Source: Flavobacteriaceae bacterium UJ101 (GTDB lineage Bacteria > Bacteroidota > Bacteroidia > Flavobacteriales > UJ101). Taken from it: a DNA stretch of 64,000 nt. Location of the stretch: the NCBI GenBank assembly GCA_001880285.1, contig CP016269.1, forward strand, positions 2,800,501 through 2,864,500, written 5' to 3'. A program made the translations under genes and the position numbers. The notes under the pieces were generated by a model. It had not been told where the DNA came from and ran no database searches. It was given only the letters and a program-made list of their open reading frames with translations. This document shows, piece after piece, positions 1 through 64,000 of this stretch (positions are counted from its first letter, which is position 1; each line of letters begins with the position of its first letter).

Positions 1-172
1 ATTACCATACGTGAATTTTGTTGTAAAATCAATCAATAGAAAAATGATGGAATTAAAAACGAAAATAGTTTTTTTAATTAATAGTTACGATTTAAAGTTA
101 GTTAAGAAAATTCATATAAATAAAATAGAATAAATGAAAATTTTATTTTCATAATAAAGTAAAATAGTGAAG

Positions 173-1111
173 ATGGAGAAAATTAGTAATAAAGGGGAGG
201 GGAAAATTGATCTATTAAAGTTTTTAGGGCAAGAATTTGCCGTTTTGGAAAAAAAAGATGCTTATGAAATTTTACTTAAAAATGATTTTTTTGGTAAATA
301 TTCAAATGTTTATAATCATGATGTAAATCCTAATGCTGCAATAGCTTATATTACAAGAGGTAGTTGTGATTTAGTGATTAATGATATAGTATATACTTTA
401 AAAGAAGGGGATGTCATAATCATTCCAACAGGATATATAAGAAATTCAAGTTATAGACAAGTTTTTAGTCGAGATGATGTTGATTATATTAGTGTTGTTT
501 TATCACCTGAATTCATTCAAAATTATTTAAATACACCTTCTATTTCGCCTTCTTTTATAGCCATTTTAAAGAGAGAATTTCTTGTAGCACGTTCTTTTTA
601 TAAGATGGAAGATTATATGAATTCCTTAAAAGATTTATACAAAAAATCAAAAGATAATTTAACAGATTTAGATAAACACTTGAGAAGTCATTCAGTTATA
701 TACATATTAAAGAAAATCAATGAATATTTAATTAATAAAACGTATATACGAAAAACAGATCCAAGAGATGAAATCATAAATAAATTACATGATTTATTTA
801 TAGAAAACCCTACAATTAATTATAGTGTAGAAGAATATAGTCAAAAGCTTTATATATCAAAGTATATATTAAATAAAATATCAAAAGAAATTAAGGGGTT
901 AACAGCAAAAGAATTGATTAATAAGTGGTTAATGTATGAAATAAGACGCGACTTGTTGACCAGTGATTTGATCGTTAAAGAAATAGCTGCAAAATATGGT
1001 TTTAGTGAATCAACCAATTTTTCAAAGTTTTTTAGAAGAAATGAAAAGATGAATGTTAGAGAGTATCTTAAAAAATTTGAAGAAACTGATTTAATTGAAA
1101 TAGGTGTTTAA
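173..1111 (+). CDS. AraC-family transcriptional regulator (copy 1)
   Basis: A protein of about 312 residues with a cupin-like sensing region (about residues 45-112, with repeated short strands and a GDVIIIPTG turn), a helical linker, and a C-terminal AraC/XylS double helix-turn-helix at about 200-303. The second helix-turn-helix has the family pattern KEIAAKYGFSESTNFSKFF. It should act in the cytoplasm as a DNA-binding activator or repressor. An in-frame GTG lies at 167; I chose ATG 173 because paralogue 2 starts with the matching Met-Asp-Lys. It is the first of three paralogues around the surface-protein modules, so regulation of those modules is the likely job (inference). The 172 bases before it hold no gene I can recognise. 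Confidence 0.9.
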   Translation: MEKISNKGEGKIDLLKFLGQEFAVLEKKDAYEILLKNDFFGKYSNVYNHDVNPNAAIAYITRGSCDLVINDIVYTLKEGDVIIIPTGYIRNSSYRQVFSRDDVDYISVVLSPEFIQNYLNTPSISPSFIAILKREFLVARSFYKMEDYMNSLKDLYKKSKDNLTDLDKHLRSHSVIYILKKINEYLINKTYIRKTDPRDEIINKLHDLFIENPTINYSVEEYSQKLYISKYILNKISKEIKGLTAKELINKWLMYEIRRDLLTSDLIVKEIAAKYGFSESTNFSKFFRRNEKMNVREYLKKFEETDLIEIGV

Positions 1112-1297
1112 AAACTATTTTTGGAGTTAAATTCTTGATGTATAAAATGGTCTTTAAAGGGTTCTGAAATAAACAAAAAAGATCATTTTGTTAAACAGTG
1201 TAAAAAGGTTAACTATCGTTATATAAAGTTATCCAAAAGAATTTATTAAAATAAAAACAATTAAACCGTTAAGTTTACTTACATAATATAAAAGGGG

Positions 1298-2233
1298 ATG
1301 GACAAGATTAATAATGTAAAAGGAGATAAAGGAGACAAAGTTGATTTACTTAAATTATTAGGACAAGAATTTGCTGTTTTAGGAAAAAAAGATACTTATA
1401 AAATCTTACTTGAAAATAATGTCTTAAATGGAGAAGGAGCTAATATGTATTATGATGTAAATCCTAATGCTTCAATAGCTTATGTTACAAAAGGTAGTTA
1501 TGATTTAAAAGTTAATGATAAAACATATACTTTACAAGAAGGGGATGTAATAATCGTTCCTGCAAGGTATGTAAGAAATTCAAGTTTTCGGCAAGTTTTT
1601 AATAATGATAACGTTGATTACATTAACATTGTTTTGTCACCTGAGTTTATTCAGGAGTATTTAATGACATCTTCGATTTCGCCTTCATTTATAGCTAGTT
1701 TAAAGCGAGAACTTCTCGTAGCTCACTCTTTTTATAAGATGGAAGATTATATGAAATCTCTAAAAGATTTATACGAAAAATCAAAAGAAAACTTAACGGA
1801 TTTAGATAATCATTTGAGAATTCAATCAGTTATATATATAATTAGAAAAATCAATGAATACTTAATTCATAAAACGTATATACGAAAAACAGATAGAAGA
1901 GATGAAATTATAAATAAATTACATGATTTATTTATAGAAAATCCTACAATTAATTATAGCATAGAACAGTACAGCCAAAAGTTATTTATATCAAAATATA
2001 TTTTGAATAAGATAACAAAAGAAATTAAGGGGTTGACAGCTAAGGAATTGATTAACAAATGGCTAATGTATGAAATAAGACGTGATTTGTTAACAAATGA
2101 TTTAATCGTAAAAGAAATAGCTGTAAAATATGGGTTTAGCGAATCAACCAATTTTTCGAAGTTTTTTAAAAGAAATGAAAAGGTGAGTGTTAGAGAATAC
2201 CTTAAAAAATTTGAAGAAACTGATTTATATTAA
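1298..2233 (+). CDS. AraC-family transcriptional regulator (copy 2)
   Basis: A 311-residue paralogue of the upstream regulator, similar along its whole length: the DLLKLLGQEFAVL N-terminus, a cupin-like region, and a C-terminal AraC double helix-turn-helix containing VKYGFSESTNFSKFF. The start ATG directly follows AAAGGGG, a purine-rich sequence unusual for this window, and the third paralogue has a very similar GGGGATG. The gene is followed by a terminator and then by the promoter of module A. The DNA-binding halves of copies 1 and 2 are closer to each other than their sensing halves, so they may recognise similar sites but respond to different signals (inference). Confidence 0.9.
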   Translation: MDKINNVKGDKGDKVDLLKLLGQEFAVLGKKDTYKILLENNVLNGEGANMYYDVNPNASIAYVTKGSYDLKVNDKTYTLQEGDVIIVPARYVRNSSFRQVFNNDNVDYINIVLSPEFIQEYLMTSSISPSFIASLKRELLVAHSFYKMEDYMKSLKDLYEKSKENLTDLDNHLRIQSVIYIIRKINEYLIHKTYIRKTDRRDEIINKLHDLFIENPTINYSIEQYSQKLFISKYILNKITKEIKGLTAKELINKWLMYEIRRDLLTNDLIVKEIAVKYGFSESTNFSKFFKRNEKVSVREYLKKFEETDLY

Positions 2234-2271
2234 ATAAATCAATTAAACCAATTAAAAAAATATAGTAAGTT

Positions 2272-2302
2272 AAAAAGCAGTCATATTATGGCTGCTTTTT
2301 TT
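2272..2302 (+). terminator. Rho-independent terminator after AraC copy 2
   Basis: The stem AAAAAGCAG / CTGCTTTTTTT has a loop of about 11 bases and a T run. Almost the same hairpin recurs at 13062-13093 and 19897-19927, always just before a module promoter, so it travels with the duplicated unit. Confidence 0.85.
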
Positions 2303-2403
2303 GTTATAATTTAATTCGATGAAATAACAGATATTTATGTTGAAACATAGGTAATTATAGTTGAATAGTCAATATTATTTACTTTATGATCTTTCCTTTA
2401 CTT

Positions 2404-2482
2404 ATTAACCTTTTTTTCTTGTTTATAGGAACTTCTTTTTACAAAAGAACCTTTCGTAAACCTCTATAATATAGGACTTTTG
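2404..2482 (+). promoter_or_regulatory. Module A promoter region with phased AACC/T-tract elements
   Basis: Elements of the form (G)AAC(C/T) followed by T-rich runs begin at 2407, 2430, 2448 and 2459, with spacings of 23, 18 and 11 bases. They are followed at 2475 by GACTTTTG, one mismatch from the Bacteroidota -7 box TANNTTTG. The same spacing series is kept before modules B and C although the bases between have drifted. This looks like an activator-binding array next to a weak promoter. The AraC-type regulators encoded nearby are the obvious candidates (inference). Confidence 0.5.
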
Positions 2483-2526
2483 CTTCCTAAAATTATGTTA
2501 AAATAAAAATCAAAAAAAACACAAGA

Positions 2527-3033
2527 ATGAAAACAAGTAAGTTACTACGGACATTATGTCTGGTCTTGTTTTTTCAACAAGCTTTTGCACAAGTGGGGAT
2601 TGAAAAAGCATCAGTGGATGGCGACGGAATTTTAGATTTTCCGGAAAACACAACCAAAGGGATTATTTTACCAAGAGTATCCAGTATATCTGGAGCGGTA
2701 AATGGGACGCTTATATTTGATACAAGCGATAATAAGGTAAAGGTAAACAACGGTACAGATTGGGAAGAATTAACAACAGATACTGGAGCGGCCCGTGTAT
2801 ATGAAAATACGGTAAGAGAAGTAGCGACTAACCAAGGAGTTATACTAGGATCGAATACATCCTCAGCACCAGGAGTGTTGGTATTAGAGTCAACAGATAA
2901 GGCTTTGATCTTACCTAAGATAGTGGAGCCACATAAAAATGTTGTAAATCCTGAACCAGGAATGATTTGTTATGATGTAACGAATAATACATTATCCATT
3001 TTTAATGGGAAAACGTGGGAGTTTTGGAAATAG
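2527..3033 (+). CDS. Small secreted two-repeat protein (P, module A)
   Basis: A 168-residue protein with a signal peptide (residues 1-21, ending AFA before QVG). The mature part is two copies of a domain of about 60 residues. The first has KGIILPR and GTLIFD, the second KALILPK and GMICYD, each ending in a short NGTDWE or NGKTWEFW strand. The same pattern occurs inside the T proteins and in the genes at 38543 and 40046. I do not recognise a characterised family. It opens module A, 36 bases before the next gene, and near-identical copies open modules B and C. Its constant sequence next to variable partners suggests a structural or assembly role common to all modules (inference). Confidence 0.85.
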   Translation: MKTSKLLRTLCLVLFFQQAFAQVGIEKASVDGDGILDFPENTTKGIILPRVSSISGAVNGTLIFDTSDNKVKVNNGTDWEELTTDTGAARVYENTVREVATNQGVILGSNTSSAPGVLVLESTDKALILPKIVEPHKNVVNPEPGMICYDVTNNTLSIFNGKTWEFWK

Positions 3034-3069
3034 AATTAAATAGTAAAAATATCAAAGGGTTTATAAGAT

Positions 3070-6000
3070 ATGAAAAAAATTAGACTAGATAAGAAAAAGG
3101 GACTACTATTATTATTTTTTATAGGTAGTTTGCTTTTTGGTAGAGAGATTGGGGCTTTTCCTTTGGGAAAGAATTCTAATCTAGCAACTTTAAAAGTAGG
3201 AGAGAATCAATATGTTTCTTTAATTAGAAATAGTATTAAGGCAGTTTCTACATCAAATCTTCAAGTGGTTTGGCAAGCAGATCCAAATGGAGGAAGTGCG
3301 CCAACTTATAGAAATGGAGCAAATAGTTATTTCACAGCTTCAAATATGAGTGTTAATGGTGTAGTTCAAAGAGGAATTAAAGATTGTAATGGTAGAAATT
3401 ATAATTCAGCTACTGTTTATAAAGGACAAAATATTACGACAACCTTAACGACAGGAAATTATTTTGTTAAGTTGTATGAGTTTTATGTACAGCATGTAGC
3501 AGGAAATCCTGCTCGTAACGTTACGGTACGAATTAGAAATAATTCAACAGGACAAAGTACAACATTAACAAGTAACGTAAATATTTATCGAGGGCAGTGT
3601 TTTGGTAATGAAACACGTGGTATTAATTATACGATGAGTCCTAATACATCATATACAGTAACTTTTGCCTTAAATTCATCAGGATGGTTAGACAATCCAA
3701 GATTTACAGCACAAGCAACAGCCGATAAAAGACCCATAGCCGTTAATGATACCTATACAATAGAAGAAGGTTCTTCAGTCTCAGGTAATGTAATGAACAA
3801 TGATACAAAAGGTGATGGAACAACTACAGTTATCAATAATACACAGCCTTCTAATGGAACGGTTACGATGAATTCAGATGGTACATTTACGTATACACCA
3901 GATTCTGATTTCATAGGGACCGATACTTTTAGTTATACCATTCAAGATTCAGACGGAGATACTAGCACAGCAACCGTAACAATCATAGTGGAAGAAGTAC
4001 CAGAATGTGATGACGCTAAGAAATATGGAGATTATTGTGATTTTGATGGAGATGGAAAATTAAATAAAGATGATCTTGATGACGATAACGATGGTATCTT
4101 AGATAATGATGAAGGAGGGTGTGAGACAACTCAAACTATAAATGATTATAAATTTGTAGGAAGAGCTTCTGTGGCAGTAGAGAATTTAGATCAAGCAAAA
4201 GTTACATCGCAAACATATAATGCATGGGGAACATCATACTCTAATGAAAAATTAACTTTACCAATACATCTTGAATTTAAACAAGCTTTAACTACAAATG
4301 GTAGTGCTTTGTTTGGACTATTACCTGATACTAAAACACAAACAATAGGTAAGTACAATGATAATGGGTATAAATTCTATATGAGTGGAAATAATGTACA
4401 TGGTTATTTTACAAAAGCATGGGATTTTACACATAAAGCACAAGCGAATGAATTATATGAAATTGATATAAATGAAAATGGTTATGTAATAGTTAAAATT
4501 GATGGTATAATTCAAAAACAATTTCAAGGAGTAAAAACAGACTATTATCTTGCTGCGACAGGTTTTACTAATTCAAGAGCAGTAACCTATACCGATATTA
4601 AAATTACTTCTGGAGATAGTAGTAATTGTACAGATCAAGATACCGATAAAGATGGAATCCCTGACAAATTTGATTTAGATTCAGATGGAGATGGTTGTTT
4701 TGATTCAATAGAAGGGAATGGAGGCTTTTCTTCAAACGATATTAATGATAATGGATCTTTATCAGGAAATGTAAATACGAATGGTGTTCCTAATAAAGCT
4801 AATGGAGGACAAAGTAAAGGTGTTAGTCAAGATGCTTCCGAGCAAGCAGCAAATTGTGATGACACTGATACGGATGGAGATGGAATTATTGATAATGTTG
4901 ATTTAGATGATGATAACGATGGTATTTTAGATGTAGATGAAAATTGTGCATTGATATCAGAGTTAGTTAAACCAGTAAGAGCTGTAAAATATAATGGAGA
5001 TAGTTGGAATCCTATAAATAGATCAATAGATGGATCTGGATTATCATCTGAGAGTATCGATGCAGTGCATACTGTTGGTAGACAAAACTTGAAGGATTAC
5101 TGGGTAACTACACATGGATCAACCGCTGAAATATCTTATTTTTTTGATGAAAATAAAGAAAATAAGATAACAGATTTAGCAATGTGGATTGGTCATATTA
5201 ACGGAAATGGTTTGGGAGATGGTCCTATTCGAGATTTTAAAGCTACGATTACGTATGATGGAGGAAAAGTGTTTGAAACAGAAACGTATACAGTTAAGGA
5301 TCCTAGTGGTTTGACAGATGATGAAATGAACAAAGTAACAATCTTTCCACTTGGAAAAGAGTTGAATAATGTGACGGAAATAAAATTGAGTATTTTAAAT
5401 GGATGGTATGATTCAGATAGTACTACGCGAACTTATATCCCAACAACAACACCTTATGGAATAACGTCAAATAAATCTAATTATAGTATTCTTATTGGAG
5501 AATTTAGAGGATTAGGTTCAGAAGGAGTAGAGTGTGATAGTGATATAGATAATGATGGGATACCAAATGAATTAGATTTAGATAGTGATGGAGATGGCTG
5601 TTTTGATTCAATAGAAGGAGACGGAGGTTTTGCTCCAAATCATATTAATAGTAATGGTTCTTTATCAGGAAATGTAGATGAAAATGGTGTCCCTATTAAA
5701 GCAGATGGAGGACAAAGTAAAGGTGTTAGTCAAGATGCTTTTGAACAAGCAGCGAATTGTGATGACACTGATACGGATGGAGATGGAATTATTGATAATG
5801 TCGATTTAGATGATGATAACGATGGTATTTTAGATATAGATGAAGGAGTATGTATAGGAGATCGAACTTTAGAAGATTATAATTTTTCAGGTAATGCAAT
5901 AATAGCAGTAAATGGAGATCAAGCAGGATTTAAAGCTAATGTAAATAGTGGTTGGAGGACTTCGTACTCTAATGAAAAATTAACTTTACCGATTCATTTA

Positions 6001-7896
6001 GAATTTAAACAAGCTGAGACTAGAAAGGGGATCGGTATGTTTGGTTTAATACCTGATACGACAGCACAAGTAACGACACATTATAACGATAAAGGTTATA
6101 AATTTTATATGCATAGTAATGGTAATGTATACGGTTACTTTACCAAAGCATGGAATTTTACACATAAAGCGCAAGCAGACGAATTATATGAAATTGATAT
6201 TGATGAAAATGGTTATGTAACGGTAAAAATAGGAGGCGAGACAAAATTAGCATACCAAGGAGCTAAAACCGATTACTATATTGATGCTACAGGTTTTACA
6301 ACTTCAACAGAAGAAGTGTATACCAATATTAAAATTACCTCTGGAAATAGTGTTAATTGTACAGCTCAAGATACCGATAATGATGGAATTCCTGATCAAT
6401 TAGATTTAGATAGTGATGGAGATGGCTGTTTTGATTCAATAGAAGGAGATGGCGGTTTTTCATCGGAAGATATTAATGCAGATGGTCGTTTATCAGGGAG
6501 TGTAGATGCAAACGGAGTACCAATTAAAGCAGACGGAGGTCAAGGTGTTGGCTTGAGTGAGGATGCTACTAAACAAGCAGCCAATTGTGTAGACAATACA
6601 GATACGGATGGCGATGGAATTCCAGATAGAATTGATTTAGATGATGATAACGATGGAATTCCGGATAGTGTTGAAGAGAAAACGGCAACCAATGGCGGTG
6701 ATACGGACGGCGATGGAATTCCGGATAGTTTGGATTTAGACAGTGATAATGATGGGATTCCGGATTTAGAAGAGAGTGGTTTAACGGTAGAAGAGATCAA
6801 GACCTTAGATCGAGATAATGATGGAGTAATTGATTCGAGTAATGATGTTGGGACCAATGGTATAGCGGATGCGATAGAACCTAAAGGAGAAGATGGAGGC
6901 GTAGATAGTAATGCGGTGGATTACGATAACGATGGTACGTCAGATGCTCCACAAGATACGGATGGTGATGGAATTCCAGACTTCCAGGATTTAGACAGTG
7001 ATAATGATGGTGTAACAGATTTAACGGAAGGCGGAACAAATCCAGCATTAGATCAAAATAACGATGGGAAGATAGATAACGCGACGGATGCAGACCAAGA
7101 TGGAATTGCCGATGTAATCGATGATGATACGTCTCGCTTTGGAGGCGATGAATCGAATGGAGCACCCGATACGGATGGAGATGGAATTAAAGACTTTAGA
7201 GATTTGGATAGTGATGATGATGGAATCAATGATGCAGAAGAAGCAGGAGTTCCGGATACAAATGGAGATGGAATGGATGATACGCCGAATGAGTCGTTTG
7301 CAGATGGAGAAGATTTACCAGACAGTGATGAAGATGGAACGCCAAATATCTTAGAGCCAAATGGCCCTGTAATTACGGGACCCGATACGGATCAGGATGG
7401 AATCAAAGATTCAGAAGATGGGAAGCCGGAAGAATTTGGAGATGCACCAATAAGTGCGACGACACCGGATTATTTTCCAAGAATTTTCACGAGTAATACG
7501 ATTATTACAGAAGATTCAGAATCAGTTGATTTTGTTGTGATGATAGGAGAGATAGAAGGTGGAGATTCTAATGGAACAGATCCTATTGAGTATGTTATTG
7601 TAAAACAATCGGAGTTATCGATTGATTTTGATACAACGTTAACCACATTGAATGGAAGAACGGTTAACAATAAGGACTGGAAATTGGAAGAAGATGACTT
7701 TACGTATAAGTTTATTTACACAGGAAATGGAGGAATCTTTGCTGGCGATAGCGCGAGTATGGTTGGTGTAAATGCAACGTTTACCCCACAATCAGGAACG
7801 AAAGGGACGTATCCATTAAAAGTTACGATTCAAGCAGGTTCAGGAGGCGAGACGAACTCTAAGAATAATGTAGATATAGATTATATAGAATTTTAA
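3070..7896 (+). CDS. Giant secreted TSP3-stalk protein, 'L' type (module A)
   Basis: A 1608-residue secreted protein. In order: signal peptide (1-29); unknown beta-rich region (30-215); a cadherin-like/Big_9-type domain (about 220-312, starting AVNDTYTIEEGSS); a short TSP3-like calcium-binding segment; domain X1 (about 350-520); TSP3; domain X2 (about 625-822), which looks like a galactose-binding-type sandwich (weak guess); TSP3; a second X1 copy (about 927-1098); a long stalk of DxDxDG repeats (about 1100-1460); and a 'tail' domain (about 1465-1608) with VNNKDW and a GGETNSKNNVD ending. The tail is homologous to that of the R proteins, but there is no N-terminal head domain. No T9SS sorting domain is visible at the C-terminus. 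Likely a surface adhesin or fibre component (inference). Confidence 0.85.
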   Translation: MKKIRLDKKKGLLLLFFIGSLLFGREIGAFPLGKNSNLATLKVGENQYVSLIRNSIKAVSTSNLQVVWQADPNGGSAPTYRNGANSYFTASNMSVNGVVQRGIKDCNGRNYNSATVYKGQNITTTLTTGNYFVKLYEFYVQHVAGNPARNVTVRIRNNSTGQSTTLTSNVNIYRGQCFGNETRGINYTMSPNTSYTVTFALNSSGWLDNPRFTAQATADKRPIAVNDTYTIEEGSSVSGNVMNNDTKGDGTTTVINNTQPSNGTVTMNSDGTFTYTPDSDFIGTDTFSYTIQDSDGDTSTATVTIIVEEVPECDDAKKYGDYCDFDGDGKLNKDDLDDDNDGILDNDEGGCETTQTINDYKFVGRASVAVENLDQAKVTSQTYNAWGTSYSNEKLTLPIHLEFKQALTTNGSALFGLLPDTKTQTIGKYNDNGYKFYMSGNNVHGYFTKAWDFTHKAQANELYEIDINENGYVIVKIDGIIQKQFQGVKTDYYLAATGFTNSRAVTYTDIKITSGDSSNCTDQDTDKDGIPDKFDLDSDGDGCFDSIEGNGGFSSNDINDNGSLSGNVNTNGVPNKANGGQSKGVSQDASEQAANCDDTDTDGDGIIDNVDLDDDNDGILDVDENCALISELVKPVRAVKYNGDSWNPINRSIDGSGLSSESIDAVHTVGRQNLKDYWVTTHGSTAEISYFFDENKENKITDLAMWIGHINGNGLGDGPIRDFKATITYDGGKVFETETYTVKDPSGLTDDEMNKVTIFPLGKELNNVTEIKLSILNGWYDSDSTTRTYIPTTTPYGITSNKSNYSILIGEFRGLGSEGVECDSDIDNDGIPNELDLDSDGDGCFDSIEGDGGFAPNHINSNGSLSGNVDENGVPIKADGGQSKGVSQDAFEQAANCDDTDTDGDGIIDNVDLDDDNDGILDIDEGVCIGDRTLEDYNFSGNAIIAVNGDQAGFKANVNSGWRTSYSNEKLTLPIHLEFKQAETRKGIGMFGLIPDTTAQVTTHYNDKGYKFYMHSNGNVYGYFTKAWNFTHKAQADELYEIDIDENGYVTVKIGGETKLAYQGAKTDYYIDATGFTTSTEEVYTNIKITSGNSVNCTAQDTDNDGIPDQLDLDSDGDGCFDSIEGDGGFSSEDINADGRLSGSVDANGVPIKADGGQGVGLSEDATKQAANCVDNTDTDGDGIPDRIDLDDDNDGIPDSVEEKTATNGGDTDGDGIPDSLDLDSDNDGIPDLEESGLTVEEIKTLDRDNDGVIDSSNDVGTNGIADAIEPKGEDGGVDSNAVDYDNDGTSDAPQDTDGDGIPDFQDLDSDNDGVTDLTEGGTNPALDQNNDGKIDNATDADQDGIADVIDDDTSRFGGDESNGAPDTDGDGIKDFRDLDSDDDGINDAEEAGVPDTNGDGMDDTPNESFADGEDLPDSDEDGTPNILEPNGPVITGPDTDQDGIKDSEDGKPEEFGDAPISATTPDYFPRIFTSNTIITEDSESVDFVVMIGEIEGGDSNGTDPIEYVIVKQSELSIDFDTTLTTLNGRTVNNKDWKLEEDDFTYKFIYTGNGGIFAGDSASMVGVNATFTPQSGTKGTYPLKVTIQAGSGGETNSKNNVDIDYIEF

Positions 7897-8410
7897 TAAG
7901 GGATAGAGAAAGATGAATAGATATAAAAAAATAGCAGCAGCATTGTGTGTTTTCTTATTTGCGAGTGAGCAGGTAAGTGCACAGGCTGTACAAGCATCAA
8001 ATGCGTTAATCTCACCTGTACCATTGAATACGGTAGAGAATAAAGGGACGGGATTGGCTAGTTTCACGTTTCATGAGACCTCAGGAGTAGCGGCACCAGC
8101 CTCTACGAATTTTGGGGCGAATATATTGATACAGATCGATATGGCGAATGTTGATCTACAGGATCAAGATACGAGTTTGATAACGGGAGATTTGTTAGAT
8201 TATTTTACGGTAAGTTACGATAGTAATACGAATAATATATCGTTGATACAGAAGGCGGAATATCCAGCCTCGAAGAATACGGTAGTGCGTATTCCGATAG
8301 TGGTAACGGGCAATACGGTAGAGGCGGTATCACAGAATGGATTTAATGTGAATTTAACGGCATTGGATCCTGATACGGATGCACAAGGAAATACATCCCG
8401 TTTCACGTAT
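5821..8410. repeat. Long shared block, module A copy (pair with 21625-24208)
   Basis: About 2.58 kb runs from the last X1 domain of the L gene through its stalk, tail, the L-R junction and the R head. It is highly similar to module C and nearly identical in the last 1.8 kb. The two copies differ in length by only about 6 bases. The similarity stops where the R stalk begins, which is the point at which the two modules carry different stalk units. Confidence 0.85.
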
Positions 8411-10558
8411 ACAGAAGCAAATCTTGATACGGATGGAGACGGAATTCCAGATAGTGTTGATTTAGATGACGATAATGATGGTATTCCAGATAGTGTAGAG
8501 GAGAAGACAGCCCCATCGAATGGCGATACGGATGGCGATGGTATTCCAGACAGTTTGGATTTAGATAGTGATAACGATGGAATCCCAGATATAGAAGAGA
8601 GTGGCTTAACGGTGGATGAAATCAAGACATTAGATAAAGACAACAACGGAGTAATAGATCCTAGTAACGAAGTTGGAACCAATGGTATAGCGGATGCAAT
8701 AGAGCCTAAAGAAGAAGATGGAGGAAAGGATAGTGATGTAGTAGATTATGATAACGATGGTACGTCAGATGCTCCACAAGATACGGATGGGGATGGTAAA
8801 CCAGACTTCCAGGATTGGGATAGTGATAATGATGGTGTAACAGACTTAACCGAAGGAGGAACGGATCCTAAATTGGATGCGAACAATGACGGAAAGATAG
8901 ACAACACAACCGATACAGATCAAGATGGAATCATGGATGTAATCGATGACGATACGACTGGATTTGGAGGTGATGAATCGAATGGAGCACCTGATACGGA
9001 TGAAGACGGTATTAAAGACTTTAGAGATTTGGATAGTGATGATGATGGGTTGAATGATGCCGAAGAAGCGAATGTACCGGACACGGATGGAGATGGTTTG
9101 GATGATACACCGAATGAGTCATTTGCAGATGGATCGGATTTACCGGATAGTGATGAAGACGGGAAGCCAAATATTATAGAACCTAATGGTCCAGTAATTA
9201 CAGGTCCAGATAGTGATGGAGATGGAATTAAGGATGCAGAAGATGGTGCCCCAGAAGAGTTTGGAGATGCATTAGTGGATACGGATGGCGATGGTATTCC
9301 AGATAGTGTTGATTTAGATGATGATAATGATGGAATCCCAGATAGTGTAGAAGAGAAGACAGCCCCATCAAATGGTGATACGGATGGCGATGGTATTCCA
9401 GACAGTTTGGATTTAGATAGTGATAACGATGGAATCCCAGATATAGAAGAGAGTGGCTTAACGGTGGATGAAATCAAGACATTAGATAAAGACAACAACG
9501 GAGTAATAGATCCTAGTAACGAAGTTGGAACCAATGGTATAGCGGATGCAATAGAGCCTAAAGGAGAAGGTGGAGGAAAGGATAGTGATGTAGTAGATTA
9601 TGATAACGATGGTACGTCAGATGCTCCACAAGATACGGATGGGGATGGTAAACCAGACTTCCAGGATTGGGATAGTGATAATGATGGTGTAACAGACTTA
9701 ACCGAAGGAGGAACGGATCCTAAATTGGATGCGAACAATGACGGAAAGATAGACAACACAACCGATACAGATCAAGATGGAATCATGGATGTAATCGATG
9801 ACGATACGACTGGATTTGGAGGTGGTGAATCGAATGGAGCACCTGATACGGATGAAGACGGTATTAAAGACTTTAGAGATTTGGATAGTGATGATGATGG
9901 GTTGAATGATGCCGAAGAAGCGAATGTACCGGACACGGATGGAGATGGTTTGGATGATACACCGAATGAGTCATTTGCAGATGGATCGGATTTACCGGAT
10001 AGTGATGAAGACGGGAAACCAAATATTATAGAACCTAATGGTCCAGTAATTACAGGTCCAGATAGTGATGGAGATGGAATTAAGGATACAGAAGATGGAG
10101 CACCAGAAGAATTTGGAGATGCCCCATTCCCTGATTTCACGGTACAAATCTCATCTAGACCAGCAGTGATTCAAAATGGAGGTAAATTATCGGTTCGAAT
10201 AAATGTGGTAGAGATTACAGGGAATCCATCTTTAGAAGGAAAGCCTATTGTAGTTCGTATACCAGAAGAAGAATTCTTTAACTTTAGTTTTAATGCAGAC
10301 TTAACACAAGTTAATGGCTTAAAGGTTAATAATGCTGATTGGGAGTATTTAGGTAAGCAATTTGGCTTGCATACGTTTAAGTATAAGCCAAGTACTTTTA
10401 AAGGTTTAAGTTCAAGTGCGATAGGCTTTGAAGGAACGGTAAGTTTTGAAGGAATTAGTGACACGAGTGTATCGGCGTATGTTGTAGATACAAGTGGAGG
10501 AGAAGTTAACTTCACGAACAATCGAGATACGGAGAAATTAAATTTAAAGGGGAATTAA
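7913..10558 (+). CDS. Secreted head-stalk-tail protein, 'R' type (module A)
   Basis: An 881-residue secreted protein starting 16 bases after the L gene. Signal peptide 1-24 (ending VSA before Q), then a 'head' domain (about 25-170) with the motif SYDSNTN, which is homologous to the head of the T proteins. Residues 172-739 are a very acidic TSP3-like stalk made of two tandem copies of a 284-residue unit. Residues 740-881 form the 'tail' domain (VNNADW, then [11 protein letters not shown]), homologous to the tail of the L proteins. Calcium binding by the DxDxDG loops is expected from the TSP3 family. No T9SS sorting domain is seen. Having both end domains, it is suited to be an internal link of a chain (inference). 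Confidence 0.85.
8426..10129. repeat. Two tandem 852-bp units coding the stalk
   Basis: Units 8426-9277 and 9278-10129 are in frame (284 codons each) and almost identical, with only scattered base differences. Each codes a series of [10 protein letters not shown]-type loops. This unit differs in sequence from the 669-bp unit of module C. Confidence 0.92.
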
Positions 10559-10570
10559 AAGAGAAGAAAA

Positions 10571-13042
10571 ATGATAAAAAAAATAATAAGCATATTAGGG
10601 ATTGTATTTCTTGGGACTTGGGCAAAAGCCCAAGACCCTGGAGTATCGGATGTGACGATAACACCCTCGATTGTAGAATCGGATAGTGATGCGAAATTTG
10701 ATTTTAATTTATATAACTCAAGTTCAGTAGGACTTACGAACTGGAGTGTAGGCGATAGTTTTGCATTAAAGGTAGTAATGAGTTTATCGGATGCGGTACC
10801 GAGTGATATTATCTCGGTATCGAACTCGATAAGTGGTACATGGTCAGGTAAGTTTGATTGGAGTTATGATAGTGATACCAATGTAATTACGGGGACTCAG
10901 AAGGAGGATATAGCAGGAGAGACTTTATCGGAAGCATCAGCGGGTAGTATATCGGTATCGGTAACGAACACAGCAGAGAGTACAGAGTCGGATCCGAATT
11001 GTGGATTTATAGTGAATTTAACACCTCCAGCATCGGCATCATCGATGAATACGGATGATGATTCGAAGAATATTTATACATATACGACAGAAGCATCAAC
11101 GACAACATGTTCTGGAGAAGTAGGAGGCATGGGCGACAATGATGATTTTGATGGAGATGGTATATGTAATATAGATGATTTGGATGATGATAATGATGGT
11201 GTGTTAGATACTGTAGAAACTTGTAGTACAGCTACAGAGGAATTATCAATTTTCGCATTTTTTCCACGTTGGGAAAATACATCGACTTCTGGAGAAAGTT
11301 CAACGATAGGGAGTTCAGATGTTACGGTTAATATATCGGTAAATCAAGGTGTATTATCTCAAATATCAGGTGCCTTATCAATAGGAATAGATGATCCTTC
11401 AACGACGACGACGAGTAATGGAGCAAAAGGGAATTTTATAGATCAGGATATCACGTTTACATTTTCAAGTATGGTGAGTAACCCTACCTTTGATATATCG
11501 GGGATTACGATAAGTACAAGTACGGGAGTAGGAGAATATATTAATGTAACAGGAGGAACGTTTAGTGCTCCGGAATTTTATACATATGATGCTACGGTTG
11601 ATGGGTGGACCTCATTTAGGAATGAAGATAGAGGGACATTTACAGTAGAAGGAATAGGAAGGACGTTTGTATTGAAAATTAGATATAAAGGAGATGTAGC
11701 AGGAGCTAGAGGCTTAATGTTGCGAAGTGTTACATTTGATGAAGTTTGTGATACAGATGGCGATGGTATACCAAATAGTTTTGATTTAGACAGTGATGGA
11801 GATGGCTGTCCAGATGCTAAGGAATCTGGAGTTACGAGTTTAGGAGGTGTAACGATGACGACAGGAAATGTAGTAAATGGAGATGGTACGAATAATACGA
11901 CAACAGTTACATCAGAAGCTGTAGTTTCAGGAGATGTTGGGACAGATGGATTGGTAGATAGTTTAGAGACCTCAATTGATAGTGGTGAATTTAAAGGTAT
12001 TTATACGTATTCTGATGCGACGGATGCTAGTATTAATGGATGTTCATGTAGTGCAAGTTCATTGACAAGTGGAACAGCAGAAGTTACGAAGACGGGAATA
12101 TCGACATTGGATGCACATCCTACGAATAATTGGCCAAATGATGTGAGAAATGGATTTATAACATTAGAGTCGACGAATAAAGGATTTGTGATTACACGAT
12201 TATCGGATCCAGAGACGGATATAGAGAACCCAGTAAAAGGGATGTTAGTATTTGATACGACGATGAAGTGTTTACGTATGAACAATGATGGAACGAGTTC
12301 TGGCTGGACGGGCTGTTTACAGAAGGGCTGTAATAGTTGGGTAGATGTTCAGATGGATATAGCGTGTAAAGATGAGAGTTTATCAGGGCCTGTAGATGGA
12401 GCTACTCCAATCTTAGCATGGAACAAGAACATGAAGTCAGAATTACAAACAGCAGGAAGTATGACGAAGGAAGAGTTTATGTCAGGTTTAACATTTATGC
12501 AGATAAAACATCCGAATTTATATGATGAGGCAGGAAGTCAAATAGCAGGTTGTACGACGATTGTATCAGGTTATTCTCCTTATTTAGCAACGACAGTAAA
12601 GATTCATTATGCAGATGGTAGTACACGAAATGTGCGAGCAATGGCAGATGTATGTTTAGATGATAGTTGGAGTAATATAGTGAATACAACATTATTAGAT
12701 GAGCTTTACAATGGTAGTGGAGATAAAGAGATTGAAAGTATAGAATTTGTATCGAATAATGCTACGGCAATAGGAGCTTCTTTAGTATCAGTATCTAATT
12801 TATTAGGATTAAAGCATACGATCAGTGGAACGTTTACGGATAGTGAAGGTTTAGCACCGTTTAACTTAGTTGATATATCAGATGGAAGTGTAGTAGGAAC
12901 GGTAAGTTCGAGTCCATTTAGTATAGAATTATCAGGACAGACAACAGGAGAAACGAGAAGTTTCCAATTACAAAGTCAATCAGATACAACGAAGACATCA
13001 AATACAATTGATTTATATTTTGAGGATTGCTCTTCAAATTAA
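10571..13042 (+). CDS. Secreted terminal protein, 'T' type (module A)
   Basis: An 823-residue secreted protein, last of module A, 12 bases after the R gene. Signal peptide about 1-20, then a 'head' domain (about 21-185, motif SYDSDTN) homologous to the R head. A short TSP3 segment follows (about 187-216), then a variable insert (about 217-393) unlike that of modules B and C, a second TSP3 segment (about 393-422), a P-like domain (about 515-580, KGFVITR and GMLVFD) and a Cys-containing C-terminal region. It has no tail domain and no T9SS sorting domain. The P-like domain suggests contact or shared ancestry with the P protein. It may cap the assembly (inference). Confidence 0.83.
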
Positions 13043-13061
13043 AAAAAAGATGTAAAATGAT

Positions 13062-13093
13062 AAAAAAGCAGTCATATTATGACTGCTTTTTTT
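13062..13093 (+). terminator. Rho-independent terminator ending module A
   Basis: A perfect stem AAAAAAGCAGTC / GACTGCTTTTTTT lies just after the T gene. It is almost the same hairpin as at 2272 and 19897. Confidence 0.88.
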
Positions 13094-13193
13094 ATAGTCA
13101 ATTTCGATGAAATGACAAATATTAATGTTAAATAAAATATAATTATAGTTGAATAGCAGGTATATTTATTTTACAACCCTGTTTTTATTTATT

Positions 13194-13270
13194 CAATCTC
13201 TTTTTCTTGTTTATAGGACCCTTTTTTTATTAATGAACCTTTTGTGACATACTATTATATAAGACTTTTG
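13194..13270 (+). promoter_or_regulatory. Module B promoter region with phased elements
   Basis: This is the counterpart of the module A region. AATC, GACC, AACC and GACA elements sit about 23, 18 and 11 bases apart, followed by GACTTTTG at 13263-13270. The intervening bases differ from modules A and C while the spacing holds, which argues for a selected protein-binding layout. Module B is the most diverged of the three. Confidence 0.45.
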
Positions 13271-13314
13271 TCTGTTAATAATATAAAATATAAAAAAATC
13301 AAAAAGACACGAGT

Positions 13315-13821
13315 ATGAAAATGAGTAAGTTACTACGGACATTATGTCTGGTCTTGTTTTTTCAACAAGCTTTTGCACAAGTGGGGATTGAAAAAGCATC
13401 AGTGGATGGCGACGGAATTTTAGATTTTCCGGAAAACACAACCAAAGGGATTATTTTACCAAGAGTGTCCAGTATGTCTGGAGCGGTAAATGGGACGCTT
13501 ATATTTGATACAAGCGATAATAAGGTAAAGGTAAACAACGGTACAGATTGGGAAGAATTAACAACAGATACTGGCGCGGCCCGTGTATATGAAAATACGG
13601 TAAGAGAAGTAGCGACTAACCAAGGAGTTATACTAGGGTCGGATACATCCTCAGCACCAGGAGTGTTGGTATTAGAGTCAACAGATAAGGCTTTGATCTT
13701 ACCTAAGATAGTGGAGCCACATAAAAATGTTGTAAATCCTGAACCAGGGATGATTTGTTATGATGTAACGAATAATACATTATCCATTTTTAATGGAAAA
13801 ACATGGGAATTTTGGAAATAA
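13315..13821 (+). CDS. Small secreted two-repeat protein (P, module B)
   Basis: A 168-residue protein that differs from the module A copy at only a few residues (MKMSK instead of MKTSK, SSMSG instead of SSISG, GSDTSS instead of GSNTSS). It has the same signal peptide and two-domain structure (KGIILPR...GTLIFD and KALILPK...GMICYD). It lies 13 bases before the module B large gene. Most DNA differences from the other copies are silent, which suggests either recent duplication with selection or ongoing sequence homogenisation. Confidence 0.85.
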   Translation: MKMSKLLRTLCLVLFFQQAFAQVGIEKASVDGDGILDFPENTTKGIILPRVSSMSGAVNGTLIFDTSDNKVKVNNGTDWEELTTDTGAARVYENTVREVATNQGVILGSDTSSAPGVLVLESTDKALILPKIVEPHKNVVNPEPGMICYDVTNNTLSIFNGKTWEFWK

Positions 13822-13834
13822 TTAATGATGTAAT

Positions 13835-16800
13835 ATGAAAAAAAATTTATTATATAAAATAACAGTACTTTGTACTTTATCGGGAAATTATTTAATAGCA
13901 CAGAATGGTAGTCCAATGGGAATTACTAGTGAGCCAACTTTCTATGATCATGTTGGTTATAATGTAGCAGAGAATACTGGTGCAGATAATGTTACAGATG
14001 TTGCTGTTAATAGTAAAGGAGTTATTGCAACAACAGGTTGGTATACAGGGTATAAGTTAAATACTGAAGATGAGTATACAAAGTTTAATGGTTTGTTCTT
14101 TCATAACGAAGATTTTTCTCCATTAACAAGTCATTTCCCAGTTGAAGATACAAAGATTGATAATGTTCCCTCAACCACGACAGGAAACTTTAATTCTCAT
14201 ATAATTGCTTTAAGAGATGATTCCTTTGTTTATGTTGATGGAAGAAATATTTATAAAGTGATTTCAGATGGGACTAGAACATTATTAACGAATCGATATA
14301 ATGTTAGAGATATATATGCATCTAAATATGATGATGTAATTTATGTAGTAGCATCTAATGGAACGAAGCTATATAAAATAGATTATGAAGGTAATGAAGA
14401 TACTAATTTTAGTTTTGATAGAAATTGGACGGCAACACATAGAATAATAGAAGTTGATGAACAATCTGATGGTAAAATTATACTAGGAATTGTTGGAGGC
14501 GGTGGTATTATTAGAATGGATAATACAACAGGAAAAATAGATAATACCTTTGATAATCCAACAGGAATAAGAAATGTTTGGGATATTGCAGTTCAGTCAG
14601 ATGATAAAATAATAGTAGCGATAGCTTTAAATGCTTCTTTAAAAGAAGCAGGTAAGACATATAATGGGTTAGCCCGTGTTCCTAAAGATGGAGGTTCTCT
14701 TGATAGTTCGTTTGCTGAACAAACTTGGAAAGTAAACTATAATAGAAATGGAGCTCCGTCAAAGGTTACATTAAATTCAAAAGATGAAATCTATCTTTCA
14801 GGAAGTGTAATTAGTCAAAACCAAACATATTCTTTAGGAAATGTTGCAAAGTTAAGTAAAGATGGAGTTGTTGATATAGAATTTCGTAATAACAATTTTG
14901 GAACAGGTAGATCAGCTATTCGTGATATTATAATACAACCCGATGATAAGTTGCTAGTAATTAATGATCATGGAATGAATAATTTATATCATAATGGAGT
15001 AATTAGATTGTTATCCAATGGTATTGTAGATACACCCATTAATAATACACAAGCTACAGGAAGTAATAGAGATGGATTAAATGTTTTCTTTATAAATGCA
15101 GCAGCTTATGCATCAAGACATTATTATCCCATAGTAAATTATAGCGCAGGAGAAGAATCTATTTATAATGCTGCTGGGTATCAGCCAGCTTTTGTTAATA
15201 ATTTAGAAGATGTAAATGTTAATACTGCATCAGCGAAAGCTTATAGTCAAATAGATGATAAAGTGGCAGTAGGTTACGCAGGAACAGGAATAGCTGTTTA
15301 TGGTCAAAATGGTAGAGAAATTTGGTCTGAAAAAGGTTCAAGTGCAAGCAAAACCAATTCAATTTATGGAACTGATGTTTCACCAGATAAATCGACTCTT
15401 GCTTGGTTTGATGTTAATGCTAATAAAATTGAATATAGAAAGGTAGAAGATGGGGCATTAGCAATTAATAGTAAAGGAGAAACAACGGTTGGAGGTGTTA
15501 TATTATCGCTTAGTTATGAACCAACAGGTAAATATTTATATGTAGCGAAGAGTAACACAAGTATTGTAAGAATAGATGCGACAACAGGTGAAGTTTTAAC
15601 AACAATTCCTATACAAGGAATCGGGAGACCATCTATTTATAATATGAGAGTAAAGTTTTATTCAGATACAGATTTTTATGTTTACAAAAATGTAGCAAAT
15701 AATATTGTTGATTATTTATATAAAGGAAAATTAGTAGATGAAAATGGAAATCCATCTGCTACAGGTAATAAAATGGTATTGGATACAGATTTTGCTTTTG
15801 ATGGAGAATTACAATTAAGTTTAAAAGGAAAAAATGATGGTAATAATCCATATTTAAGTCATGGTTATTTAAATGGATGGGAAGTTTCACCAGATGGAGA
15901 AGTTTTTGTATCAGGTTTTACAGGTTCAGGTCAATTTACTCCAGATAATCCATATGGAGACAATATTACAAAAGTAAATCCAGACGGTACAACAGAACCT
16001 CTTTATATTCGTGTAGGGAATGTGTCTTCTCAAGCAGGAGGAACAGGAACTGTTAGAAACGGTTATTATCTTTTTGATTATTCAAAATCATCTAGTACCG
16101 ATACTACAGATACGGATGGAGATGGTATTATTGATAGTATTGATTTGGATGATGATAATGATGGTATCCCAGATAGTGTGGAAGAATCGACTGCGACTAA
16201 TGGAGGTGATACAGATGGTGATGGAATTCCAGATAGTTTGGATTTAGATAGTGATGGAGATGGTATACCTGATTTAGAAGAAAGTGGATTACCAGCTGAT
16301 GTGATTTCTGAATTAGATACCAATAATGATGGAGTGATAGATCCAAGTAATGATGTAGGAACTAATGGTATAGCAGATGTAATAGAACCTAAAGGAGAAG
16401 ATGGAGGCGTAAATAGTAACGCAGTGGATTATGATAACGATGGTGTATCAGATGCTCCACAAGATACCGATAGTGATGGTATTCCAGATTTCCAAGATAA
16501 GGATAGCGATAATGATGGTGTAACAGATTTAACAGAAGGAGGAACAGATCCATCTTTGGATACTAATAATGATGGAGTAATCGATAATCAAACAGATATT
16601 GATGGAGATGGAATTGCAGATGTGATCGATGATAATACAAGTTCTTTTGGAGGTGATGAGTCGAATGGAGCACCGGATACAGATGGAGATGGAATCAAAG
16701 ATTTTAGAGATTTGGATAGTGATGATGATGGTTTAAATGATGCAGACGAAGCAGGAGTTCCGGATACAAATGGTGATGGATTGGATGATACGCCAAATGA

Positions 16801-17389
16801 GTCCTTTGCAGATGGAGAAGATTTACCAGATACGAATGGAGATGGAATACCAAATATATTAGAACCGAATGGTCCTGTGATCACCGGTCCTGATACGGAC
16901 CAAGATGGTATCAAAGATTCAGAAGATGGAAAGCCGGAAGAATTTGGAGATGCACCATTCCCTGATTTCACGGTACAAATCTCATCTAGACCAGCAGCAA
17001 TTGAAGATGGAGGTAATTTATCGGTTCGAGTAAATGTAGTAGAGATTACAGGGAATCCATCTTTAGAAGGAAAGCCTATTGTAGTTCGTATACCAGAAGA
17101 AACTTTCTATGGCTTCAATTTTAATCCTGATTTAACAGAGGTTAGTGGAGAAGTGGTTAATAATGCTGATTGGGAATATTTGGGAACACAATTAGGATTA
17201 CATACATATAGATATAAACCAAGTACTTTCGAAGGCTTAACTTCAAGTGCGATAGGCTTTGAAGGAACAGTAAGTTTTGAAGGGACTAGTAGTACAAGTA
17301 TATCAGCTTTTGTAGTAGATACAAGTGGAGGAGAAGTAAACTTTGAGAATAATGTAGATACAGAGCAATTGAATTTAAAGAACAATTAA
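13835..17389 (+). CDS. Secreted delta-60-repeat protein with TSP3 stalk and tail (module B)
   Basis: An 1184-residue secreted protein (signal peptide about 1-23). Residues about 25-745 are beta-propeller-like with delta-60-type repeats, for example DIAVQSDDKIIVA followed by a DSSF strand. Residues about 758-1043 are a TSP3-like acidic stalk similar to those of modules A and C. Residues about 1044-1184 are an R-type tail (VNNADW, GGEVNFENNVD). There is no SYDSNTN head. In module B this single gene replaces both the L and R genes of modules A and C, so it looks like an L-position protein with a different N-terminal part joined to an R-like tail. Ligand and partner are unknown; a surface adhesin is the simplest guess. 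Confidence 0.82.
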   Translation: MKKNLLYKITVLCTLSGNYLIAQNGSPMGITSEPTFYDHVGYNVAENTGADNVTDVAVNSKGVIATTGWYTGYKLNTEDEYTKFNGLFFHNEDFSPLTSHFPVEDTKIDNVPSTTTGNFNSHIIALRDDSFVYVDGRNIYKVISDGTRTLLTNRYNVRDIYASKYDDVIYVVASNGTKLYKIDYEGNEDTNFSFDRNWTATHRIIEVDEQSDGKIILGIVGGGGIIRMDNTTGKIDNTFDNPTGIRNVWDIAVQSDDKIIVAIALNASLKEAGKTYNGLARVPKDGGSLDSSFAEQTWKVNYNRNGAPSKVTLNSKDEIYLSGSVISQNQTYSLGNVAKLSKDGVVDIEFRNNNFGTGRSAIRDIIIQPDDKLLVINDHGMNNLYHNGVIRLLSNGIVDTPINNTQATGSNRDGLNVFFINAAAYASRHYYPIVNYSAGEESIYNAAGYQPAFVNNLEDVNVNTASAKAYSQIDDKVAVGYAGTGIAVYGQNGREIWSEKGSSASKTNSIYGTDVSPDKSTLAWFDVNANKIEYRKVEDGALAINSKGETTVGGVILSLSYEPTGKYLYVAKSNTSIVRIDATTGEVLTTIPIQGIGRPSIYNMRVKFYSDTDFYVYKNVANNIVDYLYKGKLVDENGNPSATGNKMVLDTDFAFDGELQLSLKGKNDGNNPYLSHGYLNGWEVSPDGEVFVSGFTGSGQFTPDNPYGDNITKVNPDGTTEPLYIRVGNVSSQAGGTGTVRNGYYLFDYSKSSSTDTTDTDGDGIIDSIDLDDDNDGIPDSVEESTATNGGDTDGDGIPDSLDLDSDGDGIPDLEESGLPADVISELDTNNDGVIDPSNDVGTNGIADVIEPKGEDGGVNSNAVDYDNDGVSDAPQDTDSDGIPDFQDKDSDNDGVTDLTEGGTDPSLDTNNDGVIDNQTDIDGDGIADVIDDNTSSFGGDESNGAPDTDGDGIKDFRDLDSDDDGLNDADEAGVPDTNGDGLDDTPNESFADGEDLPDTNGDGIPNILEPNGPVITGPDTDQDGIKDSEDGKPEEFGDAPFPDFTVQISSRPAAIEDGGNLSVRVNVVEITGNPSLEGKPIVVRIPEETFYGFNFNPDLTEVSGEVVNNADWEYLGTQLGLHTYRYKPSTFEGLTSSAIGFEGTVSFEGTSSTSISAFVVDTSGGEVNFENNVDTEQLNLKNN

Positions 17390-17411
17390 GAAACGCTCAA
17401 AAGTGAAAAAA

Positions 17412-19874
17412 ATGATAAAAAAAATAATAAGCATATTAGGAATTGTATTCTTTGGGACTTGGGCAAATGCTCAAGACCCTGGAGTATCGGATGTGACGAT
17501 AACACCCTCGATTGTAGAATCGGGTAGTACTGCGAAATTTGATTTTAATTTATATAACTCAAGTTCAGTAGGACTTACGAATTGGAGTGTAGGCGATAGT
17601 TTTGCATTAAAGGTAGTAATGAGTTTATCGGATGCGGTACCGAGTGATATTATCTCGGTATCGAACTCGATAAGTGGTACATGGTCAGGAAAGTTTGATT
17701 GGAGTTATGATAGTGATACCAATGTAATTACAGGGACTCAGAAGGAGGATATAGCAGGAGAGACTTTATCGGAAGCATCAGCGGGTAGTATATCGGTATC
17801 GGTAACGAACACAGCAGAGAGTACAGAGTCGGATCCGAATTGTGGATTTATAGTGAATTTAACACCTCCAGCATCGGCATCATCGATGAATACGGATGAT
17901 GATTCGAAGAATATTTATACATATACGACAGAAGCATCAACGACAACATGTTCTGGAGAAGTAGGAGGCATGGGTGACAATGATGATTTTGATGGAGATG
18001 GTATATGTAATATAGATGATTTGGATGATGATAATGATGGTGTATTGGATACAGAGGAATGTTTGGCTCCAGAAGAAGAATATACTGTTTCACCTGTTAC
18101 GTTTTGGGGGGCATCACCATCGACAACAGGATCTGGTACATTTGGAAGTATGAGTGCAACAGGAACGGCAACAAATAATTTTAGTAGAAATGATACAACG
18201 GTAAGTTTTAGACCATTAGATTCAACAGAGACTTCGTATGTATTTCAGACCTATAATTTTAGTCAATCGGTAGATGTATCCATAGACTTTTTTAATTTAC
18301 AGGCAAGTATTGAAGATTTTGTTTTTGATCAATCCCCTGATTTAGATAAATCCTCTATAAATTCTACGTATCATAGTTTAGTAGATAGTAGTATAGAATT
18401 CACAGGAGTATCGAATAACAATCTTATTGTAATAAGAGGAGGGACTAATGGTCAAGGAGGGACTTCTGATTCATCCACAGTATATTTTAGTAATATAACA
18501 ACATTAACCATAGGATATAATTCATCGAATCCAGCACATAACGCAGCTTATCGTAACATGAAGATTTTTGTACCTTCAGAAACATGTTCAGATACAGATG
18601 GCGATGGGATATTAAATATCTTTGATTTAGATAGTGATGGAGACGGCTGTCCAGATGCTAAGGAAGCTGGTGTTACGAGTTTAGGAGGAGTAACGATGAC
18701 GACAGGAAATGTAGTAAATGGAGATGGTACGAATAATACGACAACAGTTACTTCAGAAGCTGTAGTTTCAGGAGATGTTGGTACTGATGGATTGGTAGAT
18801 AGTTTAGAGACTTCAATTGATAGTGGTGAATTTAAAGGTATTTATACCTATTCTAATGCGACGGATGCTAGTATTAATGGATGTTCATGTAGTGCAAGTT
18901 CACTGACAAGTGGAACGGCAGAAGTTACGAAGACGGGAATATCGACATTGGATACTCCTCCTACGAATAATTGGCCGAATGATGTGAGAAATGGATTTAT
19001 AACATTAGAGTCGACGAATAAAGGATTTGTGATTACACGATTATCGGATCCAGAGACGGATATAGAGAACCCAGTAAAAGGGATGTTAGTATTTGATACG
19101 ACGATGAAGTGTTTACGTATGAACAATGATGGAACGAGTTCTGGCTGGACGGGCTGTTTACAAAAGGGCTGTAACAGTTGGGTAGATGTTCAGATGGATA
19201 TAGCGTGTAAAGATGAGAGTTTATCAGGGCCTGTAGATGGAGCTACTCCAATCTTAGCATGGAACAAGAACATGAAGTCAGAATTACAAACAGCAGGAAG
19301 TATGACGAAGGAAGAGTTTATGTCAGGTTTAACATTTATGCAGATAGATCATCCGAATTTATATGATGAAGCGGGAAATCAAGTAGTAGGATGTACCACA
19401 ATACAATCAGGGTCAAGTGCTTATTTACATACAACAGTAAAGATTAATTATACAGATGGGACATCAGAGACAATTAGTAGTGCCATATCGGATACATGTT
19501 TAAATGATAGTTGGAGTGATATTTTAAGTACAAGATTATTGGATGCACTTTATAATAGTGATAAAGAGATTCAAAACATTGAGTTTGTAAGAAATAATGC
19601 AACAGCAATAGGAGCAGGATTTACTTCTACGGCAAGTTTATTAGGACTGAAACATACAATTAGTGGAACTTATACAGATAGTGAAGAGTTAGGGCCATTT
19701 AATTTAGTTGATACCTCAGATGGAAGTGTAATTGGAACTGTGAGTTCAAGTCCATTTAGTATAGAGTTATCAGGACAGACAACAGGAGAGACGAGAAGTT
19801 TTGAATTACAGAGTCAATCGGATACAACGAAGACATCGAATACAGTTGATTTATATTTTGAAGATTGTTCTTCG
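17412..19874. repeat. Near-identical T gene copy (pair with 29351-31813)
   Basis: The module B and C T genes match almost base for base over about 2.4 kb. By eye the match appears exact from about 17830 to about 19870, with several differences before that. Recent duplication or gene conversion is the simplest explanation. Confidence 0.88.
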
Positions 19875-19880
19875 AATTAA
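17412..19880 (+). CDS. Secreted terminal protein, 'T' type (module B)
   Basis: An 822-residue secreted protein, last gene of module B. I chose ATG 17412 over the in-frame GTG at 17403 because the A and C copies begin with the same Met-Ile-Lys. Layout: signal peptide, head (SYDSDTN), TSP3 segment, variable insert beginning EECLAPEEEYTV, TSP3 segment ([14 protein letters not shown]), P-like domain (KGFVITR, GMLVFD) and C-terminal region. From about 17830 almost to the stop I see no base difference from the module C copy, while the first 400 bases carry several. The module A copy differs in the insert and in the last third. Confidence 0.83.
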   Translation: MIKKIISILGIVFFGTWANAQDPGVSDVTITPSIVESGSTAKFDFNLYNSSSVGLTNWSVGDSFALKVVMSLSDAVPSDIISVSNSISGTWSGKFDWSYDSDTNVITGTQKEDIAGETLSEASAGSISVSVTNTAESTESDPNCGFIVNLTPPASASSMNTDDDSKNIYTYTTEASTTTCSGEVGGMGDNDDFDGDGICNIDDLDDDNDGVLDTEECLAPEEEYTVSPVTFWGASPSTTGSGTFGSMSATGTATNNFSRNDTTVSFRPLDSTETSYVFQTYNFSQSVDVSIDFFNLQASIEDFVFDQSPDLDKSSINSTYHSLVDSSIEFTGVSNNNLIVIRGGTNGQGGTSDSSTVYFSNITTLTIGYNSSNPAHNAAYRNMKIFVPSETCSDTDGDGILNIFDLDSDGDGCPDAKEAGVTSLGGVTMTTGNVVNGDGTNNTTTVTSEAVVSGDVGTDGLVDSLETSIDSGEFKGIYTYSNATDASINGCSCSASSLTSGTAEVTKTGISTLDTPPTNNWPNDVRNGFITLESTNKGFVITRLSDPETDIENPVKGMLVFDTTMKCLRMNNDGTSSGWTGCLQKGCNSWVDVQMDIACKDESLSGPVDGATPILAWNKNMKSELQTAGSMTKEEFMSGLTFMQIDHPNLYDEAGNQVVGCTTIQSGSSAYLHTTVKINYTDGTSETISSAISDTCLNDSWSDILSTRLLDALYNSDKEIQNIEFVRNNATAIGAGFTSTASLLGLKHTISGTYTDSEELGPFNLVDTSDGSVIGTVSSSPFSIELSGQTTGETRSFELQSQSDTTKTSNTVDLYFEDCSSN

Positions 19881-19896
19881 AAAAATATAGTAAGTT

Positions 19897-19927
19897 AAAA
19901 AGCAGTCATATTATGACTGCTTTTTTT
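19897..19927 (+). terminator. Rho-independent terminator ending module B
   Basis: The stem AAAAAGCAGTC / GACTGCTTTTTTT is preceded by the same AAATATAGTAAGTT stretch found before the terminator at 2272. This shows that the terminator-promoter segment is a repeated unit. Confidence 0.88.
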
Positions 19928-20031
19928 GTTACAATTAACTTCGATGAAATGACAGATATTTATGATGAAATGTGAGATAATTACGATTAAAGGTAAGGCG
20001 TACTTAATTTTATAACCTTTTTTTTAAAAAG

Positions 20032-20108
20032 AAACCCTCTTTTTTTACGTATAGGAATGTTTTTTTATTATGGAACCTTTTGTAAACCTCTATAATATAG
20101 GACTTTTG
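20032..20108 (+). promoter_or_regulatory. Module C promoter region with phased elements
   Basis: AACC-type elements begin at 20033, 20056, 20074 and 20085, with spacings 23, 18 and 11. They are followed by GACTTTTG at 20101-20108, 16 bases after the last element. The layout is identical to module A, and the last 40 bases are also nearly identical in sequence. An extra AACC lies at 20014. Confidence 0.5.
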
Positions 20109-20150
20109 CTTCCTAAAATTATGTTAAAATAAAAAACGAAAAACACAAGA

Positions 20151-20657
20151 ATGAAAACAAGTAAGTTACTGCGGACATTATGTCTGGTCTTGTTTTTTCA
20201 ACAAGCTTTTGCACAAGTGGGGATTGAAAAAGCATCAGTGGATGGCGACGGAATTTTAGATTTTCCGGAAAACACAACTAAAGGAATTATTTTACCAAGA
20301 GTATCCAGTATATCTGGAGCGGTAAATGGGACGCTTATATTTGATACAAGCGATAATAAGGTAAAGGTAAACAACGGTACAGATTGGGAAGAATTAACAA
20401 CAGATACTGGAGCGGCCCGTGTATATGAAAATACGGTAAGAGAAGTAGCGACTAACCAAGGAGTTATACTAGGGTCGGATACTTCTTCAGCACCAGGAGT
20501 GTTGGTATTAGAGTCAACAGATAAGGCTTTGATCTTACCTAAGATAGTGGAGCCACATAAAAATGTTGTAAATCCTGAACCAGGGATGATTTGTTATGAT
20601 GTAACGAATAATACATTATCCATTTTTAATGGAAAAACATGGGAATTTTGGAAATAG
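20151..20657 (+). CDS. Small secreted two-repeat protein (P, module C)
   Basis: A 168-residue protein that differs from the module A copy by a single residue (Asp for Asn in GSDTSS). Signal peptide 1-21, then two P domains with KGIILPR/GTLIFD and KALILPK/GMICYD. It is separated by 46 bases from the L gene. The strong conservation contrasts with the divergent N-terminal regions of the large proteins that follow P in each module. Confidence 0.85.
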   Translation: MKTSKLLRTLCLVLFFQQAFAQVGIEKASVDGDGILDFPENTTKGIILPRVSSISGAVNGTLIFDTSDNKVKVNNGTDWEELTTDTGAARVYENTVREVATNQGVILGSDTSSAPGVLVLESTDKALILPKIVEPHKNVVNPEPGMICYDVTNNTLSIFNGKTWEFWK

Positions 20658-20703
20658 AATTTAATATAGTAGAATCTATTTAGATAATGAAAAAAAATTA
20701 ATA

Positions 20704-23694
20704 ATGAAGGGAAAAATATTTACCAAAAAAGATAAAATTTTGATTTTAGCTTTTTTATGTACATGGGGTTTGTCAGGACAAACAACAATTTTTACACAGG
20801 ACTTTGAAGGGGGGAATACATCTGGGATTACAGGTGGATACTATCAACCTACTAAAGATCCTGGTTCTCGTTATATGTTAGACGGGGTTGTAACAGAGAT
20901 TTTTAATCTTAAAAATGCAGCAAGTGGTTCATGGTTTTACGGGAGTACAACACCGAGTGGTAATCCAAATCAGAATGTTTTTTCAACAAACATTCGTGTA
21001 GAACCGAATACAACGTATCAAATAAGTTATTATAATACGACAACACGAAACACAAGTGTTCCAGCTCGTTTTTCAAACCTTCAACTTAAGGCCAATGGAC
21101 AAATAATTAATTCGTCCAATACGTCAGATAGCTGGGTTTTAAGACAAGGTAATTGGAATAGTGGTAATAATACAAATCTAAATTTAACAATTTTTAATGG
21201 AAGTAGTCATACCATTGGGAATGACTTTGGGATTGATAATATTAGAGTAGTATCATTAGATAAAAAACCAGTAGCAGTGAATGATACCTTTACAACAGAT
21301 GAAGGTTCTTCAGTTTCAGGTAATGTAATGAACAATGATACAAAGGGAGATGGAACGACAACGGTTATCAATAATACGCAACCTTCTAATGGAACAGTTA
21401 CGATGAATTCAGATGGTACATTTACGTATACACCAGATACTGATTTTGTAGGGACTGATACCTTTAGTTATACCATTCAAGATTCAGACGGAGATACTAG
21501 TACAGCTACCGTGACAATCACAGTAAAAGAAATACCAGAATGTGAAGATGCTGAGAAATATGGAGATTATTGTGATTTTGATGGAGATGGAAAATTAAAT
21601 AAAGATGATCTTGATGACGATAACGATGGTATTTTAGATATAGATGAAGGAGGATGTGTTGCAACTAAAACTTTAGAAGATTATAATTTTTCAGGTAATG
21701 CAACAGTGAGTGCCAATGGAGATCAAGCAGGATTTAAAGCAAATGCAAACGCTTGGAGAACTTCATACTCTAATGAAAAATTAACTTTACCAATTCATTT
21801 AGAGTTTAAGCAGTCTGCAATTAATACGGGAATAGGAATGTTTGGATTATTACCTGATACGACAGCAAAAGTAACGACGAGTTATACTGATAAAGGTTAT
21901 AAATTTTATATGCATAGTAATGGTAATGTATACGGTTACTTCACAAAAGCATGGGATTTTATACATAAAGCGCAAGCAGACGAATTATATGAAATTGATA
22001 TTGATGAAAATGGTTATGTAACGGTAAAAATAGGAGGCGAGACAAAATTAGCATATCAAGGAGCTAAAACCGATTATTACCTTGCAGCTACAGGTTATAC
22101 AACTTCAAGAGAAGAAGTGTATACCAATATTGAGGTTGTTTCAGGAGGTAGTGCTGATTGTGTAACACGAGATACCGATAAAGATAATATTCCCGATCAT
22201 TTTGATTTAGATAGTGATGGAGATGGCTGTTTTGATTCAATAGAAGGAGATGGCGGTTTTTCATCGGAAGATATTAATACAGATGGTCGTTTATCAGGGA
22301 GTGTAGATGCAAATGGAGTACCAATTAAAGCAGACGGAGGTCAAGGTGTTGGCTTGAGTGAGGATGCTTCTGAGCAAGCAGCCAATTGTGTAGACAATAC
22401 AGATACGGACGGCGATGGAATTCCAGATAGAATTGATTTAGATGATGATAACGATGGAATTCCGGATAGTGTTGAAGAGAAAACGGCAACCAATGGCGGC
22501 GATACGGATGGTGATGGAATTCCGGATAGTTTGGATTTAGACAGTGATAATGATGGGATTCCGGATTTAGAAGAGAGTGGTTTAACGGTAGAAGAGATCA
22601 AGACCTTAGATCGAGATAATGATGGAGTAATTGATTCGAGTAATGATGTTGGGACCAATGGTATAGCGGATGCGATAGAACCTAAAGGAGAAGATGGAGG
22701 CGTAGATAGTAATGCGGTAGATTATGATAACGATGGTACGTCAGATGCTCCACAAGATACGGATGGCGATGGAATACCAGACTTCCAGGATTTAGACAGT
22801 GATAATGATGGTGTAACAGACTTAACGGAAGGCGGAACAAATCCAGCATTAGATCAAAATAACGATGGGAAGATAGATAACACGACGGATGCAGACCAAG
22901 ATGGAATTGCCGATGTAATCGATGATGATACGTCTCGCTTTGGAGGCGATGAATCGAATGGAGCACCGGATACAGATGGAGATGGAATCAAAGACTTTAG
23001 AGATTTGGATAGTGATGATGATGGAATCAATGATGCAGAAGAAGCAGGAGTTCCGGATACAAATGGAGATGGCTTGGATGATACGCCGAATGAGTCGTTT
23101 GCAGATGGAGAAGATTTACCAGATAGTGATGAAGATGGAACGCCGAATATCTTAGAGCCAAATGGCCCTGTAATTACGGGACCCGATACGGATCAAGATG
23201 GAATCAAAGATTCAGTTGATGGTTTACCAAATGAATTTGGAGATGCGCCAATAGCAACGACACCAGATTATTTTGCAAGAATCTTTACAAGTAATACGAT
23301 TATTACAGAAGATTCAGAACCAGTTGATTTTGTTGTGATGATTGGAGAGATAGAAGGTGGAGATTCTAATGGAACAGACCCTGTTGAGTATGTTATTGTA
23401 AAACAATCGGAGTTATCGATTGATTTTGATAATACATTAACCACATTGAATGGAAGAACGGTTAACAATAAGGACTGGAAACTGGAAGAAGATGACTTTA
23501 CGTATAAGTTTATTTACACAGGAAATGGAGGAATCTTTACTGGCGATAGCGCGAGTATGGTTGGTGTAAATGCGACGTTTACCCCACAATCAGGAACGAA
23601 AGGGACGTATCCATTAAAAGTTACGATTCAAGCAGGTTCAGGAGGCGAGACGAACTCTAAGAATAATGTAGATATAGATTATATAGAATTTTAA
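20704..23694 (+). CDS. Secreted TSP3-stalk protein, 'L' type (module C)
   Basis: A 996-residue secreted protein. Signal peptide about 1-22, then an N-terminal domain (about 24-187) unlike that of module A and resembling carbohydrate-binding sandwiches (starts FTQDFEGG, ends FGIDNIRVV). A Big_9/cadherin-like domain follows (about 188-278), almost the same as in module A, then a TSP3 segment, one X1 domain (about 316-482), a TSP3 stalk (about 485-850) and a tail domain (about 855-996: VNNKDW, GGETNSKNNVD). There is no head and no T9SS sorting domain. Compared with module A it lacks X2 and one X1 copy, so the L proteins differ by gain or loss of whole domains between TSP3 segments. Confidence 0.85.
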   Translation: MKGKIFTKKDKILILAFLCTWGLSGQTTIFTQDFEGGNTSGITGGYYQPTKDPGSRYMLDGVVTEIFNLKNAASGSWFYGSTTPSGNPNQNVFSTNIRVEPNTTYQISYYNTTTRNTSVPARFSNLQLKANGQIINSSNTSDSWVLRQGNWNSGNNTNLNLTIFNGSSHTIGNDFGIDNIRVVSLDKKPVAVNDTFTTDEGSSVSGNVMNNDTKGDGTTTVINNTQPSNGTVTMNSDGTFTYTPDTDFVGTDTFSYTIQDSDGDTSTATVTITVKEIPECEDAEKYGDYCDFDGDGKLNKDDLDDDNDGILDIDEGGCVATKTLEDYNFSGNATVSANGDQAGFKANANAWRTSYSNEKLTLPIHLEFKQSAINTGIGMFGLLPDTTAKVTTSYTDKGYKFYMHSNGNVYGYFTKAWDFIHKAQADELYEIDIDENGYVTVKIGGETKLAYQGAKTDYYLAATGYTTSREEVYTNIEVVSGGSADCVTRDTDKDNIPDHFDLDSDGDGCFDSIEGDGGFSSEDINTDGRLSGSVDANGVPIKADGGQGVGLSEDASEQAANCVDNTDTDGDGIPDRIDLDDDNDGIPDSVEEKTATNGGDTDGDGIPDSLDLDSDNDGIPDLEESGLTVEEIKTLDRDNDGVIDSSNDVGTNGIADAIEPKGEDGGVDSNAVDYDNDGTSDAPQDTDGDGIPDFQDLDSDNDGVTDLTEGGTNPALDQNNDGKIDNTTDADQDGIADVIDDDTSRFGGDESNGAPDTDGDGIKDFRDLDSDDDGINDAEEAGVPDTNGDGLDDTPNESFADGEDLPDSDEDGTPNILEPNGPVITGPDTDQDGIKDSVDGLPNEFGDAPIATTPDYFARIFTSNTIITEDSEPVDFVVMIGEIEGGDSNGTDPVEYVIVKQSELSIDFDNTLTTLNGRTVNNKDWKLEEDDFTYKFIYTGNGGIFTGDSASMVGVNATFTPQSGTKGTYPLKVTIQAGSGGETNSKNNVDIDYIEF

Positions 23695-24208
23695 TAAGGG
23701 ATAGAGAAAGATGAATAGATATAAAAAAATAGCAGCAGCATTGTGTGTTTTGTTATTTGCGAGTGAGCAAATAAGTGCACAGGCTGTACAAGCATCAAAT
23801 GCGTTAATCTCGCCTGTACCATTGAATACGGTAGAGAATAAAGGGACGGGATTGGCTAGTTTCACGTTTCATGAGACCTCAGGAGTAGCGGCACCAGCCT
23901 CTACGAATTTTGGGGCGAATATATTGATACAGATCGATATGGCGAATGTTGATCTACAGGGTCAAGATACGAGTTTGATAACGGGAGATTTGTTAGATTA
24001 TTTTACGGTAAGTTACGATAGTAATACGAATAATATATCGTTGATACAGAAGGCGGAATATCCAGCCTCGAAGAATACGGTAGTTCGTATTCCGATAGTG
24101 GTAACGGGCAATACGGTAGAGGCGGTATCACAGAATGGATTTAATGTTAATTTAACGGCATTGGATCCTGATACGGATGCACAAGGAAATGCATCCCGTT
24201 TCACGTAT
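21625..24208. repeat. Long shared block, module C copy (pair with 5821-8410)
   Basis: Counterpart of the module A block. The L-R junction, including the 16 intergenic bases, is unchanged. The similarity ends at the start of the 669-bp array at 24218. Confidence 0.85.
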
Positions 24209-27200
24209 ACTGCAGCAGACACAGACGGAGACGGAATTCCAGACAGTGTTGACTTAGATGACGATAACGACGGTATTCCAGATAGCGTAGAAGGGTATAA
24301 TGCGGATAATCCGGACCAATCGACGGATACGGATGGAGACGGAACGCCAGATTACTTGGATATCGATACGGACAATGACGGAATTCCAGATTTAATGGAG
24401 AGTGGCTTACCACAGAGTCAGATTGATGCCTTAGATACGGATAACGACGGCGTAATCGATCCAAGTCAAGAAGTAGGCGAGAACGGAATAGTAGACAGTA
24501 TAGAGCCGGATAATAAAGATCAAGGTTTAACAGATGATAAGGTTGATTACAATGATGATGGAACCAACGACAGTCCAAGAGATACGGACGGAGACAATGT
24601 AGGCGACTGGCGTGATTTAGACTCAGATAACGATGGATTAAATGATGTAGAAGAAGCGGGGTTACCGGATACAGACGGCAACGGACAAGTGGATACCCCA
24701 GATACGATCGTGGATGAATTACCGGAGACGGATGGGAATATTGATGTATTAACACCGAATAATCCTGACTTAACAGACACGGAAGATCCAGATGGCGACG
24801 GTGTCGTAGAAGGGACGGATACAGACGGCGATGGAATTATCGATCCAGTGGATGGATTACCAGAAGAATTTGGAGATGCACCACAAGATACGGATGGAGA
24901 CGGTATCCCAGACAGTGTTGACTTAGATGACGATAACGACGGTATTCCAGATAGCGTAGAAGGGTATAATGCGGATAATCCGGACCAATCGACGGATACG
25001 GATGGCGATGGAACGCCAGATTACTTGGATATCGATACGGACAATGACGGAATTCCAGATTTAATGGAGAGTGGCTTACCACAGAGTCAGATTGATGCCT
25101 TAGATACGGATAACGACGGAGTAATCGATCCGAGTCAAGAAGTAGGCGAGAACGGAATAGTAGACAGTATAGAGCCGGATAATAAAGATCAAGGCTTAAC
25201 AGATGATAAGGTTGATTACAATGATGATGGGACCAACGACAGTCCAAGAGATACGGACGGAGACAATGTAGGCGACTGGCGTGATTTAGACTCAGATAAC
25301 GATGGATTAAATGATGTAGAAGAAGCGGGGTTACCGGATACAGACGGCAACGGACAAGTGGATACACCAGATACGATCGTGGATGAATTACCGGAGACGG
25401 ATGGGAATATTGATGTATTAACACCGAATAATCCTGACTTAACAGACACGGAAGATCCAGATGGCGACGGTGTCGTAGAAGGGACGGATACAGACGGCGA
25501 TGGAATTATCGATCCAGTGGATGGATTACCAGAAGAATTTGGAGATGCCCCACAAGATACAGACGGCGATGGTATCCCAGACAGTGTTGATTTAGATGAC
25601 GATAACGACGGTATTCCAGATAGCGTAGAAGGGTATAATGCGGATAATCCGGACCAATCGACGGATACGGATGGAGACGGAACGCCGGATTACTTGGATA
25701 TCGATACGGATAATGACGGAATTCCAGACTTAATGGAGAGTGGCTTACCACAGAGTCAGATTGATGCCTTAGATACGGATAACGACGGTATAATCGATCC
25801 GAGTCAAGAAGTAGGTACAAACGGAATCGTAGACAGTATAGAGCCGGATAATAAAGATCAAGGCTTAACAGATGATAAGGTTGATTACAATGATGATGGG
25901 ACCAACGACAGTCCAAGAGATACGGATGGAGACAATGTAGGCGACTGGCGAGATTTAGACTCAGATAACGATGGATTAAATGATGTAGAAGAAGCAGGGT
26001 TACCGGATACAGACGGCAACGGACAAGTGGATACTCCAGATACGATCGTGGATGAATTACCGGAGACGGATGGTAATATCGATGTATTAACACCGAACAA
26101 TCCTGACTTAACGGATACGGAAGATCCAGATGGAGACGGTGTCGTAGAAGGGACAGATACAGATGGCGATGGAATCATCGATCCAGTGGACGGATTACCA
26201 GAAGAATTTGGAGATGCACCACAAGATACAGACGGAGACGGAATCCCAGATAGTGTTGATTTAGATGACGATAACGACGGTATTCCAGATAGCGTAGAAG
26301 GGTATAATTCGGATAATCCGGACCAATCGACGGATACGGATGGCGACGGAACGCCAGATTACTTGGATATCGATACGGACAATGACGGAATTCCAGATTT
26401 AATGGAGAGTGGCTTACCACAGAGTCAGATCGATGCCTTAGATACGGATAACGACGGTATAATCGATCCGAGTCAAGAAGTAGGTGTGAACGGAATAGTA
26501 GACAGTATAGAGCCGGATAATAAAGATCAAGGCTTAACAGATGATAAGGTTGATTACAATGATGATGGGACCAACGACAGTCCAAGAGATACGGATGGAG
26601 ACAATGTAGGCGACTGGCGTGATTTAGACTCAGATAACGATGGATTAAATGACGTAGAAGAAGCAGGGTTACCGGATACGGACGGCAACGGACAAGTAGA
26701 TACTCCAGATACGATTGTGGATGAATTACCGGAGACGGATGGTAATATCGATGTATTAACACCGAATAATCCTGACTTAACGGACACGGAAGATCCAGAT
26801 GGAGATGGTGTCGTAGAAGGGACGGATACAGACGGCGATGGAATTATCGATCCAGTGGATGGATTACCAGAAGAATTTGGAGATGCACCACAAGATACAG
26901 ACGGAGACGGAATTCCAGACAGTGTTGACTTAGATGACGATAACGACGGTATTCCAGATAGCGTAGAAGGGTATAATGCGGATAATCCGGACCAATCGAC
27001 GGATACGGATGGAGACGGAACGCCGGATTACTTGGATATCGATACGGACAATGACGGAATTCCAGACTTAATGGAGAGTGGCTTACCACAGAGTCAGATC
27101 GATGCCTTAGATACGGATAACGACGGTATAATCGATCCGAGTCAAGAAGTAGGTGTGAACGGAATAGTAGACAGTATAGAGCCGGATAATAAAGATCAAG

Positions 27201-29329
27201 GCTTAACAGATGATAAGGTTGATTACAATGATGATGGGACCAACGACAGTCCAAGAGATACGGATGGAGACAATGTAGGCGACTGGCGTGATTTAGACTC
27301 AGATAACGATGGATTAAATGACGTAGAAGAAGCAGGGTTACCGGATACGGACGGCAACGGACAAGTGGATACTCCAGATACGATCGTGGATGAATTACCG
27401 GAGACGGATGGTAATATCGATGTATTAACACCGAATAATCCTGACTTAACAGACACAGAGGATCCAGATGGCGACGGTGTCGTAGAAGGGACGGATACAG
27501 ACGGCGATGGAATTATCGATCCAGTGGATGGATTACCAGAAGAATTTGGAGATGCACCACAAGATACAGACGGAGACGGAATTCCAGACAGTGTTGACTT
27601 AGATGACGATAACGACGGTATTCCAGATAGCGTAGAAGGGTATAATTCGGATAATCCGGACCAATCGACGGATACGGATGGAGATGGAACGCCAGATTAC
27701 TTGGATATCGATACGGACAATGATGGAATTCCAGACTTAATGGAGAGTGGCTTACCACAGAGTCAGATCGATGCCTTAGATACGGATAACGACGGTATAA
27801 TCGATCCGAGTCAAGAAGTAGGTGTGAACGGAATAGTAGACAGTATAGAGCCGGATAATAAAGATCAAGGCTTAACAGATGATAAGGTTGATTACAATGA
27901 TGATGGGACCAACGACAGTCCAAGAGATACGGATGGAGACAATGTAGGCGACTGGCGTGATTTAGACTCAGATAACGATGGATTAAATGACGTAGAAGAA
28001 GCAGGGTTACCGGATACGGACGGCAACGGACAAGTAGATACTCCAGATACGATTGTGGATGAATTACCGGAGACGGATGGTAATATCGATGTATTAACAC
28101 CGAATAATCCTGACTTAACGGACACGGAAGATCCAGATGGAGATGGTGTCGTAGAAGGGACGGATACAGACGGCGATGGAATTATCGATCCAGTGGATGG
28201 ATTACCAGAAGAATTTGGAGATGCACCACAAGATACAGACGGAGACGGAATTCCAGACAGTGTTGACTTAGATGACGATAACGACGGTATTCCAGATAGC
28301 GTAGAAGGGTATAATTCGGATAATCCGGACCAATCGACGGATACGGATGGAGATGGAACGCCAGATTACTTGGATATCGATACGGACAATGACGGAATTC
28401 CAGACTTAATGGAGAGTGGCTTACCACAGAGTCAGATCGATGCCTTAGATACGGATAACGACGGTATAATCGATCCGAGTCAAGAAGTAGGTGTGAACGG
28501 AATAGTAGACAGTATAGAGCCGGATAATAAAGATCAAGGCTTAACAGATGATAAGGTTGATTACAATGATGATGGGACCAACGACAGTCCAAGAGATACG
28601 GATGGAGACAATGTAGGCGACTGGCGTGATTTAGACTCAGATAACGATGGATTAAATGACGTAGAAGAAGCAGGGTTACCGGATACGGACGGCAACGGAC
28701 AAGTAGATACTCCAGATACGATTGTGGATGAATTACCGGAGACGGATGGTAATATCGATGTATTAACACCGAATAATCCTGACTTAACAGACACGGAAGA
28801 TCCAGATGGCGACGGTGTCGTAGAAGGGACGGATACAGACGGCGATGGAATAGTCGATATAACAGATGGAAATCCAGAAGAATTTGGAGATGCTCCATTC
28901 CCTGATTTCACAGTACAAATCTCATCTAGACCAGCAGTGATTCAAAATGGAGGTAAATTATCGGTTCGAGTAAATGTGGTAGAGATTACAGGGAATCCAT
29001 CTTTAGACGGGAAACCGGTAGTCGTAAGAATCCCAGAAGAAACGTTCTTTGATTTTAATTTCAATAGTGAATTAACACAGGTTAATGGCTTAAAGGTTAA
29101 TAATGCTGATTGGGAGTATTTAGGTAAGCAATTTGGCTTGCATACATTTAGATATAAACCAAGTACTTTTGAAGGCTTAACTTCAAGTGCGATAGGCTTT
29201 GAAGGAACGGTAAGTTTTGAAGGAGTTAGTGACACGAGTGTATCAGCCTTTGTAGTAGATACAAGTGGAGGAGAAGTTAACTTTACGAACAATCGAGATA
29301 CGGAGCAATTGAATTTAAAGAACAATTAA
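23711..29329 (+). CDS. Giant secreted head-stalk-tail protein with 7 stalk repeats, 'R' type (module C)
   Basis: An 1872-residue secreted protein. Signal peptide about 1-24, head domain about 25-168 (SYDSNTN), nearly identical to the module A R head. Residues 170-1730 are seven tandem 223-residue units of TSP3-like loops, each starting [19 protein letters not shown] or nearly so and including a [15 protein letters not shown] stretch. Residues 1731-1872 are the tail ([17 protein letters not shown]). The protein is extremely acidic and should bind many calcium ions in the manner of TSP3 repeats, giving a long rigid rod (family knowledge and inference). It starts 16 bases after the L gene. No T9SS sorting domain is seen. 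Confidence 0.87.
24218..28900. repeat. Seven tandem 669-bp in-frame repeats
   Basis: Units start at 24218, 24887, 25556, 26225, 26894, 27563 and 28232 and end at 28900. Every unit is exactly 669 bp (223 codons). Small marks track their history: NADNPDQ in units 1, 2, 3 and 5 against NSDNPDQ in 4, 6 and 7; EVGENG in 1-2, EVGTNG in 3, EVGVNG in 4-7. Units 4, 6 and 7 are the most alike. Copy number could change by recombination without breaking the frame. Confidence 0.97.
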
Positions 29330-29350
29330 GAAACGCTGAAAAGAAAAAAA

Positions 29351-31813
29351 ATGATAAAAAGAATAATAAGCATATTAGGGGTTGTATTCCTTGGGACTTG
29401 GGCAAAAGCCCAAGACCCTGGAGTATCAGATGTGACGATAACACCCTCGATTGTAGAATCGGGTAGTACTGCAAAATTTGATTTTAATTTATATAACTCA
29501 AGTTCAGTAGGACTTACGAACTGGAGTGTAGGCGATAGTTTTGCATTAAAGGTAGTAATGAGTTTATCGGATGCGGTACCGAGTGATATTATCTCGGTAT
29601 CAAACTCGATAAGTGGTACATGGTCAGGTAAGTTTGATTGGAGTTATGATAGTGATACCAATGTAATTACGGGGACTCAGAAGGAGGATATAGCAGGAGA
29701 GACTTTATCGGAAGCATCAGCGGGTAGTATATCGGTATCGGTAACGAATACAGCAGAGAGTACGGAGTCGGATCCGAATTGTGGATTTATAGTGAATTTA
29801 ACACCTCCAGCATCGGCATCATCGATGAATACGGATGATGATTCGAAGAATATTTATACATATACGACAGAAGCATCAACGACAACATGTTCTGGAGAAG
29901 TAGGAGGCATGGGTGACAATGATGATTTTGATGGAGATGGTATATGTAATATAGATGATTTGGATGATGATAATGATGGTGTATTGGATACAGAGGAATG
30001 TTTGGCTCCAGAAGAAGAATATACTGTTTCACCTGTTACGTTTTGGGGGGCATCACCATCGACAACAGGATCTGGTACATTTGGAAGTATGAGTGCAACA
30101 GGAACGGCAACAAATAATTTTAGTAGAAATGATACAACGGTAAGTTTTAGACCATTAGATTCAACAGAGACTTCGTATGTATTTCAGACCTATAATTTTA
30201 GTCAATCGGTAGATGTATCCATAGACTTTTTTAATTTACAGGCAAGTATTGAAGATTTTGTTTTTGATCAATCCCCTGATTTAGATAAATCCTCTATAAA
30301 TTCTACGTATCATAGTTTAGTAGATAGTAGTATAGAATTCACAGGAGTATCGAATAACAATCTTATTGTAATAAGAGGAGGGACTAATGGTCAAGGAGGG
30401 ACTTCTGATTCATCCACAGTATATTTTAGTAATATAACAACATTAACCATAGGATATAATTCATCGAATCCAGCACATAACGCAGCTTATCGTAACATGA
30501 AGATTTTTGTACCTTCAGAAACATGTTCAGATACAGATGGCGATGGGATATTAAATATCTTTGATTTAGATAGTGATGGAGACGGCTGTCCAGATGCTAA
30601 GGAAGCTGGTGTTACGAGTTTAGGAGGAGTAACGATGACGACAGGAAATGTAGTAAATGGAGATGGTACGAATAATACGACAACAGTTACTTCAGAAGCT
30701 GTAGTTTCAGGAGATGTTGGTACTGATGGATTGGTAGATAGTTTAGAGACTTCAATTGATAGTGGTGAATTTAAAGGTATTTATACCTATTCTAATGCGA
30801 CGGATGCTAGTATTAATGGATGTTCATGTAGTGCAAGTTCACTGACAAGTGGAACGGCAGAAGTTACGAAGACGGGAATATCGACATTGGATACTCCTCC
30901 TACGAATAATTGGCCGAATGATGTGAGAAATGGATTTATAACATTAGAGTCGACGAATAAAGGATTTGTGATTACACGATTATCGGATCCAGAGACGGAT
31001 ATAGAGAACCCAGTAAAAGGGATGTTAGTATTTGATACGACGATGAAGTGTTTACGTATGAACAATGATGGAACGAGTTCTGGCTGGACGGGCTGTTTAC
31101 AAAAGGGCTGTAACAGTTGGGTAGATGTTCAGATGGATATAGCGTGTAAAGATGAGAGTTTATCAGGGCCTGTAGATGGAGCTACTCCAATCTTAGCATG
31201 GAACAAGAACATGAAGTCAGAATTACAAACAGCAGGAAGTATGACGAAGGAAGAGTTTATGTCAGGTTTAACATTTATGCAGATAGATCATCCGAATTTA
31301 TATGATGAAGCGGGAAATCAAGTAGTAGGATGTACCACAATACAATCAGGGTCAAGTGCTTATTTACATACAACAGTAAAGATTAATTATACAGATGGGA
31401 CATCAGAGACAATTAGTAGTGCCATATCGGATACATGTTTAAATGATAGTTGGAGTGATATTTTAAGTACAAGATTATTGGATGCACTTTATAATAGTGA
31501 TAAAGAGATTCAAAACATTGAGTTTGTAAGAAATAATGCAACAGCAATAGGAGCAGGATTTACTTCTACGGCAAGTTTATTAGGACTGAAACATACAATT
31601 AGTGGAACTTATACAGATAGTGAAGAGTTAGGGCCATTTAATTTAGTTGATACCTCAGATGGAAGTGTAATTGGAACTGTGAGTTCAAGTCCATTTAGTA
31701 TAGAGTTATCAGGACAGACAACAGGAGAGACGAGAAGTTTTGAATTACAGAGTCAATCGGATACAACGAAGACATCGAATACAGTTGATTTATATTTTGA
31801 AGATTGTTCTTCA
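29351..31813. repeat. Near-identical T gene copy (pair with 17412-19874)
   Basis: Partner of the module B T gene. The similarity ends at the stop codon, where module C continues into a different terminator instead of the shared terminator-promoter unit. Confidence 0.88.
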
Positions 31814-31819
31814 AATTAG
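29351..31819 (+). CDS. Secreted terminal protein, 'T' type (module C)
   Basis: An 822-residue secreted protein, last gene of module C, 21 bases after the R gene. Signal peptide ([20 protein letters not shown]), head domain with SYDSDTN, TSP3 segment, insert beginning EECLAPEEEYTV (about 217-390), TSP3 segment, P-like domain (KGFVITR, GMLVFD) and a C-terminal region with an SGTYTDSEE stretch. After the signal peptide it appears identical to the module B protein. It has no tail domain and no T9SS sorting domain. Confidence 0.83.
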   Translation: MIKRIISILGVVFLGTWAKAQDPGVSDVTITPSIVESGSTAKFDFNLYNSSSVGLTNWSVGDSFALKVVMSLSDAVPSDIISVSNSISGTWSGKFDWSYDSDTNVITGTQKEDIAGETLSEASAGSISVSVTNTAESTESDPNCGFIVNLTPPASASSMNTDDDSKNIYTYTTEASTTTCSGEVGGMGDNDDFDGDGICNIDDLDDDNDGVLDTEECLAPEEEYTVSPVTFWGASPSTTGSGTFGSMSATGTATNNFSRNDTTVSFRPLDSTETSYVFQTYNFSQSVDVSIDFFNLQASIEDFVFDQSPDLDKSSINSTYHSLVDSSIEFTGVSNNNLIVIRGGTNGQGGTSDSSTVYFSNITTLTIGYNSSNPAHNAAYRNMKIFVPSETCSDTDGDGILNIFDLDSDGDGCPDAKEAGVTSLGGVTMTTGNVVNGDGTNNTTTVTSEAVVSGDVGTDGLVDSLETSIDSGEFKGIYTYSNATDASINGCSCSASSLTSGTAEVTKTGISTLDTPPTNNWPNDVRNGFITLESTNKGFVITRLSDPETDIENPVKGMLVFDTTMKCLRMNNDGTSSGWTGCLQKGCNSWVDVQMDIACKDESLSGPVDGATPILAWNKNMKSELQTAGSMTKEEFMSGLTFMQIDHPNLYDEAGNQVVGCTTIQSGSSAYLHTTVKINYTDGTSETISSAISDTCLNDSWSDILSTRLLDALYNSDKEIQNIEFVRNNATAIGAGFTSTASLLGLKHTISGTYTDSEELGPFNLVDTSDGSVIGTVSSSPFSIELSGQTTGETRSFELQSQSDTTKTSNTVDLYFEDCSSN

Positions 31820-31847
31820 AATAATAATAAATTAGATTAAAAATATA

Positions 31848-31876
31848 AAGCCTCTTAATTATATTAAGGGGCTTTA
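31848..31876 (+). terminator. Terminator ending module C
   Basis: The stem AAAGCCTCTTAAT / ATTAAGGGGCTTT has a two-base loop region and a weak T-rich tail. It differs from the hairpin that closes modules A and B. Confidence 0.7.
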
Positions 31877-31978
31877 TTACATTTAAAACAATAAATGTCT
31901 TATATATGTAGTTTCACATAAATAGATTGCTCTGATGATGTTTTTGTATATTTAAAGAGAAAACGAAACGAATAGGGG

Positions 31979-32899
31979 ATGATAAGGAGAAAAGAAAGGG
32001 AAGAAATTGACTTGCTGCAATTATTAGGTAAAGATTTTGCAGTATTAAATAGAGAAGAAATTGAAAAAATTTATATAGAAAATAACCTTATAAATAAATT
32101 AACTAAAGTAGAAGGTTATGAAGTTAATCATAATGCATTAATTTTATTTATAAAAGAAGGAGACTTAGAATTTAAAATTTTTGATGAAGGGTTTGAGGTT
32201 GAAAAAGGGAATATCATGATCTTACCTATAAATTCTGCAAGGACAGCTAAGTTAAAAAAGATTTTTATGGATTCTGGTAGATTTGAGTTTGAATGTATAT
32301 TTCTATCACCTAAATACATAAGTAAGTATTTAATTCCTTCTTCAATTTCAGCATCGTTTATATCAGTATTGAAAAGAGATCCTTTAAAAATTGATGGTAT
32401 TAAAGGTATGGAAGGATATATTAAATCGTTAAGAGAATTATATGAAGCTTCCAACAAAGAATTAAAAGAATTAGAAGAGTATTTAATTGTACAATCTGTT
32501 TTTTATATTATAAAGAAAATTAATGAGTATTTGATAAAAGAAACAATTATTCATAAGTCTGATCGAAAGGATGAATTGATTAACCGATTACATGATTTAT
32601 TTTTAGAAAATCCGATGATTAATTATAATATAGAAGAATACTGTAAGAAATTATTTACATCTCGATATTTATTAAATAAAGCAACTAAAGAACTTAAAGG
32701 AGTTTCAACAAGAGAATTGATTAATACTTGGTTGATGAACGAAATTAAACGAGATCTTTTAACAACAAATTTAATTATAAAAGAAATTGGTATGAAGTAT
32801 GGTTTTAGTGAATCTACTAATTTTTCAAAATTTTTTAAAAGAAACGAAGGGTTAAGTGTTCGAGAATTTTTTGAAAAATATAATTATAACAATAGTTGA
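31979..32899 (+). CDS. AraC-family transcriptional regulator (copy 3)
   Basis: A 306-residue paralogue of the two regulators at the left end of the locus. It has the same layout: DLLQLLGKDFAVL N-terminus, cupin-like region (about 45-105), linker and double helix-turn-helix (about 195-300, with MKYGFSESTNFSKFF). It is more diverged in the sensing half than copies 1 and 2 are from each other. The start ATG follows AATAGGGG, matching copy 2. Its place directly after module C means the locus is bracketed by regulators (inference: dedicated control). Confidence 0.9.
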   Translation: MIRRKEREEIDLLQLLGKDFAVLNREEIEKIYIENNLINKLTKVEGYEVNHNALILFIKEGDLEFKIFDEGFEVEKGNIMILPINSARTAKLKKIFMDSGRFEFECIFLSPKYISKYLIPSSISASFISVLKRDPLKIDGIKGMEGYIKSLRELYEASNKELKELEEYLIVQSVFYIIKKINEYLIKETIIHKSDRKDELINRLHDLFLENPMINYNIEEYCKKLFTSRYLLNKATKELKGVSTRELINTWLMNEIKRDLLTTNLIIKEIGMKYGFSESTNFSKFFKRNEGLSVREFFEKYNYNNS

Positions 32900-33119
32900 T
32901 TATTTTTTATAATAGACCCTTTTTTTTTATAACGAGACCTTGAATTAAAAGTCTTATTACCTGATCTTTGTAGCGTAAAGATATATTTAACAATTGTTAA
33001 GTATTCATAGAGTTTTTTTAAGCAGTGGTAAACAGAATGTAAATCTAGATAGATTAAACTTTTCAATTCCCCCCCCTTTAAGAAATAATTATTAGATATA
33101 AAGTTTTGTTTACTTGTTT
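32900..33119. other. Intergenic stretch after AraC copy 3, no gene seen
   Basis: No convincing reading frame. It holds GACCCTTTTTTTTT at 32915 and GACCTT about 21 bases later, resembling the module promoter elements, then GATCTTTG at 32963-32970 (one mismatch from TANNTTTG). A run of eight C lies at 33069-33076. It may be the 3' untranslated region of the regulator or a small transcript ending at the terminator at 33120. Confidence 0.35.
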
Positions 33120-33150
33120 AACCTCATCATAAATATGATGAGGTTTTTTT
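33120..33150 (+). terminator. Rho-independent terminator
   Basis: Perfect stem AACCTCATCAT / ATGATGAGGTT with loop AAAT and a T run. It is 220 bases after the AraC copy 3 stop, so it ends either that transcript or a small independent one. Confidence 0.85.
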
Positions 33151-33179
33151 ATTGAATATGAATTTATAGTTTGAGAATA

Positions 33180-33225
33180 GGATCTTTTTTTTTGAGAAAG
33201 TAACCTCTAGAATGATCTATATTTG
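33180..33225 (+). promoter_or_regulatory. Orphan promoter resembling the module promoters
   Basis: GGATCTTTTTTTTT at 33180 is followed by AACCTCTAGAAT at 33202 and TATATTTG, a perfect TANNTTTG box, at 33218-33225. The distance from AACC to the -7 box equals that in modules A and C, where the sequence reads AACCTCTATAAT. No protein gene follows before the terminator at 33309. Confidence 0.45.
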
Positions 33226-33231
33226 TACCGA

Positions 33232-33347
33232 TTTACCCATAGTGGTTTAATAGCATTTTTTAATTACGACTAAGGTACTTAGTATTTTAGTTACAATCTT
33301 TTTTAGTTAGATCTCTTGTTTAATTTTTTAAACAAGAGATTTTTTTA
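33232..33347 (+). ncRNA. Candidate small RNA between orphan promoter and terminator
   Basis: About 115 bases between a good -7 box and a strong terminator with no usable reading frame. It has no similarity to an RNA family I know. It could instead be a decayed module start. The call rests only on promoter and terminator placement. Confidence 0.25.
33309..33347. terminator. Terminator shared by ychF and the upstream intergenic transcript
   Basis: The stem ATCTCTTGTTTAA / TTAAACAAGAGAT is followed by T on the plus strand and has A-rich sequence before it, so it can work in both directions. It sits 5 bases beyond the ychF stop. Confidence 0.8.
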
Positions 33348-33351
33348 TTTA

Positions 33352-34443
33352 TTAGACATTAAATCGGAAATGCATAACATCACCATCTTGTACAATATAT
33401 TCTTTACCTTCTATTCTGAGTTTTCCTGCCTCTTTTACTTTTGCTTCGGTTTCATAATGAGCATAATCATCATAAGCAATAACTTCAGCACGAATGAAGC
33501 CTTTTTCAAAATCAGTATGAATGACACCTGCAGCTTGAGGAGCTGTAAAACCATCTTTGATAGTCCAAGCTCGAACTTCTTTTTCTCCTGCTGTAAAGTA
33601 TGTTTTTAAATTTAAAAGAGTGTAAACTGAGCGAATTAAACGATTAACACCAGGTTCTTTTAATCCTAATTCCTCTAAAAACATTTCACGTTCTTCAAAA
33701 GATTCTAATTCAGCAATATCAGCCTCTGTAGCCACAGCAAGCATTAAAACTTCTGCATCTTCAGATTCAACCATTTTTTTTACTGCTTCAACATGATGAT
33801 TTCCTGTTTTAGCAGCAGCTTCATCAACATTACAGATGTATAAAACAGGTTTAGCAGTTAACAGTTGCATTTCATCCATAATAATTTGCTCAGAATCTAC
33901 TAAATTTAATCCTCGAACATTTTGTCCACTTTCTAAATGTGTTATAATTTTTTGAGCAACTTCTACAATTTTTAATTGTTCTTTATTACCCGTTTTTGCC
34001 ATTTTTTTGGCTTTCTCCAAACGTTTTTCAACTGCTTCAAGATCCTTTAATTGTAATTCAATATCAATGGTTTCTTTATCTCGAACAGGGTCAATAGATT
34101 CATCAACATGTGTGATATTATCATTATCAAAACATCTTAGAACATGAATGATAGCATTGGTTTCACGAATATTTCCTAAAAATTGATTCCCTAAACCTTC
34201 TCCTTTACTAGCTCCTCGAACTAAACCTGCAATATCAACAATTTCTACAACAGCAGGTAAAACACGTTCAGGACTTACTAATTCTTCTAACTTGTAAAGT
34301 CTAGGATCAGGTACTTGAACAGATCCAACATTAGGTTCTATAGTACAAAATGGATAGTTTGCTGACTGTGCTTTAGCACTCGATAAACAATTAAAAAGAG
34401 TTGATTTTCCAACATTGGGTAATCCTACAATTCCTGCTTTCAT
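33352..34443 (-). CDS. ychF: Redox-regulated ATPase YchF (OBG-family)
   Basis: A 363-residue cytoplasmic P-loop protein. It has G1 GLPNVGKST (residues 7-15), the switch II/G3 region DIAGLVRGASKGEG, and NVDE at the G4 position where GTPases have NKxD, which is the mark of YchF's preference for ATP. A TGS domain fills the last 85 or so residues and the typical MHFRFNV end is present. The length is normal for the family. YchF associates with ribosomes and affects stress responses in other bacteria. It is divergent from the transketolase gene, with the two -7 boxes 26 bases apart. Confidence 0.97.
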   Translation of the reverse strand: MKAGIVGLPNVGKSTLFNCLSSAKAQSANYPFCTIEPNVGSVQVPDPRLYKLEELVSPERVLPAVVEIVDIAGLVRGASKGEGLGNQFLGNIRETNAIIHVLRCFDNDNITHVDESIDPVRDKETIDIELQLKDLEAVEKRLEKAKKMAKTGNKEQLKIVEVAQKIITHLESGQNVRGLNLVDSEQIIMDEMQLLTAKPVLYICNVDEAAAKTGNHHVEAVKKMVESEDAEVLMLAVATEADIAELESFEEREMFLEELGLKEPGVNRLIRSVYTLLNLKTYFTAGEKEVRAWTIKDGFTAPQAAGVIHTDFEKGFIRAEVIAYDDYAHYETEAKVKEAGKLRIEGKEYIVQDGDVMHFRFNV

Positions 34444-34471
34444 TAAAGTATTGTTAATTTAAAAATATTTG

Positions 34472-34479
34472 CAAATATA
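34472..34479 (-). promoter_or_regulatory. ychF -7 box
   Basis: TATATTTG on the minus strand matches the Bacteroidota TANNTTTG box, with TTG about 16 bases upstream. It lies 29 bases before the ychF ATG. Confidence 0.7.
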
Positions 34480-34505
34480 ATCCGTATTATTTAAACAAAA
34501 TATTT

Positions 34506-34513
34506 TACTTTTG
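34506..34513 (+). promoter_or_regulatory. Transketolase operon -7 box
   Basis: TACTTTTG matches TANNTTTG. It overlaps the in-frame TTG at 34511, so that TTG cannot be the start codon of this transcript; ATG 34538 is the start. Confidence 0.7.
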
Positions 34514-34537
34514 GTATTTATTAAGAAATTCATCAAA

Positions 34538-35389
34538 ATGGGAATATTAGAACAACAAAAAGAGCTCTGCACACAAATTAGAAGAGATATTGTAAGAATG
34601 GTTTATGAAGTACAATCTGGACACCCAGGAGGATCTTTGGGATGTGTGGAGTTTTTCGTAGCCTTATATCAAGATATTTTAGAACATAATCCTAAAAACT
34701 TTTCCATGGATGGTAAAGGAGAAGATTTGTTCTTTTTATCTAATGGTCATATTTCCCCTGTATTGTATGCTACATTAGCTCGAAATGGTTATTTCCCTGT
34801 AGAAGAATTAAAAACATTTAGAAGACTTAATACTCGCTTACAAGGTCACCCAACTACACATGATAATTTACCAGGTATTCGTATTGCTAGTGGATCTTTA
34901 GGACAAGGTTTATCAGTTGCCGTAGGAGCTGCTCAAACTAAAAAGATAAATGGTGATGATAAGTTAGTTTATACATTACATGGTGATGGTGAATTACAAG
35001 AAGGTCAGATATGGGAAGCGGTTATGTATGCTGCAGCTAATAAAGTAGATAACTTGATAGCTACAGTAGATTATAATGGGCAACAAATTGATGGAGCTTT
35101 ACATGATGTACTAGATTTGGGAGATTTAAAAGCTAAATTTGAAGCTTTTGGATGGCTTGTTTTAGAAGAAGAAAAAGGAAATGATCTTGAAGCGACAAAA
35201 GCTATTCTTTCTAAAGCTAAAACAATGACGGGGAAAGGAAAACCTGTTATAATTATATTAAAAACAGATATGGGATATGGAGTAGATTTTATGGCAGGAA
35301 CAAATGCTTGGCATGGAAAAGCCCCTAATCAAGAACAATATGAATCTGCAATGGAGCAGTTAGCGGAAACTTCTTTAGGAGATTATTAA
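34538..35389 (+). CDS. Transketolase, N-terminal (thiamine diphosphate-binding) subunit
   Basis: A 283-residue protein corresponding to the N-terminal third of transketolase. It has the thiamine diphosphate/Mg motif GDGELQEGQIWEA...N, the GHPGGSLG stretch near the N-terminus and GSLGQGLS. With the subunit at 36511 it should form a complete transketolase for the non-oxidative pentose phosphate pathway. Split transketolases are known in many bacteria, usually with the halves adjacent; here two other genes lie between them. The start at ATG 34538 is set by the -7 box at 34506. Confidence 0.93.
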   Translation: MGILEQQKELCTQIRRDIVRMVYEVQSGHPGGSLGCVEFFVALYQDILEHNPKNFSMDGKGEDLFFLSNGHISPVLYATLARNGYFPVEELKTFRRLNTRLQGHPTTHDNLPGIRIASGSLGQGLSVAVGAAQTKKINGDDKLVYTLHGDGELQEGQIWEAVMYAAANKVDNLIATVDYNGQQIDGALHDVLDLGDLKAKFEAFGWLVLEEEKGNDLEATKAILSKAKTMTGKGKPVIIILKTDMGYGVDFMAGTNAWHGKAPNQEQYESAMEQLAETSLGDY

Positions 35390-35401
35390 AAATAAATTGA
35401 A

Positions 35402-36136
35402 TTGTTAAATAAAAAGGGTAGTATATGTTTTTTGATTCTCTTGTTTAGTTTTTTACAAGGGCAAGATGTGGTGAATTATAAAAACGTTACAAATAAACCT
35501 GTGTTTCCTGGATGTGAGGGGTTTGAAGGAAAAACATTAGACCATTGTAATAGTAAAATAACTCAAATAGAGTTGGTTCGCTATTTAACTTATCCTGAAA
35601 AAGCTATAGAAGAAAATCGATCGGGAACAGCATATATTAAATTTATAGTTTCAGAAGATGGGAAAATAGAAAAACCAAAGATACTGAGATCCTCTAAATA
35701 TGAAGACTTAGATAGTGCTTCAATAAGAGCAGTTTCTTTGCTGTTTCATGATAAACAAGTTATACCAGGGAAATTAAATGATATTCCTGTTAAAGTTTTT
35801 TATCAAGTGCCTGTTAAATTTAAATTAGAAGAGAATTCTAATAACCAAGTAAAATTAACGTCAGAAGAAATCCTGAATCGATTAGAAAAAATGAAATCTC
35901 CGGATTTTGATAATCCAGAAGCAAAAATATTTTCTGATAATTATGTTAAATTTGTGAAGGGTATTATTATAGGGTTTTATTTAAAAGATCGGCGAGTAAT
36001 AGATGATTGGGAAGAATTTTTTAAAGAACATGATTTGAATGAAATCCCTGATCATACGAAATTAACCGCTCGAGATAAAATTAATTTAGGAAATTTATTA
36101 GGTGAAATAAATTATATTAAACATTCAATTAATTAA
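35402..36136 (+). CDS. Secreted TonB C-terminal-domain protein
   Basis: A 244-residue protein with a signal peptide or membrane anchor (about 1-20) and a TonB_C-like domain at about 50-140 (YPEKAIEENRSGTAYIKFIV, then a VFYQVPVKF strand). The last 100 residues are unassigned. The start is TTG 35402, because no ATG in frame precedes or lies within the signal peptide; I see no better start. It sits 12 bases after the transketolase N-subunit and 2 bases before the next gene. It lacks the Pro-rich linker of classical TonB, so it may be an accessory energy-transducer-like protein rather than a TonB proper. Confidence 0.75.
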   Translation: MLNKKGSICFLILLFSFLQGQDVVNYKNVTNKPVFPGCEGFEGKTLDHCNSKITQIELVRYLTYPEKAIEENRSGTAYIKFIVSEDGKIEKPKILRSSKYEDLDSASIRAVSLLFHDKQVIPGKLNDIPVKVFYQVPVKFKLEENSNNQVKLTSEEILNRLEKMKSPDFDNPEAKIFSDNYVKFVKGIIIGFYLKDRRVIDDWEEFFKEHDLNEIPDHTKLTARDKINLGNLLGEINYIKHSIN

Positions 36137-36138
36137 AA

Positions 36139-36483
36139 ATGAAAAAGTTACTCATAAGCTTATTAATTATAAGTTTTGGATTGATTAAAGCACAGGAAAA
36201 AAGTACATCAATTAGAGAAGATATTAAGATACCATTTACATGTAATGCTTTAGTTGATCAGTATATGGCAGATTATCAAACTTTTGTGAAGTCAGCAGAA
36301 TATTTAGCTCTTTATGGAGGTGATGACAATAAGCAGTTAATCAATTCAGAATATATGAAGTTTACACAAAAGTATTCTGATATTACAAAAGAAATTAAGA
36401 CGTTAGATCCTGGTTTACAAAAATTTGTAGCAGGTTTTGTTCAAGCAAAAGGAGTAGAATTAACCAATTTGATGAGAAAATAG
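36139..36483 (+). CDS. Small secreted protein of unknown function
   Basis: A 114-residue protein with a clear signal peptide (MKKLLISLLIISFGLIKA) and a mostly helical mature part with one Cys. I do not recognise the family. It follows the TonB-C gene by 2 bases, so the two are probably translated together, and it precedes the transketolase C-subunit by 27 bases in what looks like one operon. Confidence 0.65.
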   Translation: MKKLLISLLIISFGLIKAQEKSTSIREDIKIPFTCNALVDQYMADYQTFVKSAEYLALYGGDDNKQLINSEYMKFTQKYSDITKEIKTLDPGLQKFVAGFVQAKGVELTNLMRK

Positions 36484-36510
36484 AGAAACAACAAAGAGAA
36501 TATACGTAAA

Positions 36511-37467
36511 ATGAAATATACCAATAAAGGATCAAAAGATACGCGTTCAGGATTTGGAGCGGCTTTAACAGAATTAGGTCAAAAAAATGAGAATGTAGTA
36601 GCACTTTGTGCAGATTTAATAGGTTCATTAAAAATGGATGCTTTTGCAAAAAATCATCCAGAACGATTTTTCCAAACCGGTATTGCTGAAGCAAATATGA
36701 TGGGAATGGCTGCTGGAATGACCATTGGAGGTAAAATTCCTTTTACAGGAACCTTTGCTAATTTTGCTACAGCTCGTGTTTATGATCAAATACGTCAATC
36801 CATTGCATATTCCAATAAGAATGTAAAAATAGCAGCTTCTCATGCAGGTTTGACCTTAGGAGAAGATGGTGCAACACACCAGACCTTAGAAGATATAGGT
36901 TTGATGAAAATGTTACCTCATATGGTAGTTATTAATCCATGTGATTACAATCAAACATATGCTGCAACTATTGCTGCTGCTGAATATGAAGGACCTGTAT
37001 ATTTACGTTTTGGTCGACCAAAAGTAGCTAATTTTACACAAGAACCTTCTGAATATAAATTTGAAATAGGAAAAGGTCTACTATTACAAGAAGGAACTGA
37101 TGTTACCATTGTTGCAACAGGGCATTTAGTATGGGAAGCTTTATTGGCAGCCGAAGAATTAGCTAAAGATGGAATTTCTGCAGAGGTAATAAACATTCAT
37201 ACCATTAAGCCATTAGATGATGAAATGATTTTAAAATCAGTTGAAAAGACAGGCTGTATTGTAACGGCAGAAGAGCATAATTATTTAGGTGGATTAGGAG
37301 AGAGTGTATCAAGAGTGTTGGCTACTCGCAATCCTAAACCTCAAGAATTTGTTGCTGTAAATGATACATTTGGAGAGAGTGGAACAGGAGCTGAATTAAT
37401 GGCAAAATATGGAATTGATTCAAAAGCTATTATTGAGAAAAGTAAAAAAGTAATTTCAAGAAAATAA
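36511..37467 (+). CDS. Transketolase, C-terminal subunit
   Basis: A 318-residue protein with the transketolase pyrimidine-binding domain (about 5-170) and C-terminal domain (about 185-310). The catalytic-type Glu lies in GIAEANMMG, followed by GKIPFTGTFANF, HAGLTLGEDGATHQ and the phosphate-loop region GPVYLRFGRP. It is the partner of the N-terminal subunit at 34538. Confidence 0.93.
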   Translation: MKYTNKGSKDTRSGFGAALTELGQKNENVVALCADLIGSLKMDAFAKNHPERFFQTGIAEANMMGMAAGMTIGGKIPFTGTFANFATARVYDQIRQSIAYSNKNVKIAASHAGLTLGEDGATHQTLEDIGLMKMLPHMVVINPCDYNQTYAATIAAAEYEGPVYLRFGRPKVANFTQEPSEYKFEIGKGLLLQEGTDVTIVATGHLVWEALLAAEELAKDGISAEVINIHTIKPLDDEMILKSVEKTGCIVTAEEHNYLGGLGESVSRVLATRNPKPQEFVAVNDTFGESGTGAELMAKYGIDSKAIIEKSKKVISRK

Positions 37468-37482
37468 TAAAATTTAATAAAT

Positions 37483-37731
37483 ATGGATACAGTATTTGCA
37501 AAGGGTATTTATAAAGAAGAAGGAGAAGGTGTTCGAGTTCGATTTAAGAAGTCAGATGTAGCAGCTACACCAAGTGGTTGCGAATTTATGGTAAAAATTG
37601 TAGACAATAAATATGATGTTTATCCACGTGTTCATTTAGATGCGAAGGGCGCAAAAAAAATGGCATTGGAAATATTAGAAATGTTAGATCATCATAAAGA
37701 ATTATTGAAAGATGATTTTAAAGAGCAGTAA
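37483..37731 (+). CDS. Small conserved protein of unknown function
   Basis: An 82-residue soluble protein with an alpha/beta pattern and a single Cys (TPSGCEFMVK). It has no signal peptide or membrane segment. It lies 15 bases after the transketolase C-subunit, likely in the same transcript. I cannot assign a function. Confidence 0.65.
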   Translation: MDTVFAKGIYKEEGEGVRVRFKKSDVAATPSGCEFMVKIVDNKYDVYPRVHLDAKGAKKMALEILEMLDHHKELLKDDFKEQ

Positions 37732-37754
37732 ACCAATTTATTAAATAAATATAT

Positions 37755-38357
37755 ATGAGAAAATTAGTAGTATTAGGAGCCATATTGATCAGTTCTCTAT
37801 CTTTTGCTCAAATAGATTTTGGAATTAAGGGAGGACTAAATTTTGCTTCAGTTGGAGACATGACAAGTTATGCAAATAGTGTATTCGATTCTAAAGTAGA
37901 CTCAGATACTAAAACAGGGTATCATGTTGGAGCATGGGGTAGAGTTGCTTTACCTATTGTGGGGATTTACGTACAACCTGAATTGAATTATACACATTTA
38001 AAAACAGAATACAGTAATAATGGAGATTATACATTGGATAAAATTGATATACCTGTTTTAGCAGGAATGAAAATATTAAGTGTAGGACGTATTTTTGTAG
38101 GGCCTTCTTTTCAATACCTGATTAATGATGATTTGGATATTAGTGGAGTTCGCGATATTAATTCAGATGATTTTACTGTAGGAATTCAGTTCGGAGCGGG
38201 AGCTCAGTTAGGAAAATTAGGTGTAGATCTTCGTTATGATACAGGATTGAATGATACAGAATCAAATTTTGTTAATGAAACTACAGGTACTAGTTTTACA
38301 GTTGATTCAAGACCTTCACAAGTAATTTTGGGTGTGAGTTATAAATTGACTAATTAA
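37755..38357 (+). CDS. Outer-membrane beta-barrel protein (porin-family type)
   Basis: A 200-residue protein with a signal peptide (1-18, ending SFA before Q) and an eight-stranded-barrel pattern. It begins FGIKGGLNFAS, typical of the Bacteroidota outer membrane beta-barrel family PF13568, and ends in alternating strands (VILGVSYKL). The substrate, if any, is unknown. It starts 23 bases after the preceding small gene and is probably the last gene of the operon. Confidence 0.82.
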   Translation: MRKLVVLGAILISSLSFAQIDFGIKGGLNFASVGDMTSYANSVFDSKVDSDTKTGYHVGAWGRVALPIVGIYVQPELNYTHLKTEYSNNGDYTLDKIDIPVLAGMKILSVGRIFVGPSFQYLINDDLDISGVRDINSDDFTVGIQFGAGAQLGKLGVDLRYDTGLNDTESNFVNETTGTSFTVDSRPSQVILGVSYKLTN

Positions 38358-38389
38358 TGATAGTAATACTATTATATTGATAATAAGTA

Positions 38390-38470
38390 TTTTATAGATG
38401 AATGTTTAAATGGGTTATTTATCGATAAAGAATAAAGGTTCATCTATAAAAAAAGAATATCCATCTATAA
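38390..38470. repeat. Three copies of an 11-bp motif, one inverted
   Basis: TTTTATAGATG at 38390-38400 is the inverse of CATCTATAAAA, which occurs at 38441 and again (as CATCTATAAAA) at 38462. A fourth copy lies before folA at 44229. The spacing of the two direct copies is 21 bases. Purpose unknown; an operator is possible. Confidence 0.4.
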
Positions 38471-38499
38471 AAAAGCATCGTTTACGATGCTTTTTTTTT
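38471..38499 (+). terminator. Rho-independent terminator
   Basis: Stem AAAAGCATCG / CGATGCTTTT with loop TTTA and a long T run. It ends the operon upstream and rules out a start at the in-frame TTG 38498 for the next gene. Confidence 0.88.
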
Positions 38500-38542
38500 G
38501 TTTTTTTTAACAAAAATTTGTCTAGAATTTAAAAATCAAATA

Positions 38543-40006
38543 ATGAAGAAAAGTTTATTATTATTTTTAGCTAGCAATTTAATGTTGGCTCAAGTGGGAA
38601 TCAACACAGGTGGGACTATTGATTCTGGAGCAGTATTGGAAGTGAAATCGAGTTCAAAGGGAGTTCTCCTTCCAAGATTAAGTGATCATACCGCTATAAC
38701 TTCTCCTACTCCAGGGATGTTAATTTACGATATAGCAGATCAATGTATTAATTATTATGCAGAAACAACAGGGTGGATTAACCCTTGTGATAATTCTGGA
38801 GATGGAGGAGATGGAACAGGATCAGGGATGTGTGCCTCAGAAGATGGAATTTATCCTTCAACAGCTATAACAGCTATAGAAAGAGGAAATACACATACAG
38901 TAGGAGTTACTGCAAATGGAGATCTTGTGACGGCAGGTATGTTTACTGCAAATGGAGATCCAAATTTATTTAATGGAGGAGAGCGTATTAGTTATCGTGA
39001 TGTTACAATAATAGATGGACCATGGGGTGATACACCAATTGTAGGAACAGACATAACACGTAATAGTAATAGAAGTATTGCTTGGGTTACAGCTTCAACA
39101 GATGCAGTTTACTTTACAAATGCTCAATCGACTGATAGTTTTAAAGAAATTACATTAATTGGAGCTCCTGCAGGAACAAAAATAGCTGATGCTAAATTAA
39201 CTCTTGGAGAAGTTATAATTTTAACTGAAGATGGTGATGTTTATGAAACACCTTTAAATAATGGTACGATTAGAAGTTATGAAGCTAATAAAGTGAATTT
39301 ACCAGAAAAAGTAACAAAAATTAATGTTGGAGATGCTGGAGCTACTGCGTTTGGAGGAGCATCTGGAGATATGTATGTGTGGGGTGATAGTTGTTCGATT
39401 TATATAGCTTTAAATATAGATGGAAGTGGTACTAAAGCATGTAATCAAGTAACAACTCATACAAAAGATGATCCAGCAACGTTTTCATTATCATCAGATA
39501 TTATAAATGTTGATCTAAGTGAGCCTGGTAGTGTTTTAGGGATAGTAACAGCCAATGGAGACTTATATCATGTAGGAAGTACAAATAATACATCCAGTAC
39601 ATTAGCAAACTTTGCCTATAATTCAGATCCTGATGTTATAGTAGATCGTAATGGAGATGCTTTATTAGCAGCAGGAGAAAAAATTATTAATGTGGGAATA
39701 GGAGCAACAGGGCCAAGTGCAGCAATTGTTACAGATAGAGGAAGAATATTTTCTTATTCTTCTGGAACTCAAGGTTCTTTCTGGTATTTAGAACATGAAT
39801 TGGGAGCAAAAGATCCATCATCAGTAGTTTTTTCAGGAGATGATAAAACTGCTCCTATGGCGGCTGTTATTGATGGAGATTATTATGAATGGACAATAAC
39901 TCAAAATGGAACATCGAATATACCTTTAAGTAATCCAACAGGATTAGGAGGTGATTGGCAATCTAATTCTCCATTAAAAGTAAATGTTTGTTTAAATAAC
40001 AAATAA
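38543..40006 (+). CDS. Secreted P-domain protein with RCC1-like repeats
   Basis: A 487-residue secreted protein. Signal peptide about 1-18 (ending MLA before QVGIN), one P-type domain (about 19-80: KGVLLPR, GMLIYD), then a low-complexity Gly-Asp linker. From about 115 on there are beta-propeller-like repeats resembling RCC1 (THTVGVTANGDLVTAG, VLGIVTANGDLYHVG, AAIVTDRGRIFSY). Start ATG 38543 was chosen because the upstream TTG lies in a terminator. The P domain is the one found in the 168-residue proteins of region 1. Likely surface-exposed or periplasmic; ligand unknown. No T9SS sorting domain seen. Confidence 0.75.
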   Translation: MKKSLLLFLASNLMLAQVGINTGGTIDSGAVLEVKSSSKGVLLPRLSDHTAITSPTPGMLIYDIADQCINYYAETTGWINPCDNSGDGGDGTGSGMCASEDGIYPSTAITAIERGNTHTVGVTANGDLVTAGMFTANGDPNLFNGGERISYRDVTIIDGPWGDTPIVGTDITRNSNRSIAWVTASTDAVYFTNAQSTDSFKEITLIGAPAGTKIADAKLTLGEVIILTEDGDVYETPLNNGTIRSYEANKVNLPEKVTKINVGDAGATAFGGASGDMYVWGDSCSIYIALNIDGSGTKACNQVTTHTKDDPATFSLSSDIINVDLSEPGSVLGIVTANGDLYHVGSTNNTSSTLANFAYNSDPDVIVDRNGDALLAAGEKIINVGIGATGPSAAIVTDRGRIFSYSSGTQGSFWYLEHELGAKDPSSVVFSGDDKTAPMAAVIDGDYYEWTITQNGTSNIPLSNPTGLGGDWQSNSPLKVNVCLNNK

Positions 40007-40045
40007 TAAAAAAGTAGAGTCTTACTTAATTAAAAATCAAGAACA

Positions 40046-40432
40046 ATGAAAAAAAGATTACTTTTTATAATGCTTATAGTAGGATCGTGTATCTACGCAC
40101 AAGATGGATCAAATCAAGTTTTGGTAGCAGATGGTACAAGTCAGGGAAGCTCTAATGGAGTAACAACAGTGGATCAACAAGTGGACAATAATAAAAATGA
40201 TGCAACTGATGGGAGTAATGAATACCGAACAGACTTATATACAGATAAAAATATTGAACCTGGAGCTCAGCTAGAGATTGATTCAACAGATAAAGCTTTT
40301 TTGATAACGCGTGTAGAAACATCTTCTATTGATACTGCAAGTGAAGGAACAACTACTTCAGGAATGATAACTTATGATCCAGTTACAAAAGGATTTTATT
40401 TTAAGAATGATAGTGGATGGGTTAGTTTTTAA
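40046..40432 (+). CDS. Small secreted single-P-domain protein
   Basis: A 128-residue protein with a signal peptide (about 1-19, ending IYA before Q), a polar Asn/Asp/Gln-rich region, and one P-type domain at about 72-128 (LEIDSTDKAFLITR, GMITYD, closing SGWVSF). It lies 39 bases after the RCC1-like gene and is followed by a terminator. The pair looks like a minimal relative of the module genes (one larger and one small P-domain protein). Confidence 0.7.
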   Translation: MKKRLLFIMLIVGSCIYAQDGSNQVLVADGTSQGSSNGVTTVDQQVDNNKNDATDGSNEYRTDLYTDKNIEPGAQLEIDSTDKAFLITRVETSSIDTASEGTTTSGMITYDPVTKGFYFKNDSGWVSF

Positions 40433-40456
40433 ATTAGTTATATTTATTATAAATAT

Positions 40457-40493
40457 AAAAATCCAAAGAAATTTTAATTCTTTGGATTTTTTT
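40457..40493. terminator. Bidirectional terminator
   Basis: The stem AAAAATCCAAAGAA / TTCTTTGGATTTTTTT lies between convergent genes and can serve both. Confidence 0.85.
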
Positions 40494-40512
40494 CATTCTT
40501 TATAAATCAGTA

Positions 40513-40947
40513 TTAAGATACCATATTTTTAAAATCAGCAAAACCTTCAGCGCCTTCACCTGCGGGACCATAGTATTTTTCATCAGAATTATTCCCTAAT
40601 TTGTACCATAAATAAAGATTGTAAAAAGGAATCAAAAATAATAATATACCAAAAGTTGTATCTTTTCCAAAAGATTTACCCATACCAATATGCATTAAAG
40701 CGATAATGATAAAGTTAACTAAAGGTATAAGCATTAAAATAAGCCACCATGTTGGTTTTCCTATAATTTTTAACCAAATATAAATAGAGTAAATAGGAAT
40801 GATGGCTGACCACCATGGATACCCTGCCTTTTCAAAAGTCTTCCCCATAGTGAAATAGAGAAGTGCAACAATAATGGCTAAATAGATCAGTGTTCCAATT
40901 AGTCCAATTAGTCCATTTCCAGAATCTAAAATTGTTAAAGTGTTCAT
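40513..40947 (-). CDS. Four-helix membrane protein (DUF5684-like)
   Basis: A 144-residue integral membrane protein with about four hydrophobic segments and the sequence AGYPWWSAIIPIYSIYIWL, characteristic of the DUF5684 group often annotated near signal-peptidase-like proteins. The tail is polar (GPAGEGAEGF). Function unknown. It is convergent with the P-domain genes. Confidence 0.75.
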   Translation of the reverse strand: MNTLTILDSGNGLIGLIGTLIYLAIIVALLYFTMGKTFEKAGYPWWSAIIPIYSIYIWLKIIGKPTWWLILMLIPLVNFIIIALMHIGMGKSFGKDTTFGILLFLIPFYNLYLWYKLGNNSDEKYYGPAGEGAEGFADFKNMVS

Positions 40948-41043
40948 AGTATGTTTTTTAAATTATTTACCATACAAGTTATAAAATTTAATTAAGTTAT
41001 TACTGGTTTTTATCAAGAAAAAATGTATTTTTAGCCAATTAAA

Positions 41044-41193
41044 TGGTGCTCACGATGAGTTAATAGGGAATTCGGTTAAAATCCGAGGCTGTCCCCGCAA
41101 CTGTAAGTCTTTTTAATGGATTATTTTAATTACCACTGCTCCTTTGGAATGGGAAGGTTAAATAATTTTGAGACAAGCCAGGAAACCTGCCAT
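41044..41193 (+). promoter_or_regulatory. Cobalamin (AdoCbl) riboswitch
   Basis: Conserved pieces of the family appear in order: GGTGCTCACGATGAG, AATAGGGAA, the core GCTGTCCCCGCAACTGTA, TACCACTG, and ACAAGCCAGGAAACCTGCC. It lies about 50 bases before the BtuB-like receptor gene and should repress it when cobalamin is plentiful. Confidence 0.95.
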
Positions 41194-41243
41194 TGAATAA
41201 AATAATCAAATAATTATGCTTTCGGGATAAAGGCTTATTATAT

Positions 41244-43070
41244 ATGAAAAACAGTACATTTTTAATCATTTTTTTAAGTTTTTTTGTTGCAGCCCAAGAA
41301 CAGAACCAAATAGACTCTGTTGTATTGAGTGCTAAAAAAATAAAAGAGATTTCCATTGGTCATCCGCTAATTCATATAGAACATGATTTTGGGCAATCAT
41401 TAGGTGATGATTTGTCTATTCAAACTGGTGCTTATTTTAAAGAATATGGTAACGGAATGTTATCATCAATTTCCTATAGAGGATTAGGTGCAGCACATAC
41501 TGGAGTATTTTTAGAAGGAATTCCGATTAATTCTGGGCTGACAGGGCAGACTGATTTTAATCTACTATATCCAGAAGGGTTTAATACAATTGAGTTTAGA
41601 ACAGGTGGTGGTGGTGCTACTTTTGGATCAGGAGCAGTAGGAGGAAGTGTACATTTAAATAATGAATTAGCTTACAATAAAGATTTTAAAGGTGAAATTT
41701 CACAAAAAATAGCCAGTTTTGATACTTATGCTACCAATTTAGGGACCTCTTTTTCAGATGATCAAAATGCTTTGAAAGTAAACATGTATAGGCTTACTTC
41801 TAATAATGATTATGATTATATTTATAACAATGAAGAATATACGATTGAAAATGGAGCTGTAGAGACGTTGATCACTAATTTAGCATACCAGAGAAAAATT
41901 AATGATCGAAATCATTTAAAGTTATCATTGAACTATGCTTTAGCAGATCGTCAATTAATGGAATCTGTTGGAGCAACATCGAATCAAAAGCAAAAAGATA
42001 CTAATTACAACAGTGTACTGAGTTGGATGTATACCAATAAAAAATATGCCCATAAATTAAGCCAAGCCTTTTTGTTTAGTGAGTATCAATATTTTCCAAA
42101 TCAAGATGTTTCCAATTATGATTTTGGAAGAACAGAAAACTGGGTCACCAAATATGATGGAAGTTATAAATTAACATCTAAAATTAATTTAGGAGCAATA
42201 GGACAATTTAAACATACTAAAGGAAAAGGGAGTAATATTCAGGAACCTAGTTTAGATGAAGGTTTTGTAAGTGTTTATGGACAATACCGATATGAAAATC
42301 TCAAACAGAGTTTAACAGTTTCAAAAGGAGTTTCATCAGAGTTTGAAATTCCATTTACCTTGGATTATGGGATTGAGTTGAATTTAAAACCAATCAAGTT
42401 ACATGGAAATATTACAACCAATTATCGAAACCCTACTTTTAATGATTTGTATTGGGTACCTGGAGGAAATCCCAATTTAAAAGCGGAAGATGGTTGGGCT
42501 ACTGAATTAGGAGTTGAATATGATAGACTGTTAAGTGATCGACTCTATTTAAATTTTCGATCTAATGGATTTTATTCAAAATTTAACGATTGGATCGTAT
42601 GGCTTCCTGATGTAAATCAAGGTGGAATATTTACTCCAATAAACATTCGAAATGTAGAAAGTTATGGAGTAGAATTATTTTCTCAACTAGGATACAAAAT
42701 AGGACTTTTTGAAATAGATTGGAAAGCAAATTATACATTCTTGAAGTCATTAGATGAAGAAAGAAATAAACAATTGATCTATACACCTAAACATAAATTG
42801 AATAATCAATTACAATTCAAAAGAGAGAATGGGTTTGTACAAATTCAACACCAATTTGTAGATGAAATTTATACAAGTTCGGATAATTTAAACAAATTAG
42901 ATGCCTTTAATTTAATTGATGCTTCAATAGGGTACAATTTAAAAATTAATAAAATTAAAACTGCTATTCAGGTAGGGGTTCATAATATTTTAGACGAAGA
43001 GTATCAACTTATTTTAGGAAGAGCAATGCCAAAACGAAATTATTCAATACAATTTAATATCAATTTTTAA
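41244..43070 (+). CDS. btuB: TonB-dependent outer-membrane receptor, BtuB-like (cobalamin)
   Basis: A 608-residue outer-membrane receptor. Signal peptide about 1-16, a TonB-box-like IDSVVLSAKK near the mature N-terminus, a plug domain (about 40-140, with SISYRGLGAAHTGVFLEGIP and GGGGATFGSGAVGGSV), then a 22-strand-type barrel ending in alternating aromatic strands (IQFNINF). The cobalamin riboswitch upstream is the evidence for a B12 or cobinamide substrate. The next gene starts 9 bases downstream and is probably co-transcribed. Confidence 0.9.
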   Translation: MKNSTFLIIFLSFFVAAQEQNQIDSVVLSAKKIKEISIGHPLIHIEHDFGQSLGDDLSIQTGAYFKEYGNGMLSSISYRGLGAAHTGVFLEGIPINSGLTGQTDFNLLYPEGFNTIEFRTGGGGATFGSGAVGGSVHLNNELAYNKDFKGEISQKIASFDTYATNLGTSFSDDQNALKVNMYRLTSNNDYDYIYNNEEYTIENGAVETLITNLAYQRKINDRNHLKLSLNYALADRQLMESVGATSNQKQKDTNYNSVLSWMYTNKKYAHKLSQAFLFSEYQYFPNQDVSNYDFGRTENWVTKYDGSYKLTSKINLGAIGQFKHTKGKGSNIQEPSLDEGFVSVYGQYRYENLKQSLTVSKGVSSEFEIPFTLDYGIELNLKPIKLHGNITTNYRNPTFNDLYWVPGGNPNLKAEDGWATELGVEYDRLLSDRLYLNFRSNGFYSKFNDWIVWLPDVNQGGIFTPINIRNVESYGVELFSQLGYKIGLFEIDWKANYTFLKSLDEERNKQLIYTPKHKLNNQLQFKRENGFVQIQHQFVDEIYTSSDNLNKLDAFNLIDASIGYNLKINKIKTAIQVGVHNILDEEYQLILGRAMPKRNYSIQFNINF

Positions 43071-43079
43071 TAAACAGTC

Positions 43080-44141
43080 ATGAGGAAGACATTTTTTTAT
43101 TTAAGTATTTTAGGAAGTTTTTTAACTTCTTGTAGTAGTGACGATTCGGGACCTAACACCTCTATAGGAGATTATTCAAATGGAATTTGGATTATCAATC
43201 AAGGAAATTTTGGTTCTGCTAATGCATCACTTTCTTTTTATAATGGAACAATTGAAAACAAAGTATATAATAAAGTAAATAATTTAGATTTAGGTGATAC
43301 TGCTCAATCCTCTACAATTGATGGTGATGTATTGTATGTGGTAGTAAATGTTTCAAATAAAGTAATTGCGATAAATCGTCATACAGGAGAAATGATGGCA
43401 GAAATTGATTCTGACTTGAATAACCCACGTTATGCAGTTAAAGTAGGTTCAAACCAATTGTATGTTAGTAATTGGGGTGATGGAAGCAGTACTACGGATG
43501 ATTTTATTGCAGTTATTAATACCGATACAAATACCGTTGAAAAAACAATTTCAGTAGCAGAAGGACCTGAAAAAATGGTATTATCTAACGATAAAGTTTA
43601 TGTTTTACATAAAGGAGGTTGGGGATTTGGTTCTACTGTAAGTGCAATCAATACAACAACAGATGCTGTAACATCTATTAATGTTGGAGATGTTCCTAAT
43701 AGTTATGATATTGATGGTAATGATTTGTATATATTATGTGAAGGAAATCCGTCGTATGCATCTGTAGAAACTGAAGGAAAACTTTTTAAAATAGACACAA
43801 CAAATGATGTAGCTTCATTAGTGATTGATTTTGATAGAAATGGAAATATCGAAGAGCACCCAAAGAACTTTCAATTAAGTGATAATGAGTCAGATAAAGG
43901 ATACTATGAAATGTCGGGTGTTATTTATAAGGAAGATTTAGTATTGAATACAACACCTAGTGTTGTTTTAGAAAATGTTAATATTGGGGATATGAAAGTG
44001 GAAGGAGTAAGTTTATATTATACAGATCCAGGAGATTATTCGAGTGCAGGATCTTTTGTTCAATATAATTTATCTACTCAAACAGAAATTAAAAAAGTAG
44101 CTACAGATATTATTCCTGGTGATATAACCATAACACCTTAG
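43080..44141 (+). CDS. Surface lipoprotein beta-propeller, BtuG-like
   Basis: A 353-residue lipoprotein with a lipobox (FLTSC, Cys about 18) followed by SSDDSGP. This is a Bacteroidota-type polar stretch that can act as a surface-export signal. The rest is YVTN/YncE-like propeller repeats (NKVIAINRHTGEM, IAVINTDTNTVEKTISV). It follows the riboswitch-controlled receptor by 9 bases. In Bacteroides, BtuG is a propeller lipoprotein that captures B12 for BtuB; the same placement here suggests the same job (inference). Confidence 0.82.
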   Translation: MRKTFFYLSILGSFLTSCSSDDSGPNTSIGDYSNGIWIINQGNFGSANASLSFYNGTIENKVYNKVNNLDLGDTAQSSTIDGDVLYVVVNVSNKVIAINRHTGEMMAEIDSDLNNPRYAVKVGSNQLYVSNWGDGSSTTDDFIAVINTDTNTVEKTISVAEGPEKMVLSNDKVYVLHKGGWGFGSTVSAINTTTDAVTSINVGDVPNSYDIDGNDLYILCEGNPSYASVETEGKLFKIDTTNDVASLVIDFDRNGNIEEHPKNFQLSDNESDKGYYEMSGVIYKEDLVLNTTPSVVLENVNIGDMKVEGVSLYYTDPGDYSSAGSFVQYNLSTQTEIKKVATDIIPGDITITP

Positions 44142-44175
44142 TCAATAATAACATAATTTTTTTAATATAGAATAG

Positions 44176-44203
44176 AATCCCGAACTTGTTTCGGGATTTT
44201 ATT
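44176..44203 (+). terminator. Terminator of the cobalamin uptake operon
   Basis: Stem AATCCCGAA / TTCGGGATT with a five-base loop and a T-rich tail. Confidence 0.85.
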
Positions 44204-44296
44204 CTTAAACTCATTATATGTGAAAAATCATCTATAAAAAGTTAGAAAAAAACCAATATACTAATATTAAACATATCGATAATCTAATAAAATATG

Positions 44297-44304
44297 TACT
44301 TTTG
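44297..44304 (+). promoter_or_regulatory. folA -7 box
   Basis: TACTTTTG matches TANNTTTG and lies 17 bases before the GTG start of the dihydrofolate reductase gene, so the leader is very short. Confidence 0.65.
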
Positions 44305-44320
44305 TTAAAAATTTTAAAGA

Positions 44321-44812
44321 GTGAAATTAACAATAATTGTAGCTTTTGCAGAAAACCAAGTAATAGGAAAAGATAATCAATTGATTTGGCATTTACCTAA
44401 TGATTTAAAACGATTTAAGTTGTTGACAACAGGGAAACCTATTATCATGGGAAGGAAAACCTTTGAATCAATAGGAAAACCACTTCCAAATAGAGAAAAT
44501 ATTGTATTGACTCGTGATAAGAACTGGAAGCATGAAGGAGCAAAAGTATTTCATTCAAAGGAAGCCATTTTAGAATATTTAGAAAATCATGAACATGCTT
44601 ATGTTATTGGTGGCGCTGAAATTTATAAACTATTTCTAGATAATACAGATTTCTTAGAAATTACCTATGTAGATACAAATATTGATGGAGATGCATTCTT
44701 TCCATTGATAAATTATGAAAAATGGAATTTAATAAGTGAATTTAGTCATGAAAAAGATGAAAAACATGCTTTTTCCTATAAATTTGTTACATATCGCAGA
44801 AAAACCAATTAA
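44321..44812 (+). CDS. folA: Dihydrofolate reductase
   Basis: A 163-residue cytoplasmic enzyme that reduces dihydrofolate to tetrahydrofolate with NADPH. Motifs: AFAENQVIGKDNQLIWHLP at the N-terminus with the active-site Asp in LPNDLKRF, the cofactor motif MGRKTFESIGKPLP, and VIGGAEIYKLF. The start is GTG (Met-Lys-Leu-Thr), the only start that keeps the first strand. The length is normal. It appears to be a single-gene transcript. Confidence 0.97.
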   Translation: MKLTIIVAFAENQVIGKDNQLIWHLPNDLKRFKLLTTGKPIIMGRKTFESIGKPLPNRENIVLTRDKNWKHEGAKVFHSKEAILEYLENHEHAYVIGGAEIYKLFLDNTDFLEITYVDTNIDGDAFFPLINYEKWNLISEFSHEKDEKHAFSYKFVTYRRKTN

Positions 44813-44876
44813 AATATAATATGCATGCATAATAAATAAGAATTATGTATTATCTTGCATGTTCAAAGAGTTTAAA

Positions 44877-45953
44877 ATGAGTAGAAGAACAGTGATCAAG
44901 GGTTCAGGGTCCTATTTACCTGAAAATATTATTCAAAATAAAGATTTCTTAAATCATACTTTTTATACAGAAGAGGGGACTTTATTTGAAAAAGATAATG
45001 AAGAAATCATAGAAAAATTTGAATCGATTACTGAAATTCGTGAACGTCGTTATGTTTCAGATGATATGATGAATTCTGATATGGCGACCATAGCGGCTAA
45101 AAGAGCTATAGAAGATGCAAAAATAGACATAGAAGAATTAGATTATATCATTTTTGCTCATAATTATGGAAATGTTACAGTAGAAAAACATCAAACCGAT
45201 ATATTACCTTCTCTTTCTGCTCGTGTGAAACATAACTTAGGAATTAAAAATAGAAAATGTATTCCTTATGATATGAATTTTGGTTGTCCAGGCTGGATTC
45301 AAGGTATGATTTTAATGGATCAATTAGGAAAAGCCAATATTGTAAATAAAGCTTTAGTAATTGGTTCTGAAACCTTAAGTAGAATAACAGATCCACATGA
45401 TCGTAATGCCATGATTTTTGCTGATGGAGCAGGAGCTGTTGTGATTGAAATGGAAAATAGTACTGATAAAGGAATTATAAATTATGCCACCATAAGTGAT
45501 ATGGGAGAGGAGTTGAATTTTATTACAAATGATAAATCCGTGAATCCCGATTATGAAGGTAGTGATGTCAATATTAGTATGAAGGGACGTAAAGTATACG
45601 AATATGTTTTAAAAAATGTTCCATATGCTATAAAAGAGGTAATTGATACTGCGGGACTCACCTATACAGATATTTCAAAATTTTTAATCCATCAAGCAAA
45701 TGCTAAAATGGATCATGCTATTTTACAACGTTTAGAACGTTTGTATGGAATAAAAGGGGATGGATGTACGAATGATGTTATGCCAATGACGATTCAGACT
45801 TTAGGAAACTCTTCTGTAGCAACAGTTCCTACGATGTATGATTTGATGATGAAAGGTCAATTAGAAGGTCAAACAATCAAGGAAAATGAATATATGATCT
45901 TTGCTTCTGTCGGTGCTGGAATGAATATAAACGCTTTTTTGTATAAAACATAA
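44877..45953 (+). CDS. 3-oxoacyl-ACP synthase III-family enzyme (FabH-like)
   Basis: A 358-residue thiolase-fold condensing enzyme. The full catalytic triad is visible: Cys in NFGCPGWIQG (about residue 137), His in LIHQANAKMD, and Asn in LGNSSVATVP. The family C-terminus FASVGAGMNINAF is present. It is longer than classical FabH (about 320), with an extra N-terminal stretch of about 40 residues, so it may prefer another acyl starter (inference). I chose ATG 44877 over the in-frame ATG 44859, as the other enzymes of this type start near the VIKGSGSYLPEN strand. A palindromic ATGCATGCAT lies at 44821. Confidence 0.88.
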   Translation: MSRRTVIKGSGSYLPENIIQNKDFLNHTFYTEEGTLFEKDNEEIIEKFESITEIRERRYVSDDMMNSDMATIAAKRAIEDAKIDIEELDYIIFAHNYGNVTVEKHQTDILPSLSARVKHNLGIKNRKCIPYDMNFGCPGWIQGMILMDQLGKANIVNKALVIGSETLSRITDPHDRNAMIFADGAGAVVIEMENSTDKGIINYATISDMGEELNFITNDKSVNPDYEGSDVNISMKGRKVYEYVLKNVPYAIKEVIDTAGLTYTDISKFLIHQANAKMDHAILQRLERLYGIKGDGCTNDVMPMTIQTLGNSSVATVPTMYDLMMKGQLEGQTIKENEYMIFASVGAGMNINAFLYKT

Positions 45954-45966
45954 TTTAAAAAGTTGT

Positions 45967-45974
45967 TATATTTG
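45967..45974 (+). promoter_or_regulatory. -7 box of the metallophosphoesterase gene
   Basis: TATATTTG is a perfect TANNTTTG box, 20 bases before the TTG start codon. Confidence 0.65.
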
Positions 45975-45994
45975 TAACTTAAAATATAACAGAT

Positions 45995-47278
45995 TTGAAT
46001 AGACAAACTTTTTTAGGTTCCGTTATTATAGCGGGATTTCTCTTAGATGTATATACCTTTTTTGCTTTTAAAAGAGCCTTTGATAGTAAATTAATTCCTT
46101 ATATATATTGGGGATTTCATATTCTATACTATGCATTATTTTTATATGGAATGTTTTATGGTAAAGATGAAGATTTTTGGAGAAAATTTAGCTTAATAAG
46201 TCTTACACTCCTTTATATACCTAAAATCTTTATTGCCTTTTTTCTAATTATAGAAGATGTTTTTAGACTCTTTTCAAAAGGTTACACAAGTTTAGCGGAA
46301 GGCTCATCTGAATTTCCTTCTCGTAGAAAATTTATTAGCCAATTAGCATTGGGTGTTGCTGCTATTCCTTTTTTAAGTGTTTTACATGGAATTATTATTG
46401 GAAAATATAATTTTCGAGTAATTAGTAAAACATTGTATTTTGATGATTTACCTGATGAATTTGATGACTTCACTATTACACAAATATCGGATGTCCATTC
46501 AGGGAGTTTTGATGATAAAGAAAAAATTGAATATGCAATTGATTTGATCAATAAGCAAAAATCCGATTTATTTTTATTTACAGGAGATATTGTAAATAAT
46601 TTAGCTTCTGAAATGACTCCATGGATTGATATATTTAAAAAAATAGAAGCTCCTTACGGGAAAATGTCTGTAATGGGGAATCATGATTATGGGATGTACG
46701 GTCGTTTTAGTGAAAATGAAGCTGAGAATAAACGTTTAAAAGAAGAAAATCTACAAGATTTATATGGTGTACATAAAAAAATAGGGTTTGATTTGTTATT
46801 AAATGAAAATAGACAAATTGAAAAAAACGGTCAGAAAATTAATATTGTAGGAGTAGAGAATTGGGGAGCAAGTCAACATTTTCCTAAGAAAGGAAATTTG
46901 AAAAAGGCTACAGAAAATATTCAGGATAACGAATTTAATATTTTAATGTCTCATGATCCTTCTCATTTTGATTTTAAAGAAGCACATTATCGATCAGAGG
47001 CAGAGCGAAGAAAGTTGCATGATGAAAAACCTATTATTGAATTTGAAAAGAAGATGCACTTAACGTTGGCAGGTCATACACATGGAGCTCAGATGGGAAT
47101 TGAAATTCCAGGTTTGAGATGGTCACCTGTAAAGTATTTTTATCCTAAATGGGCTGGATTATATGAAGAAGCTGGACGTTATTTGTATGTGAATCGTGGG
47201 TTTGGTTTTTTAGCCTTTCCCGGTAGAATAGGTATTTGGCCTGAGATTACTGTTTTAAAATTAAAAAAGAAAGTATAA
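45995..47278 (+). CDS. Membrane-anchored metallophosphoesterase (YkuE-like)
   Basis: A 427-residue protein. Several hydrophobic segments (about 1-105) are followed by another near 115-135, then a calcineurin-like phosphoesterase domain with all metal-binding blocks: DVHSG, FTGDIV, GNHDYG, SHDPSHF and AGHTHG. Family members hydrolyse phosphodiesters or phosphomonoesters at the membrane; the substrate here is unknown. The start is TTG 45995 (Met-Asn-Arg-Gln), supported by the -7 box 20 bases upstream. Confidence 0.88.
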   Translation: MNRQTFLGSVIIAGFLLDVYTFFAFKRAFDSKLIPYIYWGFHILYYALFLYGMFYGKDEDFWRKFSLISLTLLYIPKIFIAFFLIIEDVFRLFSKGYTSLAEGSSEFPSRRKFISQLALGVAAIPFLSVLHGIIIGKYNFRVISKTLYFDDLPDEFDDFTITQISDVHSGSFDDKEKIEYAIDLINKQKSDLFLFTGDIVNNLASEMTPWIDIFKKIEAPYGKMSVMGNHDYGMYGRFSENEAENKRLKEENLQDLYGVHKKIGFDLLLNENRQIEKNGQKINIVGVENWGASQHFPKKGNLKKATENIQDNEFNILMSHDPSHFDFKEAHYRSEAERRKLHDEKPIIEFEKKMHLTLAGHTHGAQMGIEIPGLRWSPVKYFYPKWAGLYEEAGRYLYVNRGFGFLAFPGRIGIWPEITVLKLKKKV

Positions 47279-47280
47279 AA

Positions 47281-47311
47281 AATCATTCCGTTAGAAAACG
47301 GAATGATTTTT
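47281..47311. terminator. Bidirectional terminator
   Basis: Stem AATCATTCCGTT / AACGGAATGATT with loop AGAA, flanked by A and T runs, between convergent genes. Confidence 0.85.
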
Positions 47312-47348
47312 AAGAAAAAATAAATTAGTTGATAACGTAATGTTATAC

Positions 47349-48311
47349 TTATGTAATAACGTTTAATTTTTCTTTTAATTGTGTTAACATCTCTTTCACC
47401 ATATCTTCCAAGTTATAGTTGTGTTGCCAATTCCAATCAGTACGAGCAGAAGTATCGTTAATACTGATAGGCCATGTATCAGCAATCGTTTGACGATAAT
47501 CAGGTTCGTAATCAATTTTAAACTCAGGAATATGCTTTTTGATTTCTGCAGCAATTTCTTTAGGAGCAAATGAAATTCCACCTAAATTATAAGAAGAACG
47601 TACGGTAAGCTCTTTTTCATCTGCTTGCATTAAATCAATGGTAGCTTTGATGGCATCATCCATGTACATCATAGGTAAAGCAGTGCTAGCAGATAGGAAA
47701 GAAGTATATTTTTTTTCAGATAAAGCTTTGTAGAAAATGTCAACAGCATAATCGGTTGTTCCCCCACCAGCTTCTGTTTTCCAACTGATAAGCCCTGGAT
47801 AGCGTAAACTTCGAACATCAACACCATATCGATTATAATAATATTCACACCATTTTTCACCAGCTAATTTACTAATACCATATACGGTAGAAGGATTCTT
47901 AGGAGAATGTTGAGGTGTTTGTTCTCGTGCTATATTTCGACCGTAAACAGCAATAGAACTAGGGAAAAATACACGTTTAAAGTGGCCTTCTCTTGCTTCT
48001 TCTAAAATAGAAAGTAAAGAATTCATATTCAAATCCCATGCTTTTAGAGGCATTTTTTCTCCTGTTGCAGATAGCATTGCTGCTAAATGATAGATTTGTG
48101 TAGGTTTATATTGTTTTATTAATTCTTGTAAACGTTCACGGTTCATGACATTAAACTCTTCAAAAGGCCCTGATTCTAAGACTTCTTTTGAAGGATCTTT
48201 GATATCTGTAGCAATAACATTATCGTTCCCGTATAATTCTCTCAATTTCAGGACTAAATCACTTCCGATTTGTCCTGAAGCTCCTGTTACTATAATAATT
48301 TCGTTTGACAC
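47349..48311 (-). CDS. SDR-family L-threonine 3-dehydrogenase (NAD-dependent epimerase fold)
   Basis: A 320-residue Rossmann enzyme. NAD-binding GASGQIGSDL lies at the N-terminus, with catalytic Tyr-x-x-x-Lys in YGISKLAGE and Ser in FFPSSIAVYG. The stretch RYPGLISWKTEAGGGTTDYA is characteristic of the extended-SDR threonine dehydrogenases described from Flavobacterium and related bacteria. The expected reaction is L-threonine to 2-amino-3-oxobutyrate with NAD+. A general NAD-dependent epimerase is the alternative. No glycine C-acetyltransferase gene is adjacent. Confidence 0.82.
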   Translation of the reverse strand: MSNEIIIVTGASGQIGSDLVLKLRELYGNDNVIATDIKDPSKEVLESGPFEEFNVMNRERLQELIKQYKPTQIYHLAAMLSATGEKMPLKAWDLNMNSLLSILEEAREGHFKRVFFPSSIAVYGRNIAREQTPQHSPKNPSTVYGISKLAGEKWCEYYYNRYGVDVRSLRYPGLISWKTEAGGGTTDYAVDIFYKALSEKKYTSFLSASTALPMMYMDDAIKATIDLMQADEKELTVRSSYNLGGISFAPKEIAAEIKKHIPEFKIDYEPDYRQTIADTWPISINDTSARTDWNWQHNYNLEDMVKEMLTQLKEKLNVIT

Positions 48312-48446
48312 GCTTCTTTATAAAAAAATTCGTATAAAAATAATTTTAATATTTTTAATAAACAAGAACTAAAATTTAAAAATCATTAAAAAATAAATCA
48401 AATATCATTTTAAAATTTATAATATGATAATTTGAAGTGCTTTTTG

Positions 48447-49847
48447 TTACGATAAATCTCTCATAATTTCTAACTCACGTTCTTTTTTCCATGTTCCTCC
48501 AGTAAAGTCAGGTATTTTGATTGAATTACTATTTTGTAAAACTGATAATTCAGATAGTGGAGTAATAGCACTCCACATAACACTATCATATATGTTAATA
48601 TCTAATGGTAAGCCTAGGTTTAAGCAAGTAATTAAGCGGTAGACCATAACAAAATCCATACCCCCATGTCCTTGTTTATAATTTTCACTAATTCCTTGTA
48701 ATTTTTTAATCATAGGGTGCTTAAAATCTTTTTTGTACTTGATGAAATCTTCTTTCGATAGCCATTCATGTCCCCAATATTTTAATTCTTTTTTATCATC
48801 AATGTATAATCGACTAGGATAACCGTTATGTACTGCATGAGTACCAATTACTTTGTTAATACGAGAATAAGGACTGCCTGTATGTACATCAAATTGTAAC
48901 ATAATAGTTTTTCCTTTTTCTGTTTTAATCATTGTAGTATTCATGTCACCACATTTAATAGAAGTATAAGGTTTGTTAAATTGTTTGGCTGTTTGACTTA
49001 GATTTAACTCTCTTGAACTCATCGATGTTAAATGGGAAAAAGTATCGCCACGTCCAATTTTCATATACATGCTAATGGGCCCTAAACCATGAGTGGTATA
49101 AAAATTTCCATCACGATTTACATGATGTTTAATACGCCATTGATCTTGGTAATAATGAGAGTCTAACATATGTTTTCTTAAATCATGTATGTAAGCTCCT
49201 TCTGCATGAGTTAAATCTCCAAAAATACCATTCTCAATCATATTTAAAACCCAAAGTTCTTCTTCATTGTAACAGCAATTCTCAATCATAATACAATGCC
49301 TTTGAGTTTTCTCTGCTGTTTCTATAAGTTTCCAGCAATCTTCTATCGTATAAGCAATAGGAACTTCGCAAGCGACATGTTTCCCGTGTTCCATGCTATA
49401 TAATGCCATTGGAGTATGTAATTCCCAAGGAGTTGCAATCAGTATTAAATCAAGATCGTCTCTTTTAATTAAGTTTTTCCAATCGTTTTCATTATTACAA
49501 TATGAAATTATTTTTTCTTTTTGAAGCGGTTGAATTTTATCAATAACAGTATCAACTTTTTGTTGGTTTAGATCAGATAAAGCAATAATCTCAGCACGAT
49601 TATTTTCAATTAACCAATGAAACATTTGTGTTAAAACTTGCCCACGGTTTCCTAATCCAATTATTCCAACTCGAACTTTTTCTATAGGTTTAGTTTTTAA
49701 ACCAAAAGCAGATCCGGTTACTTTTTTTGAAACATCTTCTAAAGCTTGTTGAATAAAATCAGAATTTATATGACCAAAAGAATATAAAGGTGTTGTTAAT
49801 AAAGCAGAAGTGCCTATTAACGATTTAAGAAACTTATTTCTATTCAT
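48447..49847 (-). CDS. Gfo/Idh/MocA oxidoreductase, GH109-type (alpha-N-acetylgalactosaminidase family)
   Basis: A 466-residue protein. A hydrophobic N-terminal segment (FLKSLIGTSALLTTPLYSFG) suggests export. A Rossmann NAD-binding domain begins at about residue 58 (VGIIGLGNRGQ, ALSDLN), followed by the Gfo/Idh/MocA domain with HVACEVPIAYT, ENCCYNEEELWVL, EGAYIHDLR and TTHGLGPI. These motifs match the NAD-dependent glycosidases of family GH109 first found in Elizabethkingia. The expected activity is hydrolysis of terminal alpha-GalNAc. The N-terminus reads NRNKF, not the twin-arginine pattern RR often seen in this family. No other sugar-use genes are adjacent. Confidence 0.85.
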   Translation of the reverse strand: MNRNKFLKSLIGTSALLTTPLYSFGHINSDFIQQALEDVSKKVTGSAFGLKTKPIEKVRVGIIGLGNRGQVLTQMFHWLIENNRAEIIALSDLNQQKVDTVIDKIQPLQKEKIISYCNNENDWKNLIKRDDLDLILIATPWELHTPMALYSMEHGKHVACEVPIAYTIEDCWKLIETAEKTQRHCIMIENCCYNEEELWVLNMIENGIFGDLTHAEGAYIHDLRKHMLDSHYYQDQWRIKHHVNRDGNFYTTHGLGPISMYMKIGRGDTFSHLTSMSSRELNLSQTAKQFNKPYTSIKCGDMNTTMIKTEKGKTIMLQFDVHTGSPYSRINKVIGTHAVHNGYPSRLYIDDKKELKYWGHEWLSKEDFIKYKKDFKHPMIKKLQGISENYKQGHGGMDFVMVYRLITCLNLGLPLDINIYDSVMWSAITPLSELSVLQNSNSIKIPDFTGGTWKKERELEIMRDLS

Positions 49848-49928
49848 ATGAAAAGTATAGAGTTATTAAAAACTAAAGATAAATAATAAATCCATTAAAA
49901 AATAATATAAATTCAATTATTCAGAATC

Positions 49929-51179
49929 TTATTTTTTGATTTTCAAATCAAGGTTTTTTACTAAAGGTTCAATACTTAAACCTTGAATAATAATAGAGAA
50001 GATTACAATCATATAGGTTATAACTAAGAAAAGTTCACGATGCATATCACTTGTAAGGCTTAAAGCCAAAGCAATTGATATTCCACCTCTTAGACCACCC
50101 CAAGTCATGATTATTTCCATTTTAGGAACAAATTTCAACCTCTTGCGTAGGATGAAAATAGGTAGAAATAAAGATAAATAACGAGAGAATAATACTAGAG
50201 GTAAAACCAATAAACTAGCAATTAAGTAATCTTCATTGTAAATCAAAATTAATAATTCCAGTCCTATCATTACAAATAGAATTGCATTCAATAAAATATC
50301 AACCAATTCCCAAAATTTATTGATATAAAGAGCTGTCATTTTTGATTTAGAATCATTTTTAGTAGGGTTGTTTCCAACAATTAATCCAATTGCGACCATT
50401 GATAAAGGTGCTGAAAAATGAAAATGTTGTGCTAGTATAGTTCCTCCCATAATAGTAGCCAGTGTAATAATAATTTGAACACTGTAATCATCAATAATTC
50501 GTAATAATCGAGCGGTCAACCATCCTAATAGAATACCAAAAATAATTCCACCTAGTACTTCTTGTCCGAATAAATGAAAAACATTAAAAAGTTCTAAATT
50601 AGATTTTTTTGATTCTGCAATTTTAAAAACAGTAAGAAAAATGACTACTCCAACACCGTCATTGAATAATGATTCCCCTACAATAATATTTTCTAATCTT
50701 TTAGGAATACCAGCTTGTTTTAAAATTCCTAATACAGCAATAGGGTCGGTAGGTGAAATCAAGGCACCAAATAATAGACAGTAAATAAAATCGATGGGTA
50801 GACCTATTATAGGTAAAATAAGATAGGTGAAACCTCCTACTAAAAATGTAGAAACTAAGGTTCCTAAGGTTGCAAAAATAATAATTGCTAAGCGTTGGAC
50901 TTTTAATTGTTTAAGATTGGTATGAAAAGAGCCCGTAAAAAGTAAAAAGCTAAGCATAATATCCAATAGAATATGTGTAAAGTCTATGTGGGATATGAAT
51001 TGTTTTACAGCTTGTAAAAATGTGTCATCAAAAAAACTGATAACGATAGCACACAGACTAGCAATTATGGTAATGATAACCAATCCAATGGTATTAGGGA
51101 GTTTTAATAATTTGATATTTAAACAGCTAAATAAAGCTGCTATAACTATTAGTATAGTAGCAATTAAGAAAGGATCCAT
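49929..51179 (-). CDS. Na+(K+)/H+ antiporter, CPA1 type
   Basis: A 416-residue inner-membrane protein with about 12 hydrophobic segments. Family signs are LFGALISPTDPIAVLGIL with the ion-site-type Asp, VGESLFNDGVGVVIF, and TWGGLRGGISIALAL near the C-terminus. It should exchange Na+ or K+ for protons for pH and ion balance. ATG 51179 was chosen because an in-frame TTG at 51206 overlaps a TAAATTTG -7 box and would lie before the transcript starts. Confidence 0.9.
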   Translation of the reverse strand: MDPFLIATILIVIAALFSCLNIKLLKLPNTIGLVIITIIASLCAIVISFFDDTFLQAVKQFISHIDFTHILLDIMLSFLLFTGSFHTNLKQLKVQRLAIIIFATLGTLVSTFLVGGFTYLILPIIGLPIDFIYCLLFGALISPTDPIAVLGILKQAGIPKRLENIIVGESLFNDGVGVVIFLTVFKIAESKKSNLELFNVFHLFGQEVLGGIIFGILLGWLTARLLRIIDDYSVQIIITLATIMGGTILAQHFHFSAPLSMVAIGLIVGNNPTKNDSKSKMTALYINKFWELVDILLNAILFVMIGLELLILIYNEDYLIASLLVLPLVLFSRYLSLFLPIFILRKRLKFVPKMEIIMTWGGLRGGISIALALSLTSDMHRELFLVITYMIVIFSIIIQGLSIEPLVKNLDLKIKK

Positions 51180-51203
51180 AATTTGTACTTTAGAATTTTT
51201 AGG

Positions 51204-51211
51204 CAAATTTA
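51204..51211 (-). promoter_or_regulatory. Antiporter -7 box
   Basis: TAAATTTG on the minus strand matches TANNTTTG, 24 bases before ATG 51179. This fixes the start codon. Confidence 0.65.
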
Positions 51212-51286
51212 TGGATTCTAAGAGGTATAAATCAAAAGATTAGAGCGTTAATATACTTGATATCAATCATAGTGTTTTTAAAGAAA

Positions 51287-51320
51287 AAGATCCCAAATTT
51301 ATTTTGGGATCTTTCTTTTT
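51287..51320 (-). terminator. Terminator after lpdA
   Basis: Stem AAAGATCCCAAA / TTTGGGATCTTT read on the minus strand, followed by T-rich sequence, 15 bases beyond the lpdA stop. Confidence 0.82.
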
Positions 51321-51334
51321 ATTATAATGAATTC

Positions 51335-52720
51335 TTAGATATGAATCACTTCATCATAAGCGTCGGCAACCGCTTCCATTACCATTTCACTTAAAGTTGG
51401 GTGAGGGTGTACTGCTTTTAATACTTCATGACCTGTTGTTTCTAATTTACGAGCAACAACTGCTTCAGCAATCATATCGGTTACACCGTTACCAATCATG
51501 TGGCATCCTAGCCATTCACCATATTTAGCGTCGAAGATTACTTTAATGAATCCTTCAGAATCACCATTGGCTGTAGCTTTACCATTAGCAGTGAAAGGAA
51601 ATTTACCTACTTTGATATCAAATCCTTTTTCTTTTGCTTGAGTTTCTGTTAAACCAACAGATGAAATTTCAGGATGACAATAAGTACAACCAGGAATATT
51701 TCCATAATCCATTGCTTCTACATGCATTCCAGCAATTTTTTCTACACAGATAATTCCTTCAGCAGAAGCAACGTGTGCTAATGCAGGTCCAGGAACAATA
51801 TCTCCAATAGCATAATAACCTGGAACATTAGTTTGGTAGTAATCGCTTACTAAAACACGACCACGATCTGTAGATATACCTACATCTTCTAAACCGATTC
51901 CTTCTAAATTGGTTTCAACACCTACTGCTGATAATACGATATCTGCTTCTAAAATTTCTTCTCCTTTTTTGGTTTTAACATGAGCTTTTACACCTTCTCC
52001 AGAAGTATCTACTTTTTCAACAGAAGAATTGGTCATAACTTTAATTCCTTTTTTCTTGAAAGAACGTTCCAATTGTTTCGAAACATCTTCATCTTCTACA
52101 GGAACAATACGAGGTAAAAACTCTACAATTGTAACTTCGGCACCCATTGTGTGATAAAAGTCAGCAAATTCAACTCCAATAGCTCCAGATCCAACTACGA
52201 TTAATTTTTTAGGAACTTCAGGTAACGTTAAAGCTTGACGATAACCGATTACTTTTTTACCATCTTGAGGTAAGTTAGGTAATACACGTGAACGAGCCCC
52301 TGTAGCGATAATGATGTGATCAGCTGAATATTCAGTTGTTTTACCTTCATTGGTAACATCCATCTTTTTCCCTGGTTTTAGTTTTCCAGCTCCCCAAAGA
52401 ACATCAACTTTATTCTTTTTTAATAAGAATTCAACTCCTTTACTCATTTTGTTGGCAACTCCACGAGAACGCTCAATTACTTTATCAAATTCATATCCAA
52501 CACCTTCTGCTTTTAAACCAAAATCTTCTGCATGTTGTAAATATTTGAATACTTGAGCACTTTTTAAAAGGGCTTTGGTAGGAATACATCCCCAGTTTAA
52601 GCAAATTCCACCTAAATTTTCTTTTTCAACGATGGCAGTTTTTAATCCTAATTGTGCTGCTCTGATAGCTGCTACATATCCACCAGGACCACTACCTAAA
52701 ACGATTACATCGTATTTCAT
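51335..52720 (-). CDS. lpdA: Dihydrolipoyl dehydrogenase (E3)
   Basis: A 461-residue FAD enzyme that reoxidises dihydrolipoamide in pyruvate/2-oxo acid dehydrogenase and glycine cleavage complexes. It has the FAD motif GSGPGGYVAAIRAAQLG, the redox-active Cys pair in GGICLNWGCIPTKALL, the NAD motif VGSGAIGVEFA, YAIGDI, and the C-terminal HPHPTLSEMVMEA with the catalytic His-Glu pair. Length and motifs are standard. No other subunits of the complexes lie nearby. Confidence 0.96.
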   Translation of the reverse strand: MKYDVIVLGSGPGGYVAAIRAAQLGLKTAIVEKENLGGICLNWGCIPTKALLKSAQVFKYLQHAEDFGLKAEGVGYEFDKVIERSRGVANKMSKGVEFLLKKNKVDVLWGAGKLKPGKKMDVTNEGKTTEYSADHIIIATGARSRVLPNLPQDGKKVIGYRQALTLPEVPKKLIVVGSGAIGVEFADFYHTMGAEVTIVEFLPRIVPVEDEDVSKQLERSFKKKGIKVMTNSSVEKVDTSGEGVKAHVKTKKGEEILEADIVLSAVGVETNLEGIGLEDVGISTDRGRVLVSDYYQTNVPGYYAIGDIVPGPALAHVASAEGIICVEKIAGMHVEAMDYGNIPGCTYCHPEISSVGLTETQAKEKGFDIKVGKFPFTANGKATANGDSEGFIKVIFDAKYGEWLGCHMIGNGVTDMIAEAVVARKLETTGHEVLKAVHPHPTLSEMVMEAVADAYDEVIHI

Positions 52721-52917
52721 TATGAAGTGTTTTTTATTTTAAAATTTTTGAGCCACTAAATTACAAAATAGTTATGAAATAATGATAAGTATTAATTAGA
52801 AAGTATGTTTTTGTATGGTTAAGATTAAAACACTTTGATAAGGTAAAAAAAGTATAAAATAAGGGAAGTTTATACCAAAAGGATTAAATTAGCCGTTGAT
52901 TAAGTAGAAATAATGGA

Positions 52918-54906
52918 ATGAAAGATAAAATCCTGATTTTTTTAACGGTACTATGTACCTATATGCATGCGCAAATTATTAATACATATGATCCAACTTT
53001 TAATAGGCGAGATTCGATTCAAAAATTTGCTGAAAGAGAAAAGACTGATTCTACTAAAACGGTTTATATGCCTGAAGATTCAGATTATCGCTATTGGACG
53101 GAAAATTCAGATACATTGGTAATCGATCCTTCATTGTCACTAGCTAATTACTACAATCAAAATTATGCCCATAAAGATACTTACGGTTATATGTTAATGC
53201 CTAATATTGGTCAAGGTGCAAATGAGTTGATTTATCACCCTGACTTTAGTGTGGTACCACAAATGGGCTTTACAGGTAAGCGATTTAATTACAAAGGAGT
53301 TGATGATATTAAATATTATGATGTTCGAACTCCGGTAACGGAATTTAACTATCAAAGTGGTTATGAAGAAGGGCAGATATTAGAAACGACTTTTACACAT
53401 AGTATTAATAAAACACTAAATTATTCCATAACGTATCAAGGATTACGTTCTTTAGGACGCTATAATGATCAATTGGCAAGTGATCGAAAAGTGATAGCAA
53501 CATTAAATTATCGTTCTAGAAAAGGACGTTATAAATTTTGGACTCACTATGCTTCACAAAATATTGACAATGAAGAAAGTGCAGGTATTCGAGAGGTGAC
53601 TGAATTTGAAAATGCAGATCAAAATTATACCGATCGTAAAACATTTACATCTAATTTACAAGGAGCTAGTTCTGAACTAGATTCCCGTCGATTTCATTTT
53701 GCACAACAATATGGTTTGTTGAAAGGAATTAGTAAGAAAGATTCTTCAACCTATCGTCCGATTACATTACAACATAAATTTACTTATGAAAAGCAAAAGT
53801 ATTTGTATAAGGAATCAGAAGTAAATAGTTTTTTTGATAGTGATGTGATCACAGGAAAGGATCGAAGTTCGTTAAGTGAATACACTTGGTTAAGGAATGA
53901 AGTTTCGGCTATAGGTAATTTAAATGATAAACTTCGTTTAGAAGCAGGGATTTCCTATGATAATTTCACGTACGGATATGATTCTATTTTAGTTACAAAT
54001 TTAATTAATGTACCGGCAGAGGTGAATGGAAATTTAATTTCAGCTATAGGAAAGTTAAATTTTAATTGGAGTGATCGATTGTATTTAAAAGCCGATGCTC
54101 AATATGCTTTAGGAGGAGATTATAGCAATTCGTACCAATTAAATTCTAATTTAGATTTTAAATTGATGGAGGATGTTTTATTAGATGGTGGAATTAATGT
54201 AGCTTCAACAGCACCTAATTTAAATATGGTTTTGAATCAGAGTTTTTATAGTGATTATAATTACTACAATAATTTTGATAAAATTAATAGCCAACAAATT
54301 CATTTAGGTTTACGATCGAATAAATACTTTAATGCAAAGGCCAATTTTTATAACATTAACAATTATGTCTTTATAGATGATACAGAGCGACCTAAACAAT
54401 ATGGAGGCTCATTAAATTTGTTTAATGTAACCGTAAATAAAACCTTTCGCTATAGAAAATTTGGTTTAGAAAATACCTTTACTTATCAAAAGGTAACCAA
54501 TGGAGAAGAAATTTTACCTTTACCAGATTTTGTGACACGAAATACGTTGTATTATCAATCAAAAGCTTTTAAAGATAAAGCAGAGCTTCAAACGGGAATT
54601 TCATTCTATTATTTTGATAAATTTATGTCAAGAGCTTATTTCCCTGTATTAGGAGAATTTTCTTTACAAACATTAAATAGTACTAATTTAGATACAGGCG
54701 GAACAACGAATACATCTTCTGAAATAGGAGCGTACCCTTTGTTAGATCTATTCTTTAACATGAAGGTAAAAAGAATGCGTATTTATTTGAAATTACAACA
54801 TTTTAATCAATTGATTAATGACGGAGGAAATTATTATTCTGCTCCTAAAACACCGTATACTGATTGGGTTTTCCGTGTTGGATTTAAATGGTATTTATTT
54901 GTTTAA
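52918..54906 (+). CDS. Putative porin (PF14121-type outer-membrane protein)
   Basis: A 662-residue protein with a signal peptide (about 1-18, ending MHA before Q) and many alternating amphipathic strands (for example GRYKFWTHYASQN and ANFYNINNYVF). It ends DWVFRVGFKWYLFV, a typical terminal outer-membrane strand. The size and the early stretch DTYGYMLMPNIGQG agree with the putative porin family of Bacteroidota. Substrate unknown. It is transcribed alone and followed by the tRNA gene. Confidence 0.8.
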   Translation: MKDKILIFLTVLCTYMHAQIINTYDPTFNRRDSIQKFAEREKTDSTKTVYMPEDSDYRYWTENSDTLVIDPSLSLANYYNQNYAHKDTYGYMLMPNIGQGANELIYHPDFSVVPQMGFTGKRFNYKGVDDIKYYDVRTPVTEFNYQSGYEEGQILETTFTHSINKTLNYSITYQGLRSLGRYNDQLASDRKVIATLNYRSRKGRYKFWTHYASQNIDNEESAGIREVTEFENADQNYTDRKTFTSNLQGASSELDSRRFHFAQQYGLLKGISKKDSSTYRPITLQHKFTYEKQKYLYKESEVNSFFDSDVITGKDRSSLSEYTWLRNEVSAIGNLNDKLRLEAGISYDNFTYGYDSILVTNLINVPAEVNGNLISAIGKLNFNWSDRLYLKADAQYALGGDYSNSYQLNSNLDFKLMEDVLLDGGINVASTAPNLNMVLNQSFYSDYNYYNNFDKINSQQIHLGLRSNKYFNAKANFYNINNYVFIDDTERPKQYGGSLNLFNVTVNKTFRYRKFGLENTFTYQKVTNGEEILPLPDFVTRNTLYYQSKAFKDKAELQTGISFYYFDKFMSRAYFPVLGEFSLQTLNSTNLDTGGTTNTSSEIGAYPLLDLFFNMKVKRMRIYLKLQHFNQLINDGGNYYSAPKTPYTDWVFRVGFKWYLFV

Positions 54907-54977
54907 ACATTCTATTAAAAAAAGCCCAAAAAACATTTGATCAATTTCATAAGGTTTAGTATGTTTGCATTGCACTT

Positions 54978-55058
54978 GCCTTGGTGGCGGAATTGGTAGA
55001 CGCGCACGACTCAAACTCGTGTTCCTTTGGAGTGTGGGTTCGATTCCCACCCAAGGTA
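54978..55058 (+). tRNA. tRNA-Leu (CAA)
   Basis: An 81-base class II tRNA. Acceptor stem GCCTTGG/CCAAGGT (one G-U pair), D arm GCG/CGC, anticodon stem CACGA/TCGTG around loop CTCAAAC (anticodon CAA, codon UUG), a long variable arm, T stem GTGGG/CCCAC with TTCGATT, and discriminator A. The 3' CCA is not encoded. Confidence 0.95.
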
Positions 55059-55061
55059 CAG

Positions 55062-55097
55062 AAAACCTCTCGAATCGTTTGATTTTGAGAGGTTTTT
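55062..55097 (+). terminator. Terminator after tRNA-Leu
   Basis: Stem AAAACCTCTC / GAGAGGTTTT with T run, directly after the tRNA. Confidence 0.85.
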
Positions 55098-55414
55098 GTT
55101 TTTAACAGATACTTTGATCTTTATATATACCACAAATCGTGTTTTGATAGACTTTATTAAAAGAATTAATTGTCTTCGTATACTAAGCACTTCATATTAA
55201 AAAACTTGACAAAGTGTTCTTATCTAAAGAGTTTCCAAATTGTTTTGATTAAAAAGATAAAGTAGTGAGTATTTGACTTAATTATTGAGATAAAAATAAT
55301 TTTTAATCAATATTAGGCTAATTTTTAAGTTCTAATAATTTAAAAACTTAAAAAACTTGAACTTAAAAATAGATTTAATTTACAATCTTTACATATAAAA
55401 ACATAAAAGATAAT
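55098..55414. other. AT-rich intergenic stretch, no gene seen
   Basis: About 317 bases between the tRNA terminator and the T9SS gene. There is no reading frame of note and no clear TANNTTTG box. Short direct repeats of the type AACTTAAAAA/AACTTGAACTTAAAAA occur at about 55345-55370. It presumably holds the promoter of the downstream genes. Confidence 0.4.
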
Positions 55415-56986
55415 ATGAGTATGAAAAAACATCTACTGTTAGTAGTTCCATTGTTTGGATTATTTTCTTTATTAAAATCCCAAGAGATCGAGTGGCAAAA
55501 GAGCTTGGGAGGAGCTCAGGAGGAGTATTTATTTGATGCCATTCCCACCTTAGATTACGGATATATAGTAGCAGGAAGTTCCGTTTCCTCTAGTAGCGGT
55601 ACCAAAGAATTACATTCTTATGGTAATTTAGACTATTGGATTTGGAAGATGAAGGAGAACGGCGACTTAGAATGGGAACAAAATCTAGGGGGAGCAGGGA
55701 ATGACTTTTTACGAAGCATTCGCTATACTTCCGATGGAGGGTATATTTTAGGAGGTTCCTCTGATTCCCCTATTAATGAAGTAAAAACCGATTCGTGCAG
55801 AGGAAAGCAAGACTATTGGGTGGTCAAATTAGACGCCTTTGGGGCTACCCAGTGGCAAAGGACTTTAGGAGGGTCAGAAGACGATCAGTTGGAAGTGATT
55901 CGTCCATTAAGTGATAATGAGGGGTACATTCTAGCAGGAACATCAAGTTCATCAAACCACTTTGAAAAAGAAGAAGAAACCCGAGGCAACACGGATTATT
56001 GGATTGTAAAGATAAACGCCTCAGGGGCTACCCTGTGGCAGAAAACCTTAGGAGGGAACTATGCTGATCAAGTAAAGGGTTTAGAAGTATTACCAGAGAA
56101 CAAAGGCTATATCGTATACGGTTATTCGAATTCTACCATTTCAGGAGACAAAGAAACAAAAAATCATGGTTTAGGTGATGTTTGGGTAGTGCGTTTAACA
56201 TCAGAAGGTGAAGTGCTATGGCAAGAGAACTATGGAGGAAAAGGGGATGATATCCCGACAAGTTTGCAAATCACAGAAGAAGGGAACTATGTATTATTAG
56301 GTTACAGTAATAGTAATACGGAAGAAGGTATGGACTATTGGTTAATGGAATTTGATGATTTAGGAAGCATACATTTTGAAGAGACCTACAACGTAGGAAC
56401 TACGGATATAGCGACAGGACTTACGAAGAACAAAGATCATAGTTATTTAATTAGTGGCTATACCCGAACGAATTATAAGAATACGAATGGTCAGGAGTCT
56501 AAAGGAATAGAGGACTATGTGGTACTCAAAGTAGATAAGAGAGGAAAGAAACAGTGGGAGAGGCAGATAGGAGGAAAAGGATCAGATCGTTTATTGAATA
56601 CGGTACAGACAAGAGATGGTGGATATTTACTATCTGGAACATCGAATTCAAATGCTAACCGAGACAAAAGTGAAAGAAGTAATGGTTTGAAGGATTACTG
56701 GGTGGTGAAGTTAAAAGATGAGGCAGTGGATGTAGAGGAAATAGAAGAAGATCGAAGCATTCAATTGTATCCTGTTCCCACGGAGCGTTATCTAACAGTG
56801 GTAGTACCGTATGATTTTCAACAAGGATCAGCCCATATTTATGATTATGCAGGTCGTTTATTGCAAAGTCAGGAGTTAAAGAGTAGAACGGAAGTATTGG
56901 ATTTACTGGCCTTAGGCAGTGGTTTGTATATCATAAAGATCCAAACGGAGAAAGAAGAAGTAAGTAAGAAGATAATAAAGAAATAA
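55415..56986 (+). CDS. T9SS-sorted repeat protein
   Basis: A 523-residue secreted protein. Signal peptide about 1-22 (ending LLKS before Q), then about seven repeats of 50-60 residues. Each has a WxxxxGG(xx)D core (EWQKSLGGAQEE, QWQRTLGGSEDD, LWQKTLGGNYAD), a DGGYILxG(S/T)S strand and a DYWVVKL strand, suggesting a beta-propeller. Residues about 450-523 are a type A T9SS C-terminal sorting domain (LYPVPTERYLTVVVP, ending SKKIIKK), so it should cross the outer membrane by the gliding/Por system and be anchored or released. It lies 25 bases before the first RHS-repeat gene, so the three genes may form one unit. Confidence 0.85.
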   Translation: MSMKKHLLLVVPLFGLFSLLKSQEIEWQKSLGGAQEEYLFDAIPTLDYGYIVAGSSVSSSSGTKELHSYGNLDYWIWKMKENGDLEWEQNLGGAGNDFLRSIRYTSDGGYILGGSSDSPINEVKTDSCRGKQDYWVVKLDAFGATQWQRTLGGSEDDQLEVIRPLSDNEGYILAGTSSSSNHFEKEEETRGNTDYWIVKINASGATLWQKTLGGNYADQVKGLEVLPENKGYIVYGYSNSTISGDKETKNHGLGDVWVVRLTSEGEVLWQENYGGKGDDIPTSLQITEEGNYVLLGYSNSNTEEGMDYWLMEFDDLGSIHFEETYNVGTTDIATGLTKNKDHSYLISGYTRTNYKNTNGQESKGIEDYVVLKVDKRGKKQWERQIGGKGSDRLLNTVQTRDGGYLLSGTSNSNANRDKSERSNGLKDYWVVKLKDEAVDVEEIEEDRSIQLYPVPTERYLTVVVPYDFQQGSAHIYDYAGRLLQSQELKSRTEVLDLLALGSGLYIIKIQTEKEEVSKKIIKK

Positions 56987-57011
56987 TAAACCAATTAATT
57001 TAAAATAGAAG

Positions 57012-60000
57012 ATGATGAAGAAATGTATATTGTTAATCATTATAGGACTGTTGTTCTTACCTGCTTATGGATGGGGGCAGGAAGAAGATCCTGTAGATTA
57101 TGGAATTAATAAAATTTATCCAGTAAGCCCACAAGCAGCTAGTTTAGGGAAGTATGGAGATATCCCTGTGAACTTAGCAACAGGTAGAATAAATTATCAA
57201 ATACCTTTATATACGATTAAAGAAGGTGATATTGAACTTCCTATCAGTTTATCATATAATTCTAATGGATTACTAGTAAACGATGTTTCTGGAAATGTAG
57301 GAATAGGTTGGTCTATTAATAGTTCAGGTAAAATAATTAGAAAAGTGAATGGAAATACGGATATGTATGAAGGAAATGGAGCTAGTCATATTGGTTATTT
57401 ACAAAAACAAGGAGGATCTTATATAGGAGATAAATTAAGAGATTATCATCAAAATAATTATCCCGATCCTTCTACTAATGATGAAACTGCTAACTTAATT
57501 TGGAATGCTTCAAAGTCAGTGGGACAATGGGAAACAAAACCTGATAAACATACAATTTCTACTTCATTACTAAATGAAACATTTTATTTTAACGAAAAGA
57601 AAGAACCTATCTTTTTCCCTTATAGTAATACCAAAGTAGAAATACTTAATGATTATATAGCCAATGGTTTTAAAATACAAGACGATAAAGGTTATGAATA
57701 TGTATTTGATCAGCCAGATTATACTGAAACAGAACAATTAGGAGTAAATAATGATGTACCTGCTAGTTATTATGTTAGCGCATGGAATCTTTCTTCAATT
57801 AAGAGTAAAAAAACAAATTCTCAATTAGAATTTAAGTATATAAATACGTCCTTTAAAGATGAAAGAGTATCAGAAATTTACTTACATAGTGAGAATTATG
57901 CCAATACAGGAGGAGGGTTATGTAAAGCGGATAATTATATAAATCATCGTACTTTACATACTAATTCAACAGAGAAAAAAATAGCTAAGATTTTATTTTC
58001 TAATGGAAAAGTGCTCTTTGAGTATGAAAAGAAAGGGAAAATGACTCTATTAAAGAACATGTTAGTTTATCAAAATGATCAAATTTTGATGTCATATGAG
58101 TTTATTTATAAGCAATTAAGTCCTAAAAAACATGTGTTATTAGAAATAAAGAAAAAAGGAAAACAAGGAAAAGTTATTCCTTTTTATAATTTCATTTATG
58201 AGAATACTAGTAATTCTTCTAATGACAATTTAGATGATAATTTTAAACAAGATCGTTGGGGGTATTATAATGCAAAAAATAATACGAGTTTATTATATCT
58301 TCCTGAGAAGATTAGACCAACTCATTCTAATCCAGATCGTAATCCTAATATAGAAGCTTTAAGTATAGGGGTGTTATCTCAAATTAATTATCCTACAGGA
58401 GGTTATTCTAAAATTTATTATGAAGGGAATCCTTTACCCAAATCTGAAGTTCCGGAATATATTTTTATAACAAAAACAGAGAAGTTTGAAGTAGAATTAA
58501 AGGCAAATGAAGGACGAACAAAGAGTAAAACGTTTAGTATTACATTATCAAATGATGTACCCACACAAGAACAAGATGTTAAGGTTGTTGTAAAGGGACG
58601 TTGGGAATCTATAATAAACGGAGTTCCTTCAAATCCTGTTGGCTATGGAGAAATAAATGTTGATGGTTTTATTCATTATACATTTATTACTGAAAATGGT
58701 AATAAAAGAGAAGATATTAAAACATATAATTTGGAGAATGTTGAATCAGGTAAGAAAGATTTTAATATATCAATAGAACGAGCAAGCCAAAGTTTAGATG
58801 GTAAAATTAATATTGAAGTACAGTATATAGTTAAAGAAAAATATGATTCTAATAATCATCCTGAACAATTTTTAGGTCTTCGAGTAGTGAAAACAGAAGA
58901 TTGTAATCAAGAGGATTGTTACATAAAACAATACAAATATAATGAAGGTCAAATTTTAAATCCTTATTTAAATGATCGTAATAATCATATTTCTAGAATG
59001 GAATATTCAGTCCTATGTTCAAATAAGTCGAGTTGTACTCAGTATGTTGAAACCCCTATTACCGTAATTCCATGGGCTAATTTTCAAGGAAGTCCTGTTA
59101 TTTATACACAAGTTTCTACCTTTACAAAAAACCAAAAGGGTGATGAGTTAGGTAAAAAGATACAATATTTTTCGTTTGAATCAGGTACGAATATTTATTC
59201 AGGAACGGATGTATATGAAAGACCTGATTGGAGAAATGGTCAATTGGAAAAGGAATTGATTTATAAAAGGAACCAGGATGGTAGTGATGAACTAGTTTCA
59301 TCATCGGAGAATAAATATGAAATTATCCCTTCATTTGAGAAAGTTTTTGCTAAACAAAATAGTAAAGATATTGTATCCTTTTCTTCAAGGAGATCTAGAT
59401 ATAATTATTTTATGTTTGCAGGTCAATGTACTTACAGTAGAGGAGTTCAAGCCGTTAAAGAAGGAGGTTTTGGAGAACCTTTTATCAATGTTTTAAATAC
59501 GGAGCGTTTCAATTTAATAAGAACTATAAAAAAAGATTTACTTGACACAAACAATCCAATAGAAACAATAATAGACTATTCTTATAAAAGGCCTGAAGGT
59601 TATGTAGTCTCAAGTAAAACAACCAATAGTAAAAGTGAGGTAATCGAGACTTCATACCAGTATGCTCATGATTTACCTAGTGAGCCTTATGTAAACAGTT
59701 TGATAGCGGAGAACCGTATTGGTATTCCCTTACAAACGACGGTAAAAAATGGAACTACATTGGTATCAGATCAGTTAACGGAATATGGCGTATATGGCGA
59801 CTTGTATTTACCCAAAGCAGTATTCAGTAAAAAAGGAGGAGCTGTTAGTAAAGCAACAGCAGATCGTAAGCTAACGTATGACAGGTACGATGCCAAGGGT
59901 AATGTATTACAATACCACACAGAGGATGGCTTATACACGAGTATTATATGGGGCTATAATGGACAATATCCTATAGCGAAGGTAGAAGGAGCCGAATATA

Positions 60001-60230
60001 ATGAGATTAGTTCCTATGTTAATAATATAGGAGGATTACGAACAGGTGTTCCAAGTGCGATGGTGACAACCTATACGTATGAACCCTTAGTAGGTGTGGC
60101 GAGTATCACGGATCCGAGTGGACAAGTACAGCGGTTTGAATACGATGACTTTAATCGTTTAAAGCGAGTAAAGGATCACCAGGGGAATATTATCAAGACA
60201 TACGATTACCGTTACAAAAACCAAAACTAA
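57012..60230 (+). CDS. Secreted RHS/YD-repeat-family protein, first of a pair
   Basis: A 1072-residue protein. Signal peptide about 1-22 (ending YGWG before Q), then the conserved N-terminal region of Bacteroidota RHS-like proteins (PVNLATGRINYQIPLYTI, LPISLSYNSNGL, GNVGIGWSI). A long beta-rich middle follows, and a C-terminal YD-repeat segment at about 1035-1068 (FEYDDFNRLKRVKDHQGNI). It stops right after that segment without a toxin-like domain, as if it were the first half of a two-gene RHS system. The next gene starts 8 bases after its stop. Confidence 0.82.
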   Translation: MMKKCILLIIIGLLFLPAYGWGQEEDPVDYGINKIYPVSPQAASLGKYGDIPVNLATGRINYQIPLYTIKEGDIELPISLSYNSNGLLVNDVSGNVGIGWSINSSGKIIRKVNGNTDMYEGNGASHIGYLQKQGGSYIGDKLRDYHQNNYPDPSTNDETANLIWNASKSVGQWETKPDKHTISTSLLNETFYFNEKKEPIFFPYSNTKVEILNDYIANGFKIQDDKGYEYVFDQPDYTETEQLGVNNDVPASYYVSAWNLSSIKSKKTNSQLEFKYINTSFKDERVSEIYLHSENYANTGGGLCKADNYINHRTLHTNSTEKKIAKILFSNGKVLFEYEKKGKMTLLKNMLVYQNDQILMSYEFIYKQLSPKKHVLLEIKKKGKQGKVIPFYNFIYENTSNSSNDNLDDNFKQDRWGYYNAKNNTSLLYLPEKIRPTHSNPDRNPNIEALSIGVLSQINYPTGGYSKIYYEGNPLPKSEVPEYIFITKTEKFEVELKANEGRTKSKTFSITLSNDVPTQEQDVKVVVKGRWESIINGVPSNPVGYGEINVDGFIHYTFITENGNKREDIKTYNLENVESGKKDFNISIERASQSLDGKINIEVQYIVKEKYDSNNHPEQFLGLRVVKTEDCNQEDCYIKQYKYNEGQILNPYLNDRNNHISRMEYSVLCSNKSSCTQYVETPITVIPWANFQGSPVIYTQVSTFTKNQKGDELGKKIQYFSFESGTNIYSGTDVYERPDWRNGQLEKELIYKRNQDGSDELVSSSENKYEIIPSFEKVFAKQNSKDIVSFSSRRSRYNYFMFAGQCTYSRGVQAVKEGGFGEPFINVLNTERFNLIRTIKKDLLDTNNPIETIIDYSYKRPEGYVVSSKTTNSKSEVIETSYQYAHDLPSEPYVNSLIAENRIGIPLQTTVKNGTTLVSDQLTEYGVYGDLYLPKAVFSKKGGAVSKATADRKLTYDRYDAKGNVLQYHTEDGLYTSIIWGYNGQYPIAKVEGAEYNEISSYVNNIGGLRTGVPSAMVTTYTYEPLVGVASITDPSGQVQRFEYDDFNRLKRVKDHQGNIIKTYDYRYKNQN

Positions 60231-60238
60231 ATAAGGAC

Positions 60239-63200
60239 ATGAAAACAGATAAAATATACCGTTATAGTATACTAATAGGATTACTGATAAGTTCATTAAG
60301 CCTTTTAGGTCAAGAACAATCTCTAGAATCTCTAGAAGATTTTAGAATAGAAGAAGATGATAAAGTGGTATCGGCCTTATTAAAATCCCAGAATGTAGTG
60401 ATTCCTAGGGGAGATGAATCGGGGGGGCAAACGAGTGGGAGCACGCCCATGCTTCGAAGTGGACGAAGTGCTCGAGCATCCTCTCGAAGTCTTGTAGGAT
60501 CATCAGGATCTCGTTCTTTAGAACATATAGTATCGGGCTTGGTTACAGCAGAGGAATTGGAGGGATCTACAAGTAGATCCCAAAGTATTCGGGTACGATC
60601 ATCACGGACATTATCAAGCTCACAAACGACCCGTACAACTACAAGTTTATACAAAGAACCCGAGTGGTTGCTTAAACATGATATGGAAGTTACACCGACT
60701 ACACAGGGGTTAACTATAGAAGCCTCACAACCTTTTAATACAAAAGAAAGTAGAGACTTCAGTATTGCTATTAGTGCTTTGCAATCAGAAGACGAGGCTT
60801 TGATTGAGTTTGTGGCAGATGGTCAAACTGTTCAATCAATTGGATTTTCTACTATTTCAGCTGATGGGAGTTATAAAAGTGCTTTTAGAGCTTATATCAG
60901 ACGTAGTTATTATTTTATAGCGAGTTCTCATGGAGAAGAGGTGCATTCTCAGACCAATATAGGGTCGGTGCGAGCTGGTGATCGGGTTAAAATAGCAAAA
61001 GATGCTTCACATGTGTATTTTTATTTGAACAATACTCTTTTAAAAACAATTAAAATAAAAGGAGAATACCAGCAAGAACGTTACCATGGAAGCATAGGTA
61101 TAACAGACTTTTGGAGTGATGTGCCTTATAATAAGATGACACAAGTAAAGTTAGAAGGCTTTACTTATGCAGAGCCGAAGTTTGCGATGGATCCTATGTG
61201 GTATATAAATTATGATATCAAGACGACTCCAACAGAAAAGGGGCTATTGGTAGAGGCGACCCAGCCGTATCATGAAGCGATAAACAATCCGAGTCGCTTA
61301 TTGAGTATGGCAACATTAAAGCCGATAGCCTCAATAGAATTTGTAGCAGACGGGACGACGGTACAAACGATAGGATTTCCAGTGAAGCAGTCGGATGGGA
61401 GTTATAAGAGTGCTTTTTGGGCTTATATACGACGTAATAACTTTTTTATAGGGAGTCGCAGTCCTTATGGAGTGGAAGAACATAGTCAGACGTCAATAGG
61501 AGGAGTGCGAGCAGGCGATCGGGTTAAGATTTCGAAGGATCAAGATCAGGTTTATTTTTATTTGAATGGGAGTTTGTTAAGAACGATAGGGATAGCAGAA
61601 GGCTCTAAAGATATATCATATTATGCCAGTGTAGGCATTGCGGATGCTTTTTCGAGTGCGCCATACAATAAGTTAAGTGAATTACGTATAGAAGGACTTA
61701 ACAAGTATACGGGTAATATACCGAGATGGCATATAGATCGAGACGAGGATGGTTATGGGAACCGCTACAATTACATTACCCAGACTTTGCAACCTGATGA
61801 TTTTATATTGGATGGGAGTGATTGTAATGATTGGGATGCCTCGGTTTATACGAGTATATGGTATGAAGACAGTGATGGAGATGGAAAAGGAGATCCTAAT
61901 AGTAAGAAAGAGGGATGTGAACAGCCTGAGGGCTATGTATCGAATGATAGGGATGTATGTCCAAGTGTAGCTTCAGAGTCGGCTAATGGATGTGCTCCAT
62001 TACCGGATCCTATTTTATCAGATCAGAATTATATATATGTAGAAGAACCCTTAGAGGCAACGGCAAGTATCACAACAGGGACCCAGAGGTTGCAGAGCAT
62101 CCAATATTTTGATGGATTAGGAAGGCCGACGCAAAGTATTGGCATTCAGCAGAGTCCAGCGGGGAAAGATCTAGTGACCCCGATTGTGTATGATGAGTTT
62201 GGAAGACCAACCCACGATTACTTACCGTATGAGAGTAGTCAGAATACAGGTGCCTATATAGAGAATACCACAGCAATAACAGGAGTTGAACGTTATTACA
62301 GTACGCATTACGACAATGAAACCCATCCCTTTAGCCAGAAGGAATTAGAAGCTTCACCATTGAATCGAGTATTGAAACAGGCGGCACCAGGAAAAGCATG
62401 GAATTTAGGGTCAGAACATGAGATTGAGTTTGGGTATGAGACGAACACCACAGATGAAGTGAGACGTTTTGATGCGAAGACGGATGCTAATTTTGTACCG
62501 AGTTTAGAGAATAAAGGTTATTATGGAGCGGGTGAATTATACAAGACGGTAACCAGAGATGAGAATCATACCCAGGGCAAAGCGCATACGATAGAGGAGT
62601 TTAAAGATAAAGAAGGACGAGTCGTATTAAAACGAACGTATGATGATACAGAGAGTGCATTGGATACGTATTATGTTTATGATATATACGGTAATCTAAG
62701 TTATGTCTTACCTCCGAAGATGAAAGGGAGTAAAGAGAACTTATCGGAATTAGGCTATCAATACCAATATGATGGACGAAATCGTTTGGTGGAGAAGCAA
62801 CTACCAGGGAAAGATCGGGAGTATATGGTATATGACAAGCAAGACCGATTGGTAGCAACACAAGATGGGAATTTAGGAAAAGATAAAATCTGGATTTTCA
62901 CTAAATACGATCAATTTGGAAGGGTATTGTATACAGGGAAATTGACAGGAGGTAGTCGAACAGAAGTTCAAAGTGCCGTAAACGCAAAAGGAAGCAATAA
63001 TGAAGTTCGATCAAATACAGGATTTAAGGAAGATGATCAACTAACGATACCTTATACGAATACGGGAGCATATCCAGAGGCTAAAATTACAACAGAAGTA
63101 TTAATGGTGAATATCTACGATGATTATCCATCTGAGAGTTTAGGAGGAGCAAGTAGTATAGAAGGACAGCCGGTGATAACGGCAAGTAGTGTTCCAAGTA

Positions 63201-64000
63201 CGAAAGGATTACAAACGGCTAGTTATGTAAAAGTAGAAGGACAATCGAAATGGATGAAGAGTTATACGTATTACGATACGAAATCGAGACCTGTACGAGT
63301 GTATACAAAGAACTATTTAGGAGGTCATACAGTAGTGGATAGTAAACTAGACTTTAGAGGAAAAACAGAGTACACTAAAACGAGACATAAACGAACGAGT
63401 AGTACAACTACAGAACAAGAAACCAAGACTTGGTATGAATACGATCATGCCGAACGTTTGGTTGGTACAAGGCAACAAGATGCAGGAGGACAAGAAGTGA
63501 CCTTAGCACATAATGTGTATGATGGATTAGGACAATTGCAAGAGAAGCAAGTAGGGAATGGATTACAGAAGGTTGATTATAGGTATAATATACGAGGATG
63601 GCTGACGGATATTAATAATGCGACCACAAATGAGAACCCAGAGAATGATTTGTTTAGCTTTAAGATTCATTATGATAGTATAGAGACTAGTATAGGACAT
63701 GTAAAAGGTTTATATAACGGAAATATTAGTCAGACGCAGTGGAAAACGGCCAATGATAATAAGCTGAGAAGTTACGGATATGAATATGATGCACTAAACC
63801 GAATTAATGTGGCATTGTATGAAGCATCGGGAGTTACACCAAATTCCTATAATGTAAGTAATATAACGTATGATGAGAATGGTAACATTAAGAGTTTAAA
63901 TAGATGGATGCAAGAGGGTGTTTTAATGGATCAGTTGACGTATACATATGATTCAGGAAATCGTTTAATGAAGGTGTTAGATAAGGGTAACGGTAATGGA
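60239..64000 (+). CDS. RHS-repeat protein with DUF6443-type domain, cut by the window end
   Basis: Starts at ATG 60239 and stays open for all 1254 codons to the window edge. Order: signal peptide (about 1-22, ending LLG before Q); a Ser/Arg-rich low-complexity region (about 60-135); two copies of a domain of about 178 residues (about 136-314 and 315-493; each has FVADG, then DGSYKSAF and VRAGDRVKI); a MopE-like putative metal-binding segment (about 494-590, with DRDEDGYGN, DGSDCND and DSDGDGKGDP); a DUF6443-type domain (about 594-750, QYFDGLGRPTQSIG, YDEFGRPTHDYLPY); and YD repeats to the end. RHS proteins form shells that often enclose a C-terminal toxin; whether one is present lies outside the window. 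Confidence 0.85.
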   Translation, partial: MKTDKIYRYSILIGLLISSLSLLGQEQSLESLEDFRIEEDDKVVSALLKSQNVVIPRGDESGGQTSGSTPMLRSGRSARASSRSLVGSSGSRSLEHIVSGLVTAEELEGSTSRSQSIRVRSSRTLSSSQTTRTTTSLYKEPEWLLKHDMEVTPTTQGLTIEASQPFNTKESRDFSIAISALQSEDEALIEFVADGQTVQSIGFSTISADGSYKSAFRAYIRRSYYFIASSHGEEVHSQTNIGSVRAGDRVKIAKDASHVYFYLNNTLLKTIKIKGEYQQERYHGSIGITDFWSDVPYNKMTQVKLEGFTYAEPKFAMDPMWYINYDIKTTPTEKGLLVEATQPYHEAINNPSRLLSMATLKPIASIEFVADGTTVQTIGFPVKQSDGSYKSAFWAYIRRNNFFIGSRSPYGVEEHSQTSIGGVRAGDRVKISKDQDQVYFYLNGSLLRTIGIAEGSKDISYYASVGIADAFSSAPYNKLSELRIEGLNKYTGNIPRWHIDRDEDGYGNRYNYITQTLQPDDFILDGSDCNDWDASVYTSIWYEDSDGDGKGDPNSKKEGCEQPEGYVSNDRDVCPSVASESANGCAPLPDPILSDQNYIYVEEPLEATASITTGTQRLQSIQYFDGLGRPTQSIGIQQSPAGKDLVTPIVYDEFGRPTHDYLPYESSQNTGAYIENTTAITGVERYYSTHYDNETHPFSQKELEASPLNRVLKQAAPGKAWNLGSEHEIEFGYETNTTDEVRRFDAKTDANFVPSLENKGYYGAGELYKTVTRDENHTQGKAHTIEEFKDKEGRVVLKRTYDDTESALDTYYVYDIYGNLSYVLPPKMKGSKENLSELGYQYQYDGRNRLVEKQLPGKDREYMVYDKQDRLVATQDGNLGKDKIWIFTKYDQFGRVLYTGKLTGGSRTEVQSAVNAKGSNNEVRSNTGFKEDDQLTIPYTNTGAYPEAKITTEVLMVNIYDDYPSESLGGASSIEGQPVITASSVPSTKGLQTASYVKVEGQSKWMKSYTYYDTKSRPVRVYTKNYLGGHTVVDSKLDFRGKTEYTKTRHKRTSSTTTEQETKTWYEYDHAERLVGTRQQDAGGQEVTLAHNVYDGLGQLQEKQVGNGLQKVDYRYNIRGWLTDINNATTNENPENDLFSFKIHYDSIETSIGHVKGLYNGNISQTQWKTANDNKLRSYGYEYDALNRINVALYEASGVTPNSYNVSNITYDENGNIKSLNRWMQEGVLMDQLTYTYDSGNRLMKVLDKGNGNG

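Follow-up and report, generated by a model that had tools for sequence, protein, structure and literature searches.

Recurrent head and tail domains of matching types suggest ordered surface chains encoded by giant-protein modules of Bacteroidota

The window analyzed here is a 64,000-nucleotide stretch of the genome of Flavobacteriaceae bacterium UJ101 (G000:2800501-2864500; genome size 3.07 Mb) that contains three tandem gene modules on its forward strand (positions 2527-13042, 13315-19880 and 20151-31819). Genes within each module follow the order S, L or a propeller protein, R (where present) and T. In module 1, the 168-residue S1 protein (2527-3033), which has a signal peptide and two S-type repeats, is followed by L1 (3070-7896; 1608 residues), in which a variable N-terminal region precedes a Big_9 domain, a TSP3-like stalk and an L-type (class A) tail domain (7447-7893). 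R1 (7913-10558; 881 residues) contains an R-type (class A) head domain (7973-8422) and an R-type (class B) tail domain (10118-10555) on either side of a stalk built from two 284-residue units, while T1 (10571-13042; 823 residues) has a T-type (class B) head domain (10631-11083), a short stalk, an S-like domain (12041-12346) and a further C-terminal region. A terminator-like stem-loop is located 3' of the module (13062-13092), and a similar sequence occurs after module 2. Module 2 comprises S2 (13315-13821), the 1184-residue propeller protein X2 (13835-17389), which is composed of a beta-propeller-like N-terminal part, an L-like stalk and an R-type (class B) tail (16949-17386), and, directly downstream, T2 (17403-19880; 825 residues) with a T-type head (17472-17924). 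Module 3 comprises S3 (20151-20657), L3 (20704-23694; 996 residues), R3 (23711-29329; 1872 residues) and T3 (29351-31819; 822 residues). L3 has an N-terminal region unlike those of L1 and X2, followed by a Big_9 domain, a stalk and an L-type tail (23245-23691); R3 has an R-type head (23771-24214) and an R-type tail (28889-29326), and T3 a T-type head (approximately 29411-29866). The array is bracketed by three AraC-type regulator genes on the same strand, two upstream (167-1111 and 1298-2233, which resemble each other in sequence) and one immediately downstream of module 3 (31979-32899). Elsewhere in the window (55415-60227), a gene whose 523-residue product carries a type A signal for the T9SS is followed by one for a 1072-residue protein that matches an RHS-type repeat.

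A preliminary description of this DNA, all of whose named open reading frames are present in the sequence, had proposed that an N-terminal domain (the head) is common to the R and T proteins, and a C-terminal domain (the tail) to L, R and the 1184-residue protein. Sequence comparisons confirm both domains. The R and T heads are 27-31% identical over ~150 residues (pairwise BLAST, E-values of 2e-6 to 3e-16) and have a SYDSxTN motif in their alignment, while the L-type and R-type tails are 28-30% identical (E-values of ~1e-11 to 1e-13), with the motifs VNN-DW and SGGE-N--NN-D invariant in the alignment. The tail of X2 is of the R type, as it is 81-87% identical to the R tails and 29-30% identical to the L tails. 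The proposed order, in which the first large protein has a tail but no head, the middle one has both and the last has a head but no tail, holds in all three modules of the window, with module 2 having no middle protein. The rule was nevertheless incomplete: the ends of the proteins were correctly assigned, but the 168-residue S gene that opens each module was left out, and the existence of two matching types among the tails and among the heads was missed. Searches of Pfam, NCBIfam and PDB sequences with head and tail produced no meaningful match, and as candidates for a single family the two match each other weakly at the profile level (hhalign probability 8%, P 0.0043).

Variation is concentrated at the L end, where the N-terminal regions of L1, L3 and X2 differ; R varies mainly in length. 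The R3 stalk consists of seven units spaced exactly 223 residues apart, and stalk length is quantized in these 223-residue (669-base) units, with seven in R3, ten in R4 (L003 6946-14571) and one in R5 (L002 11853-13463), the latter two being encoded elsewhere in the genome. Tandem Repeats Finder did not detect the 669-base units because its period limit is 500. The number of DxDxDG loops is 29 in R1, 64 in R3 and 91 in R4, and TSP3 calcium-binding stalks, which had been put forward as spacers of a surface fiber, are indeed prominent in the window. They are not constant in other species, however, as the L and R proteins of an Ulvibacter genome described below have no or nearly no DxDxDG loops, and calcium-rigid spacers are therefore not part of the general mechanism.

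By profile search the genome contains exactly nine tails and nine heads, and every one of them belongs to one of five modules; a family-level scan covered this genome only. The two additional modules are M4 (G000:561-578 kb, minus strand), which encodes S, an L of 2554 residues, an R of 2541 residues and a T of 271 residues, and M5 (2,493.8-2,501.2 kb), which encodes S, the 1176-residue X5 protein with a propeller-type N-terminal part, an R of 536 residues and a T of 570 residues. Both keep the order of heads and tails, such that every tail in the genome (nine of nine) is directly followed by a head. The L-type tails (L1, L3, L4 and X5) are 96-100% identical to one another, the R-type tails (R1, R3, R4, R5 and X2) 81-98%, the R heads 93-100% and the T heads 75-100%. 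An L-type tail always precedes an R head, and an R-type tail always precedes a T head. The two propeller proteins, which by eye are alike in their propeller-type part, differ in their tails accordingly: X5 has an L-type tail and is followed by R5, whereas X2 has an R-type tail and is followed by T2. X2 looks chimeric: an L-like stalk (mostly 80-95% identical to L1 and L3) gives way at the sequence EEFGDAP to an R-like tail, the closest relative of which is the R5 tail. Judged from these similarities, it is likely the product of a deletion that joined an X5-like gene to an R5-like gene inside an M5-like module; such a product keeps the rule automatically, which makes X2 less weighty as independent proof. 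The modules themselves have been duplicated (the T1-T3 heads are 98.8-100% identical, and S1-S3 98-99%), and the nine junctions represent few independent events because paralogous module copies carry their pairs along together.

Head and tail domains are rare outside this genome. Heads were found in 2 of the 396 genomes sampled from the order, the second being an uncultured Ulvibacter, and tails in 6 of the 397 genomes sampled from the family of that Ulvibacter genome. A scan of genome contigs using mixed tails as the query recovered further relatives; the same scan with the heads of the UJ101 genome as the query found none, and neither a tail search of plasmids nor a head search of phages produced a match. 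Three-gene sets encoding a tail protein, a head-plus-tail protein and a head protein are present in Ulvibacter, Patiriisocius marinus, a Polaribacter record and genome G515. In the Ulvibacter operon, proteins of 2767 residues (tail), 1609 residues (head and tail) and 2706 residues (head) are followed by a PorP/SprF family protein and an OmpA/PorE-like protein, and both tail-head junctions show the A pairing. The G515 proteins have 408 residues (tail), 772 residues (head and tail) and 1177 residues (head, with a borderline type A signal). Two-protein loci, in which a tail gene precedes a head gene, occur in G748, G444, G1084, G1064, G989 and a contig labeled as a Planctomycetota metagenome-assembled genome, and loci of the same kind with a weakly detected head occur in G828 (two loci) and G1035. 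For the pair on the Planctomycetota contig (L044 2-2727), transfer and mis-binning are both possible. A 446-residue Polaribacter open reading frame (L043 9664-11004), in which a head is fused to a PorP barrel, was dismissed as a candidate anchor: it covers only positions 139-292 of the 292 in the PorP/SprF barrel model and lies beside a repeat, which makes a collapsed assembly the likelier explanation.

A manual tally of 35 tail genes, including those of the UJ101 genome, revealed that the next gene encodes a head in 26 cases (three weak), another tail-type protein in four and neither in five. For the 26 tails outside this genome, the corresponding numbers are 17 (three weak), four and five, where the standalone tails are those of G397, a contig-end fragment in G444, two in G515 and one in Spirosoma. 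In G397 (L065), the tail gene lies downstream, not upstream, of a type B/PorP/OmpA cluster. Ulvibacter also encodes four solo heads that have T9SS-type ends and no tail neighbor (L037 11385-16544; L039 6799-7590; L040 8377-9150), and these could be trans partners of tails encoded elsewhere. The tail-then-head rule is thus strong but not absolute, because four tails precede tail genes and five stand alone. The recurrence that the preliminary description had suggested looking for across Bacteroidota is observed in independent lineages, and the arbitrary arrangements that it regarded as contrary to its model occur in a minority of loci (solo heads, solo tails and G397).

The agreement between tail type and the type of the following head was assessed by building trees of 26 tails and of their 26 next heads, including the three weakly detected ones (G828 twice and G1035), and comparing the two distance matrices. 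The distances are correlated across the 26 junctions (r = 0.795), a value that was not reached in any of 5000 free shuffles (maximum 0.468). When partners were shuffled only within genomes, which removes the effect of species relatedness, the mean correlation was 0.461, and 7 of 5000 shuffles were at or above the observed value. This second comparison constitutes support, not proof, because the nine paralogous junctions of the UJ101 genome dominate it, and the agreement of types could partly stem from a common duplication history rather than from contact.

In the loci of other species, T9SS signals are found on the head-only proteins alone, while the tails, which extend to the last residue or nearly so, occupy the position of the signal. 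TIGR04183 scores above cut-off in the head-only proteins of L100-L103 and L105. In five of the two-protein loci (G1084, G1064, G828 twice and G1035), the small head partner of 345-373 residues carries a type A sorting domain above NCBI's cut-off. The G989 partner lacks a signal, but one of type B is carried by the gene that follows. The Ulvibacter T protein contains a type B sorting domain (CHU_C, above cut-off), and it is this gene that is followed by the PorP/SprF and OmpA/PorE-like genes. The UJ101 genome encodes the T9SS translocon protein SprA (2078 bits, G000:1162144-1168980) and has 29 TIGR04183 matches above cut-off, none of which lies inside the modules; T1 matches no sorting domain in Pfam or NCBIfam. 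The modules of the window are flanked by AraC-type genes and have no PorP/SprF or PorE-like neighbors, and inspection by eye revealed no lipoprotein signals or sortase motif.

The T proteins of the UJ101 genome do hold the S-like domain, which forms the extreme C-terminus of T4 and T5. This domain and the C-terminal repeat of S are homologous (29-36% identity over ~50 residues). All eight S genes in the genome are clustered with one protein that contains this domain at or near its C-terminus (five T proteins and three single-protein loci), with the S gene located on either side. Clusters outside the window are located at L001 7371-16286, L002 7790-8287, L004 7291-7791, L005 6858-8807 and L006 3527-7079. 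The L001 protein (7914-16286; 2790 residues), which adjoins its own S gene, has TSP3-like stalks, a propeller-like part and an S-like end, with neither head nor tail. Based on this clustering, S and the S-like domain possibly constitute another partner pair, or else a different kind of surface anchor, and we speculate that the T proteins of the window may use the S-like domain together with S in place of a classical signal.

To model a junction, the R1 tail and the T1 head were predicted as one chain by reading through the single stop codon that separates these in-frame genes. The model (mean pLDDT 67, pTM 0.45) contains two beta sandwiches and no confident interface, while the R1 head alone was predicted with a pLDDT of 72 and a pTM of 0.72. 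In structure searches, the top match of the head model is 9ifr, a CLIPPER/DUF11 structure (Z 12.0, rmsd 2.3, 120 aligned residues), and the same entry matches the tail model at rank 32 for the tail-head chain (Z 11.1, rmsd 2.8, 120 aligned residues). Integrin alpha domains score like 9ifr against these moderate-confidence models, and the sandwich fold is common and by itself uninformative about function. No Pfam DUF11 match was obtained among 19 tails or 16 heads at E-values up to 1, and a viral fold library returned nothing useful. An intermolecular isopeptide linkage was considered and rejected, as neither the head nor the tail alignment contains a conserved lysine.

We consider it probable that the products of each module assemble by tail-to-head docking into a single ordered chain on the cell surface, with L as the variable tip and T as the anchored base. 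Here we infer tail-head binding, the direction of the chain, co-export of the signal-less proteins and adhesin function. The C-terminal tail of one protein would bind the N-terminal head of the next gene's product, so that only the last protein would need a surface route and an anchor; the signal-less proteins would be exported together with the signal-bearing one. The adhesive portion, distal and variable, would be supplied by L or the propeller protein; R, in modules that have it, would act as a spacer whose length varies, and T would serve as the base. The variable end of L, the length differences of R and the sorting signal on T fit such a distal tip, spacer and anchored base. The docking chain originally envisioned for the window is supported by the recurrent order and the matching types; the read-through model contains no confident interface. 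A wider and more tentative formulation, which we rate below the chain itself, is that this is a general form of T9SS piggybacking: the Ig-type plug of a signal-less protein might bind the Ig socket of a signal-bearing partner that exports and anchors the whole chain, the plug and socket types might determine the order as a kind of specificity code, and the base in the window might substitute the S/S-like pair for known signals.

Several other explanations account for part of these observations. The tail could be an undescribed T9SS sorting domain, with L, R and X exported independently and the head serving as an N-terminal Ig cap. It is a C-terminal beta sandwich at the place of a sorting domain in genomes that have a T9SS, solo tails occur, and solved T9SS sorting domains are likewise Ig-like sandwiches (PMC11285876). 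We nonetheless regard this explanation as distinctly unlikely, since it leaves unexplained why a head follows the tail at 26 of 35 tails, why the types of tail and next head agree and why the classical signal resides on the partner. Somewhat less improbable, although still unlikely, is that the pattern reflects history only, in which case paralogs of a tandem adhesin cluster would have recombined in their stalks, and heads and tails would be non-interacting caps whose order and types were inherited with the operon. The duplication of modules and the apparently recombinant stalk/tail border of X2 are in keeping with such a history, but it does not explain why the order is kept in distant genera despite unrelated stalks and tips, or why pairing within genomes exceeds that in shuffled sets. 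Finally, R could self-polymerize through its tail and head into a pilus-like fiber that is capped by L and rooted in T; R has both ends, and these are of a single type in Ulvibacter and G515. This appears highly improbable, as the R tail is of class B and the R head of class A in the UJ101 genome, a mismatch that would prevent self-polymerization under the docking chain, and as R is missing altogether from module 2 and from the two-gene loci.

Docking of plug and socket as predicted by the chain model would explain how giant signal-less proteins arrive at the surface, and would allow a single anchor to present interchangeable tips at a fixed distance. Head and tail would then represent two undescribed domain families that can be used to find more members by sequence, and the matching types allow docking to be tested directly with matched and mismatched pairs. 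T9SS cargo is normally recognized through its own C-terminal signal, and giant signal-less surface proteins encoded next to such cargo would therefore have been overlooked as cargo themselves.

By the membership tests made, the modules belong to no named family, and the closest systems in kind are the T9SS adhesin operons. A literature search, which had little reach into subscription journals, found no description of this layout. In F. johnsoniae, operons that encode a type B substrate, an SprF-like shuttle and a PorE homolog are proposed to give rise to static complexes with an anchor in the cell wall (PMC12618676). The last chain protein of Ulvibacter is likewise a CHU_C/type B protein followed by PorP/SprF and OmpA/PorE-like genes, but two signal-less tail proteins are added upstream, partners that are absent from the consulted passages of that description, whereas the modules of the window have neither SprF, PorE nor a recognized signal. 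CLIPPER (DUF11) domains are stalk domains (PDB 9ifr; PMC12617251), and the head and tail models, of moderate confidence, resemble them in fold; however, heads and tails do not match Pfam DUF11, occur singly at protein ends instead of in tandem, and have no conserved lysine for an isopeptide bond. The chain loci also resemble the gliding operon in that both place multiple large surface proteins upstream of a sorting-signal protein in one operon; heads and tails are, as noted above, limited to few of the genomes sampled. In that operon, sprC-sprD-sprB-sprF, several large surface proteins precede the sorting-signal adhesin and SprF. SprC travels along the gliding track (PMC12635249). The inferred product is also similar to Type V and sortase pili in being an ordered fiber with a tip and a base. 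In those pili one pilin is polymerized, whereas the subunits of the chains described here would each be encoded once, in order.
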